Source: Pseudorhizobium endolithicum
GTDB taxonomy: Bacteria > Pseudomonadota > Alphaproteobacteria > Rhizobiales > Rhizobiaceae
NCBI RefSeq assembly: GCF_902153245.2
Contig: NZ_CABFWF030000012.1
Span: forward strand, 459,823 to 523,822
Length of the DNA stretch: 64,000 nucleotides
Reading direction: 5' to 3'
The notes under the pieces were generated by a model. That model searched no databases. It saw only the letters and a list, made by a program, of their open reading frames with translations, and was not told the origin of the DNA. Both the position numbers and the translations under genes were made by a program. Shown here piece after piece: positions 1 to 64,000 of this stretch (the stretch's first letter is position 1; each line of letters begins with the position of its first letter).

Positions 1-58
1 CAGCCGAGGCGTTCCAGCCCCGGACACTCTCCTCCTGACGGCAGCATTCGCAGCCGCC

Positions 59-95
59 AGCCCCACGCCAAAGGCCAAAGGCGGGGCTTCTTCTT
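59..95 (+). terminator. Probable terminator of the gene upstream of the window
   Basis: AGCCCC..GCC at 59-69 pairs with GGCGGGGCT at 80-88, with a two-base bulge, and a TTCTTCTT tract follows. The gene it would end lies outside the window. Confidence 0.5.
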
Positions 96-229
96 GCGCG
101 GCGGCGCATTCCTTTCTATATCCGCCGCATGATGCCCGCCCGCGGCCGACCCCGCAGCAGGCCGAGTTTCCCGCCCCTTCCGATTTTCGATCGTGGACCG
201 GCGGCTTCGAACACCGAGAGAGTTGCCCC

Positions 230-1426
230 GTGAACACGCTGGATTTCAACAAGAAGCCGGAAGACACGCGCATTGTGGTCGCGATGTCGGGCGGCGTGGA
301 TTCATCCGTCGTTGCCGGCCTCCTCAAGCGCCAGGGCTATGACGTGCTCGGCATCACGCTGCAGCTTTATGACCACGGCGCCGCCGTCCACCGCGCGGGC
401 TCGTGCTGCGCCGGCCAGGACATCGACGATGCGCGCCGGGTTTCCGAAACGCTTGGTATCCCACACTACGTGCTCGACTACGAGAAGCGCTTCCGCGATG
501 CCGTGATCAATCCCTTTGCCGAAGCCTATGCCATGGGCGAGACCCCAATTCCCTGCGTCGCCTGCAACCAAACCGTCAAGTTTGCCGACCTCCTGGCGAC
601 GGCGAAGGAATTGGGCGCCGACGCGCTCGCCACCGGCCATTACATCCGCTCGCGGCCGAACCCGTCAGCCGAAAACCCGAACCGGCGGGCGCTCTACCGT
701 CCGATCGATGCCGACCGGGACCAGAGCTGGTTCCTGTTCGCCACGACGCAGGAGCAGATCGACTACCTGCGCTTCCCGCTCGGCGGCATGTCGAAGGCCG
801 AGGTGAGGGCCCTTGCCGAGGAGATGGGGCTGGTCGTCGCCCAGAAGGCCGACAGCCAGGACATCTGCTTCGTGCCGCAGGGCCGCTACACGGACGTCAT
901 CAACAAGGTGAAGCCGAATGCCGCACTCGGCGGCGACATCGTGCATATGGACGGACGCGTCCTCGGCCGCCACGACGGCATCCTGCACTACACGATCGGC
1001 CAGCGGCGCGGCATCGGGATTGCCACCGGCGAGCCGCTTTACGTCGTCTATCTCGATGCCCGCGGACGCCGTGTTATCGTCGGGCCGAAGGAGGCGCTCG
1101 ACACGCGCCGCGTCTATCTTCGCGACGTGAACTGGCTGGGCGACGGGACACTGGCCGATGATGCCCGCGACGGCTTCTCCTGCTTCGCCAAGGTGCGCTC
1201 CAGCCGGCCTCCGATGCCGGTCGTGCTGCACTGCGACGACAGCGGCGTCTACGTCGATCTGGTCGAAGGGGAGGCGGGCGTGGCGCCCGGCCAGGCCTGC
1301 GTGCTCTATTCGGCCGAAGGGGCCGATGCCCGTGTCTGGGGCGGCGGTTTCATCGAGCGGTCGGAGCGCGCTCCCGAGGCCGAGGCTTCGTTGAAGGCGC
1401 TGCTTTCGGCGCCTGTCGCGGCCTGA
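230..1426 (+). CDS. mnmA: tRNA-specific 2-thiouridylase MnmA
   Basis: This cytoplasmic enzyme thiolates uridine 34 in the wobble position of tRNAs for Lys, Glu and Gln, using ATP and a sulfur relay. The 398-aa protein has the PP-loop SGGVDSS at residues 20-26. The catalytic cysteine pair is C112 in the PCVACN motif and C213 in DSQDICF. Length and end-to-end motif order match the family. The start is a GTG. The first internal ATG (residue 19) would cut into the PP-loop, so GTG is preferred although the ribosome site is weak. The gene stands alone, with a tRNA gene 134 bp downstream. Confidence 0.97.
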
Positions 1427-1469
1427 GGCGGCAGATCGGCCTCGGGCTGTAAAAACGAAAAGACCGCGC

Positions 1470-1498
1470 TTGACACTTCCATCAAGCCGGCCTTATAA
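1470..1498 (+). promoter_or_regulatory. Sigma-70 promoter for the tRNA gene
   Basis: TTGACA at 1470-1475 and TTATAA at 1493-1498 are separated by exactly 17 bp. They sit about 60 bp upstream of the mature tRNA, as expected for a strong housekeeping stable-RNA promoter. Confidence 0.75.
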
Positions 1499-1560
1499 GC
1501 CGCACATCCGAACGGAGCCGCCTCTTCAGCAGGCTGAAGATCACAGGCCGGTCATCGTGT

Positions 1561-1637
1561 GGCGGGGTAGCTCAGGTGGTTAGAGCAGCGGAATCATAAT
1601 CCGCGTGTCGGGGGTTCAAGTCCCTCTCCCGCTACCA
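1561..1637 (+). tRNA. tRNA with CAT anticodon (elongator tRNA-Met likely)
   Basis: The 77-nt cloverleaf has acceptor strand GGCGGGG pairing with TCCCGCT, an encoded CCA end, and anticodon CAT at 1595-1597 in the loop ATCATAA closed by a GCGGA/TCCGC stem. It lacks the three consecutive G-C pairs in the anticodon stem that mark initiator tRNA. Elongator Met is most likely. A lysidine-modified tRNA-Ile2 also has a CAT anticodon and is not excluded. The 3' end is duplicated at 2900-2912. Confidence 0.93.
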
Positions 1638-1638
1638 T
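1626..1638 (+). repeat. tRNA-side copy of 13-bp direct repeat (att-like)
   Basis: CTCCCGCTACCAT covers the last 12 bases of the tRNA gene plus one. An identical copy lies at 2900-2912. This is the layout left by site-specific integration into a tRNA 3' end. Confidence 0.65.
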
Positions 1639-1761
1639 CGACTTGTTTAAGTTGATGAAATTATTGAGTAAATTTCAAAAAAACCACGGTTTGTACGGTG
1701 AGGTGAGATCACCTAAGTCGTCGTATCTTCTGGGCCCTCATTTCGACTTCGCGGGTGTCGT

Positions 1762-1787
1762 CCGAGGCTCGGATCCCCGAGCCTCGG
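1762..1787. repeat. Perfect 11-bp inverted repeat (hairpin)
   Basis: CCGAGGCTCGG at 1762-1772 and CCGAGCCTCGG at 1777-1787 form a perfect stem with a 4-nt loop. There is no T-tract on either strand. It lies about 80 bp past the stop of the islet gene and may act as a transcript end or as a protein-binding site. Confidence 0.6.
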
Positions 1788-1865
1788 CGAGATCAATGTA
1801 AGCATCTTTCTTCGCCGCCCGAGCAGCGCGTTATGTAAAACGCTTATAAGAGCGAGTGTCCTTTT

Positions 1866-2744
1866 TCAGGGCCCATTAGGATTAGGCTTTCCAAACGGCC
1901 AAAGCCTTTTGGAGAATGGGACCTTTCGAGGCGGCCAGCTCATCTTGTGACCTTCGAGCCACCTCGTATGGTGGGGGTGCTTAGGAATCAGATACTCGTA
2001 TTCAGGCATGAGCTTACCGGGTTCATTGACTTGAGGCAGCTTTTTCCTCTCGCGATTGGGTGCCTGATCCCTCACTACGTTTCCGTAGGCCAGCAGGTCT
2101 TTCCCCAAAACGTCAGCGAAAAAAAGTAGGTCGTCCACAAGGTCAACAAAGCCGACCAGAAGGTCTTTATATCTATCGTCGCGACCTCGTCGCGTGTCTA
2201 AGGCGAGATAACGCTCGATCGCGTCGGTTAGGTCTCTTTCCTCCAATTCCCGATGCAGGGACTGATACTCGTTTAGCAGGTGTGTCAGGGTATGCTCGGC
2301 TTGAACAAGCTCCGACAGTGCAGCAAGGGGACGGCCATTTAGCGGGAGCTTTCCATATACGATTTCCGACAACTTCGTGATCGGGAACGAAATCGGTGGA
2401 GGCGTCTCGAAATGGATAGCAATCTTACTTTCGCCTGTTTCAGTGACCGCCTGACGCTGCTTTTGCCAATGGTCCAATCTCGGGAGGTAATGCTGCTTTT
2501 TGAGGGAAGTCGCCTGATTAAAAATCACCATCGTCAAGCTGTGCGCGGAGTTTGCGGCAAGGATAGCATCCCTGCGCCCTTTGAGAATTGCCTCGCGGCT
2601 GACAATCCTCTGCGCCCCTCGCGCGCCCCCGTAGGCGCCAACACCACCAACAACTAACGTTGAGATCAGATAAACCGCGCCGGTTTGTTGAGCTTCAATG
2701 TGACCCGACACATAGGTCCAAGCTTCAGAAAATATCTGCCACAT
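1866..2744 (-). CDS. Unknown protein with one N-terminal membrane segment (islet cargo)
   Basis: I do not recognise this 292-aa protein. A hydrophobic segment near residues 22-42 (YLISTLVVGGVGAYG) is followed by a charged, mostly helical soluble part and a basic, proline-rich tail, suggesting a membrane-anchored cytoplasmic domain. The ATG at 2744 is chosen because the ribosome site GGGAGGGG lies 7 bases upstream; a TTG five codons earlier would place that site inside the gene. It is the only gene between the two tRNA-end repeats, and its codons are less GC-rich than those of its neighbours, suggesting transfer. An accessory or defence role is possible, but only its location suggests it. Confidence 0.7.
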   Translation of the reverse strand: MWQIFSEAWTYVSGHIEAQQTGAVYLISTLVVGGVGAYGGARGAQRIVSREAILKGRRDAILAANSAHSLTMVIFNQATSLKKQHYLPRLDHWQKQRQAVTETGESKIAIHFETPPPISFPITKLSEIVYGKLPLNGRPLAALSELVQAEHTLTHLLNEYQSLHRELEERDLTDAIERYLALDTRRGRDDRYKDLLVGFVDLVDDLLFFADVLGKDLLAYGNVVRDQAPNRERKKLPQVNEPGKLMPEYEYLIPKHPHHTRWLEGHKMSWPPRKVPFSKRLWPFGKPNPNGP

Positions 2745-2899
2745 TTGTGCCCCTCCCAAACCCGCCCATTATTGCACGGCCGAGCTGAGGAATGTCCACT
2801 ATGGGCGGACACATAATCATTTCATCTGATCCGAACTGGGCAATATCACCAGACAGTAAATCTCCCGAAATTTAGCAAAGGGGGATCGAGCGAAACGGC

Positions 2900-2912
2900 C
2901 TCCCGCTACCAT
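2900..2912 (+). repeat. Distal copy of 13-bp tRNA-end repeat (att-like)
   Basis: CTCCCGCTACCAT is an exact copy of 1626-1638. It is preceded by a GGC-rich and followed by a TTTT-rich junction. It marks the likely far boundary of the tRNA-integrated segment. Confidence 0.6.
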
Positions 2913-2995
2913 TTTTCATCCGAAGCAAGGCAAGATCGCTGGAAGTCAGCCGGTCCACCGGATCAGGCTCCCGCGGGCGAGGATAGCTTTTCCGT

Positions 2996-3364
2996 CTACA
3001 GGGAAAGGCCGGCCTCCTGCCGAAGTCTCAGGGCTGCGACCAGAAGCGTCTTGGTCCTGAAGGCCGCGAACGGAAGCGGATCGCGGCAATCCTTGGCGGT
3101 TTGTATCTTGGTGTCGAGATAGTCGATCGCCTCCGCAATCTCGTCGCTCGCCACCGTATCGTCCTGTGCAAGCCTGCTCGCCATCACTGCGATCGGATCG
3201 TGCATGATGCCCTCATCGACGCGCAGGATCTGGATGAGGAACTTTACCTGCGCAAGGTCATAGTGAACCGAGGTTGCAATGCGTTCAATCGGGTAGTCCA
3301 GGTATTTTTGTAAACCAGCTAGTCTGCCGGTCTGCTTGAAGCTGCTGGCTTCATACTGCTTCAA
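2996..3364 (-). CDS. Hypothetical protein, 122 aa, translationally coupled to the HPP gene
   Basis: No family is recognised. The protein is soluble and helix-rich, with no membrane segment and no cysteine motif. The only workable start is a TTG at 3364, which overlaps the last codons of the upstream HPP gene (stop at 3351). Expression would therefore depend on translational coupling. The frame is open throughout with ordinary high-GC codon choice, which supports a real gene. The overlap implies co-expression with the HPP/CBS membrane protein. The N-terminus is uncertain. Confidence 0.55.
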   Translation of the reverse strand: MKQYEASSFKQTGRLAGLQKYLDYPIERIATSVHYDLAQVKFLIQILRVDEGIMHDPIAVMASRLAQDDTVASDEIAEAIDYLDTKIQTAKDCRDPLPFAAFRTKTLLVAALRLRQEAGLSL

Positions 3365-4529
3365 ACATTGCCGTTCCGGATCCCGAACGAGATTCCTCTC
3401 TACTCTGGAACAGCGCCGCGATGAGGTCCGATTGCGTGATGATGCCGACGACGTGATTGTCGTGGTCCACCACCGGCATATGGTGGAGACCCATGTCGGC
3501 CATGGGCGGCACCAGCTTGGCGATCTTCGTTTGCGGCAGGGCCGACTGCACGCGCTTCGTCATGATGTCGGACACCGTGCGCGGCGTGTCGCGGCGGCGC
3601 ATCAGGGCGCGCGCCTGCAGCCCTAGGCTCAACCCGCCGCGTTCGTTCAGGACCGACATGCGCATGAAGTCCGTCTGGGTGATGATGCCCACGAGCTGCG
3701 CGTCGGCCGCGACCACGGGGAGAGCCTTGATCCGGGCCTGCATCAGCAGACGCCATGCGGCTCTCAGGCTGGTTTCGGGCGAGACGGTCAGAACGTCGCG
3801 CGACATGATCTCGCCGCAGGTGACTTCGCCCGAGCGCCGCTCGTAGGCGCGGATCTGTGCCTGGTGGAGGAGTGCGTCGAGATCCTCCGGGCTGATGTTG
3901 ACCACCTCGTCATACTGCTCCAGCACGGCGCGAAGATCGTCGGGCACCACGCCGATTCGGTGGGAAGGAGCCGGGTCCGCAGTGCCATGGATGTTCTGGG
4001 TCGAGGCTGCCGCAAGGTGCGGATAGCGCCGGCCGGTGGCGTTGTTGAAGGCGTAGGCGCTCGCCAACAGGAGGATGGTGTTGAGACCCACCGGAGACAG
4101 GACGAACCAGTAGCCTGCCTGTTCGATCGCCGCTCCCCCCAGTACGGCGGTCAGGGCGACGGCACCGCTCGGCGGATGCAGGCAGTTCAGCAGCAGCATC
4201 ATGGCGATCGATAGCGCGATCGCACTTCCCGCGGCGACGACCGGATCGCTGAACGTCAGGGCGCAGGTCACGCCGACGGTGGCGGAAACGAGGTTGCCGC
4301 CGAGGATCGACCATGGCTGGGCGAGCGGGCTGCTCGGAGCGGCGAACAGCAACACGGCCGAGGCTCCCATGGGAGCGATGAGGAGCGGAAAGGCGGAGGC
4401 ATCCCCCAGCGCCATCCGCGTCAGGAGGCCTGTCAGCATGATCCCGACCAGCGCACCGAGAGAAGCACGCAAGCGTTCCGTTGCGCTGACCGGCACAATG
4501 GAGGGATTGAGGCGTCTGAGAAGGGACAT
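3351..4529 (-). CDS. HPP-family membrane protein with two CBS domains
   Basis: The first 170 residues carry four to five hydrophobic segments and the family signature LHPPSGA. The C-terminal half holds two CBS domains, beginning near EIMSRDVLTVSP and DIMTKRVQSALP, each ending in a VVGIITQ(S/T)D-type strand. HPP proteins are inner-membrane proteins; some are linked to nitrite transport, and CBS pairs bind adenine nucleotides, so an energy-gated transporter is plausible. The ATG at 4529 gives a standard N-terminus of 392 aa; an upstream TTG at 4592 would add 21 residues that do not fit the family. Neither start has a strong ribosome site. The 122-aa gene overlaps its end. Confidence 0.85.
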   Translation of the reverse strand: MSLLRRLNPSIVPVSATERLRASLGALVGIMLTGLLTRMALGDASAFPLLIAPMGASAVLLFAAPSSPLAQPWSILGGNLVSATVGVTCALTFSDPVVAAGSAIALSIAMMLLLNCLHPPSGAVALTAVLGGAAIEQAGYWFVLSPVGLNTILLLASAYAFNNATGRRYPHLAAASTQNIHGTADPAPSHRIGVVPDDLRAVLEQYDEVVNISPEDLDALLHQAQIRAYERRSGEVTCGEIMSRDVLTVSPETSLRAAWRLLMQARIKALPVVAADAQLVGIITQTDFMRMSVLNERGGLSLGLQARALMRRRDTPRTVSDIMTKRVQSALPQTKIAKLVPPMADMGLHHMPVVDHDNHVVGIITQSDLIAALFQSREESRSGSGTAMFEAV

Positions 4530-4670
4530 GCGGGGGGACTCTGTCTGCGGGAGACGGAGCGATATCAGAGCCGATGCGGCCTTAGGAGGCAAAATGCCCT
4601 AAACTTCGGCATCCGCGTGAAAATTTCTTGATGGATGACAGGTGGCCGGACCGAGCGTGGGCGCCGCCGC

Positions 4671-5144
4671 CTATTGCTTCGCCAGCAGGTTCCGGAGATC
4701 CTCGATCATCGGCCTCTGCCCCTTCAGGATCTTCGTCTCCGCCTCCTCCAGCGGGAACCATCTGGCGCGGTCGATTTCCGGGAATGCCTGCTGGCGGCCC
4801 GAGCGAGGTGGCCATTCCATCAGGAAGGAATTGCTGACGATTGCGTCCGCCGCGATATCGGCGGCAGGCTCCACGGCCCAGACGAGTACAAGCTTGCCGC
4901 CCGGCTGGCGGTACTGCCCCAGCCAGCGGAAGTCGCCCTCAACCTGCAGGCCGATTTCCTCGAAAGCCTCCCGCCTTGCGGCTTCCAGCGGATCCTCGCC
5001 AGTTTCCACCAGCCCCTTGGGGATTGTCCAGGCCTCATCGTCCTTGCGCGCCCAGAACGGCCCGCCCGGATGGCCGAGCAGAACCTCCGGGCTTGTTCCG
5101 GGCCGGCGGCGAAAGATCAGAAGACCGGCGCTCTTCTTCGGCAT
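4671..5144 (-). CDS. NUDIX hydrolase
   Basis: The protein has 157 aa with a complete Nudix box from G44 to L66: G-x5-E50-x7-RE-x2-EE-x-G, read as GLVETGEDPLEAARREAFEE. These residues bind Mg2+ and cleave nucleoside-diphosphate-X bonds. The N-terminal SAGLLIFRR strand and the WARKDDEAW...PKG segment resemble small Ap4A/NTP-type NUDIX proteins, but the substrate cannot be read from sequence. It starts 16 bp after the P-type ATPase stop on the same strand and is probably cotranscribed with it. Confidence 0.9.
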   Translation of the reverse strand: MPKKSAGLLIFRRRPGTSPEVLLGHPGGPFWARKDDEAWTIPKGLVETGEDPLEAARREAFEEIGLQVEGDFRWLGQYRQPGGKLVLVWAVEPAADIAADAIVSNSFLMEWPPRSGRQQAFPEIDRARWFPLEEAETKILKGQRPMIEDLRNLLAKQ

Positions 5145-5160
5145 GACCTGGTTTGCTCCT

Positions 5161-7806
5161 TCAGCGAGATCCGCCCTCCGCTTTCTTCTCCGAACGGCCT
5201 AGGCGCCATTTGTCGAGTTCAGTGACGATCAGTATCGAGGTCGCCGCGATCAGCATCACGGCCCATTCGGCCATGCTGATCGGCGAGAGCTCAAGCGTGT
5301 CGCGCAGCCAGGGTATGTACATCGCCGCGATATGCAGCCCTTGTGCAGCGATCACGGTGATCAAAAGCAGCGGATTGCCGAAGAAGGGGATCGAGAAGAT
5401 CGAACGCCGTTCCGAGCGGCTGGTGAAGGTCTGGACGTTCTCGAACATGACGAAGAGAAGCAGCAGGAGGTTGCGTGCCTGGCCGACTTCGTAGCCCTGG
5501 GCCAAGAGCCAGTAGAACAAAGCGAAACCGCCCAGGCCCATCACCGCCACCGTCACCACGATGCGGCGTATCATGATGCGGTCGAAGATCGGTTCCCGCG
5601 GCTTGCGGGGAGGGCGCCGCAGCTCGTCGCCCTCGCTCTTCTCACCCGCCAGTGCGACATCCTGGATGCCGTTGGTCACGAGGTTCAGCCAGAGCAGTTG
5701 AACCGGCAGCAGCGGCATGGGCAGGCCGAGGGGGATCGCGAGAATGAAGAGCAGCACCTCGGCAATGCCGGTCGTGACCAGCATCAGGATGACCTTGCGG
5801 ATGTTGCTGTAGGCGACGCGGCCCTCCCGGATGCCGCTGACGATCGAGGAGAAGTTGTCGTCGGTGATGACGATGTCGGCGCTTTCCTTGGCGACGTCGG
5901 TACCCTTCCGACCCATGGCGACGCCCACATGGGCATGTTTGAGCGCCGGTGCATCGTTGATGCCGTCACCGGTGACGGCGACGAAATGGCCGTTGCGCGC
6001 AAGCGACCGGACGATGGACAGCTTCTGGGCAGGCGCCACGCGGGCATAGATGCGGGCACGACGGGTAAGCGTGTCGAGGCCTTCATCGCCCGCCTCTTCC
6101 GCCGCCTGAACCTCCCGGCCGGTGACGACCTGGTCGTCGTCGAAGGAGAGGCCCGCATCGCGTGCGATCGCAGCTGCCGTGCGCGGATCGTCGCCCGTGA
6201 CCATGGCGATGTCCACGCCGGCCGAACGGCAGTCGGCGACCGCCTGCGGCACTTCCGGCCGGATCGGATCCTGCATGCCCACCATGCCGAGGAAGACCAG
6301 GTGGACCAGGTGATGCGGGCCGAGATGGTCACCGTCCTCCGAGGAGATTTCGCCGCTGGCGAACGCCAGGACGCGAAGGCCCTGGGACGCCATCTCCTCC
6401 TTCTGCCGCAGCAGCGCGGCGCGGTCGACCGGAGCGAAATCGGTACCGACGTCCATCCGATCGGCCATGGCGATCAGCGTCTCCGGCGACCCCTTGGCGA
6501 AAACCCGCACGACATCGCCTCGGCGATGGAAGGATGCGGCATATTTCAGATCCGGCTCGTAGGGGATGCGCGTCAGGAGCGGATAGTGGTCGGCCAGGGC
6601 CTGATGTTCGAGACCTGCCTTGCGGGCGGCGGCAAGCAGCGCGACATCGACGGTATCGCCGATGCCCGTCCAGCCGTTCTCGTCCCGCACCAGGACGCCT
6701 TCGTTGGGCATCGAAGCGGCCTTGAACAGGCGCGAGACGCGCTCGTTCGCCGAGGGATCATGATTGCCGCCGCTGGTGATGCGGCAGGCATCGATTTCCG
6801 GCCCCGCCTCGCACTCGAAGCGGCTGCCGTCCGGAAGCACGATGTCGGTAACGGTCAGCTCGTTCAGGGTGAGCGTCCCGGTCTTGTCGGTGGCGATCAT
6901 CGTGCAGGAACCCAGCGATTCGACCGCGGGCATGCGGCGCACGATGACGTGCTTGCGGGCCATGCGGCGCATGCTGATCGCCAGAGCGACGGAGATGGCG
7001 ACCGGCAGTCCTTCGGGGATGGCGCTGACAGCCAGACCGACGGCCATCAGGAACAGGTCTCCCCAGCCTATTCCCTGGAACTGGCCGACGAGGATGAGGA
7101 ACAGCATCGCGGCGCCGACAAGCCAGGCGATACGGTTGGAGAACTTCGCGAGCCGGATCATCAGCGGCGGCTTGGCCGACGATTCCTTTCCGAGTTCCGC
7201 CGCGATCCTGCCGATCTCGCTCGCCATGCCCGTCGCGACCACGATGCCACGACCGCGCCCGCGCGTGACGAGGGTGCCGGCAAAGGCGGAAACCCTGTCG
7301 GCGCCGGCGCCGCCCCCGATCTTCTTCACCGGCGCGGATTCACCTGTGAGGAGGGATTCGTCGCATTGAAGGTCCGTGGCCTCGAAGACGTCGACGTCGG
7401 CCGCGACGCGGGCGCCCGCCTCCAGGAGAATCAGGTCGCCCGGAACCACCAGCCGGGCCGGGATGGCGGTGGTCGCACCGTCGCGCACGACCATGGCGGT
7501 GGCTTCCTCCAGCTTTCGCAGGGCGGCCGCTGCCCTTCCGGCGGAATGCTCCTGGATGCCGCCGACGATGCCGTTCAGCACCAGGACGATGCCGATGAAG
7601 AAGCTGTCCTCCAACTCGCCCACCGCTGCCGCAACGGCTGCGGCGACCAGCAGGATGTAGATGAGGGGGCTTCGGAACTGAAGCAGGAAGGTCATCAGGA
7701 ACGACGGCGGAGCAGGCTCCGGCAGCAGATTGGGGCCGAAACGTTCCAGGCGGTCCGCTGCTTCCGATGCGGTCAGTCCTCCCTTCTGCATGACAACCTC
7801 GTTCAT
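5161..7806 (-). CDS. P-type cation-transporting ATPase (P2 type)
   Basis: The 881-aa protein has the full P2-ATPase layout: an N-terminal cation-ATPase domain, M1-M2 (about residues 45-85), an actuator domain with TGES at 154-157, M4 with PEGLP at 264-268, phosphorylation site DKTGT at 307-311, hinge TGDGINDAPA, and six C-terminal helices. PEGLP and the M5-M6 region with LWLNLVTNG place it with Ca2+/Mg2+/Na+-type pumps and not with heavy-metal pumps; the ion is not certain. It diverges from a universal stress protein across a FNR/FixK-type box, an arrangement common in low-oxygen regulons. Confidence 0.92.
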   Translation of the reverse strand: MNEVVMQKGGLTASEAADRLERFGPNLLPEPAPPSFLMTFLLQFRSPLIYILLVAAAVAAAVGELEDSFFIGIVLVLNGIVGGIQEHSAGRAAAALRKLEEATAMVVRDGATTAIPARLVVPGDLILLEAGARVAADVDVFEATDLQCDESLLTGESAPVKKIGGGAGADRVSAFAGTLVTRGRGRGIVVATGMASEIGRIAAELGKESSAKPPLMIRLAKFSNRIAWLVGAAMLFLILVGQFQGIGWGDLFLMAVGLAVSAIPEGLPVAISVALAISMRRMARKHVIVRRMPAVESLGSCTMIATDKTGTLTLNELTVTDIVLPDGSRFECEAGPEIDACRITSGGNHDPSANERVSRLFKAASMPNEGVLVRDENGWTGIGDTVDVALLAAARKAGLEHQALADHYPLLTRIPYEPDLKYAASFHRRGDVVRVFAKGSPETLIAMADRMDVGTDFAPVDRAALLRQKEEMASQGLRVLAFASGEISSEDGDHLGPHHLVHLVFLGMVGMQDPIRPEVPQAVADCRSAGVDIAMVTGDDPRTAAAIARDAGLSFDDDQVVTGREVQAAEEAGDEGLDTLTRRARIYARVAPAQKLSIVRSLARNGHFVAVTGDGINDAPALKHAHVGVAMGRKGTDVAKESADIVITDDNFSSIVSGIREGRVAYSNIRKVILMLVTTGIAEVLLFILAIPLGLPMPLLPVQLLWLNLVTNGIQDVALAGEKSEGDELRRPPRKPREPIFDRIMIRRIVVTVAVMGLGGFALFYWLLAQGYEVGQARNLLLLLFVMFENVQTFTSRSERRSIFSIPFFGNPLLLITVIAAQGLHIAAMYIPWLRDTLELSPISMAEWAVMLIAATSILIVTELDKWRLGRSEKKAEGGSR

Positions 7807-7891
7807 GGTGCTGTGGTCCCTTGAAAGTCATGGATAGGGCGTGGTGCGACGAGAAGATACACCAGCTTTACGGGAGATAGCTTCCTCGTGT

Positions 7892-7905
7892 TTGATGTAT
7901 ATCAA
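7892..7905. promoter_or_regulatory. FNR/FixK-type box
   Basis: TTGAT-GTAT-ATCAA is a perfect palindromic match to the FNR/FixK/Anr consensus TTGAT-N4-ATCAA. It is nearly central in the 196-bp region between the divergent P-type ATPase (start 7806) and universal stress gene (start 8003), so it could activate either or both when oxygen is low. Confidence 0.75.
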
Positions 7906-8002
7906 GAACATGGCTCCGGGACATGCCACCATTGGATGAGGCAGCCGCAGCAGACGGGCTGCACCAGGTACAGCGTCCCACAGGATAGGAGAGGACATCA
8001 AC

Positions 8003-8833
8003 ATGGCGTTCAAGACCGTTCTGGCCGTGATAGGCGGCAAGGAGAGCGAGGCCGACTTGCAGCAGGCGATCGCGCTCTGCTCGGAAGTCCAGGCTCACCT
8101 TTCCGTCCTGGCACTGCAGGTGGCCCTTTCTCCGACCTTCAGCGACTATCCGGTGGACACGGACTGGCTCGATCGCCGCCACGCGCACCACAAGGCCTTC
8201 AAGCGGGAGGCCGCGGCTTACGAGGCAGCCTGTGCGGCGGGCGGCCTCTCCTTCGATCTTTCCAGCTACTACGACGACCCGCTGTTCCTCACCGAGGAAC
8301 TCACCCGCCGCGCCTTCTATGCGGATCTCATCACGATCGGTTCGCGTGCGATGAAGGCCGAGGATCTGGCGGGAATCGTGATCAACGGAGGTCTATTCGA
8401 CGCGATGTCGCCTCTGTTGCTGTTGCCGGAAAGCAGGGAGGCCACGCTGCGTCCGGCGAGGGTCCTTGTGGGTTGGAACGGCAAGATCGAGGCGGCGCGG
8501 GCGGTCCGCGAGTCGCTCGACCTCCTGATGGCGGCAGAGACCGTGAACGTCGCGATCGTGGATCCCGCCAGCCCCTACGGGAAAGCGGACGGAGAGCCCG
8601 GCTCCGAACTGGCGGCCTATCTCGCAAGGCATGGCGTCAACGTCACCATCGATCAGCTGCCGAGCGGGGGTCGTCCCGTCGAGGACGTGCTGAACCAACG
8701 CGCCCGCGAGATTTCCGCAGACCTCATGGTTCTCGGCGCCTACGGGCATTCGCGCCTGCGGCAGCGGATATTCGGCGGCGTGACGAGCTCCATGCTCAAG
8801 GGCGTGCAGACGCCGGCGCTTCTGGTGCGCTGA
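8003..8833 (+). CDS. Universal stress protein, tandem UspA domains
   Basis: The 276-aa length fits two fused Usp domains. The second ends in the nucleotide-binding signature G-x2-G-x9-G-S (GAYGHSRLRQRIFGG then SS). The first domain lacks a clear signature, which is common in tandem Usp proteins. Usp proteins are cytoplasmic and aid survival in growth arrest or low oxygen. A good ribosome site (AGGAGAGG) lies 8 bases before the ATG. The FNR/FixK-type box upstream suggests microaerobic induction. Confidence 0.92.
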   Translation: MAFKTVLAVIGGKESEADLQQAIALCSEVQAHLSVLALQVALSPTFSDYPVDTDWLDRRHAHHKAFKREAAAYEAACAAGGLSFDLSSYYDDPLFLTEELTRRAFYADLITIGSRAMKAEDLAGIVINGGLFDAMSPLLLLPESREATLRPARVLVGWNGKIEAARAVRESLDLLMAAETVNVAIVDPASPYGKADGEPGSELAAYLARHGVNVTIDQLPSGGRPVEDVLNQRAREISADLMVLGAYGHSRLRQRIFGGVTSSMLKGVQTPALLVR

Positions 8834-8865
8834 CCGGGCTTAGCTCAAGCCGGAGAAGCGGCGCG

Positions 8866-8890
8866 GGAACCTGCGCCGGCTGGATGAGTT
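8866..8890 (+). promoter_or_regulatory. EcfG (RpoE2)-type promoter of the flavoprotein gene
   Basis: GGAAC at 8866-8870, 16 bp, then AGTT ending at 8890. The published rhizobial RpoE2/EcfG consensus is GGAAC-N18/19-TT, mostly read as GGAAC-N16/17-CGTT. It lies 46 bp before the start codon. Confidence 0.55.
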
Positions 8891-8936
8891 CTCGCCGCCT
8901 GGAGCCGCAGAACGCGGCTCGGGAAAAGGAGACCCA

Positions 8937-9875
8937 ATGGCCGGCAGAAGCTACCTCGAGCGCGAGAACCCGCCTCCGCTGTCCGACTGCCTCGTCATCG
9001 GCGGGGGACCCGGCGGCATGACGGCCGCCATCTATCTCGCCCGGATGAACCGGGCGGTACGTCTGGTCGACGGCGGCCGGAGCCGGGCCTCGCTCATTCC
9101 GCGCTCCTACAATCATCCCGGCTTTCCCGGCGGGATCAGAGGCCGCGATCTTCTGGCTCGAATGCGCGAGCAACTGCAGGAGCTCAGGGTCGGGATACTG
9201 CAGGGCGACGTGACGGACGTGCGGAAGACCTCGGAAGGGTTCTTTTCCGTGAGCATTGCCGGCGGCCGCAGCCTGATGGGGCAGAACCTTGTTTTGGCGA
9301 CGGGGTTGGTGGACAACCTTCCCCCCATCGATGATGCGCGCGGCATGGTGGCCGAGGGCTATCTGCGGATCTGCCCGATCTGCGACGGGTTCGAGATCGG
9401 CGGACGGCCGGTCTGCGTCATCGGCGCCACGATGCGGGCGGTCGCCGAGGCGCGGTTTCTCAAGACCTTCAGCTCTTCCGTCTCCATCGTCACACTGGGC
9501 GAAACACGGAGTTGGGAAGGGGAGCCGGACGGGCTGGCCTCCGACGAGGGCATCGCCGTCGTCACGGCGCCGCTGGCATCCCTCGAGAGGACGGGGGAAA
9601 CGGAGACATCGCTGACGTTTGCGGATGGGACCGTGCTCGAGGGGGTCGTGCTTTATTCGGCGCTTGGGGTGCGGCCACGGTCGGCGCTGGCGGCAGGGCT
9701 TGGGCTTGCCCTGGAAGAGGATGGCCGTATCGCCACCGGCACACACCAGGAGACGGCGATCGAAGGGTGTTTCGCCGTGGGCGATGTCGTGACGGGACTC
9801 AATCAGTTGGGCGTTGCCATGGCGCAGGGGGAGATTGCGGCGGTGGCGATTCACAACAGGCTGAGAGGCGTGTGA
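8937..9875 (+). CDS. Thioredoxin-reductase-like FAD/NAD(P)H oxidoreductase
   Basis: The 312-aa flavoprotein has an N-terminal FAD-binding GGGPGG at residues 22-27, a redox-active C146-P-I-C149 followed by DGFE as in thioredoxin reductase (CATC-DGFF), a second nucleotide-binding fold near VIGATMRA, and a C-terminal FAD motif FAVGDV. Thioredoxin reductases use NADPH to reduce a disulfide partner, but no thioredoxin gene is adjacent and the protein may act on another substrate. AAAGGAG precedes the ATG. The EcfG-type promoter upstream suggests a general-stress role. Confidence 0.87.
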
Positions 9876-9943
9876 TGAAGAAGGAACCCGAGAACCTCCG
9901 GAAATGTTATCCGCCGATCCAATCGAAGGAAGGAAGGTGTGCC

Positions 9944-10222
9944 GTGCGGCAGTTCTTGATGATTTCCGGTCTGGCCCTGATGATCACCGGGTGCACGGCG
10001 GTATCGTGGAACGACGGTCCCGGGCTCGAACCCATTCCCGGCAGCATCACCTATGGCGGCCAACCGCGAAGCCGCCTTACGAAGGCGCCGATCGGCAGCT
10101 CCGTCAGCCACCAGTTCACGAACGAATACGGCCAGCGAGTGGAAGAGCGCTACGTGATCCAGCCGGATCGCAGCCTGAAGCTCGTCTGGCGGCGCATCTA
10201 TCGCGACTGGCTCTACGACTGA
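9944..10222 (+). CDS. Small putative lipoprotein
   Basis: From the GTG at 9944 (ribosome site AAGGAAGG) the product is 92 aa. It opens with a lipoprotein signal peptide: hydrophobic FLMISGLALMITG followed by the lipobox cysteine at about residue 17. The mature part is short, polar and rich in Arg and Tyr, ending RIYRDWLYD. An ATG at 9875 overlaps the stop of the flavoprotein gene (TGATG) and is in frame, giving 115 aa, but it would put an odd 23-residue leader before the signal peptide. No specific function is recognised. It is likely cotranscribed with the flavoprotein. Confidence 0.65.
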   Translation: MRQFLMISGLALMITGCTAVSWNDGPGLEPIPGSITYGGQPRSRLTKAPIGSSVSHQFTNEYGQRVEERYVIQPDRSLKLVWRRIYRDWLYD

Positions 10223-10282
10223 CGGTGGCGGGGCAGGGACCGATAACCGCACAATGCGGTTGCCGATCCTCGCCTGTCTCAC

Positions 10283-11086
10283 TCAGTTGGCGTTGCCGCT
10301 GCCCGGCTCGGCCATCTTGCGGTGCTGCTCGGCAAGCATTCCCGCCGGCGTCACGTTCGCGGCCGCGGACATGATCTTGTTCTTCCAGCCGGCCACCACA
10401 TCGCCTTCGCCGTCCATCATGGCCTTGAAACCCAGTTTGGCGACATAGGCCGGGTCGTCCTTGCTGCCCTGTCCCACGGACGTATCCATGAGGTCGGCGC
10501 GTTCGAAGAACTCGGTATCCGTCGGACCCGGCATCAGGCAGGTGACGGTGACGCCCGTAGCCTTCAACTCGTTGCGCAACGCGAAGGAGAAGCTGTTGAT
10601 GAAGGCCTTGGTGCCGTTGTAGACGGCCTGGAAGGCACCGGGCATGAAGCCCGCGATGGAACCGGTGAAGAGAATGCGCCCCTGGCCGCGCGTGCGCATC
10701 CGGTTGCCGAGGTCGTGCACGAGCCGGATGGTGCCGGTGATGTTGGTGTCGACAACCCGCTGCGCCTCGTCCAGATCCTCGTCCAGAAATCCGTGGCCGA
10801 GGCCGACGCCCGCATTGGCCATCAGCAGGTCGATTGGGCGGCCGAGGGCGGCGATGCCTTCGCAGAAACGGCGCACGCCGTCCCTGGTGGCCAGATCCAC
10901 CTGCATGGCCTGTACCTCCACGCCGAACTCCTTCAGCCGCATCGCGGCTTCCTGTATGCGCGGTTCGTCGGCCGCGATCGCAAGATCGTAGCCTTCCTGC
11001 GCCGCGCATTTTGCCAGTTCGTAGCCGATGCCTGTCGAGGCACCCGTGACGACGGCCAGCCCCCTGCCAGTTTCAACCGGGTTCAT
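10283..11086 (-). CDS. Short-chain dehydrogenase/reductase
   Basis: This 267-aa classical SDR has the cofactor motif TGASTGIG near the N-terminus, NAG in MANAGVG, catalytic Ser in FTGSIAGF and catalytic YNGTK. It would be an NAD(P)-dependent soluble oxidoreductase with unknown substrate. The ATG at 11086 is chosen for its AGGAGGAG ribosome site; an in-frame start nine codons upstream would lie within the preceding gene. It begins 10 bp after the alcohol dehydrogenase stop, so the two form an operon. Confidence 0.88.
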   Translation of the reverse strand: MNPVETGRGLAVVTGASTGIGYELAKCAAQEGYDLAIAADEPRIQEAAMRLKEFGVEVQAMQVDLATRDGVRRFCEGIAALGRPIDLLMANAGVGLGHGFLDEDLDEAQRVVDTNITGTIRLVHDLGNRMRTRGQGRILFTGSIAGFMPGAFQAVYNGTKAFINSFSFALRNELKATGVTVTCLMPGPTDTEFFERADLMDTSVGQGSKDDPAYVAKLGFKAMMDGEGDVVAGWKNKIMSAAANVTPAGMLAEQHRKMAEPGSGNAN

Positions 11087-11096
11087 CGTCTCCTCC

Positions 11097-12266
11097 TTAC
11101 GGTTTGAGTACAACCTTGATGCAGCCGTCCTTCTTGTCGCGGAACGTCTTGTAGAGTTCGGGACCGTCTTCCAGGCTGCCGTGGTGGGTGATGACGAAGG
11201 ACGGATCGATGTCGCCGCGCTCGATATGCTCGAGCAGCTTCGGCATGTAGCGCTGCACCGGCGTCTGCGCCATCCTGAAGGTCAGTCCTCGGTTGATCGC
11301 GGAACCGAAGGGGATCTTGTCCAGGAAGCCGCCATAGACGCCGATCACCGAGACGGTGCCGAAGTTGCGGCAGCAATGGATGGCCTGGCGCAGCACATGC
11401 GGCCGGTCGGTGCCCATGAAGGTGGCGACCTTGACGCGGTCGACGGCGGCGTAGAAGCTCGACATGGTGTCGGCCTCCGTGCCGACCGCGTCGATGCAGG
11501 CGTCGGCACCACGGCCTTTGGTCTTCTCCATGATGGCGTCGTAGATGTCGACATCCCGGAAATCGAGAGTTTCGGCACCGCCATCCCGGGCAAGGGCCAG
11601 ACGTTCCGGGACCGTGTCGATCGCGATCACCCGCTCGGCGCCGAGAAGGAAGGCGGAGCGGATGGCCATCTGGCCGACGGGGCCGCAGCCCCAGATGGCG
11701 ATCGTATCGCCCGGCTGGATGTCGCAGAATTCGGCACCCATGTAGCCGGTCGGAAAAATATCGGAGAGGAACAGCGCCTGGTCGTCCGTCAGGGTATCGG
11801 GAACCTTGATCGGTCCGACATCAGCATAGGGGATGCGCAGATATTCTGCCTGTCCACCCGCGTAGCCGCCGAGGAGATGCGAATAGCCGAACAGGCCGGC
11901 CGGCGAGTTGCCCCAGAACTTGCGGGCCTTCTCGTGGTCCGGATTGCTGCGTTCGCATGCGGAATAGAAGCCGCGCCGGCAGAAGTAGCACTCGCCGCAG
12001 GAAATGGTGAAGGGAACGACGACGCGGTCGCCCACCTTCAGCTTCGTATTGTCCTTGCCGACCTCAACCACCTCGCCCATGGTTTCATGGCCCATGACGT
12101 CACCGCTGTGCATATCGGGGATGACGCCGTCGAAGATATGCAGGTCGGAGCCGCAGATGGCGCAGGCGGTGACCTTGATGATGGCGTCGCGGCTATCCTG
12201 GATTTCCGGATCGGGAATGCTTTCGCAGCGGATGTCGCTCTTGCCATGCCAGGTCAGTGCTTTCAC
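11097..12266 (-). CDS. Zinc-dependent alcohol dehydrogenase (formaldehyde-dehydrogenase-like MDR)
   Basis: The 389-aa medium-chain dehydrogenase has catalytic-zinc ligands in CAICGSDLH and GHET, a structural-zinc cysteine cluster CGECYFC followed by SACE, and a Rossmann motif GCGPVG. The overall layout, with an insertion after the structural zinc site, resembles glutathione-independent formaldehyde or threonine dehydrogenase relatives; the substrate is unknown. The GTG at 12266 is chosen because AAGGAGGAG lies just upstream. An ATG 58 codons earlier would add a sequence with no resemblance to the family. First gene of an operon with the SDR, under an EcfG-type promoter. Confidence 0.9.
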
Positions 12267-12307
12267 CTCGTGCTCCTCCTTGGGCGTGTGCTTGTCCTGG
12301 CCTGCAG

Positions 12308-12332
12308 AACAGGCCCTCGCGGCAAAGGTTCC
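12308..12332 (-). promoter_or_regulatory. EcfG-type promoter of the alcohol dehydrogenase/SDR operon
   Basis: On the minus strand: GGAAC, 16 bp, TGTT. It ends 41 bp before the GTG start at 12266. Confidence 0.6.
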
Positions 12333-12433
12333 TCCGACCCGTTCCTCGGTCACTTTGACGCGTCCCCGAGGAAACCCTTGCCGGTGGAGGAGGTTCGGCG
12401 CTATGGCCACGGGGAATGTGGAAAGGAATGAGC

Positions 12434-12823
12434 ATGTCATCTGATGCCCACTGGGCTCCCTTGCCTCCCTTCAGCACCGGTATCCGGGGGCGCTGCCCCC
12501 GCTGCGGACAAGGCCATCTCTTCAAAGGCTTCCTGACGCTTCGCCCGAACTGCGAGGTCTGCGGGCTCGACTACTCGTTTGCGGATCCGGCCGATGGGCC
12601 GGCCTTCTTCGTCATCTGCTTCGCCTGTGTTCCGAGCGTCGCGCTTGCCGTCTGGATCGAGGTTGCCTTCCAGCCGCCCTTCTGGGTGCACCTGCTGACC
12701 TCGCTGCCGTTCATGCTGCTCACCTGCATACCGCCGCTGAGGCCGCTGAAGGGCTGGCTCGTGGCGAGCCAGTATTTCTACAAGGCGGAGCAAGGCAAGA
12801 TCGACCGGCAGCCGCCCGGCTGA
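12434..12823 (+). CDS. DUF983 family membrane protein
   Basis: The 129-aa protein has a zinc-ribbon-like start ([12 protein letters not shown]...C..CG), typical of DUF983, followed by two transmembrane segments ([18 protein letters not shown] and [13 protein letters not shown]) and a short basic tail. DUF983 proteins are common in alphaproteobacteria and their function is unknown. Of three in-frame ATGs (12416, 12428, 12434), the last is preferred because AAAGGA lies 9 bases upstream. The gene diverges from the alcohol dehydrogenase operon. Confidence 0.83.
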
Positions 12824-12866
12824 GCGTCCTGAGCGAGACCGGGGCGGTGCGGCGGGCGACGATCAA

Positions 12867-12891
12867 GGAACCTTTCGGACGCGAAACAATT
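12867..12891 (+). promoter_or_regulatory. Possible EcfG-type promoter of the 84-aa gene
   Basis: GGAAC at 12867-12871, then 18 bp, then TT. The four -10 bases read AATT, a weaker match. It ends 23 bp before the start codon. Confidence 0.4.
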
Positions 12892-12914
12892 CGTCAGGTA
12901 GCCAACGGAGCCTG

Positions 12915-13169
12915 ATGATGCTTGATATCGAAAACAATCACGACCGCGAAACCCAACGCCGCGCGCTTGCTGTCGAAGGAGCGATCCTGCTGCTGATCGA
13001 TGGCCTGGCCGCCCGCGGAACCATCTCGGCCGACGAGGCGGAGGACATGCTCAGGATATTGTCGAAGAGTTCTGATTTCTCCGCCGCACGCGCCTCCAGT
13101 TCCCTGCGGATCGTGGACCACCTAAGGCGGCTGCGCGCCGGCGACGGTGCGGCAACGCCGGGAGCATGA
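12915..13169 (+). CDS. Hypothetical protein, 84 aa
   Basis: No family is recognised. The protein is small and helical, with a central segment AILLLIDGLAARGTIS that looks amphipathic and not membrane-spanning, followed by a DEAEDML helix and a basic end. Two adjacent ATGs (12915, 12918) follow a CGGAG ribosome site. A strong rho-independent terminator follows at 13211, supporting a single-gene transcript. Confidence 0.65.
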   Translation: MMLDIENNHDRETQRRALAVEGAILLLIDGLAARGTISADEAEDMLRILSKSSDFSAARASSSLRIVDHLRRLRAGDGAATPGA

Positions 13170-13210
13170 AGACAGATACCGCCTGCCATCGGGCCAATCC
13201 TGACGAATGA

Positions 13211-13245
13211 AGCCGTGGACCTGCAATCCACGGCTTTCTCTTTCG
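13211..13245 (+). terminator. Rho-independent terminator after the 84-aa gene
   Basis: AGCCGTGGA at 13211-13219 and TCCACGGCT at 13227-13235 form a perfect 9-bp stem, followed by TTCTCTTTC. Confidence 0.85.
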
Positions 13246-13268
13246 CTCTTTCCGGATGGCTGCCGCGC

Positions 13269-14648
13269 TTACGCAGGGGCGGCAGCGATGTCCGACCAGT
13301 TCCCGGCACCTGCTCCGGCGCGCTTTGCCTTCTGCCGTGTCGTGGGCGTTGCAGGGCGGCGGCCGATGCTGACATATTTCAGGCCGTGCCGGGTGACCTC
13401 GTGCGGCGCAAAGAGATTGCGGCAATCGACAATGGAACGTCCCGCCATCAGGCCGGAAATCCTGCGGAGATCAAGCCTCGCATAGTCGTCCCATTCCGTC
13501 AGAATGACGAGAGCGTCCGCGTCCCTGGCCGCCTCATAGGGGCAATCCCGCCAGGCGGCGCCCGGAACAAGGCGTTCCGTCGCCTTTCGGGCCTTCGGGT
13601 CATGGGCCACGACGGCGATGCCGGCGTCGAGGAGGGCAGGGATCACCGTCAGCGCCGCTGAATCGCGCACGTCGTCGGTATTGGACTTGAAGGCGGTCCC
13701 GAGCACGGCGACGCGTCCGCCCTTCCTCCCCAGTTCCGCGATGATCTTCGCGGCGAGCTTCGCCTTCCGTGCCTCGTTTCGCTGAATAAGCGTTTCCACC
13801 AAGGTCTGCGGCTGCCGATAGCGGCGTCCGGTGGCGGCAAAGGCGCGCGTGTCCTTCGGAAAGCAGGAGCCGCCGAAGCCCGGCCCGGCGTTGAGAAATG
13901 CCCGGCCGATCCGCCGGTCGAGGCCGATGCCCTCCGCCACCGCCGCCACATCGCCGTCCGCAGCCTCGCAGAGGTCTGCCACCTCGTTGATGAAGCCGAT
14001 CTTCAGGGCCAGGAACGCATTGGCGGCATATTTCACCAATTCCGCATTGGTGGTGGTCGTCGTGACGAAGGGAACGCCCTTCTTGCGAAGGGGCGCGTAA
14101 AGCTCGGCCAGGACGTCGGCCGAGCGGGCGTCGTCCGCCCCGATCACGATGCGGTCGGCTTCCAGAAAGTCACCGATGGCCGAACCTTCGCGAAGGAATT
14201 CCGGATTGGATGCCACGTGGACATCGGAGTCGCCCCTGATTTCGGCCACCAGATTCGCTATCATTCTTGCGGTGCCTGCCACCACAGTGGACTTGATGAC
14301 GATGACCGCATCCGACTTGACGAGAGGGGCAAGTTCGGCCGCCGCGCCTTTCACGTAGGAGAGGTCGATGTCTCCGTCATCGTCCGATGGCGTCCCCACA
14401 GCGATGAAGATCGCATCGGCTTGCGGAGCCGCGGATGCCAGGTCGTCGCTGAATGCGAGCCGGCCGGCCATCATGTGTCGCCGGATCAACTCGGACAGGC
14501 CGGGTTCGTAGATCGGAACCTCCGCGCGCTTCAGCCGCGCGATCTTCATAGCGTCGGTATCGATGCAGACGACGCGATGGCCGAGTTCGGCCAAGCACGC
14601 TCCGGTGGTCAATCCAACATATCCGGCCCCGATCATGACGACATTCAT
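13269..14648 (-). CDS. ugd: UDP-glucose 6-dehydrogenase
   Basis: The enzyme oxidises UDP-glucose to UDP-glucuronate with two NAD+, supplying surface polysaccharides. The 459-aa protein has the NAD-binding GAGYVG at residues 7-12 and the catalytic cysteine C262 in GGSCFPKD. The C-terminal UDP-binding domain includes TAFKSNTDDVRDS. The length is slightly above the usual 430-440 aa because of a basic Ala/Arg-rich tail after residue 430. AAGGAGAGG precedes the ATG. It carries an EcfG-type promoter at 14718-14742. Confidence 0.95.
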   Translation of the reverse strand: MNVVMIGAGYVGLTTGACLAELGHRVVCIDTDAMKIARLKRAEVPIYEPGLSELIRRHMMAGRLAFSDDLASAAPQADAIFIAVGTPSDDDGDIDLSYVKGAAAELAPLVKSDAVIVIKSTVVAGTARMIANLVAEIRGDSDVHVASNPEFLREGSAIGDFLEADRIVIGADDARSADVLAELYAPLRKKGVPFVTTTTTNAELVKYAANAFLALKIGFINEVADLCEAADGDVAAVAEGIGLDRRIGRAFLNAGPGFGGSCFPKDTRAFAATGRRYRQPQTLVETLIQRNEARKAKLAAKIIAELGRKGGRVAVLGTAFKSNTDDVRDSAALTVIPALLDAGIAVVAHDPKARKATERLVPGAAWRDCPYEAARDADALVILTEWDDYARLDLRRISGLMAGRSIVDCRNLFAPHEVTRHGLKYVSIGRRPATPTTRQKAKRAGAGAGNWSDIAAAPA

Positions 14649-14717
14649 GCTGTCCTCTCCTTCCAGACTATACAGGCGCAGCCGTGGCCGTGTTCCAAAG
14701 GCTGCCGATGAGCCTCA

Positions 14718-14742
14718 AACAACGGCAGGGGCCGAGGGTTCC
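14718..14742 (-). promoter_or_regulatory. EcfG-type promoter candidate of ugd
   Basis: On the minus strand: GGAAC, 16 bp, TGTT. It is 69 bp before the ugd start, the longest leader among the candidate sites. Confidence 0.45.
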
Positions 14743-14804
14743 TGAAGAAGAAGACATTGTTGTTGAAGTCATTGATGAAGAAGCCGGGCTATTGCGGCCG
14801 ACGC

Positions 14805-14829
14805 CTGGAACATAGGACATCGCATGCCG
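14805..14829 (+). promoter_or_regulatory. EcfG-type promoter of the YhdF-like SDR gene
   Basis: GGAAC at 14805-14809, 16 bp, CGTT at 14826-14829: a full consensus match, 36 bp before the ATG. Confidence 0.7.
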
Positions 14830-14865
14830 TTGGAAAGGGCACACTTTCCCAACAGAGAGGACACC

Positions 14866-15723
14866 ATGAGCCAGTATCCCACGCCGCCCTTTCCCGAGCA
14901 GCAGCAGCCGATGCCCGGTTACACGAAGAAGATGCAGCCGGTGCCGGACCACGGAGAACAGTCCTACAAGGGGTCCGGACGCCTCTCCGGCAAGAAGGCC
15001 GTCATCACCGGCGCCGACAGCGGCATCGGGCGGGCCGTCGCCATTGCCTATGCCCGCGAGGGAGCGGATGTGCTGATCTCCTATCTCGACGAGGAGGAGG
15101 ACGCACAGGAAACGAAGAAATGGGTGGAAGAGGCGGGCCGCAAGGCGGTCCTCGTGCCCGGCGACATACAGTCGGCCGAGCATTGCCGCCGGATCATCGA
15201 AAAGGCGGTGAGCGAATTCGGCGGGGTCGACATCCTCGTCAACAATGCAGCCCATCAGGCGACTTTCGCCGATATCGGCGATATCAGCGACGAGGAGTGG
15301 GAGCTGACCTTCCGCGTGAACATCCATGCGATGTTCTATCTCACCAAGGCGGCCGTACCGCACATGAAGGCCGGAAGCTCCATCATCAACACCGCTTCCA
15401 TCAATTCCGACACGCCGAATCCCAGCCTGCTCGCCTATGCGACGACGAAGGGCGCGATCCAGAACTTCACCGCCGGCCTCGCCCAACTGCTGGCGGAGAA
15501 GGAAATACGCGCCAATGCCGTGGCGCCAGGCCCCATCTGGACGCCGCTCATCCCGTCGACGATGACGGAGGACAAGGTGAAGGACTTCGGAAAGCAGGTC
15601 CCCATGAAACGTCCGGGCCAGCCCGCCGAACTGGCCACAGCTTATGTGATGCTCGCCGATCCGCTTTCCAGCTATGTATCGGGGGCGACGATTGCCGTCA
15701 CGGGCGGCAAGCCGATCTTGTAA
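14866..15723 (+). CDS. YhdF-like short-chain dehydrogenase (general stress SDR)
   Basis: The 285-aa SDR begins with a proline/glutamine-rich stretch (PPFPEQQQPMPG) characteristic of the YhdF/YgfF glucose/ribitol-dehydrogenase-like group, many of which are stress-induced. It has TGADSGIG, NNAAH, the Ser of NTASINS, and catalytic YATTK. It is probably NADP-dependent with unknown substrate. The ATG at 14866 follows AGAGAGGA; an in-frame ATG 14 codons upstream lies over the EcfG promoter and is unlikely. Its stop faces that of the P450 gene. Confidence 0.9.
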   Translation: MSQYPTPPFPEQQQPMPGYTKKMQPVPDHGEQSYKGSGRLSGKKAVITGADSGIGRAVAIAYAREGADVLISYLDEEEDAQETKKWVEEAGRKAVLVPGDIQSAEHCRRIIEKAVSEFGGVDILVNNAAHQATFADIGDISDEEWELTFRVNIHAMFYLTKAAVPHMKAGSSIINTASINSDTPNPSLLAYATTKGAIQNFTAGLAQLLAEKEIRANAVAPGPIWTPLIPSTMTEDKVKDFGKQVPMKRPGQPAELATAYVMLADPLSSYVSGATIAVTGGKPIL

Positions 15724-15735
15724 CGCACCAGGATG

Positions 15736-15768
15736 GGCGCGGCCTCATTCGAGGCGCCGCGCCTTTAT
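15736..15768 (+). terminator. Probable terminator after the YhdF-like SDR
   Basis: GGCGCGGCCTC pairs with GAGGC..CGCGCC across a 4-nt loop with a two-base bulge, followed by TTTA. It overlaps the last codons of the convergent P450 gene. Confidence 0.45.
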
Positions 15769-17028
15769 GCCGGATATGGTGAAGCCGCTTTCCGGAAGAG
15801 CCGGTATGCGGTTCATCCGTACCTCCAGATCCTGCCGTGGGACGTTGTAATCCATCGACCGGCACAACAGCCTCACGGCCTGCCTGATAAGCCCGACGGT
15901 TATCATCTCGCCGGGGCAGCGATGCGTGGTTGGCGCACTTCCCGCTCCCTGGGGAATGAACGTGCAATCCTGGTCGCGCCAGCTGATCGCCCTTTCCGGC
16001 CGGAAGTCCTCGGACCGCGGAAAGAAACGCCCATCACTGAGGGTTCCGTAGAGGTCGAGGAGGAACCATTGCCCGGACGGGAACCGGTAGCCGCGCCATT
16101 CGACCTCTTCGACAGCGCGGGCGCCGACGAAGGGGAAGAAAGGGCTGATCCGCCGAACCTCCTCGGCGAAACCCTCCAGCATCTTCTCGTCCCCGTCCCG
16201 AAATCTCTGATGCCACTCCGGATGCCGATGCAGCAGCAGCGCGGCGAACGCGATGTAGCGCCCGACCGCGACGACGGGGCGGAGGATATTGATGGTTTCC
16301 ACAGCCGCGATGTCCGGTTCCAGCGGGGCGCCGCTGAAGTCCCGGAAATCGGCGATCCGGCGCAGCGGCAGACTGTGACCCATGCACAGGTCGCCCTTCC
16401 GCACCTGCTCGATGCATCGCCTGACATGGCCCTCCATCCTGCGCCTCTGCCACAGGCTGCTCAGCGTTGCCGGGCGCATATGGCCCGCATATTCCACCAT
16501 CCGGGTGAGGGCGGCTGTCGCGAAGCGGTCGTCGCTCATCGGTACGCCGGCCCAGCGGCAGACGGATCGGGTCAGGATCAGGTTGGCTTCGTCGAAAAGC
16601 GAGACCCATTCCCGCCTCTCCCATTCCGGCAGCCGGCCGATCCATTCCTCGCGGAAGATCGCCTCCAGTGTCGCGACGGTATCCGGCTCCATCAGCAGGC
16701 CGATGAACAGGCCCTTGCGATGCCGATGTGCCTCGCCATCCAGTTGCTGCACGCTTCCCTTGTCCTGCAGGAGCCGCAGCGTCGTCTGCGGCATCGATCC
16801 GCGGCGCGTGAGCCCGGGAGACTCGTAGATGAAGCGGGCAGCATCGGGACCCTGGAGGCAGACCGCCTGCCGCAGCATCAGGCGTGTCCGGAAGATGTCG
16901 GACCCCAGGCGGCTGCAACGGTTCGGGATGAACTCATATCCCTCCCTTAGCAGCGACCATGTCGCATCGAACGCTCCGTCGTGCGGTATGTCGCGAAGGT
17001 CCCGCTCGCCGTCGCTATCGCTGACCAT
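15745..17028 (-). CDS. Cytochrome P450, CYP152 (peroxygenase) type
   Basis: The 427-aa P450 has the heme-thiolate loop ending HRCPGE. Its I-helix reads NILRPVVAVGRYIAF, where R-P replaces the usual acid-alcohol pair. That is the hallmark of CYP152 fatty-acid peroxygenases, which hydroxylate or decarboxylate fatty acids with H2O2 and need no redox partner. No ferredoxin or reductase gene is adjacent, in agreement. The ATG at 17028 lies 10 bp after the stop of the 94-aa gene. It ends an operon ndh / 94-aa / P450 under an EcfG-type promoter, suggesting peroxide-linked lipid chemistry under stress (inference). Confidence 0.88.
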   Translation of the reverse strand: MVSDSDGERDLRDIPHDGAFDATWSLLREGYEFIPNRCSRLGSDIFRTRLMLRQAVCLQGPDAARFIYESPGLTRRGSMPQTTLRLLQDKGSVQQLDGEAHRHRKGLFIGLLMEPDTVATLEAIFREEWIGRLPEWERREWVSLFDEANLILTRSVCRWAGVPMSDDRFATAALTRMVEYAGHMRPATLSSLWQRRRMEGHVRRCIEQVRKGDLCMGHSLPLRRIADFRDFSGAPLEPDIAAVETINILRPVVAVGRYIAFAALLLHRHPEWHQRFRDGDEKMLEGFAEEVRRISPFFPFVGARAVEEVEWRGYRFPSGQWFLLDLYGTLSDGRFFPRSEDFRPERAISWRDQDCTFIPQGAGSAPTTHRCPGEMITVGLIRQAVRLLCRSMDYNVPRQDLEVRMNRIPALPESGFTISGIKARRLE

Positions 17029-17038
17029 GTCGGCCTCG

Positions 17039-17323
17039 TCAGGTTCGCCGGCCGACCTCCCGAGCGAGATCCTCGAAGTCGAAGCTCTCGCCCCGTTCCG
17101 CCGCCTCGTTCGCCAGAAGCAGGACGCGGATGGGGAAGGCGACGGCCTTGCGATGGGACTGGGAGACCGTGAGGGGCTTGCCATCATCGAGGACTGTCTG
17201 CTCGGCGCCCTGGAGCGCTTGCTGGACCTCCGCATGGGTCACGAGACCCTTGCCGACGAGGAGGTTGTTGATGGCTGCGAAGGCAAGATACAGACCTTCG
17301 AGTTGGGGATTGGCGGTGTTCAT
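17039..17323 (-). CDS. Hypothetical protein, 94 aa, between ndh and the P450
   Basis: No family is recognised. It is a small, soluble, helical protein (LYLAFAAINNLLVGKGLVTH, then LTVSQSHRKAVAFPIRVL) with no cysteine and no membrane segment. It starts with ATG at 17323, overlapping the ndh stop by 4 bp, and an AAAGGA ribosome site lies inside the ndh end. The tight overlap on both sides argues for a gene coexpressed with ndh and the P450. An accessory role for one of them is possible but unsupported. Confidence 0.7.
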   Translation of the reverse strand: MNTANPQLEGLYLAFAAINNLLVGKGLVTHAEVQQALQGAEQTVLDDGKPLTVSQSHRKAVAFPIRVLLLANEAAERGESFDFEDLAREVGRRT

Positions 17324-18636
17324 GTCTCAGTCCTTTCTGTCGATGCCGGGACGAAGGTGGCGGCATTCTCGTCGATCAGGCGGGCGCCCCGCTGCCGCGT
17401 GAGGTAGCGCCATATCCACTGGATGCTGACGAGCAGCCGCTTCTCGAAATTGACGAGGAGATAGACGTGGACGATCGCCCACAGGAACCAGGCAAAGCGT
17501 CCCTTGAGGCGCCAGGTCCCGAAGTCGAAGATCGCGGCATTGCGTCCGATGACGGCGGTGTTGCCGCGGTTATGGAAGCGGAAGGGCTCGGCCTGCTGCC
17601 CCCGCGTCAGGCGAAGCCGCAGTGCCTTGCCGAGATATTCGCCCTGCTGCTTGGCGACCTGCGCCAGTGCAGGAAGCGGCTTGCCGTCGTCCGCAAGCCC
17701 AAGGGCGGTGTCGCCGATCGCATAGACATCGGTGCAGCCGATGACGCTGAGATCGGGATTGACCGGGACACGGCCTCCGGCCTTGCCCTCCACCTTCAGC
17801 CAGGAGGCCGCAGGCGACGCCTTCACTCCGGCGCCCCAGACAACGCTGCCGGTCCTGATCGTCCGGCCACCGGCCACCACTTGTTCCTTGTCGATGGATT
17901 CGACAGGTAAGCGCGTCAACACCTCGACGCCTGCCTTCTCCAGTTCGTTACGGCCATACTCCGCGAGTTCCTCGGGAAAGGCCGACAGGATGCGCGGCCC
18001 TGCCTCGACCAGGATGACCCGGAAATGCTCCGGCTGCAGCCGACGGAAGTCCCTCTCGATCATGAACCGTCCGAGTTCGGCGATGGCGCTGGCCATCTCG
18101 ACGCCGGTCGGACCTCCGCCGATGACGACGCTGGTCAGGAGGGCTTGCTTTTCTTCCGGATCGCCGGAAAGTTCTGCTCTTTCGAACGCCAGAAGCAGGC
18201 GCTGGCGAATGAGGCGCGCCTCGTGGATCGTCTTCAGGCCGGGTGCCCAGGCGCGCCACTCCTCGTGGCCGAAGTAATTGTATTCGGAGCCGGTGGCGAG
18301 AACGAGCGCATCGAAAGAAACCGGATCTCCGTGATCCAGCAGCACGTGCTTGCCTGCCAGGTCCAGGCCGGTGACTTCCGCAAGCAGTACGCGGATGTTG
18401 CGGTATCGCCCCAGCGTCCGGCGGATCGGCTCGGATATGTCGGCGGGCGACAAGGCGGCCGTGGCCACCTGATAGAGCAGCGGCTGGAACAGGTTGTGGT
18501 TGCGCCGGTCGACGACCGTCACCTCGATAGGGGAGTTGCCGAGTTCCCGGGCACAGGCAAGACCGCCAAAACCGCCACCGACGATGACGATTCGGCGTCG
18601 GTCAGACGGTCGATCTCCATCCTGCCCCTGATGCAT
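17320..18636 (-). CDS. ndh: Type II NADH:quinone oxidoreductase
   Basis: The single-subunit, non-proton-pumping enzyme passes electrons from NADH through FAD to the quinone pool at the inner membrane. The 438-aa protein has the FAD motif VGGGFGG near residue 17, the NAD motif GGGPTGVEMA, and a C-terminal amphipathic region with a hydrophobic stretch (FAWFLWAIVHVYLLVNF) for membrane attachment. The ATG at 18636 follows GGGAGC; an upstream in-frame start would add 43 residues and lie across the promoter. First gene of a three-gene operon. Confidence 0.93.
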   Translation of the reverse strand: MHQGQDGDRPSDRRRIVIVGGGFGGLACARELGNSPIEVTVVDRRNHNLFQPLLYQVATAALSPADISEPIRRTLGRYRNIRVLLAEVTGLDLAGKHVLLDHGDPVSFDALVLATGSEYNYFGHEEWRAWAPGLKTIHEARLIRQRLLLAFERAELSGDPEEKQALLTSVVIGGGPTGVEMASAIAELGRFMIERDFRRLQPEHFRVILVEAGPRILSAFPEELAEYGRNELEKAGVEVLTRLPVESIDKEQVVAGGRTIRTGSVVWGAGVKASPAASWLKVEGKAGGRVPVNPDLSVIGCTDVYAIGDTALGLADDGKPLPALAQVAKQQGEYLGKALRLRLTRGQQAEPFRFHNRGNTAVIGRNAAIFDFGTWRLKGRFAWFLWAIVHVYLLVNFEKRLLVSIQWIWRYLTRQRGARLIDENAATFVPASTERTET

Positions 18637-18681
18637 TTTTGCTCCCGTCGACGGCCGAATCCCGAACCGATTGCGAGGGTC

Positions 18682-18706
18682 AACACGTCCTTTCGGGAAT
18701 TGTTCC
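18682..18706 (-). promoter_or_regulatory. EcfG-type promoter of the ndh operon
   Basis: On the minus strand: GGAAC, 16 bp, TGTT, 45 bp before the ndh start. It lies back-to-back with the plus-strand promoter at 18723. Confidence 0.55.
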
Positions 18707-18722
18707 AGCCGGATTGGCCGAC

Positions 18723-18747
18723 GGAACCTTTTGCACGAGCCGCCGTT
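18723..18747 (+). promoter_or_regulatory. EcfG-type promoter of the microprotein pair
   Basis: GGAAC at 18723-18727, 16 bp, CGTT at 18744-18747, a full match, 29 bp before the first microprotein ATG. Confidence 0.7.
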
Positions 18748-18776
18748 CACTTTCCCGAGAAACAAAGGAGACCGCT

Positions 18777-18851
18777 ATGTACAGCATCGTGTGGTTGGTA
18801 GGCGCCGTCGTCATCGTCATCGCCGTTCTCAACCTAGTCGGCTTCGCCTGA
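18777..18851 (+). CDS. 24-aa single-span membrane microprotein (copy 1)
   Basis: The 24-residue product starts MYSIVWLVGAVVIV and ends NLVGFA; almost the whole length is one hydrophobic helix. AAAGGAG lies 6 bases before the ATG. It has a paralogue 53 bp downstream sharing SIVWLVGAVVIV, so selection acts on the protein and this is not a chance frame. It is probably an inner-membrane peptide that regulates or stabilises a partner. A general-stress promoter lies upstream and a shared terminator at 19003. Confidence 0.75.
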   Translation: MYSIVWLVGAVVIVIAVLNLVGFA

Positions 18852-18904
18852 TCCGCGCTTCCCGGAATATTCGACCAAGACAGTTGATCAAGAAGGAGAG
18901 AGAC

Positions 18905-18979
18905 ATGAACAGCATTGTTTGGCTTGTCGGAGCGGTCGTGATCGTTCTCGCCATTCTGTCCTTTCTCGGCCTCGGCTGA
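18905..18979 (+). CDS. 24-aa single-span membrane microprotein (copy 2)
   Basis: Also exactly 24 residues: it starts MNSIVWLVGAVVIV and ends LSFLGLG, differing from copy 1 mainly in the last third. A strong AAGGAGAG ribosome site precedes the ATG. The nucleotide sequences have diverged at many third positions while the N-terminal 14 residues stay nearly identical, a sign of purifying selection. It ends 23 bp before a rho-independent terminator. Confidence 0.75.
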   Translation: MNSIVWLVGAVVIVLAILSFLGLG

Positions 18980-19002
18980 GCGGGACAGTGACGCAAAGAC
19001 GA

Positions 19003-19037
19003 AACGGGCGTCGATCGGCTGATCGGCGCCCGTTTTT
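19003..19037 (+). terminator. Rho-independent terminator after the microproteins
   Basis: AACGGGCG-CGATC pairs with GATCG-CGCCCGTT across GGCT (19003-19033), followed by TTTT. Confidence 0.85.
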
Positions 19038-19055
19038 ATGGTCGCCTTGCGCTGC

Positions 19056-21590
19056 TCATGTGGAAACCAGCAGCGCGAAGGGATGATCCACGAAGGCCCA
19101 GGCGATCGACAGTCTTTCGGACGGGTCGAACCGTCTTCCGGTGAAGAGGTCGCGATAGGAGCGCGACCGAAGAGCAGGGGGCAGGGGCAGAACCGTCTCA
19201 TCCCATCGCTTGGAAAGCCGCTCTTCCCCTTGGCGAAAGGCGCCGAGCACGAGGCGCGGGGCAATCAGCACCAGCGCTGCCTCTTCCGTGCGACGGGCAA
19301 AGGATAGCAGGTTGGCCGCTCTCTTTCCTTCCGGGTGCAGCGCCAGGTATTCGCCTGATCGAAAGAGATCCGGCTGCTCCCGGCGTAGACGCAGAACCCG
19401 TGCGATGACCTGCTGCTTCAGGCGTCCGGTTCGCCAGTCTTCCTCCGTCGTGGAGAGGGCACCCTCGGGCGCCAGGTCTGCGGCAAGGGTGGCGAAGTCG
19501 GGTTCCCGCCGGTTGTCTGGATCCACGAGGCTGAGGTCCAGCCGCTCGCTGCCCTGGTAGATGTCAGGGACGCCCGGTGCGACGAGCTTGACGAGGGTCT
19601 GGGTGATGCCGTTCACCAGCCCAGTGCGGAGGAAGGGTTCCAGCGTCGTTCGGAAATCCTCCAGGAAAGCCTGGTTGTCGGGGGACAGCAGGCGGCTCGC
19701 GTAGGCGCGGACGGCTCCTTCGTAATCCTCGTTCGGATCGCTCCAGGTCGTCCGCTGCTTTGCCTCCCGGAGAGCCTTCTCCACATACTGCAGGAAGCGC
19801 TCCTCCAAGGCCTTCAGCCCGTCGCGATCGTCGGTGGCAAGATCGGCCGGCCAGACCCCGGCGAGCGCCTGGTAGAGCATCCATTCGACGGCGGGCTCCG
19901 GTGCCGCGCCACCTGAGAGGTGCGCCACTGCTTGGCTGTTGATCTCGCGCCAGCGGTCGACCGATGCCGCCCAATGGTCGGGAGCTTCGCTGATCGTGTA
20001 CAGCCTGGCACGGGCATCCTCACCCCGTTTCGTGTCGTGGGTCGAGGTGGCCGAAAGAGCGTCCGGCTGGCGCTGCCGCCTGATCGTCATCTCCTCGTGA
20101 AAATGCTCGACGGAAGCCGGTGCGGGATCGGCCTCGCTGCCGACCTCGTTCATCGCCAGCAGGCGATGGTTGCGGAAGAAGGTGGTATCTTCCAGCGATT
20201 TCGCCATCAGCGGCCCTGTCAACTGCTGGAACCGGATGCGGAAGAGAAGGGCTTCGTCGCTGTTGCCGCCCGTCTCGCCGGCCAGCAGGCGATGCAGGAA
20301 GCCGAGGGCCTGCTCGTCGGGCGCATGGGGACCCGTCCGCACGCGCCGAACGACCTCGTCGAGAAGGGCTTTCCCTTCGGCCGGCATGCCCTCCGCCGTG
20401 CCGTAGGTGCGGTAGACGGGGAAGGCGACAAGGAGTTCGCGCAGGGCATCCTGCATTTCCCCGCTGCCTGTGCTCACGTCACCGGCGTCGCCTTCATGCA
20501 GTTTCAGAGCAAGCTTCAGCAGCGTCGATACTTCGCCTTCGAAGTTGTTGTTCGCCATCAGCAATTTCGCTTCGCGCAGCTCGTCGAGCGGGTCCGGCGC
20601 CGCTCCTGCGACGGCGTGGTAAGCAACTGTCAGCGCTTCGTGCCCGCTCCCATCCACCAGCACGTTGCCCAGCGCGGTGATGAACTCATAGCCGGTGGTG
20701 CCGGAAATCGGCCAGTCCTCCGGAAGCAGCTCGCCCTCGCCGAGGATCTTCTCCACGACGACGTAGATGTCCGGCCCGACGGCTGCCCGCAGGCGCTCGA
20801 GATAGCCCTTCGGGTCGGCGAGGCCGTCGACATGATCGATCCGCAGCCCGTCGACGCGGCTCTCGCGGACCAGATCCAGCACCGTCCGGTGCGCCGCCTC
20901 GAAGACCTCCGGATCCTCGACACGCAGGCCGACCAGACCGGTGATCTCGAAGAAGCGGCGGTAGCTCAGTTCGCGCGGCGCATCCCGCCAGGACATCAGC
21001 CGCCAGGGTTGCCGGTCGTGCAGGGCAACGATTTCCTCGGGCTTGGAGATTGCCAGCACCTCGCCTGCCCGTCCTTCATAGGAGGATGGGGTGAGGGGGT
21101 AGTAGCTGTCGTAGTAGGCAAGGGCCGGCTTGCCCGTCTGCGGATCGACCCTCACCGAAAGCTCGCCCTTCGCCAGCACCTCCTCGAAGGTGTCGCCGAG
21201 GAAGGGCAGCGTCAGCCGGCGGCTCCAGTCGATGTCGAAATAGCGGGCGTACCGGCTCTGCTGGCCGTGCTCCACCACGTCGCGCCACCAGGGATTCTCC
21301 AGCGAGGCGGCCATGTGGTTGGGCACGATGTCGAGGATCAGCCCGAGGCCGTGTTCCCGCAGCGTGTCCGACATCTTGAGGAAGCCGTCGCGACCGCCGA
21401 GCACCGGATCGAATTCGTTCGCATCGGTGACGTCGTAGCCATGGGTGGAGCCGTTGGTGGCGGAGAAGATCGGCGAGGCATAGAGATGGCTGATGCCGAG
21501 TTGCTTCAGATAGGGCACCAGCCCGGCAGCACGCTCGAAGGTCATGCCGTTGCGGAACTGGATGCGGTAGGTGGAGGTCGGGATCTTCAT
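19056..21590 (-). CDS. treY: Maltooligosyltrehalose synthase TreY
   Basis: The enzyme rearranges the reducing-end glucose of maltodextrins into a trehalose unit, the first step of the TreYZ route. The 844-aa GH13 protein has the typical N-terminus STYRIQF, HGYDVTDANEFDP, the nucleophile region DGLRIDHVDGLADP, acid/base Glu in VVVEKILG, and C-terminal PGVPDIYQGSE. The length fits the family. Its ATG overlaps the treZ stop by 4 bp, so the two are translationally coupled. Trehalose is an osmotic and desiccation protectant, consistent with the stress promoter upstream of treZ. Confidence 0.96.
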   Translation of the reverse strand: MKIPTSTYRIQFRNGMTFERAAGLVPYLKQLGISHLYASPIFSATNGSTHGYDVTDANEFDPVLGGRDGFLKMSDTLREHGLGLILDIVPNHMAASLENPWWRDVVEHGQQSRYARYFDIDWSRRLTLPFLGDTFEEVLAKGELSVRVDPQTGKPALAYYDSYYPLTPSSYEGRAGEVLAISKPEEIVALHDRQPWRLMSWRDAPRELSYRRFFEITGLVGLRVEDPEVFEAAHRTVLDLVRESRVDGLRIDHVDGLADPKGYLERLRAAVGPDIYVVVEKILGEGELLPEDWPISGTTGYEFITALGNVLVDGSGHEALTVAYHAVAGAAPDPLDELREAKLLMANNNFEGEVSTLLKLALKLHEGDAGDVSTGSGEMQDALRELLVAFPVYRTYGTAEGMPAEGKALLDEVVRRVRTGPHAPDEQALGFLHRLLAGETGGNSDEALLFRIRFQQLTGPLMAKSLEDTTFFRNHRLLAMNEVGSEADPAPASVEHFHEEMTIRRQRQPDALSATSTHDTKRGEDARARLYTISEAPDHWAASVDRWREINSQAVAHLSGGAAPEPAVEWMLYQALAGVWPADLATDDRDGLKALEERFLQYVEKALREAKQRTTWSDPNEDYEGAVRAYASRLLSPDNQAFLEDFRTTLEPFLRTGLVNGITQTLVKLVAPGVPDIYQGSERLDLSLVDPDNRREPDFATLAADLAPEGALSTTEEDWRTGRLKQQVIARVLRLRREQPDLFRSGEYLALHPEGKRAANLLSFARRTEEAALVLIAPRLVLGAFRQGEERLSKRWDETVLPLPPALRSRSYRDLFTGRRFDPSERLSIAWAFVDHPFALLVST

Positions 21591-23416
21591 GCACGACCTC
21601 CGGCCTTGATGGTGACGACGATGCCGTCGGGGCCGAGCATGCCGCCTTCACCCGCATCGGCGGGCAGGCGATGGGCGGGCTCGCCCGGCAGGTCCGGCAG
21701 CGGCAGCGGTCTGTTGCCGAGGTTGATCGCCATGCCGATCTCGCCCTTCGGGAAGCGCCACGCCACCGCAACCAGGCCGTTCTCCGCCTTGAGGATGCGG
21801 CCGCCCGTGTCGCGTGCTGATCCCAGCATCGGTACGATTGTCTCGCGACGCAGCGCCAGCAGATCGTGGGTCAGGTCCATCCACTCCCGTCCTTCCGTGG
21901 ACGCCGGTTTGTCCCAGTCGAGCTTGCAGTCGGTGAAGGTCGTCTCCGCATTGGGATCGGGGATCTCCCCATCCTCTCTGCCGTGCCCGGCATGGCCTTC
22001 GAACTCCTTGCGCCGGCCTTCGCGCACCGCCTTCGCGAGATCGCCGTGGAAATCAGTGAAGAACAGGAACGGACGCGTCTCGCCGAATTCCTCGCCCATG
22101 AAGAGAAGCGGGATGTGCGGCGACAGGAGCAGTGCGGAGAACAGCGCCTTCACCTTTTCCGGTCCGGCGATCGTCAGGAGCCGCTCGCCGAAGGCACGGT
22201 TCCCGACCTGGTCGTGGTTCTGGATGAAGTCCACGAACGCGACCGGTGGCTGGCCTGTGCTTGTGACCCCGCGCGTCTTGCCGGAATGCTTCGATTTCTC
22301 GCCTTGATAGGCGAAACCTTCCGCCAGCGTCCGTGCCACAAGGTGTTCCGTGTTCTCGCCGAAGTCCTGGTAATAGCCGTCTGTCTCACCGGTCGCGTAG
22401 ACGTGGATGGCGTTGTGGAAGTCGTCGTTCCACTCGCCCGTGAAGCGGGGCACGCTGCCGTCCTCGCCGCGTTCATGCAGGAAGGTGACGTTGCGCGAAT
22501 CTTCCGTGGTCAAATGGATGTGGCGGTCGGGGAATTCCGCCCGTATCCGCTCGGCGATTTCCACGAGGATGTGCTTTTCGGATTCGTCGTCGCCTATCTG
22601 GTCGATGGCGTCGAAGCGCAGCCCATCCAACTGGAACTCGTCCAGCCAGTAGAGAGCGTTCTCCACGAAGAAGCGGCGCACCGGCGCTAGTTCGTAGGCG
22701 ATCGCGGCACCCCAGGGGGTGTGCTTGTCCTCGTGGAAGAACTCCGGCGCGAGCAGAGGCAGATAGTTACCCTCCGGTCCGAAGTGATTGTAGACGACGT
22801 CCAGCAGCACCATCAGCCCATGGCCATGGGCGGCGTCGATGAAGGCCTTGAAGTCCTCCGGCGGGCCATAGGCGCGGTGCGGGGCATAGAGCAGAACGCC
22901 GTCATAGCCCCAGCCGCGATTGCCGCCGAAATGGGCGACGGGCATGACCTCGACGGCGGTGATGCCGAGTTCCGCCAGATGGGGCAGCTTCTCGATCGCG
23001 GCGCGGAAGGTACCTTCCGGGGTGAAGGTGCCGACATGCATTTCGTAGATTACAGCCTCTTCCCAAGGCCGGCCGCGCCACTCGGCGTTCCGCCATTCGT
23101 AGGACGTCGGGTCGATCACCAGCGAAGGACCGTTGACGTCGTCCTTCTGGCCGCGCGAGGCGGGGTCGGGAATGGCGGTGCCGTCCGCCAGTACGTAAGA
23201 GTATTCGCTGCCGGCGGAGACACCCGTCGCCAGGAGCTCGAACCAGCCGTCTTCGGTAGGGGTCATCGGCGTTTCGCTGCCGTTGAGACGCAGCGCCACC
23301 TGTGCCTGGCCGGGCGCCCACAATCGGAATCGCACTTCGCCCACTGCCGTGAACTCCGCTCCCCAGGTCCTGGGGAAAGCGTGGAATTCATCTATCGGAT
23401 CGGTTGCGGATGTCAT
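21587..23416 (-). CDS. treZ: Maltooligosyltrehalose trehalohydrolase TreZ
   Basis: The enzyme releases free trehalose from maltooligosyltrehalose. The 609-aa GH13 protein has an N-terminal CBM48-like domain (VRFRLWAP), EMHVGTF, the nucleophile in DGLRFDAIDQI, a catalytic Glu in HLTTEDSRN and the transition-state Asp in FIQNHDQVGN. It is followed directly by treY. The debranching enzyme gene treX/glgX, often in the same operon, is not present in this window. An EcfG-type promoter lies 27 bp upstream. Confidence 0.95.
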   Translation of the reverse strand: MTSATDPIDEFHAFPRTWGAEFTAVGEVRFRLWAPGQAQVALRLNGSETPMTPTEDGWFELLATGVSAGSEYSYVLADGTAIPDPASRGQKDDVNGPSLVIDPTSYEWRNAEWRGRPWEEAVIYEMHVGTFTPEGTFRAAIEKLPHLAELGITAVEVMPVAHFGGNRGWGYDGVLLYAPHRAYGPPEDFKAFIDAAHGHGLMVLLDVVYNHFGPEGNYLPLLAPEFFHEDKHTPWGAAIAYELAPVRRFFVENALYWLDEFQLDGLRFDAIDQIGDDESEKHILVEIAERIRAEFPDRHIHLTTEDSRNVTFLHERGEDGSVPRFTGEWNDDFHNAIHVYATGETDGYYQDFGENTEHLVARTLAEGFAYQGEKSKHSGKTRGVTSTGQPPVAFVDFIQNHDQVGNRAFGERLLTIAGPEKVKALFSALLLSPHIPLLFMGEEFGETRPFLFFTDFHGDLAKAVREGRRKEFEGHAGHGREDGEIPDPNAETTFTDCKLDWDKPASTEGREWMDLTHDLLALRRETIVPMLGSARDTGGRILKAENGLVAVAWRFPKGEIGMAINLGNRPLPLPDLPGEPAHRLPADAGEGGMLGPDGIVVTIKAGGRA

Positions 23417-23443
23417 GAGGAACCCCCTGTGAGGAGAGCGCCA

Positions 23444-23468
23444 AACGGCCGAAACGGCTTCCGGTTCC
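23444..23468 (-). promoter_or_regulatory. EcfG-type promoter of treZY
   Basis: On the minus strand: GGAAC, 16 bp, CGTT, a full match, 27 bp before the treZ ATG. Confidence 0.7.
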
Positions 23469-23584
23469 CCTCATGTCGCCCGCGTGTCCAAAGCCGCAAG
23501 AAAATTGCCCGGCTGGCCGCGAATTCGCAGTTTCGAGGCGCGTAATAAAATTGCTGAGGCGGCTTCCCGGCCCTAGATTATTAG

Positions 23585-24877
<1,293 letters not shown>

Positions 24878-24880
24878 TCC

Positions 24881-25894
24881 ATGGCACGCATGACGATGAT
24901 CGAGGCGATCCGCAGCGCCATGGACGTGGCGATGGGCCGAGACGAGGATGTGGTGGTCTACGGGGAGGACGTCGGTTACTTCGGCGGCGTCTTCCGCTGC
25001 ACGCAGGGCCTGCAGCAGAAATACGGCAAGACCCGCTGCTTCGACGCGCCGATCTCCGAATCCGGCATCGTGGGGACGGCGATCGGCATGGCGGCCTATG
25101 GGCTCAAACCCTGCATCGAGATCCAGTTCGCCGACTACATGTACCCCGCCTATGACCAGCTGACGCAGGAGGCGGCGCGCCTGCGCTATCGCTCCAACGG
25201 CGACTTCACCTGCCCCATGGTGGTGCGCATGCCGACCGGCGGCGGCATTTTCGGCGGCCAGACGCACAGCCAGAGCCCCGAGGCGCTGTTCACCCATGTC
25301 TGCGGCCTGCAGGTGGTGGTGCCGTCGAACCCGTACGACGCCAAGGGGCTGTTGATCTCCGCCATTGAGAACCCGGATCCGGTTATCTTCCTGGAGCCGA
25401 AGCGGCTCTACAACGGACCTTTCGACGGCCACCACGAGCATCCTGTCACATCCTGGGCCGGACATCCGCTGGGTGAGGTACCGGAGGATTATTTCTCGGT
25501 ACCGCTGGGCAAGGCGGCAGTCCGGCGCGAAGGTTCGGCTGTCACGATCCTCGCCTACGGAACCATGGTTCATGTCGCCGAAGCCACTGCCGAGGAGACG
25601 GGTATCGATGCCGAGATCATCGATCTCCGCACGCTGGTGCCGCTCGACCTGGAGACGATCCTGCAATCCGTGAAGAAGACCGGCCGTTGCATGGTGATCC
25701 ACGAGGCGACCCTGACATCCGGCTACGGGGCGGAACTGGTCGCCCTGGTGCAGGAGCACTGCTTCTACCACCTCGAGGCGCCGATCATGCGGGTGGCGGG
25801 CTGGGATACGCCTTATCCGCACGCGCAGGAATGGGACTATTTCCCCGGGCCGGCCCGTGCGGGGCAGGCGCTTCGCGACCTGATGGAGGCGTGA
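24881..25894 (+). CDS. bkdA2: Branched-chain 2-oxoacid dehydrogenase E1 beta subunit
   Basis: The 337-aa transketolase-like subunit pairs with BkdA1. It has VYGEDVGYFGGVFR, SESGIVGTAIGMAAYG and the C-terminal transketolase domain (LRTLVPLD, VIHEATLTSGYGAE). It starts 3 bp after the bkdA1 stop and is followed 2 bp later by bkdB, so the three are cotranscribed and likely coupled. Confidence 0.95.
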   Translation: MARMTMIEAIRSAMDVAMGRDEDVVVYGEDVGYFGGVFRCTQGLQQKYGKTRCFDAPISESGIVGTAIGMAAYGLKPCIEIQFADYMYPAYDQLTQEAARLRYRSNGDFTCPMVVRMPTGGGIFGGQTHSQSPEALFTHVCGLQVVVPSNPYDAKGLLISAIENPDPVIFLEPKRLYNGPFDGHHEHPVTSWAGHPLGEVPEDYFSVPLGKAAVRREGSAVTILAYGTMVHVAEATAEETGIDAEIIDLRTLVPLDLETILQSVKKTGRCMVIHEATLTSGYGAELVALVQEHCFYHLEAPIMRVAGWDTPYPHAQEWDYFPGPARAGQALRDLMEA

Positions 25895-25896
25895 GA

Positions 25897-27186
25897 ATGG
25901 CGATCCAGTCGATCAAGCTTCCGGACGTGGGCGAGGGCGTGGCAGAGGCCGAACTCGTGGAATGGCATGTGAATGTCGGCGACATGGTGCGCGAGGACAT
26001 GGTGCTCGCCGCGGTGATGACCGGCAAGGCGACCGTGGAAATCCCCTCGCCGGTCGAGGGGGAGGTGGTCTGGCGTGGGGGCGAGGTGGGTGACGTTATC
26101 GCCACCGGCACCGTCATCCTCAAGATCAGGACTGCGGGCGAGGGAGGGGACGAGGAGGCGGAAGAACCCGCTCGGCAGGAAAGGCCCGCCGTAGAGGATA
26201 AACCCGCCGCAGCCGCGCCGGCTGAAAGGCCCGTCCTTCCGCAGCAACCGGAACCGCCGCCTCCGGCAGCCGCACCCTCTGGTGTACCCTCCGGCGGGCC
26301 GCCACGGGCGCCTGGCGAAAGGCCACTGGCCTCGCCGGCCGTGCGACTCAGGGCGAAGGATGCGGGCGTTGATCTGCGGCAGCTCTGGGGCAGCGGACCT
26401 GCGGGACGCATCACCCACGACGATCTGGACGCCTTTCTCCAACAGGGAAGTGATGCGCCTGCCAGGGGCGGTCTGCAGCCCAACAAGGCAATCACGGAGA
26501 TCAAGGTCGTCGGCCTGCGCCGGCGGATTGCCGAGCGGATGGCGCTGTCGAAATCGCGCATCCCCCACATCACCTATGTGGAAGAGGTCGACATAACAGC
26601 CCTGGAGGAGTTGCGCGCCCGGCTCAATGCCGACCAGAAGCCGGGCCGTCCGAAGCTCACCATCCTGCCCTTCCTGATGCGCTCCATCGTGAAGGCGGTG
26701 GCCGACCAGCCGATGGTGAATTCCCTCTATGACGATGAGGCGGGGATCGTCCGGCAATATGGCGGCGTGCATGTCGGCATCGCCGCACAGACCCCGGCGG
26801 GTCTCGTCGTGCCGGTGGTGAAGCATGTCGAGGCAAGGGACCTTTTTGACTGTGCGAAGGAACTGCTGCGCTTGAGCGATGCCGCCCGCAACGGCACGGC
26901 GCAGCGCGAGGAACTGACCGGCTCAACGATCACAATCAGTTCGCTCGGCGCAATGGGCGGGATCGTCTCTACCCCGGTGATCAACCATCCGGAGGTGGCG
27001 GTGATCGGCGTCAACAAGATCGCTGTCCGGCCGCAATGGGACGGCACGCAGTTCGTGCCCCGCAAGATGATGAACCTGTCCTCGAGCTTCGATCACCGCG
27101 TGATCGACGGCTGGGATGCCGCCACCTTCATCCAGCGCCTGAAGGTGCTGCTGGAGGCGCCGGCCATGATATTCGTCGAGGGATGA
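25897..27186 (+). CDS. bkdB: Branched-chain 2-oxoacid dehydrogenase E2 (dihydrolipoyl acyltransferase)
   Basis: The 429-aa core subunit transfers the acyl group to CoA. It has an N-terminal lipoyl domain (residues 1-77), a Pro/Ala/Glu-rich linker, a peripheral subunit-binding domain near [14 protein letters not shown], and a catalytic domain ending with DHRVIDG, whose His and Asp are the active-site residues. The lipoyl lysine is in [11 protein letters not shown]; most relatives have TDK, so the Asp before the lysine is Gly here. The ATG at 25897 is the only start near the bkdA2 stop. Confidence 0.94.
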
Positions 27187-27187
27187 G

Positions 27188-28582
27188 ATGAAGGACATCG
27201 CCTGCAAGCTTCTCGTCATCGGTGCTGGCCCCGGCGGCTATGTCTGCGCCATCCGGGCGGGCCAGCTCGGCATCGATACGGTCATCGTCGAGATGGCCAA
27301 GGCCGGCGGCACCTGCCTCAATGTCGGCTGCATTCCGTCCAAGGCCATCATCCATGCAGCCGACGAGTATGCCGCCGCGGCCGGCATGGCGGCGGGGCGG
27401 AATGCTATGGGCATCCATGTTGCCGAGCCTGGCATCGACTTCGCCAGGACGGTCGGCTGGAAGGACGGCATCACCGGCCGGTTGTCGCTGGGCGTCGTCA
27501 ATCTCCTGAAGAAGGCGGGGGTGAAGGCGCTGGTCGGCCGCGCCCGCTTCCGAGACGGCAAGACGGTGGAGGTGGAGACGGAGACGGGCCTGCAGGTCGT
27601 CCGCTGCGAGAACGTGGTGATTGCCACGGGATCGGCACCGGTGGAACTGCCGGTCCTGCCGTTCGGCGGTCGTGTGATCTCCTCGACGGAGGCGTTGTCG
27701 CTGCCCGATATCCCGAAGAGCCTCGCCGTCGTCGGGGCCGGCTATATCGGCCTGGAACTGGGCACCGCCTTCGCCAAGCTCGGCAGCAAGGTTACCGTCG
27801 TGGAGGCGCAGGAGCGCATCCTCCCCCTCTACGACGCGGCTCTGACGCAGCAGGTGGCGAAGCGTCTCGCCGCACTGGGGGTCGATGTCCTGCTGAACGC
27901 ACGCGTGACGGGACTTTCCGCCGACGGTGGCGCGCTGTTGGTGGAAACGCCAAAGGGGGACGAGCGGATCGCAGCCGACAGGATCCTCGTCACCGTCGGA
28001 CGGCGCCCGGTCACCGAAGGCTGGGGCCGGGAGGAACTCGAACTAGACATGGAGGGCCGCTTCATCCGCATCGACGGCCAGTGCCGGACCTCCATGCGCG
28101 GCATCTATGCCATCGGCGACGTCACGGGCGAGCCGATGCTGGCGCACCGGGCCATGGCGCAGGGCGAGATGGTGGCGGAGATCATCGCCGGCAGGCGAAG
28201 GAATTGGGAGAAGGTAGCGATCCCGGCAGTATGCTTCACCGATCCGGAGATCGTGTCCGTGGGGCTTTCCCCGGAGGAGGCAAGGCGGGCGGGCTATGAG
28301 GTGAAGACCGGCCAATTCCCCTTCGCCGCCAACGGCAGGGCGATGACGCTGGTGTCGGAAGACGGTTTTGTCAGGGTGGTGGCCCGCGCCGACAACCATC
28401 TGGTGCTCGGCATACAGGCCGTCGGCGCAGGGGTTTCGGAATTGTCGGCCGCCTTTGCGCTTGCGATAGAAATGGGCGCGCGACTGGAGGACATTGCTGG
28501 CACAATCCATGCCCACCCGACCCAGTCGGAGGGATTCGTGGAAGCCTCCCTCAAGGCGCTCGGGCACGCCCTACACATATAG
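27188..28582 (+). CDS. lpdV: Dihydrolipoyl dehydrogenase (E3) of the Bkd complex
   Basis: This flavoprotein reoxidises dihydrolipoyl-E2 with NAD+. The 464-aa protein has the FAD motif GAGPGGY, redox disulfide C-LNVG-C, NAD motif [10 protein letters not shown], the second FAD motif YAIGDV and the C-terminal catalytic HAHPTQSE. It begins 1 bp after the bkdB stop and completes the operon. A second E3 for the other 2-oxoacid dehydrogenases is expected elsewhere in the genome. Confidence 0.95.
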
Positions 28583-28594
28583 AGGCCGGAAAGG

Positions 28595-28756
28595 TCAGGG
28601 TCCGGGGGCTGGGCTGCCCTTCGTGCCGGATTCGCGTCCCGTCTCCTGGCGGTCCTTATCCTGCTCCCTGTCGTCTTGCCGGGCCAGTTCGCGGTCGATG
28701 GTCTCGCGGGAACCTTCTACGGGGTCCTGTTCAGGATGGTTCTTCGTATCCGTCAT
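28595..28756 (-). CDS. Small hydrophilic stress-type protein, 53 aa
   Basis: The product is 53 aa, almost entirely charged or polar (many Asp, Glu, Arg, Gln; no Cys; probably disordered), ending GTKGSPAPGP. No family is recognised. The ATG at 28756 is chosen for its AAGGAGG ribosome site; a start nine codons upstream is possible but less well placed. A promoter with the EcfG consensus lies 26 bp upstream. Small hydrophilic proteins of this type are common in general-stress regulons. Confidence 0.68.
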   Translation of the reverse strand: MTDTKNHPEQDPVEGSRETIDRELARQDDREQDKDRQETGRESGTKGSPAPGP

Positions 28757-28782
28757 GATGGTTGCCTCCTTCTTCCTTGCCA

Positions 28783-28807
28783 AACCGCGGGCGGCAGGGG
28801 TTGTTCC
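28783..28807 (-). promoter_or_regulatory. EcfG-type promoter of the 53-aa gene
   Basis: On the minus strand: GGAAC, 16 bp, GGTT, 26 bp before the ATG. The -35 element touches the stop codon of the phosphoesterase gene. Confidence 0.6.
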
Positions 28808-29556
28808 TAAAGTTCGAGCAGTGCGTAGGGGCGGCCGGTCGGTTTCTCTATGTGGGAGGCGACGTTATAGACCGGGGCGCCGCCGGGGGTCCTGCCCTCG
28901 TAGGTGCCGCGGTGGGCATGGCCGTGAACGACAGCCGAGACGGGAAAGCGGTCGATGGTTTCCGCCAGCCGCGAAGAGCCGAGAAAGGGATAGATCTCCT
29001 GCGGCTCGCCGACGACCGTTTCGGGGATCGGCGCATAATGCAGCACGACCATGGCCCGCTCCGAGCGGACCTGCCGCAGGGCATTTTCCAGCCGCATGGT
29101 TTCCTCCACGCTTTCGGCTACCATCGCCTTGATGGCGGGTTCGCCGAAGGAGCCCAGCATGTAGCGTCCGAAACCGCCGGCGAAGCCCTTCACGCCGGCA
29201 AAGCCGACGCCGTTGATCTCGACCGCCTGTCCTTCTAGCAGTTGCACGCCGGCCTCCTTGACGATCGCCTTCACCTCCTCGACGTGACCGCATTCGTAGT
29301 CGTGATTGCCGAGAACGGCGACGATCGGGATGGAGCAGGAGCGCAGGTCCGCTGCCAGCAACTCGGCTTCCTTCGGCTTGCCGAGGTCGGTCAGATCGCC
29401 GGTCAGCACGAGGATGTCGGCGGCCTGGGAGATTTCGCTGAACAGTTCCTTGTAGGAGTTGCCGCCATTTTCCTTGACATGCAGGTCGCCCATGGCGGCG
29501 ATCTTCTGCCGGCCATTGGCCTTCTTCGCCGTTGTGCCCTCGGTCGTCTTCGTCAC
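28807..29556 (-). CDS. Metallophosphoesterase, calcineurin-like
   Basis: The 249-aa protein carries the metallophosphoesterase motifs in order: MGDLHV (a GD-x-H variant), TGDLTD, GNHDYE, LHYAP and GHAHRG. It should be a binuclear-metal phosphodiesterase or phosphatase of unknown substrate. The GTG at 29556 is chosen because AAGGAGG lies 7 bases upstream; the open frame extends further but that part is low-complexity Arg-rich shadow of the nucleotidyltransferase gene. It starts 11 bp after that gene's stop, so the two form an operon. Confidence 0.88.
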   Translation of the reverse strand: MTKTTEGTTAKKANGRQKIAAMGDLHVKENGGNSYKELFSEISQAADILVLTGDLTDLGKPKEAELLAADLRSCSIPIVAVLGNHDYECGHVEEVKAIVKEAGVQLLEGQAVEINGVGFAGVKGFAGGFGRYMLGSFGEPAIKAMVAESVEETMRLENALRQVRSERAMVVLHYAPIPETVVGEPQEIYPFLGSSRLAETIDRFPVSAVVHGHAHRGTYEGRTPGGAPVYNVASHIEKPTGRPYALLEL

Positions 29557-29567
29557 GCAGGACCTCC

Positions 29568-30413
29568 TTATGCCGGTTCCTCGTTCACGCCTTCGCGCCA
29601 CTCGCCTTCTCCGCCGACGTCGGCGAAGCCCCATTCCTTGACGTCGATCTCGAAATCCACCCGGCTGAACATGCGGCCGCGGCAGATCTTCATCTGCGGC
29701 AGCGGCAGCTCGCGTTGCGCCTTGAGACGGTCGAGAAGTTCGTCGAGCAGCCAGTCGGGCACCTTGTCGCGCTCTGTCGGGTAGATCCACCGGAAATTCA
29801 GGAGATGGACCAGCAGGACCTCCCAGTGAACCTCCATGTGGTTGAGTAGCCGCTGCCAGTCGATCTGGTCATGGGCACGCAGGATGACGTGCACCACGTC
29901 GCCGCCGTCGTAGCGGTGGCGCAACTGGACGAAGCACTTCGACCAGATGAGCTCGGTGGGCGCGATGATCCGGACCTGGTGACCGTTCATCTCGATCTGA
30001 CGGGCGTTGTCGAACCACGCGTCTCCGATCGGCATGGTGCCGTTCGAACCGGCAAAGATGACGTCGAAGAAGTGCTTGCCCCTGATGACCTTGCCGAGCC
30101 AGCGGTCGTCTTCCACCTCGATCTCGTAGCCTCTGGCCTTGAAGTGGGCGAGGATGCGCGCGTAGTCGCCGGCCCGGCAGAAGATGTCGAGATCCTTGGT
30201 CGGTCGCGAAATGCCGGTATAGGCGCTGACCGCATAGGTGCCAGCGAGCAGGAACGGGATGCCGGAGTTCACCAGTTCCTCCAAAGCCTCGGCGACGAAG
30301 GCCTCGGCGTCTGCGTCCACGAGCGTGGGGGCCGCCTTTACCTCCATGTGCGGCATCGTCTCGATCATGTCCCGCGCCGCGCGCTCCGCAGGCTTGCCGA
30401 TATCGGCGTCCAT
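29568..30413 (-). CDS. Nucleotidyltransferase-fold protein
   Basis: The 281-aa protein has a polymerase-beta-like nucleotidyltransferase core: LLAGTYAVSAYTG, then RPTKDLDIFC, where the D-x-D pair would bind metal, followed by an α/β domain with HFFDVIFAG. Such proteins are often annotated only as nucleotidyltransferase family; the target may be RNA, a protein or a small molecule. The ATG at 30413 follows CAGGAGA. It precedes the metallophosphoesterase in the same operon, pairing a possible transferase with a possible hydrolase. Confidence 0.78.
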   Translation of the reverse strand: MDADIGKPAERAARDMIETMPHMEVKAAPTLVDADAEAFVAEALEELVNSGIPFLLAGTYAVSAYTGISRPTKDLDIFCRAGDYARILAHFKARGYEIEVEDDRWLGKVIRGKHFFDVIFAGSNGTMPIGDAWFDNARQIEMNGHQVRIIAPTELIWSKCFVQLRHRYDGGDVVHVILRAHDQIDWQRLLNHMEVHWEVLLVHLLNFRWIYPTERDKVPDWLLDELLDRLKAQRELPLPQMKICRGRMFSRVDFEIDVKEWGFADVGGEGEWREGVNEEPA

Positions 30414-30441
30414 AGCGTTCTCCTGAAAGGTTGCGCAGGGA

Positions 30442-30467
30442 AACACCTTTGGCAGTTGTGCGGTTCC
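30442..30467 (-). promoter_or_regulatory. EcfG-type promoter of the nucleotidyltransferase operon
   Basis: On the minus strand: GGAAC, 17 bp, TGTT, 28 bp before the ATG at 30413. Confidence 0.55.
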
Positions 30468-30524
30468 CCTAAAAGCTGACCGGCTCCCTGTCGGGAGCCG
30501 ATCACCTCGGGTGCGTAGGGAAGA

Positions 30525-30785
30525 TCAACGTTCGGGATTGTCGGCATTGGCAAGCGCGCTGATGCTGCCGTCGTCGTTCTCGATATCCTCGCGTTCGTCC
30601 AGATCCTCAAGATCGGTCTTCACGAGATAGGTGTCGCCGCCGCCGAGACGCGAGGCTTCGCGGACAGCGTCGGGATTGGTCATGTCGATCTGGGCGTGCA
30701 GTGCATCCTCCGATCGCTCGCGGCCTTCCTGTTCGAAACGGGCGGAGGAGTTCTTGTCGTCCGCAAACTTGTCCTTGGCATCCAT
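30525..30785 (-). CDS. Hypothetical acidic protein, 86 aa
   Basis: The product is 86 aa, strongly acidic (DLEDLDEREDIENDDG) with few hydrophobic residues, probably disordered and cytoplasmic. No family is recognised. The ATG at 30785 follows AAAGGACC. Extending the frame upstream would run through the promoter and into the divergent gene's leader, so it is rejected. It shares a 122-bp divergent region with the DUF3008 gene, and both sides carry EcfG-type promoters. Confidence 0.7.
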   Translation of the reverse strand: MDAKDKFADDKNSSARFEQEGRERSEDALHAQIDMTNPDAVREASRLGGGDTYLVKTDLEDLDEREDIENDDGSISALANADNPER

Positions 30786-30817
30786 GACCGGTCCTTTCGC
30801 GTTGGGTGTCACCTTCC

Positions 30818-30842
30818 AACGGCACCGACGGTGCTTGGTTCC
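30818..30842 (-). promoter_or_regulatory. EcfG-type promoter of the 86-aa gene
   Basis: On the minus strand: GGAAC, 16 bp, CGTT, a full match, 32 bp before the ATG at 30785. Confidence 0.7.
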
Positions 30843-30852
30843 GGCTATGGGC

Positions 30853-30877
30853 GGAACCAAGTCCCTCTGTTGAGGTT
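30853..30877 (+). promoter_or_regulatory. EcfG-type promoter of the DUF3008 gene
   Basis: GGAAC at 30853-30857, 16 bp, GGTT at 30874-30877, 30 bp before the ATG. The -35 elements of this promoter and the opposing one are only 10 bp apart. Confidence 0.65.
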
Positions 30878-30907
30878 GAAGCCGATAATCAGCCCCAGGA
30901 GGTAACC

Positions 30908-31093
30908 ATGCCGGCAAAATCGAAAGCACAGCAGAAGGCGGCAGGTGCCGCGCTTGCCGCAAAGCGCGGCGACATCAAGAAGAGCGAGCTCAAGGGCGCG
31001 TCGAAGAGCATGGAGAAGTCCATGAGCGAGAAGGAGCTTCACGACATGGCCTCGACGAAGCGGAAGGGCAAGCCGGAGCACGCGTCGCAATAA
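30908..31093 (+). CDS. DUF3008 family small basic protein
   Basis: The 61-aa lysine-rich protein has the family pattern MPAKSKAQQKAAGAALAAKR near the start and DMASTKRKGKPEH near the end. DUF3008 proteins are widespread in proteobacteria and have no assigned function; the high Lys/Ala content could suit nucleic-acid contact (speculative). AGGAGG lies 5 bases before the ATG. The EcfG-type promoter places it in the stress set. Confidence 0.85.
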   Translation: MPAKSKAQQKAAGAALAAKRGDIKKSELKGASKSMEKSMSEKELHDMASTKRKGKPEHASQ

Positions 31094-31112
31094 CGGGCAT
31101 GCGAACGGCTTT

Positions 31113-31137
31113 GGAACCTGTGCAGGGAGAGGGCGTT
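31113..31137 (+). promoter_or_regulatory. EcfG-type promoter of the interrupted gene
   Basis: GGAAC at 31113-31117, 16 bp, CGTT at 31134-31137, a full match, 38 bp before the ATG at 31176. Confidence 0.7.
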
Positions 31138-31175
31138 CCTGCCTCTTGCGGACGCTCTCTTGAATCAGGATACCG

Positions 31176-31645
31176 ATGCCGACCACCCCGATAAGCCCTG
31201 TCCACGACCTCGAGCCCCGTAAGGGTAGCCCGAGCCCGCGGATGGAAAGGGAAGAATTCGTCCGCCGGTTCCTGCGCCAGTTTCCCGATCCGGCCTTCGA
31301 TCCGCTGTCGAGTGAACTGCAGAAGGTCGCGGATCCCGCCTGGGATGCCTACTACAATTCCCGCAAGAGCCCCCGAACCCGCAAGGCGTGGAGAACGTCC
31401 GCCGCAGCATCAGCGACTGGCTGCAGTCGATGGAGCTCATCCCCGCCGGTAGCCTTGCCGAACTCGAGCGTTATATTGGATACTGGGAACCCTATGCGAC
31501 CAGTCACGAGGCGCTGGATACGGACGAGGCGCTGCAGGAAGAGGTGCGCAACGCCGCCCGCACGCTCGCGGAAGCCATGCTGGCGAAGCGTGAAGGCAAG
31601 CTCGTCGTTCCCGGCGCCCGGCTGAAGCAGCCGCGCGAGAAGTAG
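31176..31645 (+). pseudogene. Gene split between two frames (flavoprotein-family N-terminus plus unrelated C-part)
   Basis: An ATG at 31176 opens a frame with sensible protein sequence (EREEFVRRFLRQFPDPAF ... SRKSPRTRKA) up to about 31388, after which that frame turns into low-complexity Ser/Pro/Arg. Sensible coding continues in the -1 frame from 31388 (GTG; ENVRRSISDWLQSMELIPAG) to the stop at 31645. The first part resembles, from memory, an N-terminal segment of NADPH-dependent FMN reductase-like proteins, but no flavodoxin domain follows. Options: a frameshift or sequencing error near the C5 run at 31370, or two overlapping genes. The intact EcfG promoter upstream favours a gene that was recently whole. 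Confidence 0.5.
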
Positions 31646-31666
31646 AGGATGCAGACGGAGGATAGC

Positions 31667-31897
31667 ATGCCGCCCGAAGAACTCGACAAGACGTTGACCG
31701 CGCTTCCGCTTCGGGTGGGAGCCTATGTCCCGGACGATCTTCTGGAGGACTGGTTCGCCCCCCGGACCGGCATGAACCCGGTCAGCACGGAAGCGCTGAC
31801 CGCGGCGGAAGCCTATGGACGACGCTTCGAATGCGAGTTCAAATATTATCCGGAGCGGCAGGAAGGCGTGTTCTGGAAGTGGGTCCCGGCGATCTGA
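31667..31897 (+). CDS. Hypothetical protein, 76 aa
   Basis: No family is recognised. The product is small and soluble, with Trp/Phe/Tyr-rich ends (EDWFAPRTG and FEYKYYPERQ-like stretch before WKWVPAI). The ATG at 31667 is preferred because GGAGG lies 5 bases upstream; an in-frame ATG at 31649 would give 82 aa. It follows the interrupted gene by about 20 bp and may share its transcript. It converges on the GFA-family gene with a 13-bp gap. Confidence 0.62.
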   Translation: MPPEELDKTLTALPLRVGAYVPDDLLEDWFAPRTGMNPVSTEALTAAEAYGRRFECEFKYYPERQEGVFWKWVPAI

Positions 31898-31910
31898 AAC
31901 CCCTCTGAGG

Positions 31911-32318
31911 TCAGAACCTTTCCCGGGTCTCCTCCTCCCGCAGGCCTTGCCCGCAGTCCATCCAGGGCAGGCGGCTTTCCACGCCGTAGTGATATTGCGG
32001 CCGGATCAGTTCGGGATGATCGAGGGAGCCGCCGGTCAGGCGTATCCTGCCGTCGTCGTCATAGCGGAGAAACAGCGGACTGCCGCAATCGGGGCAGAAG
32101 CCGCGTTCGGCGATGGGGGAAGAGCGATAGACGGCCGGCCGTGACGCGGTCCATTCAAGCGCTGCTTCGTCCACCCTTACCAGGAAGGCGAAAGGCCCAC
32201 CGGTCGCCCGGCGGCACATGCTGCAGTGGCAATAGCCGGCGGTGGAGGGAGGCCTGCGGAAACGGTAGCGGCGCTTGCCGCAGAGGCAGCCGCCTGTCCA
32301 GTCGGTGTCGTCGCTCAT
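31911..32318 (-). CDS. GFA family (CENP-V/Gfa fold) zinc protein
   Basis: The 135-aa protein has the zinc-ligand pattern of the glutathione-dependent formaldehyde-activating family: GGCLCG, CHCSMCRR, and GFCPDCGSPL. Despite the family name most members lack proven formaldehyde activity; the role here is unknown. It precedes no operon partner on its strand. Between it and hutX lies a GAACATCCG/CGGATGTTC hairpin. Confidence 0.87.
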   Translation of the reverse strand: MSDDTDWTGGCLCGKRRYRFRRPPSTAGYCHCSMCRRATGGPFAFLVRVDEAALEWTASRPAVYRSSPIAERGFCPDCGSPLFLRYDDDGRIRLTGGSLDHPELIRPQYHYGVESRLPWMDCGQGLREEETRERF

Positions 32319-32326
32319 GAGAAGCG

Positions 32327-32351
32327 AACATCCGACCCAGGCCGGATGTTC
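32327..32351 (-). terminator. Hairpin after hutX, possible terminator
   Basis: GAACATCCG and CGGATGTTC form a 9-bp stem with a short loop, 15 bp past the hutX stop on the minus strand. The following tail is only moderately T-rich (GCTTCTC), so this is a weak call. Confidence 0.4.
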
Positions 32352-32366
32352 CAGGGCGGGGCTCGA

Positions 32367-32891
32367 TCAGGCGCCGGCGTACCGGTTCCGCAGCGCCTCG
32401 AACTTCGCCAGTTGTTCGCCGATCAGTTCCCGCTGTTCGTCGCGGCGGACGAAGACCTTGAACATGGCCGAGCCCTTGCCGTTCATGAACCAGACGGAGC
32501 AGGAGCGGCGTCCGTGGAACTGACGGTCCACGAAGGTAATGGAGGTGCAGTTGTCCTTGCGGATATGGCCGCCGATCGGGCTGTCACCGTGGATGTTGAA
32601 CCAGCCGTGACCTTCCGACCCTGGCGGCAGGCTGCCTTCCGCTTCCAGCACGATGTCCTCGGTATGGACGATGAAGAGGATTTCGCCCCAGCTCGTCATG
32701 TCACTCCAGATGTCCCCGAATGCGTCCTTCGCAGCCGTCACCGCCGCGCCCTGCGGCAGGATTTCCAGGATCTCGGCGGGAGTGACGTCGGCCTTGGCGG
32801 CGAGAGCCTCCACCACGCCATCGGGTTTTTCCGCGAGGACGGCAAGTGCGCGTCCGCGGCGTTCGTCGTCGGGCTGTGCCAGCGCGCTCAT
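32367..32891 (-). CDS. hutX: Heme utilization carrier protein HutX-like
   Basis: The 174-aa cytosolic protein resembles the HutX/HuvX family, which receives heme after import and passes it to degrading enzymes. Visible family features are an N-terminal helical part and the paired motifs EILFIVHTEDIVLE, FNIHGDSPIGGHI and SVWFMNGKG. The ATG at 32891 follows GAGG; the frame upstream belongs to the shadow of the IsdG-like gene. It lies 7 bp after that gene's stop, so they form an operon divergent from hmuTUV. Confidence 0.85.
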   Translation of the reverse strand: MSALAQPDDERRGRALAVLAEKPDGVVEALAAKADVTPAEILEILPQGAAVTAAKDAFGDIWSDMTSWGEILFIVHTEDIVLEAEGSLPPGSEGHGWFNIHGDSPIGGHIRKDNCTSITFVDRQFHGRRSCSVWFMNGKGSAMFKVFVRRDEQRELIGEQLAKFEALRNRYAGA

Positions 32892-32898
32892 GCCGTCC

Positions 32899-33246
32899 TC
32901 ACGCAGCATCGGCCTTGCGGGCGCCGTTGCGGTCTTCGTGGATGATGACCTCGAAGCCCTCGAAATGGGGGCCGGAGAGGTACTCGATCTTGCCGCGGTT
33001 CTCACCGGCCTTGGCATGGGCCACCCTGAACTGTTCCGACTTGGTCCAGGCCTGGAAATGCTCGAAGCTCTCCCAGACGGTGTGGGATGCGTAGAGGGTA
33101 TGATCCTCTGACTTCGGCCCCTTCAGCATATGGAATTCCACATAGCCCGGCATTTCCGCAAGCCGGCCTTCGCGGCTCCGCCACAGGGCCTCGAATGCCT
33201 CCTCAAAGCCCGGAACGACGCGGAAGCGGTTCATCGCGATGTACAT
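32899..33246 (-). CDS. Heme-degrading monooxygenase, IsdG/HmuQ-like
   Basis: The 115-aa ABM-fold protein has the family start MNRFRVVPGFEEAFE and a central GYVEFHML, with the YASHTVWESFEHFQAW segment where IsdG-type enzymes bind heme. In rhizobia, HmuQ/HmuD of this family open the porphyrin to release iron. The ATG at 33246 follows an AGAGGGA site; a second ATG four codons on is possible. It leads the hutX operon and diverges from hmuT across 146 bp. Confidence 0.87.
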   Translation of the reverse strand: MYIAMNRFRVVPGFEEAFEALWRSREGRLAEMPGYVEFHMLKGPKSEDHTLYASHTVWESFEHFQAWTKSEQFRVAHAKAGENRGKIEYLSGPHFEGFEVIIHEDRNGARKADAA

Positions 33247-33320
33247 CTCAGGGGTCCCTCTCGAAAAGTTTCCTTATCGGCTCAAGATATCTGCCGACCG
33301 GCGCCTTGAAAAGCCGAAAA

Positions 33321-33343
33321 AACTTGCGTAGTCAACTCAAGTT
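33321..33343. promoter_or_regulatory. Candidate operator in the heme intergenic region
   Basis: AACTTG at 33321-33326 and CAAGTT at 33338-33343 form a dyad in the 146-bp region between the divergent hmuQ-like and hmuT genes. It does not clearly match the Irr or RirA consensus; iron or heme control is inferred from position only. Confidence 0.3.
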
Positions 33344-33392
33344 ATCGGTTGAGGGCGTTTCGGGCGTCCGCGTTCAGGCCAATGGGTGACAT

Positions 33393-34280
33393 ATGACGGC
33401 ATACCTCGGAATGTTGAGGACGGGTTTCGTCGCGGCCGCCGCCGCGCTGGTCATTTCGGCCTCGCCGGCACCGGCGGCGGGCGAGGGCAACCCTTCGGCG
33501 CAGCGGATCGTTTCCATCGGCGGGACCGTTACCGAGATCCTCTACGCGCTCGGCGCACAGGACCGGATCGTTGCCGTCGACTCCACCAGCACCTACCCTT
33601 CCGATGCCATGTCCAAGCCGGATATCGGTTACATGCGCGCCCTGTCGGCAGAGGGCATCCTGGCGCAGGAGCCGGATCTCATCCTGGCGGAAGAAGGATC
33701 CGGACCGCCGCCGGTCATCGAGATCCTGAAGGCCAGCCGGATTGCGATGGCGACGGTGCCCACGCCGCCGGACGGCGCGGCGATCGGCAGGAAGATCCGC
33801 GATGTCGGCGCAGCCGTCGGGCGGGCCGCCGAAGCCGATGCCCTGGCCGTGAAGACCGAGGCCGACCTGAAGGCGCTTGCGGAGGATGTCGCGACGATCC
33901 CCGAGCCCCGCAAGCGAGTCCTTTTCGTCCTCTCTCTGGCCAACGGACGTGTCATGGCCGGCGGGGCGGATACGGAGGCCGCCGCGATCATAGAGATGGC
34001 CGGCGGCATCAACGCCGCCTCCGGCATCTCCGGCTACAAGCCGCTTTCCGACGAGGCGGTGATTGCGGCCAAGCCGGACGTCATCCTGGCCATGAGGCGC
34101 GGGAATCACGAACTGAAGCCGGAGGATGTCTTCGTGCTTCCGTCCCTCCAGACCAGCCCGGCAGCCCAGAACAAGGCGCTGGTCTCGCTGGACGGGTTGC
34201 TGCTGCTCGGCTTCGGCCCCCGCACGCCGGAGGCCGCACGCGAACTCTCCAGGCGGCTCTACCCGGATGGAGACAACTGA
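33393..34280 (+). CDS. hmuT: Periplasmic hemin-binding protein HmuT
   Basis: The 295-aa protein has a signal peptide (FVAAAAALVISASPAPAAG) followed by the cluster A-2 binding-protein fold with RIVSIGGTVTEILYALG and DLILAEEGSGP. It delivers heme from the outer-membrane receptor to HmuUV. The ATG at 33393 gives a clean signal peptide. Its stop overlaps the hmuU start (TGATG). No receptor or hmuS gene is in the window. Confidence 0.93.
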   Translation: MTAYLGMLRTGFVAAAAALVISASPAPAAGEGNPSAQRIVSIGGTVTEILYALGAQDRIVAVDSTSTYPSDAMSKPDIGYMRALSAEGILAQEPDLILAEEGSGPPPVIEILKASRIAMATVPTPPDGAAIGRKIRDVGAAVGRAAEADALAVKTEADLKALAEDVATIPEPRKRVLFVLSLANGRVMAGGADTEAAAIIEMAGGINAASGISGYKPLSDEAVIAAKPDVILAMRRGNHELKPEDVFVLPSLQTSPAAQNKALVSLDGLLLLGFGPRTPEAARELSRRLYPDGDN

Positions 34281-35365
34281 TGAAGGCGCTGGCTCCGCCG
34301 ATGCGCAAGGCATATGTCGAGGGTGACAGGACGCTGCATGGCTATCTCACCCTGGGCATGCTCGTTCTTCTGGTCGTGGCGGCGTCGCTGATTTCCCTGT
34401 CCAGCGGACCCACCGGGGTCGGTCTCGGCGATCTGCTGGCCTATCTCCGCGGTGAGGAAAGCCTGTCTGCCCAGGACATCGTCGTTCTGGAGGCGGTCCG
34501 CCTCCCGCGGACGGCTCTCGGTCTCCTAATCGGGGCGGGGCTCGCCGTCTCCGGCGCCATGATGCAGGGGCTGTTCCGCAATCCGCTGGCCGATCCGGGA
34601 ATCGTCGGCGTCACATCCGGTGCAGCACTTGCCGCCGTCGTTTCCATCGTGCTCGGTCCAACGCTCCTTGCGCCGGTCGCCCTTCTGCTCGGCAACCAGT
34701 TCCTGCCGCTGATGGCCTTCTTCGGCGGACTTGTGAACACATGGGTGCTCTACGTCATCGCAACCCGGGACGGACGAACGTCCACCACCGCGCTCATCCT
34801 CTCCGGCATCGCCATTGGTGCGCTGGCGGCGGCGGTGATGGGACTGCTGATCTTTCTCGCCGACGACCGGCAACTACGCGACATCACCTTCTGGAGCCTG
34901 GGGTCCCTCGGGGGAGCCACATTCGGACGGGTGCTGTCCATCCTGCCCTTCATCCTCTTCGTGATGGCGACGATACCGTTCGTTTCGCGCGGCCTCGATG
35001 CCCTCGTCCTCGGTGATGCTGCGGCGTTCCACATGGGCGTGCCGGTCCAGCGGCTGAAGCGGATCGTCATCGTCGCAGTGGCAGCAGCCTGCGGCTCGAC
35101 CGTCGCCGTGGCTGGCTCCATCGGCTTCGTGGGCATCGTCGTGCCGCATCTCCTGCGCCTCGTGACGGGTCCCTCGCATCGCTTCCTGCTGCCGGCGTCG
35201 GCCTTGGGGGGCGGCGCCCTGCTGCTGATCGCCGACAGCGTGGCGCGGACCGTGGCCGCCCCGGCGGAACTGCCGATCGGCGTCATCACGGCACTCTTCG
35301 GTGCGCCGGTCTTCCTGTTCCTCCTGCTCGGCAAGGGCGGCATCCGGATGGGGGAGATGCCATGA
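34280..35365 (+). CDS. hmuU: Hemin ABC transporter permease HmuU
   Basis: The 361-aa FecCD-type permease has about nine to ten transmembrane helices. It carries the family landmarks RLPRTALGLLIGAGLAVSGA, GLFRNPLADPGIVGV and IGFVGIVVPHLLR. It forms the inner-membrane heme channel with HmuV. The start is coupled to hmuT, with GGAG upstream, and the stop overlaps hmuV by 4 bp. Confidence 0.94.
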   Translation: MKALAPPMRKAYVEGDRTLHGYLTLGMLVLLVVAASLISLSSGPTGVGLGDLLAYLRGEESLSAQDIVVLEAVRLPRTALGLLIGAGLAVSGAMMQGLFRNPLADPGIVGVTSGAALAAVVSIVLGPTLLAPVALLLGNQFLPLMAFFGGLVNTWVLYVIATRDGRTSTTALILSGIAIGALAAAVMGLLIFLADDRQLRDITFWSLGSLGGATFGRVLSILPFILFVMATIPFVSRGLDALVLGDAAAFHMGVPVQRLKRIVIVAVAAACGSTVAVAGSIGFVGIVVPHLLRLVTGPSHRFLLPASALGGGALLLIADSVARTVAAPAELPIGVITALFGAPVFLFLLLGKGGIRMGEMP

Positions 35366-36156
35366 TCTCCGGAGAACGCATCACCGTCTCCCGCGGCGGC
35401 CGCAGGCTTCTGGACGATGTCAGCGTCGAGCTTCGCGCCGGCGGGTTCACGGTGGTCATCGGGCCGAACGGTGCGGGAAAATCGACCCTGATGAAGGTTC
35501 TCTCCGGCGAGACGCAACCGGATGCCGGACAGGTCTCCTACCACTCCTGCGCGATCGGCGGTTACCAGCCGGTCCAGCTGGCGCGGTTCCGGGCCGTGCT
35601 GCCGCAGTCCGTCCAGCTTTCCTTCCCCTTCACGGCGCTGGAGATCGTCCGCATGGGGGCGGTGGCCCAAGGCGCGCGCAATCCGACGGAACAGGCGAGG
35701 CAGGCTTTGTCACGCGTCGGCCTGCGGGGCTTCGAGGCGCGTCCCTATCCGTCGCTCTCGGGCGGCGAGCAGCAGCGCGTGCAGTTCGCGCGGGCGCTCG
35801 CGCAGGTTCCCGAGCCGGTGGTGGAGGGTGTTCCGCGGGCACTGTTTCTCGACGAGCCGACGGCGAGCCTCGACCTCGGCCACCAGATAGCCGTGCTGGA
35901 GGTAGCCCGCGACTTCGCCGCCGCCGGCGGTATCGTGCTGGCGATCCTTCATGACCTTAACCTCGCCGCCGAATTTGCCGACCACCTGATTGTCCTCGAC
36001 AAGGGGAGAGTCGTTTCTCGAGGTCCCTGTACCACGACGGTCAGCGACGAGACGATCGGTCAGGTCTACGGGATCGCGGGGGCCGTCGGGCGGCTCCCGG
36101 CGGAGCACATTCCGTTCGTCCTGCCGCAGGCGCGGTACCGGCCGGAAGCAGGCTGA
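35362..36156 (+). CDS. hmuV: Hemin ABC transporter ATP-binding protein HmuV
   Basis: The 264-aa ATPase has Walker A GPNGAGKST, Q-loop in AVLPQSVQL, signature LSGGEQQRV, Walker B ALFLDEPTAS and the switch His in LAILHDLN. A short insertion (VPEPVVEGVPRA) before Walker B is typical of HmuV. Last gene of hmuTUV; it faces the DUF454 gene with a 14-bp gap. Confidence 0.94.
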   Translation: MISGERITVSRGGRRLLDDVSVELRAGGFTVVIGPNGAGKSTLMKVLSGETQPDAGQVSYHSCAIGGYQPVQLARFRAVLPQSVQLSFPFTALEIVRMGAVAQGARNPTEQARQALSRVGLRGFEARPYPSLSGGEQQRVQFARALAQVPEPVVEGVPRALFLDEPTASLDLGHQIAVLEVARDFAAAGGIVLAILHDLNLAAEFADHLIVLDKGRVVSRGPCTTTVSDETIGQVYGIAGAVGRLPAEHIPFVLPQARYRPEAG

Positions 36157-36170
36157 CGGCTCGGGCTCGG

Positions 36171-36533
36171 TCAGGCGCCCGGTTCCGGTCGCGTGACCAC
36201 GTAGATCGCCGGCACGATCATGATGGCTGCGACGATTGCCGCACGCAGGGCTGGCGGCGAAGTCGCGACCCAGAAGATTCCGTAGCTAATCGTCATCATC
36301 GCGACGGCTGCGATCTTCGCCTTGCGCGGTACCGCGCCCTTTTCCCGCCAGTCGCGCAGCGGCCCCCCGAACCTCGGGTGGTTCAGCAGCCATGCCTCCA
36401 GGCGCGGCGAGGAGCGGGCGAAGCAGGCGACGGCCATGATCAGGAAAGGTGTCGTCGGCAGCACCGGCATGAACGCCCCGACAAGGCCGATCGTGACCAG
36501 AAGCCAGCCGAGGCTTAGATAAACGATGCGCAT
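36171..36533 (-). CDS. DUF454 (YbaN) family inner-membrane protein
   Basis: The 120-aa protein has the family motif LGAFMPVLPTTPF-like stretch (VGAFMPVLPTTPFLIMA) and three hydrophobic segments, with the conserved W(L/I)LNHPRFGGPLRDW loop. DUF454 genes are often found beside heme or iron uptake genes; the function is unknown. The ATG at 36533 follows AAAGGG; an in-frame ATG 28 codons earlier would add a polar leader. Confidence 0.85.
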   Translation of the reverse strand: MRIVYLSLGWLLVTIGLVGAFMPVLPTTPFLIMAVACFARSSPRLEAWLLNHPRFGGPLRDWREKGAVPRKAKIAAVAMMTISYGIFWVATSPPALRAAIVAAIMIVPAIYVVTRPEPGA

Positions 36534-36736
36534 GAGGACCCTTTCGAAGCGGGGGCTCCAGATTTGTCGGCGGCGCGATGTCCGGTCGGCGCTTCCGGCG
36601 CCATATGAGCATTTCACGCAGGTATTTCAATCGGTCGGGAAGACGCAGCTTGGTGTGAATTGCCGTCCGCGCGCGATTGGCAAGCGGGGCCGGATTGCGG
36701 ATAACTGGCGCGGCAACGCATGCGGGGAGCAAGAAC

Positions 36737-37132
36737 GTGGCGAAGATGATCCATTCGATGATCCGGGTGCTCGACGAGGAGCGGTCGGTCGAGTTCTATC
36801 GGAAGGCCTTCGGCCTTTCGGTCGCGGAACGCATTCCCTTCGAGGGTTTCACCCTGATCTATCTTTCCAATCCCGAAACGGGGTTCGAATTGGAGCTCAC
36901 CGTCAATGCCGGCCGGGACCGGCCCTATGACCTCGGGGACGGGTACGGCCATCTCGCCGTGTGCGTCGATGACGTGGCCGCGGAACATCGACGGTTCTCC
37001 GATCTGGGGCTGACCGTCGGCAAGCTGGTCGACATGGCCCGCGACGGCGAGCCCTTCGCCCGCTTCTTCTTCGCGACCGATCCGGACGGCTACAGGATCG
37101 AGGTGCTGCAGCGCGGCGGCCGGTTCGGGTAG
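36737..37132 (+). CDS. Lactoylglutathione lyase-like (glyoxalase I) protein
   Basis: The 131-aa VOC-fold protein matches glyoxalase I: metal-ligand His in MIHSMIRV, Glu in GFELELT, His in [10 protein letters not shown] and Glu in YRIEVLQ. Glyoxalase I converts the methylglyoxal-glutathione hemithioacetal to lactoylglutathione. A GTG at 36737 preceded by GGGGAGC is chosen; ATG at 36746 is the alternative. The gene ends 8 bp before ung, so they may be cotranscribed. Confidence 0.86.
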
Positions 37133-37140
37133 AGGTCGCC

Positions 37141-37830
37141 ATGGTCGAGGGGGTGAAGCTGGAGGAAAGCTGGAAGCGGGCGCTCGCGCCCGAGTTCGAC
37201 AATCCGTACATGAGCGAGCTGCGCCGCTTCCTGATCAGCGAAAAGGAGGCGGGCAAGCGGGTCTTTCCCAAGGGCGGGGAGTATTTCCGGGCACTCGACC
37301 TCACGCCGCTCGATCAGGTCAAGGTCGTGATCCTCGGACAGGATCCGTATCACGGCTATGGCCAGGCGCACGGTCTCTGCTTCTCCGTCCAGCCCGGTGT
37401 GCGCATCCCCCCGTCGCTGGTGAACATCTACAAGGAACTGCAGAGCGACCTCGGCATTCCCCCGGCCCGCCACGGGTTCCTTGAGCATTGGGCAAGGCAG
37501 GGGGTGCTGCTGCTGAACAGCGTGTTGACGGTGGAGGAGGCGCGCGCCGCCTCCCATCAGGGGAAGGGATGGGAACGGTTTACGGATGCCGTCATCCGTG
37601 CGGTCAACGAACAATGCAACGGTGTCGTCTTCATGCTCTGGGGCTCCTACGCGCAGAAGAAGGCGGCCTTCGTGGATCGCGCGCGGCATCTCGTCCTGCG
37701 GGCGCCGCATCCGTCGCCGCTGTCCGCCCACAACGGCTTCTTCGGCTGCCGGCATTTCTCCCGGGCCAACGAGTTTCTGGTTTCACACGGGAAGGAACCG
37801 GTCGACTGGCAGTTGCCGGAGCGGGTTTGA
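37141..37830 (+). CDS. ung: Uracil-DNA glycosylase, family 1
   Basis: The enzyme excises uracil from DNA as the first step of base-excision repair. The 229-aa protein has the water-activating loop GQDPYHG (D68), the minor-groove Leu loop [13 protein letters not shown] and LLLNSVLTV. Length and motif order are standard. The ATG at 37141 follows AGAGGTCGCC. Confidence 0.96.
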
Positions 37831-37965
37831 TTTCGTGAACGGCCGGCCTCGTGCCATCATCCGGAAAGTGAACAATGCGTTCGTTTCGCCTCCCCTATGC
37901 GGGGGTGGCCGCAATGGCCAGATATAAGCCCAGACAAGGCTCTCGGAGCCAGAAAGGGGTTTGAC

Positions 37966-38898
37966 ATGCTCGACCAGATCAAGGGGCTGCACCACGTCAC
38001 GTCGATGGCGGCGAGCGCACGTACCAACAACAGGTTCTTCACCGATACGCTCGGGCTGCGCCGGGTCAAGAAGACCGTCAACTTCGACGCACCCGACGTC
38101 TACCACCTCTATTACGGAGATGAGGTTGGCACGCCCGGTTCGGTGATGACATACTTCCCGTTCCCGCATATCGCCCGCGGCCGTCCCGGCACAGGCGAAG
38201 TGGGGACCACCCTGTTCTCCGTTCCGCAGGGCTCCTTCGGCTATTGGACAGAGCGGCTGACAAAGGCGGGTGTTGAAGGGCTGAAGACGGACAGCGCCTT
38301 TGGCGAAAACCAGCTTCACTTCGCAGGGCCCGACGGCGACGGCTTCGCGCTCGTCGAGGTCCGGGATGATCCGCGTGGACCCTGGACCGGCAGCGGTGTC
38401 GGCGAGGATCACGCGATCCGCGGTTTCCACTCCGCCTCGCTCCGGCTGCGGGACGAGGGGGCGACGGCCGAACTCCTGAAGTTCATGGGCTATCAGCAGG
38501 TCGATGCGAAGGATGGTGTCATGCGCCTCGGGATACCCGGCGGCAACGGTGCCGATGTCATCGACATCGAGACGATACCGAACGTCAATGGCGCCAGGCT
38601 CGGCGCAGGCTCGGTCCACCACATCGCCTTTGCCGTCGAAAACCGCGAGAAGCAACTCGAGGTGCGCAAGGCTCTGATGGACACCGGCTACAACGTCACG
38701 CCCGTGATCGACCGGGACTACTTCTGGGCAATCTACTTCCGCACGCCCGGCGGCGTGCTGTTCGAGATCGCCACGAACGAGCCGGGGTTCGACCGCGACG
38801 AAGACACGGCGCATCTGGGCGAGGCATTGAAACTGCCGGCACAGCACGCGCATCTGCGGCCCATGCTCGAAGAACATCTCGAACCGCTGGAGGATTGA
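37966..38898 (+). CDS. Ring-cleaving dioxygenase, MhqO-like (two VOC domains)
   Basis: The 310-aa protein has two glyoxalase/dioxygenase domains. The first starts GLHHVTSMAASARTN; the second contains SVHHIAFAVE and FRTPGGVLFEIATNEPGF, with His/His/Glu metal ligands. It is similar in layout to Bacillus MhqO, a hydroquinone-type dioxygenase in quinone detoxification. The ATG at 37966 follows AAAGGGG. The gene for an MhqD-like hydrolase starts 27 bp downstream, as in mhqNOD-type operons. Confidence 0.87.
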   Translation: MLDQIKGLHHVTSMAASARTNNRFFTDTLGLRRVKKTVNFDAPDVYHLYYGDEVGTPGSVMTYFPFPHIARGRPGTGEVGTTLFSVPQGSFGYWTERLTKAGVEGLKTDSAFGENQLHFAGPDGDGFALVEVRDDPRGPWTGSGVGEDHAIRGFHSASLRLRDEGATAELLKFMGYQQVDAKDGVMRLGIPGGNGADVIDIETIPNVNGARLGAGSVHHIAFAVENREKQLEVRKALMDTGYNVTPVIDRDYFWAIYFRTPGGVLFEIATNEPGFDRDEDTAHLGEALKLPAQHAHLRPMLEEHLEPLED

Positions 38899-38925
38899 CA
38901 TGTTATGCCTCCAAAGGAGTTTGCA

Positions 38926-39540
38926 ATGAGTCACGACAGCTACATTCATCACGCCAAGCGGGGCGAACCCGGTGCACCGATCCTGTTCGTGTTCCATGGT
39001 ACCGGCGGCGACGAGAACCAGTTCTTCGACTTCGGCGGCTGTCTGCTGCCGAACGCGACCGTGATCTCGCCGCGCGGGGACATATCGGAGCACGGGGCGG
39101 CGCGCTTCTTCCGCCGCAAGGCCGAAGGGGTGTACGACTGCGAGGATCTCGCGCGGGCGACGAACCGGATGAGCGAATTCGTGACCGCCAACCGCGAGTA
39201 TTACAAGGCAGGCCCCGTGCTTGGTCTTGGCTTCTCCAATGGAGCCAACATCCTGGCCAGCATGCTGATCCACAGGCCGGGGCTGTTCGAGGCGGCGGTG
39301 CTGATGCATCCGCTGATGCCGTCGGAGCCGAAAGAAAGGACCGCGAAGGCCGGCGGCCGGATCCTGATCACGGCCGGAGAACGCGATCCGATCGCTTCGG
39401 TGGAACTGACGCAATCGCTGGCGGACTACTTCCAGCGTTCAGGAGACGAGGTCGACCTCGAGTGGCATCCGGGGGGACACGAAATACGGTCCAGCGAGAT
39501 CGAGGCCGCCAAGCGGTTCCTGGCTCCCTACCGGACCTGA
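38926..39540 (+). CDS. Carboxylesterase/phospholipase, MhqD-like
   Basis: The 204-aa α/β-hydrolase has the oxyanion motif FVFHGTGGDE, nucleophile Ser in GFSNGAN, catalytic Asp near GERDPI and His in HPGGHEI. It resembles MhqD, which works with MhqO against quinone-like electrophiles. The ATG at 38926 follows AAAGGAG; an in-frame ATG seven codons upstream has no ribosome site. It is cotranscribed with the dioxygenase. Confidence 0.86.
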   Translation: MSHDSYIHHAKRGEPGAPILFVFHGTGGDENQFFDFGGCLLPNATVISPRGDISEHGAARFFRRKAEGVYDCEDLARATNRMSEFVTANREYYKAGPVLGLGFSNGANILASMLIHRPGLFEAAVLMHPLMPSEPKERTAKAGGRILITAGERDPIASVELTQSLADYFQRSGDEVDLEWHPGGHEIRSSEIEAAKRFLAPYRT

Positions 39541-39619
39541 GCGGCGGCCAGTTCCGGCTTGCGAGCGAGACGGGCTTGCACGATAGTGAAAGCCCGTCCT
39601 CCGCAGCCGGAGCCCTCCC

Positions 39620-41047
39620 ATGGACCATCACCTGCAATTCTTCATCGACGGCCGCTGGGTAGAGCCTGCCATCCCGGTCGCCGTCGACGTCATCGATCCG
39701 TCCACGGAAGAGGCTTTCACCCGGATCGCGCTCGGTTCCGCCGAAGATGTGGAGCGGGCGGTAGCCGCGGCGAAGGCAGCGTTTCCCGCCTTCTCCGTCT
39801 GGCCGAAGCAGGATCGGCTGGCGCTGCTCCGCCGTATCCTTTCCGAATACGAGAGACGTTACGAGGAGATTGCCGAGGCCGTAAGCCGGGAAATGGGTGC
39901 GCCGATCACGTTCGCCCGCGACAGCCAGGCGGCGGCGGGCAAGGCGCATCTGGTCGCGACGATCGAGGCGCTGGAGGATTTCGTCTTCACCGAACGTCGC
40001 GGCACGACCATGGTGGTGCGCGAGCCGATCGGCGTCTGTGCGCTCATCACGCCGTGGAACTGGCCGCTCAACCAGATCGTCTGCAAGGTGGCCCCGGCGA
40101 TCGCCGCCGGCTGCACCATGGTCCTGAAACCGTCCGAGATCGCGCCGGTCAGCGGCATCATCTTCGCCGAAATCATGGAAGCTGCCGGCACGCCGGCCGG
40201 CGTCTTCAACCTCGTGAACGGGACCGGGCCGGACGTGGGGCAGGTGATGGCAGGCCATCCCGACGTGGACATGGTGTCGTTCACAGGCTCCACCCGCGCG
40301 GGGATCATCGTGGCGAAGACGGCTGCCGATACGGTCAAGCGCGTGGCCCAGGAACTCGGCGGCAAGTCTGCCAACATCATCCTGCCGGATGCCGATTTCG
40401 AGCATGCCGTGTCTGAAGGCGTCCTCTCGTGCTTCGGCAATTCCGGCCAGTCCTGCGATGCGCCAACGCGCATGCTGGTGCCGGGCGATCGCCATGAAGA
40501 GGCGCTGAGGATCGCCAAGGCGGCGGCAGAGAACCTGAAGGTCGGCGATCCGCAGGCGCCCGGTACAGATCTCGGTCCCGTCGTCAGCGGGCAGCAGTTC
40601 GACAAGATCCAGCGGCTGATCGAAACGGGTATCGAAGAGGGTGCGACGCTGGTGACCGGCGGGCCCGGACGTCCGGAGGGGCCCAACCGGGGCTACTACG
40701 TGCGGCCCACCGTCTTCGGCAATGTCTCCAATGATATGACCATCGCCCGCGAGGAAATCTTCGGGCCGGTCCTGTCGATCCTGCCCTATCACGGCGAGGA
40801 GGAGGCGATCGCTATCGCCAACGACACCGTCTACGGCCTGGCGGCCTACGTGCAGTCGACGGATATCGAGCGCGCCCGCAATCTTGCCGCACGCCTGCGC
40901 GCCGGCTCGGTCTATCTCAACTATCCGGATTGGGACACCCACGCACCGTTCGGCGGCTACAAGCAGTCGGGTAACGGCCGTGAATATGCCGATTGGGGCA
41001 TTCACGACTTCCTCGAGATCAAGGGCATCGCCGGCTACGGAGAATGA
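39620..41047 (+). CDS. Aldehyde dehydrogenase family protein
   Basis: The 475-aa NAD(P)-dependent dehydrogenase has the substrate-anchoring ITPWNWPLNQ, NAD motif FTGSTRAG, general-base Glu in QELGGKSAN, and the nucleophile in GNSGQSCDAPTR. It is close in layout to betaine/aromatic aldehyde dehydrogenases; the substrate cannot be fixed. It lies 79 bp after the MhqD-like gene on the same strand, so it may help process aldehydes from the same pathway. Confidence 0.92.
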   Translation: MDHHLQFFIDGRWVEPAIPVAVDVIDPSTEEAFTRIALGSAEDVERAVAAAKAAFPAFSVWPKQDRLALLRRILSEYERRYEEIAEAVSREMGAPITFARDSQAAAGKAHLVATIEALEDFVFTERRGTTMVVREPIGVCALITPWNWPLNQIVCKVAPAIAAGCTMVLKPSEIAPVSGIIFAEIMEAAGTPAGVFNLVNGTGPDVGQVMAGHPDVDMVSFTGSTRAGIIVAKTAADTVKRVAQELGGKSANIILPDADFEHAVSEGVLSCFGNSGQSCDAPTRMLVPGDRHEEALRIAKAAAENLKVGDPQAPGTDLGPVVSGQQFDKIQRLIETGIEEGATLVTGGPGRPEGPNRGYYVRPTVFGNVSNDMTIAREEIFGPVLSILPYHGEEEAIAIANDTVYGLAAYVQSTDIERARNLAARLRAGSVYLNYPDWDTHAPFGGYKQSGNGREYADWGIHDFLEIKGIAGYGE

Positions 41048-41140
41048 GGGCTGCGGCATGGTCCCGCTGCCTCTTTCCAGAACGGCACCGGTTCCTCTAA
41101 GCTGCTCGAGGCCCCATGGCCGCCAGAGAGGATCCGACAC

Positions 41141-41902
41141 ATGAAAACGCTGCTAGCATCGACAATCTTCGCAATGACCGCCGCCTTCACCTCCTTCGCC
41201 ATGGCGCAGGACGCGGAGATCCGGATCGCGACGGAGGGCGCCTATCCGCCCTTCAACTATACGGACACGGACGGGTCGCTGAAGGGTTTCGACGTCGACA
41301 TCGCCAATGCGCTCTGCGAGGAGATGAAGGCGAAGTGCACCATCGTCGCACAGGACTGGGACGGGATCATTCCCGGCCTTATGGCGAACAAGTACGACGC
41401 CATCATCGCCTCGATGAGCATCACGGAGGAGCGCAAGCAGCAGATCGACTTCACCAACAAGTACTATACGACGCCTCTTTCCGTGATCGCACCGAAGGAT
41501 GGCGAGGTGAAGGGGGTTTCCGTCGAGGACCTGAAAGACAAGGTGGTCGGTGCGCAGGCCTCCACCACGCAGGCCAATTACGCGACCGACGTCTACGAGA
41601 AGGCGGGGATCGAGGTGAAGCTCTACCCGACCCAGGAAGAAGCGGCAGCCGACCTGCAGAACGGCCGTATCGACGCGCTGATTTCCGACAAGTTCGTCGT
41701 TGTCGACTGGCTGAACGGCGACGGCAAGGATTGCTGCGCGATGGTGGGAGACGTGCCGGGCACGGAAACCGAGGCCGGCATCGGCATCCGCAAGGGTGAA
41801 GACGAACTCAAGGAGCGCTTCAACAAGGCGATCGATGCGATTGTCGCCAACGGCACCTACGGCAAGATCGTCGCGAACTATTTCCCGTTCGACATCTACT
41901 GA
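41141..41902 (+). CDS. Polar amino acid ABC transporter substrate-binding protein
   Basis: The 253-aa periplasmic protein has a signal peptide cut after FTSFAMAQ, the family-3 binding motif GAYPPFNYTDTDGSLKGFDVDIA, and two cysteines C58/C65-like spaced as in Lys/Arg/Orn-binding proteins. No permease or ATPase gene is adjacent, so it must pair with components elsewhere. A hairpin terminator follows. Confidence 0.9.
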   Translation: MKTLLASTIFAMTAAFTSFAMAQDAEIRIATEGAYPPFNYTDTDGSLKGFDVDIANALCEEMKAKCTIVAQDWDGIIPGLMANKYDAIIASMSITEERKQQIDFTNKYYTTPLSVIAPKDGEVKGVSVEDLKDKVVGAQASTTQANYATDVYEKAGIEVKLYPTQEEAAADLQNGRIDALISDKFVVVDWLNGDGKDCCAMVGDVPGTETEAGIGIRKGEDELKERFNKAIDAIVANGTYGKIVANYFPFDIY

Positions 41903-41924
41903 TCCCGATCCCGCAATGCTGAAA

Positions 41925-41950
41925 GCCGCCGGGCACGCCCGGCGGCCTTT
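41925..41950. terminator. Bidirectional terminator between convergent genes
   Basis: GCCGCCGGG and CCCGGCGGC form a 9-bp GC stem with a 4-nt loop (41925-41946), followed by CTTT on the plus strand and preceded by AAAG, giving CTTTC on the minus strand. Confidence 0.65.
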
Positions 41951-41953
41951 GCG

Positions 41954-42526
41954 TCAGTAGCCGCAGGAGCGTAGCTGCGCTTCGTATTTCTGCGCAATCC
42001 CCGCCGAACGCTGCGCCGCCTTTCTCGCCGTCGGCGTGAAGTTTCCGCGCGAATAGCCGGCATGACCGGAATAGTAGGCAAGGTAGAGATTGTAGGTATC
42101 GTTGCGCGGTATGCCGTTCTTGACGCTGCTGCGGTTGTGGTACCAGCCTACGAAGTGGATCGCGTCGCCGAAATCGCTGCGGCGGGCCGACCAGCGCCCG
42201 GTCGCACGCTGGTACTCGAGCCACGTGCCGTCCAGCGCCTGCGCATAGCCATAGGCGGAGGACTGGCGTTTCCACGGAATGAAGCCGAGCAGCTTGGTCC
42301 TCGGTGGGCGCGCGTGCGCCTTGAATCCCGACTCCGTGTAGATCGTCGCCATCAGCACGGGGACCGGGACGCCGAACTCGCGTTCGACCTTCCTCGCCTC
42401 TCGCGACCAGTTGTTGAACAGCCCGTCCTTCTGCTCGAACACTGCGCAGGCGTTGTTGATCCGTTCCGGAGCAGATGCGCAGGCCGAGAGCAGCAACAGG
42501 AGCGCGATGGAGAACGCAATACGCAT
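41954..42526 (-). CDS. Lipoprotein with lysozyme-like (SLT) domain
   Basis: The 190-aa protein starts with a lipoprotein signal (IALLLLLSAC, cysteine at about residue 16). The mature part has lytic-transglycosylase features: IYTESGFK, whose Glu is the likely catalytic acid, SSAYGYAQALDGTW, and NLYLAYYSGHAGY. It probably cuts or binds peptidoglycan from the inner or outer membrane. It is a single gene ending at the shared terminator. Confidence 0.87.
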   Translation of the reverse strand: MRIAFSIALLLLLSACASAPERINNACAVFEQKDGLFNNWSREARKVEREFGVPVPVLMATIYTESGFKAHARPPRTKLLGFIPWKRQSSAYGYAQALDGTWLEYQRATGRWSARRSDFGDAIHFVGWYHNRSSVKNGIPRNDTYNLYLAYYSGHAGYSRGNFTPTARKAAQRSAGIAQKYEAQLRSCGY

Positions 42527-42604
42527 CGCTTAACCTCTCGTTTCGGAAGATTAATGACGCGTAAAATTTAAGGAAAGGTTTAGCGAGCGCGCGACACCTC
42601 TCCC

Positions 42605-43504
42605 TTACTGAGAGGCGGGTTTTCCTTTTTCCGCGATTGCGATGCCGCCCAGTGCCAGGACGAGTGCCGCCACGTGGAAGAACTGTAGATCCTCGCCGAT
42701 GATCGCGACCGACAGGAGCGTGCCGAAGACGGGGATGAGGTTGATGAACAAGCTGGCGCGATTGGGGCCTATGCCTTCCACGCCCTTGATGTAGAGTACC
42801 TGGGCCAGCAGGGATGCGAAGACGGCCGTATAGAGAACGATCACCCAGCCGCGGGTGTCGGGCCAGATAGCGGCATCGCCGGAATATTCCCAGAGAACCA
42901 GCGGTACGGTCGTCAGCAGTGCGAACAGGGCCGGGATTGCCATCAGGGTGCGCCAGTCGACGACCGGCTTCCACCGCAGCGACACCGTATAGACGGCATA
43001 GGCGACGACGGCGATGAGCATCAGGGCGTCGCCGAAGTTGACGGTCAGGTTCAGGAGCGAGGCGAGGTTTCCATGGGACGCCGTCAATGCCACGCCGACG
43101 AGGGTCAGGGAAAAGCCGAAGATCTGGGCGAGCGATACCCGCGTCCTGAAGAGGGCGAAGTTGATGAGGAAGATGAGCATCGGAATGCCCGCCTGCTCGA
43201 TCGCGACATTGATGGCCGTCGTGTATTTCAGGGCCGTGTAGAGCACCGCGTTGAAGGTGGTGTAGCCGATGATGCCGTAGAAGATCAGGATCGGCAGGCG
43301 CTTGCGGACGATCGGCCAGTCCTTCCTCAGCTGCGGCACGGAAATCGCGAAGATGATCGCCACGGCAAACGCCCAGCGCCAGAAGGTCAGCATCATCGGG
43401 CTGACATGGCCAAGCGCGAGCTTTCCGGCAACGGCGTTGCCGCCCCATGACAGCGTTGCGATCACGAGACACAGATAGGCGGTTTTCTGCAAGATCATCT
43501 CCAT
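42605..43504 (-). CDS. DMT-superfamily (EamA) transporter
   Basis: The 299-aa protein has ten transmembrane helices in two EamA repeats, starting TLSWGGNAVAGKLAL and ending LALGGIAIAEKGK. Members export amino acids or other metabolites; the substrate is unknown. The start is uncertain: ATGs at 43504 and 43498 both lack a clear ribosome site, and the open frame extends 29 codons further without family resemblance. Confidence 0.87.
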   Translation of the reverse strand: MEMILQKTAYLCLVIATLSWGGNAVAGKLALGHVSPMMLTFWRWAFAVAIIFAISVPQLRKDWPIVRKRLPILIFYGIIGYTTFNAVLYTALKYTTAINVAIEQAGIPMLIFLINFALFRTRVSLAQIFGFSLTLVGVALTASHGNLASLLNLTVNFGDALMLIAVVAYAVYTVSLRWKPVVDWRTLMAIPALFALLTTVPLVLWEYSGDAAIWPDTRGWVIVLYTAVFASLLAQVLYIKGVEGIGPNRASLFINLIPVFGTLLSVAIIGEDLQFFHVAALVLALGGIAIAEKGKPASQ

Positions 43505-43677
43505 CGGAGAGCGGGGAGCGCCGGCGAGGACGGTCGCAGATAGACCGTCGCCCCGGGTTTTGTCACGTAAAAACCTCTTTTCGTGGCACAAACAGATCGC
43601 ATTCCTCGGATCAAGGCTTTATAGATGCGCCGGTTTGAGTTGGCGCAAGGGCTTGCGCGGAAACAGGAAAGCAAAAG

Positions 43678-44976
<1,299 letters not shown>

Positions 44977-45034
44977 TGTTCACGACTGATTAATTATCAA
45001 TCGCCGAACGATCCACGATCATGAGAAAGTTCTG

Positions 45035-47356
45035 ATGGCAGATTTTGTTGCGGTTATCCGCCGTGCCGTTGACGGGCTGGCGAACAACACGCCCGACATG
45101 CGCACGAAGGTGTACGACAAGGCGCGTGGCGCCGTTCGGCGGCAACTCGAGAACATGAAGCCGACGCCGTCCGAAGAGCTCATCCGTCGGCAGATGGACA
45201 AGCTCGAGGCTGCTATCCTGTCGGTCGAGGCCGAGCACGCGGAGGCGCTTCCCGCGGATGACGTCGCCGAAGCACCGGTTGCCGCACCTGTCCCGCCGCC
45301 ATATGGCGAACCAGCGCCCGAGCCCGAGGCTGCGGTTCCGGAAGAGGCACAGCCGAGCGAGCCCGTCGAAGCGGAGTGGCCCCAGGAACAGGCATCGGCC
45401 ATTCCATCGGAAGAGGCGCCGGCCTATCCGGAGGAGACCGCAAGCCTGCCGCAGGAGGAGCATTCCAATTACTATGCTCCGGCGGGCGAAGCCGGTGTCG
45501 AAGCTCCTGTCTACGAAGAGCAACCGGTCGAAGAGCCTCAGCGCGTCGAGCCCGAGTGGCCGTCGCATGATGCAGAGTCGGAGTGGCCGCCGCGTACGCA
45601 TGAGGGCGATGAGCCGGTCTATGAAGAGGTTTCCTCCGACCATACGATCGACGGCGGCGAGCCGCTGCAGACGGCGGCCATCGCATCCGACCGGATCGCC
45701 ACCTGGCCTGAATCCGACACCTGGGAGCCATTGCCGGAGCCGGGTCAAGCCGAGCCGGAGGCGGATCCTTTCTCCGGGCCTGATGATAGGGTCGGCGATT
45801 CCGAGATACAGGGGAACGAGCCGCAGGCATGGCCGGTTGACGACCACGCTGCCGCTGCCGGGACCTCGCCGGCTGCTGCCGACGGATGGACCTGGCCTCC
45901 CGAAGAACCGGTTGCGGATACTGCGAACAACGCGTGGCAGGAGGTTCCGGAACGGGCGGCCCTATCGCCGGAGACTTCGGAAATTCCCTATACCGAGTCG
46001 CAGCCCGGCGTGGTCGAGGCGCATTTCCACGAGCAGACCCATGCGGAGGCGGACACGGTCCGCATGCCGCCCGTCAGCGATCTGCCGGAACTCCCGATCG
46101 AGCGCTACGCTTCCGATCCCGCGAACGAGTTCGACGACGCGCTTCGCAGCCAAGACGAAAAATCCACCGGGCAGTCGGCCAAGGACAATGATCCGTGGAA
46201 CGACCTGGAAGAGCTGATCGGCTATAACCGCGATGCGTTGCCTGCGGAGAACGGCGCAGCGTCCGCGGCCGTGGACGACGACGGCGATATGGTGCCGCCG
46301 CCGCCGCGCAGCTATCGCGTCGCGCCGAAGAAGCGCAATTATGCCGCTCCCATCCTGGCACTGATCGGGCTTCTGATCGTTGGCGCGGGCGGATATGCGC
46401 TGTGGATCAACAGGGACTCGATCACGCAGATCGTCGGCACTTCCGAGCCGGCTGCAACCACCGAGGAACCGGCCCCCGAGGAAGAGGTTGCCGACGCCGA
46501 GCCGCCGGCCACGGAGGAAACTCCGCCTGCCGGGAGCGAGGCTCCGGCCGTAGAGACCGCGGCACCTGCCGGCGAGGACGGCGCCGCCGCCGATGCCAAG
46601 TTCACCCAGCGGCTGCTGCCGGACGGCACCGAAGTCGACGAAGGCCCGGCTGCGACTGCTGCGACAGGCGAGGGACAGTCGGTCGCCCAACTGAACGCGC
46701 CCCCTGCCACGCCATCGGAAGCAGCGCCGGCCGAAGCGGCACAGGCGGAGCCCTCCGCCACGCCGGCGGATGCGGCGGCGCTTTCGGGGGAGAAGATGTT
46801 CCTCTACGAAGAGCGTCTCGGCCAGACGGCACCCACGGCAATCGAGGGCGCCGTCTCCTGGTCGCTCCAGCGGGAGGCAGGGGAGAACGGTGCGCAGGAA
46901 CCGGTGGTGCAGGGGCGGATCAACGTGCCCGGGCGCGGGCTGACGGCGCTGCTGACCTTCAAGCGGAATACCGACGCTTCCCTGCCGGCGAGCCATCTGG
47001 TGGAGATCGTCTTCGCCGTTCCGCCCGGATTTGAAGGTGGGGCGATCGACAGCGTCCAGCGGATCGCGATGAAGCAGACGGAGCAGGATCGGGGCGACGC
47101 CCTGATCGCCGTACCGGCGAAGATCACCGACGACTTCCACATGATCGCTCTGAACGACTTCCCGGATGCGCGGGCCACCAATATCGAGCTGCTGCGGTCG
47201 CGGAACTGGATCGACATCCCGCTTGCCTACCGCAACGGGCGGCGCGCCTTGCTGACGCTCCAGAAGGGCGAGGCGGGAACCCAGGCCTTCAACGATGCAA
47301 TCCGCGAATGGGGCACGGCAGGCGGCGGCACTCCGCCCGCGCCGACTGGCCAGTAA
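45035..47356 (+). CDS. Large single-span membrane protein with acidic repeat-rich N-terminus
   Basis: No named family is recognised. The 773-aa protein has three parts: a 65-residue helical start (FVAVIRRAVDGLANNTPDMR); about 370 residues rich in Glu, Pro, Trp and Ala with recurring EWP/WPPE motifs, probably disordered; and one transmembrane helix (APILALIGLLIVGAGGYALWI, residues about 431-451) followed by a Glu/Pro/Ala linker and a folded C-terminal domain of about 170 residues. The layout suggests a cytoplasmic disordered arm and a periplasmic domain, perhaps an envelope scaffold. Its place between purA and rpoH looks like the known rhizobial gene order. Confidence 0.85.
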   Translation: MADFVAVIRRAVDGLANNTPDMRTKVYDKARGAVRRQLENMKPTPSEELIRRQMDKLEAAILSVEAEHAEALPADDVAEAPVAAPVPPPYGEPAPEPEAAVPEEAQPSEPVEAEWPQEQASAIPSEEAPAYPEETASLPQEEHSNYYAPAGEAGVEAPVYEEQPVEEPQRVEPEWPSHDAESEWPPRTHEGDEPVYEEVSSDHTIDGGEPLQTAAIASDRIATWPESDTWEPLPEPGQAEPEADPFSGPDDRVGDSEIQGNEPQAWPVDDHAAAAGTSPAAADGWTWPPEEPVADTANNAWQEVPERAALSPETSEIPYTESQPGVVEAHFHEQTHAEADTVRMPPVSDLPELPIERYASDPANEFDDALRSQDEKSTGQSAKDNDPWNDLEELIGYNRDALPAENGAASAAVDDDGDMVPPPPRSYRVAPKKRNYAAPILALIGLLIVGAGGYALWINRDSITQIVGTSEPAATTEEPAPEEEVADAEPPATEETPPAGSEAPAVETAAPAGEDGAAADAKFTQRLLPDGTEVDEGPAATAATGEGQSVAQLNAPPATPSEAAPAEAAQAEPSATPADAAALSGEKMFLYEERLGQTAPTAIEGAVSWSLQREAGENGAQEPVVQGRINVPGRGLTALLTFKRNTDASLPASHLVEIVFAVPPGFEGGAIDSVQRIAMKQTEQDRGDALIAVPAKITDDFHMIALNDFPDARATNIELLRSRNWIDIPLAYRNGRRALLTLQKGEAGTQAFNDAIREWGTAGGGTPPAPTGQ

Positions 47357-47361
47357 AGACA

Positions 47362-47394
47362 AGAGGCCGGCGGATCGCTCCGCCGGCCTCTTTC
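47362..47394. terminator. Strong bidirectional terminator
   Basis: AGAGGCCGGCGGA at 47362-47374 and TCCGCCGGCCTCT at 47379-47391 form a perfect 13-bp stem with loop TCGC, with short T and A runs outside. It serves both the 773-aa gene and convergent rpoH. Confidence 0.85.
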
Positions 47395-47419
47395 GTCATG
47401 CCTATCGCCATCGAGCCGA

Positions 47420-48322
47420 TCAGGCGTCGACCACGCGAAGCGCGTTGGCCTGGGCCAGCGCTTCCTTCTGGACCGCCTCCTGCACCTTCTCGAAGGCGCG
47501 CACTTCGATCTGCCGGACACGTTCGCGGCTGATGTCGAACTCGGAGGAGAGCTCTTCGAGCGTGATCGGATCGTCGGCAAGCCGGCGGGCCTGGAAGATC
47601 CGGCGCTCGCGATCGTTCAGCACGTCCATCGCCTTCGCGAGCATGCGGCGGCGGGTTTCCAGCTCGTCCTGCTCGATCAGCACCTCTTCCTGGCTGTCGT
47701 TCTCGTCGACGAGCCAGTCCTGCCACTGGCCGGACTCGCCCTCCGTCGCGCGGATCGGCGCGTTCAGGGAGGCGTCGCCGGAGAGGCGGCGGTTCATCGA
47801 GATGACCTCCTCCTCGGACACGTTCAGCTTGGTGGCGATCTCCGTCACCTGCTCGGGCTTCAGGTCGCCTTCTTCGATGGCCTGGATGCGGCCCTTCAGC
47901 CGGCGCAGGTTGAAGAACAGGCGCTTCTGATTGGCGGTGGTGCCCATCTTCACGAGCGACCACGAGCGCAGGATATATTCCTGGATCGAGGCCTTGATCC
48001 ACCACATGGCATAGGTTGCAAGGCGGAAGCCGCGCTCCGGGTCGAACTTCTTGACGGCCTGCATCAGGCCGACATTGCCTTCGGAGACGACCTCGCCGAT
48101 CGGGAGCCCGTAGCCGCGATAGCCCATGGCGATCTTCGCAACGAGTCGCAGATGGCTGGTGACGAGCTTGTGGGCGGCGTCGGTATCGCCGTGTTCAGCA
48201 TACCGCTTGGCAAGCATATATTCCTGCTGCGGCTCCAGCATCGGGAACTTGCGGATTTCATCGAGATAGCGGTTGAGACCGGCTTCGCCGGCCGTGATGG
48301 ACGGCAGTGTATTGCGGGCCAT
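47420..48322 (-). CDS. rpoH: RNA polymerase heat-shock sigma factor RpoH
   Basis: Sigma-32 directs RNA polymerase to heat-shock promoters. The 300-aa protein has region 2 (EVVSEGNVGLMQAVKKFDP and FRLATYAMWWIKASIQEYI), the RpoH box NQKRLFFNLRR, and a region 4 helix-turn-helix (LEELSSEFDISRERVRQIE). Rhizobia often have two rpoH genes; the context beside rluD and purA fits rpoH1. Confidence 0.96.
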   Translation of the reverse strand: MARNTLPSITAGEAGLNRYLDEIRKFPMLEPQQEYMLAKRYAEHGDTDAAHKLVTSHLRLVAKIAMGYRGYGLPIGEVVSEGNVGLMQAVKKFDPERGFRLATYAMWWIKASIQEYILRSWSLVKMGTTANQKRLFFNLRRLKGRIQAIEEGDLKPEQVTEIATKLNVSEEEVISMNRRLSGDASLNAPIRATEGESGQWQDWLVDENDSQEEVLIEQDELETRRRMLAKAMDVLNDRERRIFQARRLADDPITLEELSSEFDISRERVRQIEVRAFEKVQEAVQKEALAQANALRVVDA

Positions 48323-48432
48323 AAAGCACCCCCTTCTGATCTATTTCTCCTGGCTCCCTCTTCACGAGCGACAGGCGCTGAGGCGAGCCAAACGGCGCGG
48401 ATCATTTCCGATCCCACACCGACCCAAGTGAC

Positions 48433-48460
48433 AGATAAGTGCGGCGGAACCGTGATTCAA
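48433..48460 (-). promoter_or_regulatory. Candidate rpoH promoter
   Basis: On the minus strand: TTGAAT, 16 bp, TTATCT, about 110 bp before the rpoH ATG. It is a moderate sigma-70 match; no clear heat-shock -10 (CCCCAT-type) was seen. Confidence 0.35.
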
Positions 48461-48534
48461 GCGACGTGGGGCGATCACTTGAATGTTATTTCATTACATC
48501 TTCGTAATGTTCGAAGTCGCCTTTTGACCCTCGT

Positions 48535-49557
48535 CTAACCGCGCAACGCCTCCACCAGTTCCCGCATGTCGTCCGGCATCGGCGCCTCGAACTCGAGCAC
48601 CTCGCCGGTGCGGGGATGCTCGAACGCCAGCAGGAAGGCGTGCAGCGCCTGACGGTGGAACGCGTTCACAGCGGCCTTCGCCGGCTCCGGCAGGAGGTTC
48701 GCCTTGGTGCGGAAGCCGGCGCTGTAGTCGGGATCTCCGATCAACGGGCAGCCGATATGGGCCATGTGGACGCGAATCTGATGGGTGCGGCCGGTTTCAA
48801 GCTGGCACTCGACGAGGGAGGCGAGGGCGGTGGCGTCCGGCTTCTCGTGGAAGCGTTCGACCACCTCGTAATGCGTCACCGCTTCGCGGGCATCGTCGGC
48901 GTCTTCGCGCTTCACGGCCCGTTTCGTGCGGTCGCCCGAGCGGCCCAGCGGCGCATCGATCGTGCCGTGCAACTGCTGCGGCCGTCCCCAGACGACCGCC
49001 CGGTAGGCACGTTCCAGCGGACCGGTGCGGCCGTGATCGGCGAACTGGTCGGCAAGATGGCGGTGGGCGATGTCGTTCTTCGCCGCGACCATGACCCCGC
49101 TCGTATCCTTGTCGAGCCGGTGGACGATGCCGGGACGGCGGACGCCGCCGATGCCGGAAAGGCTTGCGCCGCAATGGTGGATCAGCGCATTGACGAGCGT
49201 TCCGGTCCAGTTGCCGGCGCCGGGATGGACGACCAGGCCTGCCGGCTTGGCGATAACGATGACGTCGGCATCCTCGTAGAGCACATCGAGAGGGATGTCC
49301 TCGCCCTTCGGCTCCGGGTCCTCCGGCTCTGGAAGATCGATCTCCACGAGGTCGCCGGGAGCTATCTTCTTCTTAGGCTCCCGGCAGACGACGCCCTTGA
49401 GTGAAACCGCACCCTGTTCGATCAGCGACTTGATGCGGCTGCGCGAAAACTCGCCCGCCAGTTCCGCCGTCAACCAGGCGTCCATGCGGCCTTCCGCACC
49501 ATCGTCGGCAACCAGCACTTTCCTTGATGCGTCGGCTTGTTTAAAGGGGTCGTTCAT
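48535..49557 (-). CDS. rluD: 23S rRNA pseudouridine synthase RluD family
   Basis: The 340-aa RluA-family enzyme has an N-terminal S4 RNA-binding domain (RMDAWLTAEL...SRIKSLIEQGAV) and the catalytic motif HRLDKDTSG with its Asp nucleophile, followed by ECQLETGRTHQIRVH. It isomerises uridines in 23S rRNA helix 69. The C-terminal length agrees with RluD and not RluC, though the exact target is inferred. It lies 212 bp upstream of rpoH on the same strand. Confidence 0.92.
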   Translation of the reverse strand: MNDPFKQADASRKVLVADDGAEGRMDAWLTAELAGEFSRSRIKSLIEQGAVSLKGVVCREPKKKIAPGDLVEIDLPEPEDPEPKGEDIPLDVLYEDADVIVIAKPAGLVVHPGAGNWTGTLVNALIHHCGASLSGIGGVRRPGIVHRLDKDTSGVMVAAKNDIAHRHLADQFADHGRTGPLERAYRAVVWGRPQQLHGTIDAPLGRSGDRTKRAVKREDADDAREAVTHYEVVERFHEKPDATALASLVECQLETGRTHQIRVHMAHIGCPLIGDPDYSAGFRTKANLLPEPAKAAVNAFHRQALHAFLLAFEHPRTGEVLEFEAPMPDDMRELVEALRG

Positions 49558-49591
49558 TCACGGTATCCGAAAGCAGCGAGGACGTTCAGCA

Positions 49592-49972
49592 ATGGCCCAT
49601 CCTGATCCCGAGGAACAGGAAGAACCGCTTGATCCGGCGATGGAAAGGATCCGCCGGAAGATGGTGCTGCTGCAACTCGTTTCGGGCGGCATTCTGTTCG
49701 TCTGCTTTATGGCGGTCCTCGCCGCGGTTGTCTACAAGGTCTCGCAGCGCCCGGATCAGGCTCCCGTCGCCTGGTCCGGCTTCTCCGTACCATCGGATCA
49801 GCCGCTTGCTTCGGCAGTCAACCTGCCGGCCGGCTTCGAGGTCGGGTCCGTCTCCCTCTCCGGGGCACAGATCCTATTCTACGGAACGATCGCGGGACAG
49901 CAGAAGGCGCTGGTCTACGATCTCTCGCTTGGCCGGCTGGTCGTCGACGTGACGGTCGGCACCGCTCCCTGA
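49592..49972 (+). CDS. Small single-span membrane protein, unknown function
   Basis: The 126-aa protein has an acidic start (PDPEEQEEPLDPAMERIRRK), one transmembrane helix (LLQLVSGGILFVCFMAVLAAVVY) and a β-rich periplasmic part ending VDVTVGTAP. A conserved rhizobial family is likely but I cannot name it with confidence. The ATG at 49592 is the only start between the divergent rluD and the helix. Its stop is 2 bp before the methyltransferase start. Confidence 0.8.
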   Translation: MAHPDPEEQEEPLDPAMERIRRKMVLLQLVSGGILFVCFMAVLAAVVYKVSQRPDQAPVAWSGFSVPSDQPLASAVNLPAGFEVGSVSLSGAQILFYGTIAGQQKALVYDLSLGRLVVDVTVGTAP

Positions 49973-49974
49973 AC

Positions 49975-50808
49975 GTGTCCGGGTCCGAGAGCATCGCCCG
50001 CATCGGCGATCCGGACGATCCGCGGATCGTCGAGTTCCGCAACATCCGCGAGCGGGACCTGACCGGCCGCGACAACCGGTTCATCGCGGAAGGGACGGTG
50101 GTCCTCAGGATGCTCGCCGCAGCACATGCCCGTGGCGGGACTTTCGCCGCGGAGAAGATACTGCTCCTGGAAAACCGGGTGGCCGGGCTTGCCGAGGAAC
50201 TGGCGGGCTTCCCCGCCGACGTGCCGGTCTACGTGGCATCGGCCGCGGTCCTCGACGCGGTTGCGGGATTCCACCTGCACCGGGGCGTCCTTGCCCTGGG
50301 ACATCGCCTGCGGCGGCAGAGCGCATCAGAGCTCCTGGCGAGGCTGCCGGAGCGTTCGCTCGTCGTCGCTGCCTGCGGCATCGCAAACCACGACAATATC
50401 GGCTCGATCTTCCGCAACGCCGCCGCCTTCGGCGCGGATGCGGTCCTGCTCGACGAGACCTGCTGCGACCCGCTCTACCGGAAGGCCTTGCGCGTCTCCG
50501 TCGGCGCGGTGCTCACGGTGCCCTATGCCCGAGGCGGGACGATCGAGAGCAATCTGAGGGACCTTGCCGAGACCGGCCATGATGTGTGGGCGCTTTCTCC
50601 GTCGGGATCGACGGAGATCCGCTCCATCCCGCCTGCCGCGCGCATGGCCCTGGTAACGGGCACGGAGGGGACGGGCCTGCCGGAGGAGGTGCTGCGCCGG
50701 TTCAGGACAGCGCGCGTCGCCCAGGCACCGGGGCTGGACAGCCTCAATGCGGCGACGGCAACGGGCATCGCACTCTACGAGATGGCGACGGCACAGGGGC
50801 GCCTATGA
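49975..50808 (+). CDS. TrmH/SpoU-family RNA methyltransferase
   Basis: The 277-aa SPOUT enzyme has the three family motifs: NHDNIGSIFRNAAAFG, LVTGTEGTGLP and LDSLNAATATGIALYE, which form the knotted SAM site. An N-terminal substrate-binding domain (RFIAEGTVVLRML) precedes them. It 2'-O-methylates ribose in rRNA or tRNA; the target is unknown. The start is a GTG coupled to the small membrane protein gene. Confidence 0.92.
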   Translation: MSGSESIARIGDPDDPRIVEFRNIRERDLTGRDNRFIAEGTVVLRMLAAAHARGGTFAAEKILLLENRVAGLAEELAGFPADVPVYVASAAVLDAVAGFHLHRGVLALGHRLRRQSASELLARLPERSLVVAACGIANHDNIGSIFRNAAAFGADAVLLDETCCDPLYRKALRVSVGAVLTVPYARGGTIESNLRDLAETGHDVWALSPSGSTEIRSIPPAARMALVTGTEGTGLPEEVLRRFRTARVAQAPGLDSLNAATATGIALYEMATAQGRL

Positions 50809-50827
50809 CCCGTTCGGTGGCGACCCG

Positions 50828-52042
50828 CTAGGTGACAGGCTCCTGGGGCGTATCGATGATCGCTCTCGCACGGGCTGCGAGGCTTTGCCGGCCGTCCGTC
50901 TCCGTGGACGCCTTGCCGGCGAGCATTGCGTGGATGGGAGAATCGCGACCTTCCGCCTTGGCCGTCAGGGCAACCATCGTTGCCGCGATGGAAGCCAGTT
51001 CGTCACGAAGGGCCTCGTCGTTGGCGGCGGTCTTCGCCTTCAGCAGGCGCTCGGAGAGCGCCCGTGCACGATTGTGGGCCTCGTCGGCCATTGCCGAGAG
51101 TTCCGGCGAGGCGGCGATGATCTCGGACACGGCAACCGGCCCGGCGGTATCGTCGGCGGACAGCGGCGTTGCCTCCGTGTTCGGCCGGGCCTTTGCATCC
51201 TTGTCTTCCGGACGGATGGGAGAGACCTGACCTGCCTTCCTTGCGCCGCGGGCGACCTCCCGTGCCCCGGCGTTGGCCGCCTTCAGTTTTTCCTTCAGGC
51301 GATCGATCTCCTGAAGCCGCCGCTCCAGCGCGTTCTCCTTGTCGGCGCGCTGCGCGATCTCGCGGGCCAGCTTGTCCTCGAGGCGCAGCGCCCGGTGCTC
51401 TTCCTGCGCCAGGCGTGCTTCCGCATCCTTGGCCCGCGTGGTCTGGAGCTTGATGTCGTTGCGCAGCGTCTCGCGCTCGTCCCGGAGCGAGCCGATGCGG
51501 AACTTCAGGTTCTCGATCTCCGTATCGCGCGCCGACAGGTCGATGCGCAGGTTGTCGAGGTCGTTGGAAAGCTTCGAGAGCCGCCGTTCGAGTTCCTCGA
51601 TCAGAATTCCCTTGGCCGCGTCGGCCTCTTCGGCTGCCTCGACCGCTGCCTTCAGTTGCTGGATGTAACTGTCTTCCTGACGCAGGCGCGAGCGGAGGTC
51701 GGCGGCTTCCACGTCCATGTCGTTGATCTGCATCTGCAGGTCGTGGTTCTCCGACTGCAGGCGACGCGCCTCTTCGGCAAGGTTCTCGTAGCGGAGCTTC
51801 AGGGCGAGCGCCTGGTCCCGCTCCTGCACCAGTTCCTGCTTGGTCTTGGCGTTCTCGGCCGCATAGACGGCACGCGCAATGTCACGCTGGGCGCGGACTT
51901 CCTGCGGGCTGATGGGCAGCGTCGCCTTGATCCGGTTTTCGGTGTAGCGGACGATCCGTCCATGCACGGCGGGAGCGATCAGCATGGCCAGGAGGGCGGC
52001 GGAAAGAAAGCCCAGGCCGAAGAGGAGAGCGAACTGGATCAC
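50828..52042 (-). CDS. Membrane-anchored long coiled-coil protein
   Basis: The 404-aa protein has an N-terminal transmembrane helix (IQFALLFGLGFLSAALLAMLI) and then about 200 residues of heptad coiled coil (residues about 60-260, e.g. LEERRL, LKFRIGSLRDERETL) and an Ala-rich C-terminal region. It resembles conserved rhizobial hypothetical proteins near the cell-cycle genes. A structural or scaffold role at the inner membrane is inferred from shape only. Confidence 0.84.
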   Translation of the reverse strand: MIQFALLFGLGFLSAALLAMLIAPAVHGRIVRYTENRIKATLPISPQEVRAQRDIARAVYAAENAKTKQELVQERDQALALKLRYENLAEEARRLQSENHDLQMQINDMDVEAADLRSRLRQEDSYIQQLKAAVEAAEEADAAKGILIEELERRLSKLSNDLDNLRIDLSARDTEIENLKFRIGSLRDERETLRNDIKLQTTRAKDAEARLAQEEHRALRLEDKLAREIAQRADKENALERRLQEIDRLKEKLKAANAGAREVARGARKAGQVSPIRPEDKDAKARPNTEATPLSADDTAGPVAVSEIIAASPELSAMADEAHNRARALSERLLKAKTAANDEALRDELASIAATMVALTAKAEGRDSPIHAMLAGKASTETDGRQSLAARARAIIDTPQEPVT

Positions 52043-52158
52043 GATCTGGCCGTCTCGCTGGCTGGGTTGGGTGTGGGGATCGGCCCGTGTTTAAGCACAA
52101 CCGCCGGGCCGCTGCAAGCAGAGCCGGTCCGGGCCAGACGCGTCAGGTTCATCGAACA

Positions 52159-52183
52159 ATTCCCCAATATCAGATCGGGGAAT
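52159..52183 (-). terminator. Hairpin after the eipA-like gene
   Basis: ATTCCCC at 52159-52165 and GGGGAAT at 52177-52183 form a 7-bp stem, 12 bp past the stop of the minus-strand gene. The T-tract is short, so termination is tentative. Confidence 0.4.
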
Positions 52184-52194
52184 AATCGGCGGGA

Positions 52195-52788
52195 TCAGAA
52201 AGGGTTCCAGGTGGGGGAGCGGGTCAGCTTCAGATAGCCGACATTGATGCCGAGACGGGCGCCGACTCCCGTGCGGATCGGCACCAGAACGACGTCGTTA
52301 TTGCGCATGACCGTCATGCCGACGCCCGCGACGACGAAGGCCGAGCCCGAAACACCGCCGAAGCGGGCATACAGGCTGTCGATCGACGGCAGGTCGTAGA
52401 CCAGCATCATGGCGCGCGACCCCTGGCCGCCATAGTCGATGCCGAGGGAGGGGCCTTGCCAGAACACCGGATGCTGGCCGGCATTCTTGGTGTAGAGTTC
52501 ACCCTCTCCGTAGGTGAGGCCCGCGATGAAGGCGCCGGAGCCTTCCTGGCCGAGGATGTAGCCGTTCGGCAGGCCGTATTGCTCGAAAGCCTTCTCGACC
52601 ACTTTCGCAAGGCCGCCGCTGGTGTTACCGAAGAAACTGTGCCCGGCGTCGACGATTTCCTGGGCGGTGTACTGGCTGCTGCTCTGCGCCCCGGCCGGGC
52701 GGGCGGCGACGACAATTCCGAGCAACAGCACGGTCAGCGTCGTCGCGGCGAGGCGGGCGAGGGGAGAAGTGTCGGTCAAGCGCATCAT
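52195..52788 (-). CDS. eipA: DUF1134 / EipA-like envelope protein
   Basis: The 197-aa protein has a signal peptide (ATTLTVLLLGIVVAARPAGAQ) and the DUF1134 domain with YTAQEIVDAGHSFFG, GYILGQEGSGAFIAGLTYGEG and IDYGGQGSRAMMLVYDL. In Brucella, EipA is a periplasmic β-barrel protein needed for envelope integrity and is CtrA-regulated, which fits the neighbourhood. The ATG at 52788 gives the length of Brucella EipA; ATG at 52806 is an alternative, and the frame stays open further upstream. Confidence 0.87.
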   Translation of the reverse strand: MMRLTDTSPLARLAATTLTVLLLGIVVAARPAGAQSSSQYTAQEIVDAGHSFFGNTSGGLAKVVEKAFEQYGLPNGYILGQEGSGAFIAGLTYGEGELYTKNAGQHPVFWQGPSLGIDYGGQGSRAMMLVYDLPSIDSLYARFGGVSGSAFVVAGVGMTVMRNNDVVLVPIRTGVGARLGINVGYLKLTRSPTWNPF

Positions 52789-52952
52789 CAGGTCCGTCTT
52801 ATTCATTCGGTACGGGTGCAGTTTTCCATATTGGATATATCGCCTTAACAATCGGTTTACCAAATATGTTGTCTTTATGGCCGGGAACACGCCATGTTCG
52901 CGCAATCTTGCAGGGGCATCAGTGGCGGCGTGGTCAGCATCAGGAGAATGAC

Positions 52953-53600
52953 ATGCCCAAGAATCCGAATCTCACCCTCGACGGGCCAGATCTTGCGGCG
53001 CTCCTGTGCAGCCGCGTCTGCCATGACGTGATCTCGCCGGTCGGCGCCATCAATAACGGACTGGAGCTCCTCGACGAAGGGGCGTCCGATGCCGACGCGC
53101 TGGACCTGATCCGCACTTCCGCACTGAATGCCGCGGTGCGCCTGAAGTTCGCCCGCCTTGCCTTCGGCGCTTCCGGCTCGGTCGGCGCCTCGATCGATAC
53201 CGGCGAGGCCGAAAAGGCGGCCAAGGATTTCGCGGCGGCGGAAAAGAAGACGGAAGTGACCTGGAGCGGGCCGCGGGCGATCATCGCCAAGAACCGGGTC
53301 AAGCTTCTCCTCAACCTGTTCCTCGTCGCCTATGGCGGCATTCCGCGCGGCGGCTCCATCGACGTGACGCTTGAAAACCCGGAGTTCGACGCGAAGTTCA
53401 TCATCACCATCAAGGGACGGATGATGCGCGTGCCGGCCAAGTTCGTGGAGATCTGCTCCGGCACGCTGGAAGAGGCGATCGATGCACATTCGATCCAGCC
53501 CTACTACACGGTGCTGCTGGCGGAGGAATGCGGCATGGACCTCAAGCACATCGTCTCCGAGGACAAGATCGTCTTCATCGCGGAGCCGGCCGTCGGCTGA
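52953..53600 (+). CDS. chpT: Histidine phosphotransferase ChpT
   Basis: ChpT relays phosphate from the kinase CckA to CtrA and CpdR. The 215-aa protein has the phospho-His in VCHDVISPVGAINNGLELL (H24) and a degenerate HATPase-like C-terminal domain, as in Caulobacter and Brucella ChpT. The ATG at 52953 follows AGGAG; an in-frame upstream ATG lies in the leader. A receiver gene and ctrA follow nearby. Confidence 0.93.
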   Translation: MPKNPNLTLDGPDLAALLCSRVCHDVISPVGAINNGLELLDEGASDADALDLIRTSALNAAVRLKFARLAFGASGSVGASIDTGEAEKAAKDFAAAEKKTEVTWSGPRAIIAKNRVKLLLNLFLVAYGGIPRGGSIDVTLENPEFDAKFIITIKGRMMRVPAKFVEICSGTLEEAIDAHSIQPYYTVLLAEECGMDLKHIVSEDKIVFIAEPAVG

Positions 53601-53712
53601 CCCGCTTTCACCTGACCGCTTTCGAGACGCCGGTAACCATTCCTTAGCGGCATCGCCATAAGCTGGCGGTCGGCTCCCCCTTCCGGGCGGGGCCGTTGTC
53701 AGGGAGTGGACG

Positions 53713-54075
53713 ATGCAGCGCTTGATGATTGCCGACGGTTCGGATGTCGTTCGCAAGGTCGGCAAGCGCATCCTGTCCGAGCTCGGGTTTCTCGTCGTCG
53801 AGGCGGCGAGCAGCCAGGAGGCGATCAGCCGCTGCCAAACGGAACTGCCAGCCTTCATGATCGTCGACGCAGGCCTGGAAGGCGCCCTCGACCTGATCCA
53901 GACGGTTCGCGGCCTGCCGAACGGAAAATCGGTCCGCATCTTCTATTGCGTGATCGAAGCCGACCTCAAGAAGATGATGCTGGGCAAGCGGGCCGGTGCC
54001 AACGATTTCCTCCTGAAGCCCTTCGACCGGAAGATCCTGACCTCCGTCTTTGCCGGACTGTCTGTCGCGGCCTGA
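53713..54075 (+). CDS. Single-domain response regulator beside ctrA
   Basis: The 120-aa receiver has D8 in the acidic pocket, phosphoacceptor D52 in FMIVDAG and K102 in LLKPFD. The pocket is unusual: the region that normally reads DD/ED is ADGSD, and the switch Thr/Ser position lies in FYCVIEAD with no obvious Thr. It has no output domain and is not close to CpdR or DivK in sequence. It lies 112 bp after chpT and converges on ctrA, so a role as an accessory receiver in the ChpT/CtrA circuit is likely but unproved. Confidence 0.85.
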   Translation: MQRLMIADGSDVVRKVGKRILSELGFLVVEAASSQEAISRCQTELPAFMIVDAGLEGALDLIQTVRGLPNGKSVRIFYCVIEADLKKMMLGKRAGANDFLLKPFDRKILTSVFAGLSVAA

Positions 54076-54147
54076 CGCCCCCATTCTCCTAAGCCGCCGC
54101 TGCTTTCTCGAGAGGACGACGGGTGCCTGGTCTTCGGGCGTCCAAAA

Positions 54148-54177
54148 CGAAAAACGCCCGCGGCAGGCGCGGGCGTT
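54148..54177 (-). terminator. Rho-independent terminator of ctrA
   Basis: On the minus strand AACGCCCGC pairs with GCGGGCGTT across a 7-nt loop and is followed by TTTCGTTTT. It lies 24 bp past the ctrA stop. Confidence 0.75.
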
Positions 54178-54200
54178 GCAAGGGAGGCGTCCAGACCTTG

Positions 54201-54902
<702 letters not shown>

Positions 54903-55321
54903 GTTTTTCCCCTTTGCCGCCGCTAGGTAGTCCGTGCCCCCTACGCGATACGGATCCAGACAGTGCCTGATTTGGAAGCTGCCAGCAAATGGTTAACAAA
55001 TTCTGATTCATCCTGGCAAGGTGTATCGGAACTATTAAACACTGGTAGCACCCGTCTGATTTCGCTTGAGGATTGGCCATCGCCTGACTTGAATCACCGG
55101 TTGAGGAAAATCCGCTAAGTGATTCATGCGACTCTCACATTGTCGCGCCAATTTCGGCCTCGGCATTTACCGACCCTTAAATGATCGGCCTTATTGTTAA
55201 TGATGCCCGTAAACGAAAGGTTAACGCGGAAGGAATTTGGATTAACGCCGCCGAGATTTTTTAATCGGGGGTGTATCAATCCGGTTACAGGCGGGTTCGC
55301 CGCACCCACGGAGTATTGCGT
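54903..55321. other. Long divergent regulatory region of ctrA and the FliJ-like gene
   Basis: No gene is seen in these 419 bp, which are distinctly AT-richer than the surroundings. TTAACCAT (minus strand, 54989-54996) matches a CtrA half-site type upstream of ctrA. TAAA-N7-TTAAC at 55210-55225 is one mismatch from the CtrA box TTAA-N7-TTAAC and lies about 97 bp before the FliJ-like gene. Confidence 0.6.
55210..55225 (+). promoter_or_regulatory. CtrA-box candidate before the FliJ-like gene
   Basis: TAAA-CGAAAGG-TTAAC differs from TTAA-N7-TTAAC at one base. Nearby TTAAC also occurs at 55242-55246 without a partner half-site. Confidence 0.45.
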
Positions 55322-55672
55322 ATGAAGTCGCGTGACAGCCTAGTTCGCCTGAAGGAGTTTCAGGTCAACGAAAAACGCCGCCAGTTGCAGCAACTGCAGA
55401 TGATGATGGCGGAATTTGAGCGAATGGCGAAGGAACTCGAGTACCAGATCGGTCTGGAAGAAAAGAAGTCGGGCATTTCGGATCCCGTCCATTTCGCCTA
55501 TCCGACCTTTGCGAAGGCTGCCCGCCAGCGCGCTGACAACCTGCAGGTCTCGATCCGGGAACTGAGGGTGCAGCAGGAGGCGGCGGAACTGGCGCTGGAG
55601 GAAGCCCAGGCGGAACATGCCAAGGCGGCCGCACTGGAAGAACGCGACGGCGCGATGCGGGCCCGCGCCTGA
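55322..55672 (+). CDS. FliJ-like coiled-coil protein
   Basis: The 116-aa, almost wholly α-helical coiled-coil protein (RLKEFQVNEKRRQLQQLQMM, then ELRVQQEAAELALEEAQ) has the length and pattern of the flagellar export chaperone FliJ. No other flagellar gene is near; its place next to ctrA and sciP, regulators of motility genes, supports the call. CGGAG precedes the ATG. Confidence 0.78.
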   Translation: MKSRDSLVRLKEFQVNEKRRQLQQLQMMMAEFERMAKELEYQIGLEEKKSGISDPVHFAYPTFAKAARQRADNLQVSIRELRVQQEAAELALEEAQAEHAKAAALEERDGAMRARA

Positions 55673-55698
55673 GGTCCGATAATCTGCCTGAAGCCGAT

Positions 55699-55723
55699 GC
55701 CGCGCGCCGACAGGCCGCGCGGC
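55699..55723 (+). terminator. Hairpin after the FliJ-like gene
   Basis: GCCGCGCG at 55699-55706 and CGCGCGGC at 55716-55723 form an 8-bp stem followed by CTTGACGTCT. The T-content is poor, so termination is tentative. Confidence 0.4.
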
Positions 55724-55767
55724 CTTGACGTCTGGCGAAGCGGCGCCCCTCCGGAAGAGGGGGTAGT

Positions 55768-56049
55768 TTACCCGCTGATGACGTCGCGCCAATCGGTGTG
55801 GCGCGCCGCCTGCGCCTTGAAGAAGGGGCAGAGCGGTATGATCTTCCAGTTGCTCCGGCGGGCTTCCTCCACCGCGTGCGCCGCAAGCGCCTGGCCGACG
55901 CCCTGGCCGCGCAAGGCATCCGGCACCCCGGTATGGTCGATGATGATCAGCCGGGGCGATGTGCGCGAATAGGTCATCTCTGCCTCGTGCCCCTCGACCG
56001 ACGCCACGTAGCGTCCGCCCGATCTGCCTTCCTCATGTACGATATTCAT
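55768..56049 (-). CDS. Small GNAT-fold N-acetyltransferase (YjdJ type)
   Basis: The 93-aa protein has the acetyl-CoA loop DALRGQGVGQALAAHAVEEAR and the family ending KIIPLCPFFKAQAARHTDW. These minimal GNAT proteins are often annotated as acetyltransferases; the substrate is unknown. It stands between the FliJ-like and sciP genes and faces the FliJ-like gene. Confidence 0.88.
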   Translation of the reverse strand: MNIVHEEGRSGGRYVASVEGHEAEMTYSRTSPRLIIIDHTGVPDALRGQGVGQALAAHAVEEARRSNWKIIPLCPFFKAQAARHTDWRDVISG

Positions 56050-56090
56050 CCGAGCCTCCGTTTCCGCGGCAGAAGCTAAAGCATCCGCGG

Positions 56091-56130
56091 AGTGGGGCCA
56101 AGTGGGGCCAAGCGGCGCCAGGTGGGGCGA
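56091..56130. repeat. Four imperfect copies of a 10-bp unit
   Basis: AGTGGGGCCA is repeated exactly at 56091-56100 and 56101-56110, then as AGCGGCGCCA and GGTGGGGCGA. It lies in the 233-bp gap between the GNAT and sciP genes, which otherwise shows no gene. Confidence 0.7.
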
Positions 56131-56282
56131 AGGGGAACGGAGGACAGGGGAGCAGTGGCGAGCGGCGGGGGGCAGCCGGCGAATGCCGCCCTTCCGCCAT
56201 GGCGGCGGATCTTAAATGCCGAAAAGCGCCGCGGTGTGGTCTGCCGGCGGCGCCTCAGGAATAGCAGATGGAAAGGTCGGGC

Positions 56283-56558
56283 CTAGTGCCGATACTGCTG
56301 GATGCGCGTCGTGCGCAGTCCTGCCAGGCCGTGATCGTTGATGGAGGACTGCCAGGAAAGGAATTCCTCGACCGTCAGCGTATAGCGCTCGCAGGCCTCC
56401 TCGAGGCTCAGCAGTCCACCCCGAACTGCAGCGACCACCTCGGCCTTGCGGCGAATGACCCAGCGGCGGGTGTTCGCCGGCGGCAGGTCGGCAATCGTCA
56501 AGGGACTGCCATCGGGGCCGATAACATATTTCACTCGGGGGCGTATCATTTCGGTCAT
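56283..56558 (-). CDS. sciP: CtrA inhibitor SciP (DUF1153)
   Basis: SciP binds CtrA or DNA at CtrA promoters and blocks activation in the G1/swarmer state. The 91-aa protein has the family core: VKYVIGPDGSPLTIADLPP, RRWVIRRKAEVVAAVRGGLL and LSLEEACERYTLTVEEFLSW, a helix-turn-helix. Its length equals that of other rhizobial SciP proteins. The upstream region carries a CtrA-box-like motif. Confidence 0.94.
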   Translation of the reverse strand: MTEMIRPRVKYVIGPDGSPLTIADLPPANTRRWVIRRKAEVVAAVRGGLLSLEEACERYTLTVEEFLSWQSSINDHGLAGLRTTRIQQYRH

Positions 56559-56610
56559 GGGACTCTCTACACAAACACAAGACCACGGAGGGGAGCCTAG
56601 ACCCGCAGTT

Positions 56611-56626
56611 TTAACATTTACCTAAA
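56611..56626. promoter_or_regulatory. CtrA-box-like motif before sciP
   Basis: TTAA-CATTTAC-CTAAA is an imperfect match to TTAA-N7-TTAAC, 53 bp before the sciP start. It is consistent with known CtrA control of sciP but is weak on its own. Confidence 0.3.
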
Positions 56627-56714
56627 TGTGGCGAAGCATTTGTTCCAAAAATCTCCGGCCGCGCGAAAAACCTCCGGATCGATCGCGGAGGGGGCTGGCC
56701 GGATGGGAAGGGCT

Positions 56715-56912
56715 TCAGAAGCCCTTGCCGCCGCGCAGCTCGTTGAGCAGCGTGCCGATCATGATCCTGAGGTCGAGGAGGATCGAGAAATGCTGGATAT
56801 AGTAGAGATCGCAGGCAGTGCGGGCGCGGGCCTTGCCAGCCGTCTCGGTGGCCCCGGCGTAGTGGAAGGGGCAGGAGCCGTCGAGACGGATGAGGTCGGC
56901 AACCTGCAGCTC
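56715..56912 (-). pseudogene. C-terminal remnant of a sugar transferase
   Basis: Reading the minus strand from 56912 gives 65 sense codons with no start (ELQVADLIRLDGSCPFHYAG, later DLYYIQHFSILLDLRI, ending NELRGGKGF). The DLYYI-x-HFS-x-LLDLRI pattern is the C-terminus of polyprenyl-phosphate sugar transferases used in surface polysaccharide synthesis. The rest of the gene is missing: the frame meets the TAG stop of the DUF2793 gene at 56913. So this is a truncated, non-functional tail left by rearrangement or insertion. Confidence 0.72.
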
Positions 56913-57938
56913 CTAGAGTAAAACCAGCGACAGCTGCGTCCCTCCGCCGACCAGCGAGAGTTCGGCTGTGCCGTCGTGACGAAGCGTCAGGTCGTCGTCA
57001 GCCGAGAGCTCGATGACGCCGGTGACAGTCTGTGTGCCGGAACTGCCGGCGGGGCCGGCAAGTTCCAGCGCGGTCTGCGCGCCGTTGACCATCAGTGTCG
57101 CGATATGTCCCGACGAGGCTGAAACGCGGATCTGGAGGCAGGCAAGGTACAGACCGGCGGCCGGCACGACGATACTATTGCCGCCAGCGGGAGCGGCTGT
57201 CCCCAGGCTGAAGCCCCCCTGGTTGATGCCGAAGGCGGTGAAGCCGCTGAACTGCCCGTCGGGAGGCGACATCGTCGTTCCCGTCCGATAGGCCCGCATC
57301 ACCGGCTGATGGGGGCGGAAAACGCGGCCCGCCGCGTCGAGGGACAGGCCGGTCCTCCACGTGATGCCGTCGCTCACCTTGATCGATAGGGCGTCGCTGC
57401 CGGCGAGGCCGATTTCGGCCCGTCCTGTGAAGCCCGTCTGAAATAGGAGGGAAGCCGTGTCGGCGGCGCTCTCCTTGTTGATCTTGAGCTGGTGGCCGCC
57501 GCCCGCGTGGTTGAAGAGCGAGGCGGGCGAGGAGAGGGCCAGCCGGTTGGTCGCATCGCCCTGGGCATTGATCCCGACCGTTTCGAAAAGCCCATGGTCG
57601 GGCAGGACCGAACGCCATCCGTCTTCCGCCAATACCTTCATCTCGGAACTGCCGGTGAACCAGGCCCGGCAGCCGATTGTCGGCCGGTGGAAGCTCCAGC
57701 TGCCATCCTGCAGGCTGGCGACCATCCCTTCCTTTCCGGCCCATTCGCCGGTGGCCGGCCAGCCGACCAGAAATGCCTCTCCCTCCGCAGGCGTCTGCGG
57801 CGGCCCGGTCAGTTCTCCGGCGATCGTCAGCTGGACCAGGGTGTCCAAGGCAAGCAGCGCCTCGTTGTGGGTGACATGCTTCTGTGCCTGGGCGGGAAGG
57901 ATGAACGGCAGGTTGAGCTTGGGGGTGGTGTCGGCCAT
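56913..57938 (-). CDS. DUF2793 phage-type protein
   Basis: The 341-aa protein has the DUF2793 N-terminal pattern (TPKLNLPFILPAQAQKHVTHNEAL, shown here as two parts in the sequence: LNLPFILPAQAQKHVTHNEA), seen in prophage and gene-transfer-agent-like clusters, and a C-terminal β-rich domain (GLYLACLQIRVSASSGHIA...LRHDGTAELSLVGGG) with a C1q/TNF-like look, perhaps a receptor-binding or tail-associated module. No other phage gene lies near. Its stop immediately precedes the sugar-transferase remnant in the same frame. Confidence 0.8.
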   Translation of the reverse strand: MADTTPKLNLPFILPAQAQKHVTHNEALLALDTLVQLTIAGELTGPPQTPAEGEAFLVGWPATGEWAGKEGMVASLQDGSWSFHRPTIGCRAWFTGSSEMKVLAEDGWRSVLPDHGLFETVGINAQGDATNRLALSSPASLFNHAGGGHQLKINKESAADTASLLFQTGFTGRAEIGLAGSDALSIKVSDGITWRTGLSLDAAGRVFRPHQPVMRAYRTGTTMSPPDGQFSGFTAFGINQGGFSLGTAAPAGGNSIVVPAAGLYLACLQIRVSASSGHIATLMVNGAQTALELAGPAGSSGTQTVTGVIELSADDDLTLRHDGTAELSLVGGGTQLSLVLL

Positions 57939-58356
57939 GGTCGTGCGCTCCGTTGCGGGAGCTTCAGTCTAGGAGGCTGAGTGCGGAGGGGGATGCCGGA
58001 GCCGCTAAGCCGCTGTTTTGATACGGGCCGGGGCCCGAAAACATGCCCCTGACGATCCGGTCCCGAAGACCGGGCCGAGCGGTTTGTCCGTTGCGTCTTG
58101 CGCCGGGATGGCAGCACGATGTTCCAACTTCCCTAAGGAAGGAGCAAATTTGTGCTTTCGGCGCTTAGTTTTTGGAAAAGCCGCCTTTTCGATGAGCATA
58201 TTGTTGAGAACCCGAAGGATTTCGCCACGTTCTCGGCTTTTTGTCTTCACATTTATCCCGAAAACGGTATTGGATGCGCGCCGAAGCCCGGAAGACTTCC
58301 CGGGTCCGGAATAGAGAAGATGCGGCCGACGGGGACCGCATCCAGGGGAAAAATTG
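57939..58356. other. 418-bp gap before livH
   Basis: No gene is seen. The region holds a small GC hairpin (CCGGTC/GACCGG, 58057-58073) and an AT-rich stretch at 58140-58260 that probably contains the liv promoter; no -10/-35 pair stands out. Confidence 0.5.
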
Positions 58357-59259
58357 ATGGAGTACTTTATCCAGCAGCTCGCCAACGGGCTGACTCTTGG
58401 ATCGATCTATGGCCTCATCGCGATCGGCTATACGATGGTTTACGGCATCATCGGGATGATCAACTTCGCCCATGGTGACATTTTCATGCTCGGCGGCTTC
58501 GCCGCCCTCATCGTCTTCCTTATCCTGACATCGTTCTTCGCCGGCATACCGGTGGCGCTGGCGCTGCTGGCGATGCTGATCGTCGCGATGCTGATGACCA
58601 GCCTGTGGAACTGGACGATCGAGCGCGTCGCCTACCGGCCGCTGCGCGGCTCGTTCCGGCTGGCGCCGCTGATCACGGCGATCGGCATGTCGATCGTGCT
58701 GTCGAACTTCATTCAGGTGACACAGGGACCGCGCAACAAGCCGATCCCCGCGCTCGTGACCGACGTCTACCATTTCGGCGCGATCACCATCTCGCTCAAG
58801 CAGATCATCATCATCGCGGTCACCGCCGTGTTGCTGACGATCTTCTGGTACATCGTCAACAAGACGCCGCTCGGGCGCGCCCAGCGGGCGACGGAGCAGG
58901 ACCGCAAGATGGCGGCCCTGCTCGGCGTCGATGTGGACCGCACGATTTCCGTCACCTTCGTCATGGGCGCGGCGCTCGCTGCCGTCGCGGGAACGATGTA
59001 CCTGATGTATTACGGGGTTGCCTCGTTCAACGACGGCTTCATTCCCGGCGTCAAGGCGTTCACGGCAGCGGTCCTCGGCGGCATCGGCTCGCTTCCCGGT
59101 GCGGTGCTCGGCGGATTGCTGATCGGCCTGATCGAATCGCTGTGGTCGGCCTACTTCACGATCGCCTACAAGGACGTCGCGACCTTCGCGCTGCTGGCCT
59201 TCGTGCTGATCTTCAAGCCGACCGGTATCCTGGGTCGTCCGGAAGTGGAAAAGGTGTGA
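58357..59259 (+). CDS. livH: Branched-chain amino acid ABC permease LivH
   Basis: The 300-aa inner-membrane permease has about eight helices and the LivH motifs NGLTLGSIYGLIAIGYTMVYG, INFAHGDIFMLGGF and VLGGIGSLPGAVLGG. With LivM it forms the channel for Leu/Ile/Val uptake. The ATG at 58357 is preferred over a TTG one codon earlier; AGGGGA lies upstream. First gene of livHMGF. Confidence 0.95.
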   Translation: MEYFIQQLANGLTLGSIYGLIAIGYTMVYGIIGMINFAHGDIFMLGGFAALIVFLILTSFFAGIPVALALLAMLIVAMLMTSLWNWTIERVAYRPLRGSFRLAPLITAIGMSIVLSNFIQVTQGPRNKPIPALVTDVYHFGAITISLKQIIIIAVTAVLLTIFWYIVNKTPLGRAQRATEQDRKMAALLGVDVDRTISVTFVMGAALAAVAGTMYLMYYGVASFNDGFIPGVKAFTAAVLGGIGSLPGAVLGGLLIGLIESLWSAYFTIAYKDVATFALLAFVLIFKPTGILGRPEVEKV

Positions 59260-59260
59260 C

Positions 59261-60649
59261 ATGTCCCAGGCTTCCGTTTCCGAAAATACCGGCGTCATGG
59301 GCAAGGCAGTGAAGGAAGCGCTCTTTGCGGGCGCAATGGCTTTCGGCCTCTTTCTCCTCTATGTCGGCATCGAGACCTACCAGAACATCAACAACCAACT
59401 GGTCTGGCGGACCCGTTGGGGCCTGCTGGCCACCTTCGTGGTCATCGCCGCGGTCAGCCGCTTTGCCGTGGTTGCCTTCATCAAGCCTCATCTCGATCGC
59501 CGGAAGCTCGCCAAGGCGAAGTCCGGCGTGCTCGAGATCTCCGAGGAGAAAGGCTTCTTCCACAAGCACTTCCTCAAGATCGCACTGGTGGCGCTACTGG
59601 TCTATCCGATTGCATCGGTGATGCTGGCCGGCACCCAGGGATCGCTCAAGTATGTCGACAATTTCGGCATCCAGATCCTCATCTACGTCATGCTGGCCTG
59701 GGGTCTGAACATCGTTGTCGGCCTCGCGGGCCTGCTCGATCTTGGTTATGTCGCTTTCTATGCGGTCGGCGCCTATTCCTACGCGCTGCTGTCGGAGCAT
59801 TTCGGCCTGTCCTTCTGGCTGCTGCTTCCGCTCGCCGGCATCCTTGCCGCCTTCTGGGGCATCATCCTCGGCTTCCCGGTTCTGCGCCTTCGTGGTGACT
59901 ACCTTGCCATCGTCACGCTCGCCTTCGGCGAGATCATCCGCCTGGTGCTGATCAACTGGACGGACGTCACCAAGGGCACGTTCGGCATCTCGGGCATTCC
60001 CAAGGCCTCCTTCTTCGGCATCTGGAGCTTCGATGTCGGGGCGCCGAACAATTTCACCAAGGCGTGGGGACTCTCCATGTCCTCCGCCTACTACAAGATC
60101 TTCTTGTTCTACCTGATCCTCGCGCTCTGCATGCTGACGGCCTATGTGACCATCAAGCTGCGCCGCATGCCGATCGGGCGCGCCTGGGAGGCCCTGCGCG
60201 AAGACGAGATCGCCTGCCGCTCGCTCGGCATCAACACCGTCACCACGAAGCTGACCGCGTTCGCGATCGGGGCCATGTTCGGCGGCTTTGCTGGGGCCTT
60301 CTTCGCCACCCGCCAGGGTTTCGTATCGCCGGAAAGCTTCGTGTTCCTGGAGTCGGCCGTCATCCTCGCGATCGTCGTTCTCGGCGGGATGGGGTCGCTG
60401 ACCGGCATCGCCATCGCGGCCGTGGTCATGGTGGGCGGCACGGAGCTTCTGCGCGAGATGGAGTTCCTGAAGCACGTCTTCGGCCCGGACTTCACCCCGG
60501 AACTGTACCGCATGCTGCTGTTCGGCCTGGCGATGATCATCGTCATGGTGTTCAAGCCGCGCGGCTTCGTGGGCTCGCGCGAGCCCACGGCCTTCCTGAA
60601 GCAGCGCAAGGCGGTATCCGGCAGCTTCACCAAGGAGGGCCACGGCTGA
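59261..60649 (+). CDS. livM: Branched-chain amino acid ABC permease LivM
   Basis: The 462-aa permease carries two extra N-terminal hydrophobic segments before the core, as in LivM proteins of enterobacteria. Core motifs are IVVGLAGLLDLGYVAFYAVGAY, PVLRLRGDYLAIVTLAFGEI and VLGGMGSLTGIAIAA. It begins 1 bp after livH and its stop overlaps the livG start. Confidence 0.95.
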   Translation: MSQASVSENTGVMGKAVKEALFAGAMAFGLFLLYVGIETYQNINNQLVWRTRWGLLATFVVIAAVSRFAVVAFIKPHLDRRKLAKAKSGVLEISEEKGFFHKHFLKIALVALLVYPIASVMLAGTQGSLKYVDNFGIQILIYVMLAWGLNIVVGLAGLLDLGYVAFYAVGAYSYALLSEHFGLSFWLLLPLAGILAAFWGIILGFPVLRLRGDYLAIVTLAFGEIIRLVLINWTDVTKGTFGISGIPKASFFGIWSFDVGAPNNFTKAWGLSMSSAYYKIFLFYLILALCMLTAYVTIKLRRMPIGRAWEALREDEIACRSLGINTVTTKLTAFAIGAMFGGFAGAFFATRQGFVSPESFVFLESAVILAIVVLGGMGSLTGIAIAAVVMVGGTELLREMEFLKHVFGPDFTPELYRMLLFGLAMIIVMVFKPRGFVGSREPTAFLKQRKAVSGSFTKEGHG

Positions 60650-61512
60650 TGACCCTCGGAAACAACAGCATGAGCAACGATACGATCCTGAAGGTCGAAC
60701 ACCTCTCGATGAAGTTCGGCGGCCTGATGGCCATCAACGACTTCTCCTTCGAGGCGAAGCGCGGCGAGATCACTGCGCTGATCGGGCCGAACGGGGCGGG
60801 CAAGACCACGGTCTTCAACTGCATCACCGGCTTCTACAAGCCGACCATGGGCATGATCACCCTGACGCAGAAGAGCGGCGAGCGCTACCTGCTGGAGCGG
60901 CTTCGCGACTTCGAGATCACCAAGGTGGCCAAGGTCTCGCGGACCTTCCAGAACATTCGGCTGTTTTCCGGCCTGACCGTGCTGGAGAACCTTCTCGTGG
61001 CGCAGCACAATGCGCTGATGAAGGCCTCTGGCTACACGATCCTCGGGCTCCTCGGACTGCCGGCCTACCGCAGGGCGTCAGCGGCCGCGATCGAGAAGGC
61101 GAAATATTGGCTGGACAAGGCGGATCTGACGGAGCGCGCCGACGATCCCGCCGGGGACCTCCCGTATGGCGCACAGCGCCGGCTGGAGATCGCTCGCGCC
61201 ATGTGCACCGGGCCGGAGCTTCTGTGCCTGGACGAGCCGGCCGCCGGCCTGAACCCGCGTGAATCCGCCGCGCTCAACACGCTGCTGCATTCCATCCGTG
61301 ACGAAGGCGTCTCGATCCTGCTGATCGAGCACGACATGTCCGTCGTCATGGAGATTTCCGACCATGTCGTGGTGCTCGAATACGGCCAGAAGATTTCCGA
61401 CGGCACGCCGGACCACGTGAAGAACGACCCGAAGGTGATCGCTGCCTATCTCGGTGTCGAGGATGACGAAGTTGAACAGATCGAAGAACAGCTCGACGAG
61501 GGGAGGATCTGA
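60649..61512 (+). CDS. livG: Branched-chain amino acid ABC ATPase LivG
   Basis: The 287-aa ATPase has Walker A GPNGAGKTT, signature LPYGAQRRLEIARAM (LivG-type, in place of LSGGQ), and Walker B LLCLDEPAAGLNP. Its ATG at 60649 overlaps the livM stop (TGATG) with AAGGAGG upstream; an in-frame ATG seven codons on is an alternative. It pairs with LivF to power import. Confidence 0.95.
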   Translation: MTLGNNSMSNDTILKVEHLSMKFGGLMAINDFSFEAKRGEITALIGPNGAGKTTVFNCITGFYKPTMGMITLTQKSGERYLLERLRDFEITKVAKVSRTFQNIRLFSGLTVLENLLVAQHNALMKASGYTILGLLGLPAYRRASAAAIEKAKYWLDKADLTERADDPAGDLPYGAQRRLEIARAMCTGPELLCLDEPAAGLNPRESAALNTLLHSIRDEGVSILLIEHDMSVVMEISDHVVVLEYGQKISDGTPDHVKNDPKVIAAYLGVEDDEVEQIEEQLDEGRI

Positions 61513-62240
61513 TGTCCGGTGAACCCCTTCTGAAGGTGCAGGGTGTCCAGACCTTCTACGGCAATATCCGCGCCCTCGACGGCGTCGATGTCCATGTCGA
61601 TCGTGGCGAGATCGTCAGTCTGATCGGCGCCAACGGTGCGGGCAAGTCGACGCTGATGATGACGATCTGCGGCAGCCCGCAGGCGCGCCACGGCTCGATC
61701 ATCTTCGACGGCGAAGACATCACCCGGCAGCCGACGCATCTGATCGCGCGGCGCCGGATCGCCCAGTCGCCCGAAGGCCGGCGCATCTTCCCGCGGATGA
61801 CCGTCTACGAAAACCTGCAGATGGGTGCGGGTCTCGACAACCTCAAATATTTCAACGAGGACGTGGAGAAGATCTTCACGCTCTTCCCGCGGCTGAAGGA
61901 GCGGCAGAGCCAGCGAGGCGGCACGCTGTCGGGCGGGGAGCAGCAGATGCTGTCGATCGGGCGCGCGCTGATGGCGCGGCCGAAACTTCTCCTGCTCGAC
62001 GAGCCGTCCCTCGGTCTGGCGCCGCTGATCGTCAAGGGCATCTTCGACGCGATCAAGAAGCTCAATGAGGAGGAGGGGCTGACGGTCTTCCTCGTGGAGC
62101 AGAACGCGTTTGCCGCCCTCAAGCTGTCCCACCGCGCCTATGTTATGGTCAACGGCAAGGTCACCATGGCGGGCACCGGCAGGGAACTGCTCACCAATCC
62201 TGAAGTGCGCGCCGCCTACCTCGAGGGGGGCCGGCATTGA
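61512..62240 (+). CDS. livF: Branched-chain amino acid ABC ATPase LivF
   Basis: The 242-aa ATPase has Walker A GANGAGKST, signature LSGGEQQMLSIGRALM, Walker B LLLLDEPSLGLAP and switch His region FLVEQNAF. Its ATG overlaps the livG stop. It completes the four membrane and ATPase components of the Liv system. Confidence 0.95.
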   Translation: MSGEPLLKVQGVQTFYGNIRALDGVDVHVDRGEIVSLIGANGAGKSTLMMTICGSPQARHGSIIFDGEDITRQPTHLIARRRIAQSPEGRRIFPRMTVYENLQMGAGLDNLKYFNEDVEKIFTLFPRLKERQSQRGGTLSGGEQQMLSIGRALMARPKLLLLDEPSLGLAPLIVKGIFDAIKKLNEEEGLTVFLVEQNAFAALKLSHRAYVMVNGKVTMAGTGRELLTNPEVRAAYLEGGRH

Positions 62241-62264
62241 TCGGCGCGGCAGGGAGAAGTTGAA

Positions 62265-62618
62265 ATGCAAGGTTTGTTCTTCGAAACGGATACGGGCGTT
62301 CGCTACGTTCTGCGCGCTCTCGTCATGCTGATCGGCTTCTGGACAGCGTGGCGGACCGGAAAGGCGGTCGCTGAAGGCTGGGACAACTACCCGACCGTGG
62401 TGGTCTACACCCTCCTACTGGGCGTAGTGATGCGGTTTCTCCACTATGCCCTGTTCCAGGGACCGTTCATCAGCCCGTTCTTCTACGCGATCGACGTCGT
62501 GATCCTGCTGGTGTTCTCCACCATCGGATTCCGGATGCGGCGCACGCGCCAGATGGTGCATAACTACTACTGGCTCTACGACCAGACCTCAGCTTTCTCA
62601 TGGAAGAAGAAAGATTGA
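62265..62618 (+). CDS. Small membrane protein in the liv operon
   Basis: The 117-aa protein has three hydrophobic segments (ALVMLIGFWTAWRTG, VVVYTLLLGVVMRFLHYALF, AIDVVILLVFSTIGF) and a basic tail with aromatic residues. It probably belongs to a small rhizobial family (DUF6867-like, from memory, uncertain). It sits 24 bp after livF and before livK on the same strand, suggesting a partner of the transporter. Confidence 0.8.
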   Translation: MQGLFFETDTGVRYVLRALVMLIGFWTAWRTGKAVAEGWDNYPTVVVYTLLLGVVMRFLHYALFQGPFISPFFYAIDVVILLVFSTIGFRMRRTRQMVHNYYWLYDQTSAFSWKKKD

Positions 62619-62757
62619 CAGTCGCGGAAAACTGGCCTCAGATTGGGCAAAGGTTCAACCGTGACAAGACCTTAGAGTGGAACAGTTTCCGGCGCGATAA
62701 TGGTGGGTATCGTGCAGGCTTTCGTAACCCAACCCGCTTATAAAAACTGGGAGTAAC

Positions 62758-63879
62758 ATGATGAAGAAGTCTCTTCTTTCCGCCGTTGCGCTGACAGCTG
62801 TTGTCGCGTTTGGCGGCAGCGCTTGGGCTGACATTCTGGTCGGCGTCGGCGGTCCCTTCACGGGCCCGAATGCTGTCTTCGGTGCGCAGTTGCAGAGGGG
62901 TGCTGAGCAGGCGGCTGCAGAGATCAATGCGGCTGGCGGCCTCAACGGCGAACAGGTTCGCATTGTCCTCGGCGACGACGTCTCTGACCCGAAGCAGGGT
63001 ATTTCGGTTGCGAACAAGTTCGTTGCCGACGGTGTGAAGTTCGTGGTCGGCCACTTCAACTCCGGCGTCTCGATCCCGGCTTCGGAAGTCTATGCTGAAA
63101 ACGGCATCCTGCAGATTTCGCCGGCTTCCACCAACCCGACCTTTACTGAGCGCGGCCTGTGGAACACCTTCCGTACTTGCGGTCGTGACGACCAGCAGGG
63201 CTCGATCGCGGGTGCCTACCTTGCCGAAAAGTTCAAGGACGCCAAGATCGCCATCATCGACGACAAGACCCCGTATGGTCAGGGTCTCGCCGAAGAAACC
63301 AAGAAAGCGATGAACGCGGCCGGCGTGACCGAAGTCATCCGCGAAGGCGTCAACACCGGCGACAAGGACTTCTCCGCCCTCATCGCCAAGATGAAGGAAG
63401 CCGGCGTTTCGATCATCTACTGGGGTGGCCTTCACACGGAAGCCGGCCTGATCATCCGCCAGGCAGCCGACCAGGGCCTCGACGCCACGCTCGTATCCGG
63501 TGACGGCATCGTCTCCAACGAATTGGCTTCGATCGCCGGCGACGCCGTAGAAGGCACGCTCAACACCTTCGGCCCCGACCCGCGTCTTGCGCCGCAGAAC
63601 AAGGAACTGGTCGAGAAGTTCCGGGCCTCGGGCTTCGAGCCGGAAGCCTACACGCTCTACTCCTATGCCGCCATGCAGGTAATCGCAGGTGCAGCCAAGG
63701 CCGCCGGCTCCAATGAACCGGAAGCCATCGCTGAAGCAATGAAGGCCAACACCTTCCCCACCGCCCTCGGCGACATGGGCTTCGACGAGAAGGGCGACCC
63801 GAAGCTTCCGGGCTATGTCATGTACGAGTGGAGGAAAGGCGAAGACGGCAACTTCAGCTACTTCCAGAAGGAAGACTGA
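62758..63879 (+). CDS. livK: Branched-chain amino acid-binding protein LivK/LivJ
   Basis: The 373-aa periplasmic protein has a signal peptide ([20 protein letters not shown]) and the family-5 motif [20 protein letters not shown], two Cys-poor lobes, and typical [12 protein letters not shown] and [13 protein letters not shown]. Codons are biased toward a highly expressed set (more C/T-ending Lys-free wobble). ATG at 62758 and 62761 both follow GGGAG. A strong terminator follows. Confidence 0.95.
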
Positions 63880-63941
63880 TCGTCCGCCGAAAGGCGATAT
63901 TCGGAGGGCCTGGCGAAAGCCGGGCCCTCAGACCGCTGACA

Positions 63942-63975
63942 AACCCGTCGATTTTTCGGCGGGTTTTGTTTTGTG
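63942..63975 (+). terminator. Rho-independent terminator of the liv operon
   Basis: AAACCCG-CGA pairs with TCG-CGGGTTT across TTTT, followed by TGTTTTGTG. It lies 63 bp after the livK stop. Confidence 0.85.
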
Positions 63976-64000
63976 TGTTTTTGGGATTTCGATCTGCTTG

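Follow-up and report, generated by a model that had tools for sequence, protein, structure and literature searches.

The region between positions 8866 and 31137 of the window, the 64,000-nucleotide stretch of Pseudorhizobium endolithicum DNA analyzed here, harbors fourteen sites that are likely to be EcfG promoters and would make this region of 23 kilobases one stress-responsive island. For the whole account, in which EcfG would read these sites, the genes behind them would respond jointly to stress, and membrane microproteins would act with a membrane partner, we estimate a probability of about 0.85 on the basis of the sequence. The proposal of a general-stress regulon island in the initial annotation was supported by the regulator locus in the genome, by the retention of sites before orthologous genes and by the drift of the spacers within them. 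A further island was located at C12:180-200 kb, which brings the number in this genome to at least two.

All thirteen sites listed in the initial annotation were found in the sequence, although the start listed as 14805 was actually 14807. Exactly five of them carried the -10 sequence CGTT, as had been claimed (14807, 18723, 23444, 30818 and 31113), and the distance from the -10 end to the start codon was indeed 23-69 bases. The exact pattern GGAACN18TT corresponded to 12 of the 13, the exception being 30442 with a spacer of 17 bases. A fourteenth site, absent from the earlier list, was added at 9883-9908. On the forward strand, the site at 8866-8890 (N16, AGTT) was located 46 bases before a thioredoxin-reductase-like gene (8937-9875, Pyr_redox_2), and that at 9883-9908 (N17, TGTT) 35 bases before the GTG start of a small putative gene, orf9944 (9944-10222). 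The other forward sites preceded orf84 (12915-13169; site 12867-12891, N16, AATT), the SDR gene sdr2 (14866-15723; site 14807-14831, N16, CGTT), the microprotein unit pep1-pep2 (site 18723-18747, N16, CGTT), a DUF3008 gene (30908-31093, PF11450; site 30853-30877, N16, GGTT) and orf149 (31176-31625; site 31113-31137, N16, CGTT). On the reverse strand, the site at 12308-12332 (N16, TGTT) preceded the zinc alcohol dehydrogenase gene adh (11097-12266), with the SDR gene sdr1 next after it (10283-11113), and that at 14718-14742 (N16, TGTT) was 69 bases before ugd (13269-14648) for a UDP-glucose/GDP-mannose dehydrogenase. Further reverse sites were found before ndh (17320-18636; site 18682-18706, N16, TGTT), encoding an NDH-2-type dehydrogenase with Pyr_redox_2 and NDH2_C domains, and before treZ (21587-23416) and treY (19056-21590; site 23444-23468, N16, CGTT), the treZ product scoring over the cut-off of TIGR02402. 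The site at 30442-30467 (N17, TGTT) preceded ntp (29568-30413, predicted nucleotidyltransferase, PF14907) and mpe (28807-29667, metallophosphoesterase, PF00149), while the genes for the small hydrophilic proteins orf53 (28595-28756) and orf86 (30525-30785) followed the sites at 28783-28807 (N16, GGTT) and 30818-30842 (N16, CGTT), respectively. An antisense match at 31115-31139, overlapping the site at 31113-31137, was taken as a chance match and excluded from the fourteen. Another match at 32327-32352, with a start codon just 8 bases away, was doubtful and was also excluded.

The pattern GGAAC-N16/17-N[AGT]TT was detected in 15 of the 19 curated leaders of the island units, or in 14 when the doubtful match at 32327 was left out, while in 1000 dinucleotide shuffles of the leaders the mean was 0.28 and no shuffle exceeded 3. 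The shuffled rate was about 1.5% per leader. In the whole window, GGAACN18TT matched 17 times against a shuffle mean of 4.65, and N16-CGTT sites numbered 5 against a mean of 0.41; none of 100 shuffles reached either count. The island contained 14 intergenic sites followed by a ribosome-binding site and a start in 24 kb, a count that wrongly includes the antisense match at 31115 and omits 18723, whose peptide is under the 25-residue limit of the count, and no reversed motif. In 939 kb of other sequence from the genome, 61 such sites were counted, and the reversed motif occurred 14 times. The site density in the island was 13.7-fold that of other intergenic DNA. A chance origin of the sites, as random matches in leaders rich in GC, might be argued from the bare motif, which was only slightly above the reversed control genome-wide (60 vs 52 for GGAACN16CGTT and 176 vs 133 for GGAACN16NGTT). 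As the bare motif was hardly enriched, most matches outside leaders are indeed chance. Within the island leaders, however, this explanation is extremely improbable given the leader shuffles, the scarcity there of the reversed motif, and the retention of sites before orthologues while their spacers diverged; for the conserved sites, a chance origin was refuted by the shuffles together with the conservation.

This conservation was examined in up to 25 related rhizobial loci, in which the leaders of orthologues were scored for a site; the locus comparison kept 80 of 187 confirmed loci. A site was present before every orthologue of treZ (25/25), the DUF3008 gene (23/23), orf86 (23/23), orf84 (16/16), ndh (9/9) and sdr2 (9/9), and before 20 of 24 orthologues of ntp. 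The sole orthologue found of the thioredoxin-reductase-like gene also had one (1/1), and sdr1 had its own site in 2/2 relatives. No site was found before orthologues of the neighboring genes abm (0/16) and bkdA, bkdB, bkdC, lpd and tbp (0/11 each); for the second genes of units the counts were 0/24 (mpe) and 1/25 (treY), and the reversed motif was found before only 0-3 orthologues per gene. Conservation was partial for duf983 (8/24), orf9944 (10/20, reversed 3/20) and orf82 (2/13), and for orf149 a single relative, L045, had a similar N-terminus behind a site, as judged by eye. The spacers had drifted to near-background, with an identity of 0.35-0.48 against 0.27-0.35 upstream. The -10 letters were not constant for a given gene, the CGTT seen here before orf86 and sdr2 occurring in no relative. 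The orf84 orthologue sites ended in -ATT in all 16 cases. No orthologue of adh, ugd or orf53 was detected at the syntenic place in the related rhizobial loci, and each of the unconserved sites at 12308, 14718 and 28783 could, taken singly, be a chance match.

The regulators of an EcfG regulon are encoded in the same genome, namely a canonical EcfG together with NepR, PhyR and an HWE kinase, and a nepR-ecfG/phyR locus is present. The EcfG protein scored 356 bits against NF009169 (cut-off 321) and PhyR 389 against NF006623 (cut-off 240); NepR was over the cut-off of PF18557 with 58.4 bits and below that of the equivalog model NF051865. Regulators, -35 and -10 elements with a spacer of 16-17 bases, and sites kept before orthologues were thus all found. 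In the established model of this response, an HWE kinase phosphorylates PhyR, PhyR captures NepR, and the EcfG thus freed brings RNA polymerase to sites of this kind. The genome also encodes three other ECF sigma factors with 39-42% identity to EcfG. One of them follows a like site in the second island, and one of these three instead of EcfG might read some or all of the sites. We regard this as improbable, since copies of the motif were also found before phyR and nepR-ecfG of the canonical locus, and since the available text of reports on Rhizobium etli and Sphingomonas gives this motif for their EcfG (PMC3892343, PMC6599016). Overlap between EcfG copies is possible. Given fourteen well-placed EcfG signals, joint induction of the island genes by stress is predicted. 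Besides TreY and TreZ, which would make trehalose from maltodextrins, the output would comprise the NDH-2-type NADH dehydrogenase along with several further dehydrogenases, small hydrophilic proteins and a short message encoding two membrane microproteins of 24 residues.

This gene content suits known EcfG regulons, as the initial annotation had stated, so far as the available portions of two reports describe them (PMC6599016, PMC3892343). The EcfG1 regulon of R. etli resembles the present system in the GGAAC-N16-CGTT motif, found in 19 of 56 EcfG1-dependent units, in a locus of the nepR-ecfG/phyR type and in many small or unnamed targets, but the text available mentions neither an island of targets nor a 24-residue peptide (PMC3892343). 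In Sphingomonas melonis Fr1, the portion available describes the motif GGAAC-N17-20-GTT, whose best sites lie no more than 100 bases from the coding sequence, -10 endings including CATT and AATT, an EcfG-dependent trehalose cluster of the treY/treZ type, and EcfG-dependent Ku and zinc alcohol dehydrogenase; its trehalose cluster differs in including genes of malQ and glgX type, and no island is mentioned there (PMC6599016). RpoE2 of Sinorhizobium meliloti belongs to the same family of general stress sigma factors, and for it the accessible text gives 76 dependent genes with a mapped start behind the RpoE2 motif (PMC3616915). Among the titles and abstracts covered, neither an EcfG island nor EcfG-controlled small membrane proteins were found described. 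Usually, EcfG targets appear in lists of dispersed genes. As many targets are physically gathered here and the backbone is common to 25 loci, growth and loss of the regulon can be traced at one place.

The site at 18723 precedes two short genes on the forward strand, pep1 (18777-18851) for a 24-residue hydrophobic peptide with a single predicted transmembrane helix, and pep2 (18905-18979), also of 24 residues and of the same family. They are followed by a hairpin and T run (19001-19040, -28.1 kcal), likely the intrinsic terminator of the unit; a similar feature was seen in 16 of 26 loci, the window included, while a consensus terminator scanner reported none in 18500-19200. The pep1 gene with its CGTT site was present in all 25 rhizobial loci, and pep2 in 15 of the 25 relatives. 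The pN/pS of pep1 was 0.057, and the variability at the three codon positions was 7/0/22 of 24, indicating that pep1 is under strong purifying selection. Relatives of pep1 were found across Alphaproteobacteria, and the site preceded them in 23 of 33 loci (reversed, 2) and, in another set, in 18 of 26 (reversed, 1), the other ten and eight lacking it; the two sets have four genomes in common. The peptide search fetched loci for 29 of 40 places, this genome's own copies apart. The family search dropped G071, G074 and G224 of 22 genomes, in which the match was not a short peptide. No locus was dropped from the set of 33, where one row at a contig edge (L169) was misplaced, and the set of 26 came from 29 of 30 places (this genome's pep2 left out), three of which failed the filter.

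In family searches, whose sensitivity is limited at 24 residues, neither peptide matched NCBIfam at E 0.1; in Pfam, pep1 gave no match and the best for pep2 (E 0.14) was far under the cut-off. The letters of the peptide were not found in published papers, and tblastn against named plasmid records, in which a simple-sequence filter may mask the query, gave no match. The pep1 family thus appears to be a conserved family without a Pfam or NCBIfam entry. Type I toxin systems likewise consist of short hydrophobic tandem peptides in compact units, and the tandem, very hydrophobic and very short peptides of this compact unit with its likely terminator might accordingly be toxin-like, or the unit a regulatory RNA, instead of membrane-protein partners. 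This is rather unlikely, as pep1 is conserved at the protein level while third codon positions are free, which disfavors a pure RNA role in particular, and as no Rfam family reached its gathering score in 8000-33000, Rfam being the only search for an antisense partner. We favor microproteins that would be made, sit in the inner membrane and, under stress, act there through a membrane partner to which they bind, with proteins of the PF07332, DUF3618/DUF883 and BrkB families as candidate partners. A comparable case, likened by description alone, is SEP6 of S. meliloti, with fewer than 30 residues and a predicted transmembrane helix, which according to the available text was detected mainly in the P100 fraction and is conserved in Hyphomicrobiales (PMC10117765). 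The microproteins represent a testable gap, in that a peptide of 24 residues with conserved sequence is linked to the master stress sigma factor in many lineages of Alphaproteobacteria.

The content of the stretch differs among relatives and treZY moved between classes, which would also be expected of a recently acquired mobile genomic island carrying stress genes by accident. Such an origin is highly improbable, as Pfam found no integrase or transposase among 30 proteins in and around the stretch, the GC content of 0.62-0.67 across 8001-32000 did not deviate from the range of the window, and the backbone is common to 25 loci. In a tree with 14 other alphaproteobacterial TreZ as outgroup, calculated without the long-branched L116, the treZ of Enterobacterales nested inside the rhizobial treZ; an earlier tree had a midpoint root only. 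We consider it moderately likely that Alphaproteobacteria share a family of single-helix membrane microproteins of the EcfG response, of 24 residues (22 in some lineages) and likely overlooked for their size, which occurs here as a tandem pair in a stress island whose trehalose operon rhizobia passed to Enterobacterales, where it would run without an EcfG promoter. The EcfG-type site was present in none of 55 Enterobacterales treZ loci, in contrast to 25 of 25 rhizobial loci. The treZY branch allows the same operon to be compared, in nature, with an EcfG promoter and without it. Among the outgroup TreZ regions, in which gene starts were not defined, a site was detected in 2 of 14.

All thirteen EcfG-type sites (GGAAC, a spacer of 16 or 17 bases, and NNTT) assigned by the initial annotation to the island at approximately 8866-31137 of the window were located, one of them beginning at 14807 instead of 14805, and the five CGTT -10 elements and the distances of 23-69 bases to the start codon were confirmed. 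Twelve of the thirteen matched GGAACN18TT, and the site at 30442 had a spacer of 17 bases. An additional, fourteenth site was identified at 9883-9908, while the match at 32327-32352 was excluded from the set as it was located just 8 bases from a start codon. The presumption that so many placed sites exceeded chance was borne out with the motif GGAAC-N16/17-N[AGT]TT in nineteen curated unit leaders of 150 bases each, where 15 leaders matched (the doubtful 32327 counted) against a mean of 0.28 and a maximum of 3 in 1000 dinucleotide shuffles.

The density of placed sites, counted as an intergenic site followed by a ribosome-binding site and start, was compared with 939 kb of the same genome, consisting of 45 fetched stretches and the remainder of the window. 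The island contained 14 placed sites in 24 kb (reversed motif, 0) and the background 61 (reversed motif, 14); the script counted an antisense match at 31115 and missed 18723, leaving the island total unchanged. At the background rate, the Poisson probability of at least 14 sites was approximately 1e-9; per intergenic base, placed sites were 13.7-fold more frequent in the island than in the background. The bare motif over the whole genome showed only a slight excess over the reversed control (60 versus 52 and 176 versus 133), indicating that the signal lay in placement and not in presence alone.

The window corresponds to positions 459823-523822 of contig C12 in a genome of 4.19 Mb and 20 contigs. 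This genome encoded a single NepR match (58.4 bits), at a locus holding ecfG, nepR, phyR and an HWE kinase gene. A CGTT-type site was located 44 bases upstream of phyR, and a NATT-type site 101 bases upstream of nepR-ecfG. Three further ECF sigma factors showed 39-42% identity to EcfG, and the paralogue at 200198 of contig C12 (42%) was preceded by an EcfG-type site. Next to ecfG, an EcfG-type site preceded two genes (L032:6822-7869, +), one of DUF883 type and one weakly PF07332-like, a pair resembling E. coli yqjD-yqjE. Separately, the window encoded at 52953-53600 (+) a ChpT histidine phosphotransferase above the NCBIfam cut-off, without an EcfG-type NGTT site.

The nearest TreZ to that of the window was from Neorhizobium xiangyangii (77% identity), placing the organism in Rhizobiaceae near Neorhizobium. 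A TreZ scan of named genomes gave 187 confirmed loci, of which the best 80 were retained: 55 from Enterobacterales and 25 rhizobial, the latter from Neorhizobium, Rhizobium, Xaviernesmea, Endobacterium and Shinella or labelled Rhizobiales bacterium. The gene order duf3008, orf86, ntp, mpe, treZY, duf983 was common to most of the rhizobial loci, and bkdABC-lpd, ndh and sdr2 were found in some only. Within 170 bases upstream, a site preceded all orthologues of treZ (25/25), duf3008 (23/23), orf86 (23/23), orf84 (16/16), sdr2 (9/9), ndh (9/9), sdr1 (2/2) and trxB (1/1), 20 of the 24 of ntp, and part of those of orf9944 (10/20), duf983 (8/24) and orf82 (2/13). Over the same distance, no site preceded bkdA, bkdB, bkdC, lpd or tbp (0/11 each), abm (0/16), mpe (0/24) or hpp (0/1), and a single one preceded treY (1/25); the reversed motif occurred 0-3 times per gene. 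No syntenic orthologue of adh, ugd, orf53 or p450 was found among the relatives' loci. Unit heads delimited in the 25 loci by a simple gene caller, which misses small genes, numbered 373; 102 of them carried a site and 7 the reversed motif. With sites thus kept ahead of orthologues and the nepR-ecfG/phyR locus present, the reading of the island as a general-stress regulon under EcfG stands.

Mean pairwise identity was 0.35-0.48 in the spacers and little lower, 0.27-0.35, in the upstream flank. The -10 element tended to be gene-specific among the relatives, being CGTT throughout for treZ, NATT throughout for orf84, TGTT (16) or GGTT (4) for ntp, and GGTT (20) or TGTT (3) for orf86; it was not fixed per gene, because orf86 and sdr2 of the window carry CGTT. 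A predicted nucleotidyltransferase and a metallophosphoesterase, encoded as an overlapping pair at 28807-30413 (-), occurred together in 24 of the 25 loci.

No long reading frame was present downstream of the site at 18723-18747 (+). Beyond it, at 29 bases, an ATG equipped with a good ribosome-binding site opened a 24-codon frame (18777-18851, +); a second 24-codon frame (18905-18979, +) came next, and then a hairpin with a T run, at which a terminator consensus scanner made no call. The first peptide occupied the same place behind a CGTT site in all 25 rhizobial loci, and the second in 15. Comparison of 28 first-peptide sequences showed variation at third positions in 22 of 24 codons and at second positions in none, with a pN/pS of 0.057, a value lowered by the residue restrictions of the search pattern. 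In the promoters of the first peptide, the bases after GGAAC (18728-18732 in the window) were nearly fixed as (C/T)TTT(T/C) in 26/26 loci, while the spacers of other sites drift; this may mark an extended -35 element.

The peptides matched no Pfam or NCBIfam family. A one-peptide query picked up related peptides in 36 of 199 family genomes, and a 22-peptide profile, some of whose rows derived from the searched sample itself, matched 22 of 289 class genomes, or 19 after removal of three false matches. The class-set peptides had 24 (21 copies) or 22 (5 copies) residues. An EcfG-type site preceded 23 of 33 peptide loci in the family set (reversed motif, 2) and 18 of 26 in the class set with spacers of 15-18 permitted (reversed motif, 1), the two sets having four genomes in common. 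NepR, present in 48 of the 289 class genomes, was found in 17 of 19 genomes with the peptide versus 31 of 270 others (raw counts, uncorrected for relatedness). The neighbours at 57 loci, grouped and named by Pfam from one representative each, included PF07332 holin-X-like (11), DUF3618 (10) and BrkB-family (6) proteins and a membrane protein matching DUF6069 below threshold only (10). Members of DUF883, E. coli YqjD among them, are tied to ribosome hibernation at the membrane (see PMC10746276). Because of these neighbours, the DUF883- and PF07332-like genes by ecfG and this membrane link, we prefer to regard the peptides as candidate components of an inner-membrane stress module.

A second island with 13 placed sites was detected at 180001-200000 of C12 (L126), adjoined by the ECF sigma paralogue at 200198. 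Elsewhere, placed sites numbered 4 at C12:200001-220000, 5 at C12:140001-160000, 6 at C6:65001-85000 and 5 in the ecfG stretch. A domain scan of ten proteins at the sites in C12:140-200 kb identified starch/glycogen synthase, Ku, DUF892, BON, isochorismatase and lysylphosphatidylglycerol-synthase-type domains; four gave no domain match. Since TreY and TreZ draw their substrate from maltodextrin or glycogen, the islands may supply one pathway. Other tiny hydrophobic frames of this genome also lay behind EcfG-type sites at L126:7475-7552 (-), L141:16774 (-) and L155:14682 (+), with no likeness, by eye, to the 24-residue family.

The regulon is of a known kind. In Sphingomonas, EcfG has been reported to control genes for trehalose, Ku and alcohol dehydrogenase (PMC6599016). 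Within the literature searched, the gathering of targets into islands with a common backbone and the 24-residue microprotein family appear to be new; S. meliloti SEP6 (PMC10117765) may be an already observed member of this family.

TreZ encoded in the window (treZY, 19056-23416, -) showed 62-68% identity to the Enterobacterales proteins versus 47-55% to those of fourteen other alphaproteobacterial genomes. No site was found in the Enterobacterales leaders of treZ (0/55) or treY (0/54). In a tree with those fourteen alphaproteobacterial sequences as outgroups, built by a quick method with SH-aLRT support only and with long outgroup branches flagged, 54 Enterobacterales rows formed one clade nested in the rhizobial sequences and adjoining Rhizobium sp. 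Leaf306 (support 96). Transfer probably ran from rhizobia to Enterobacterales.
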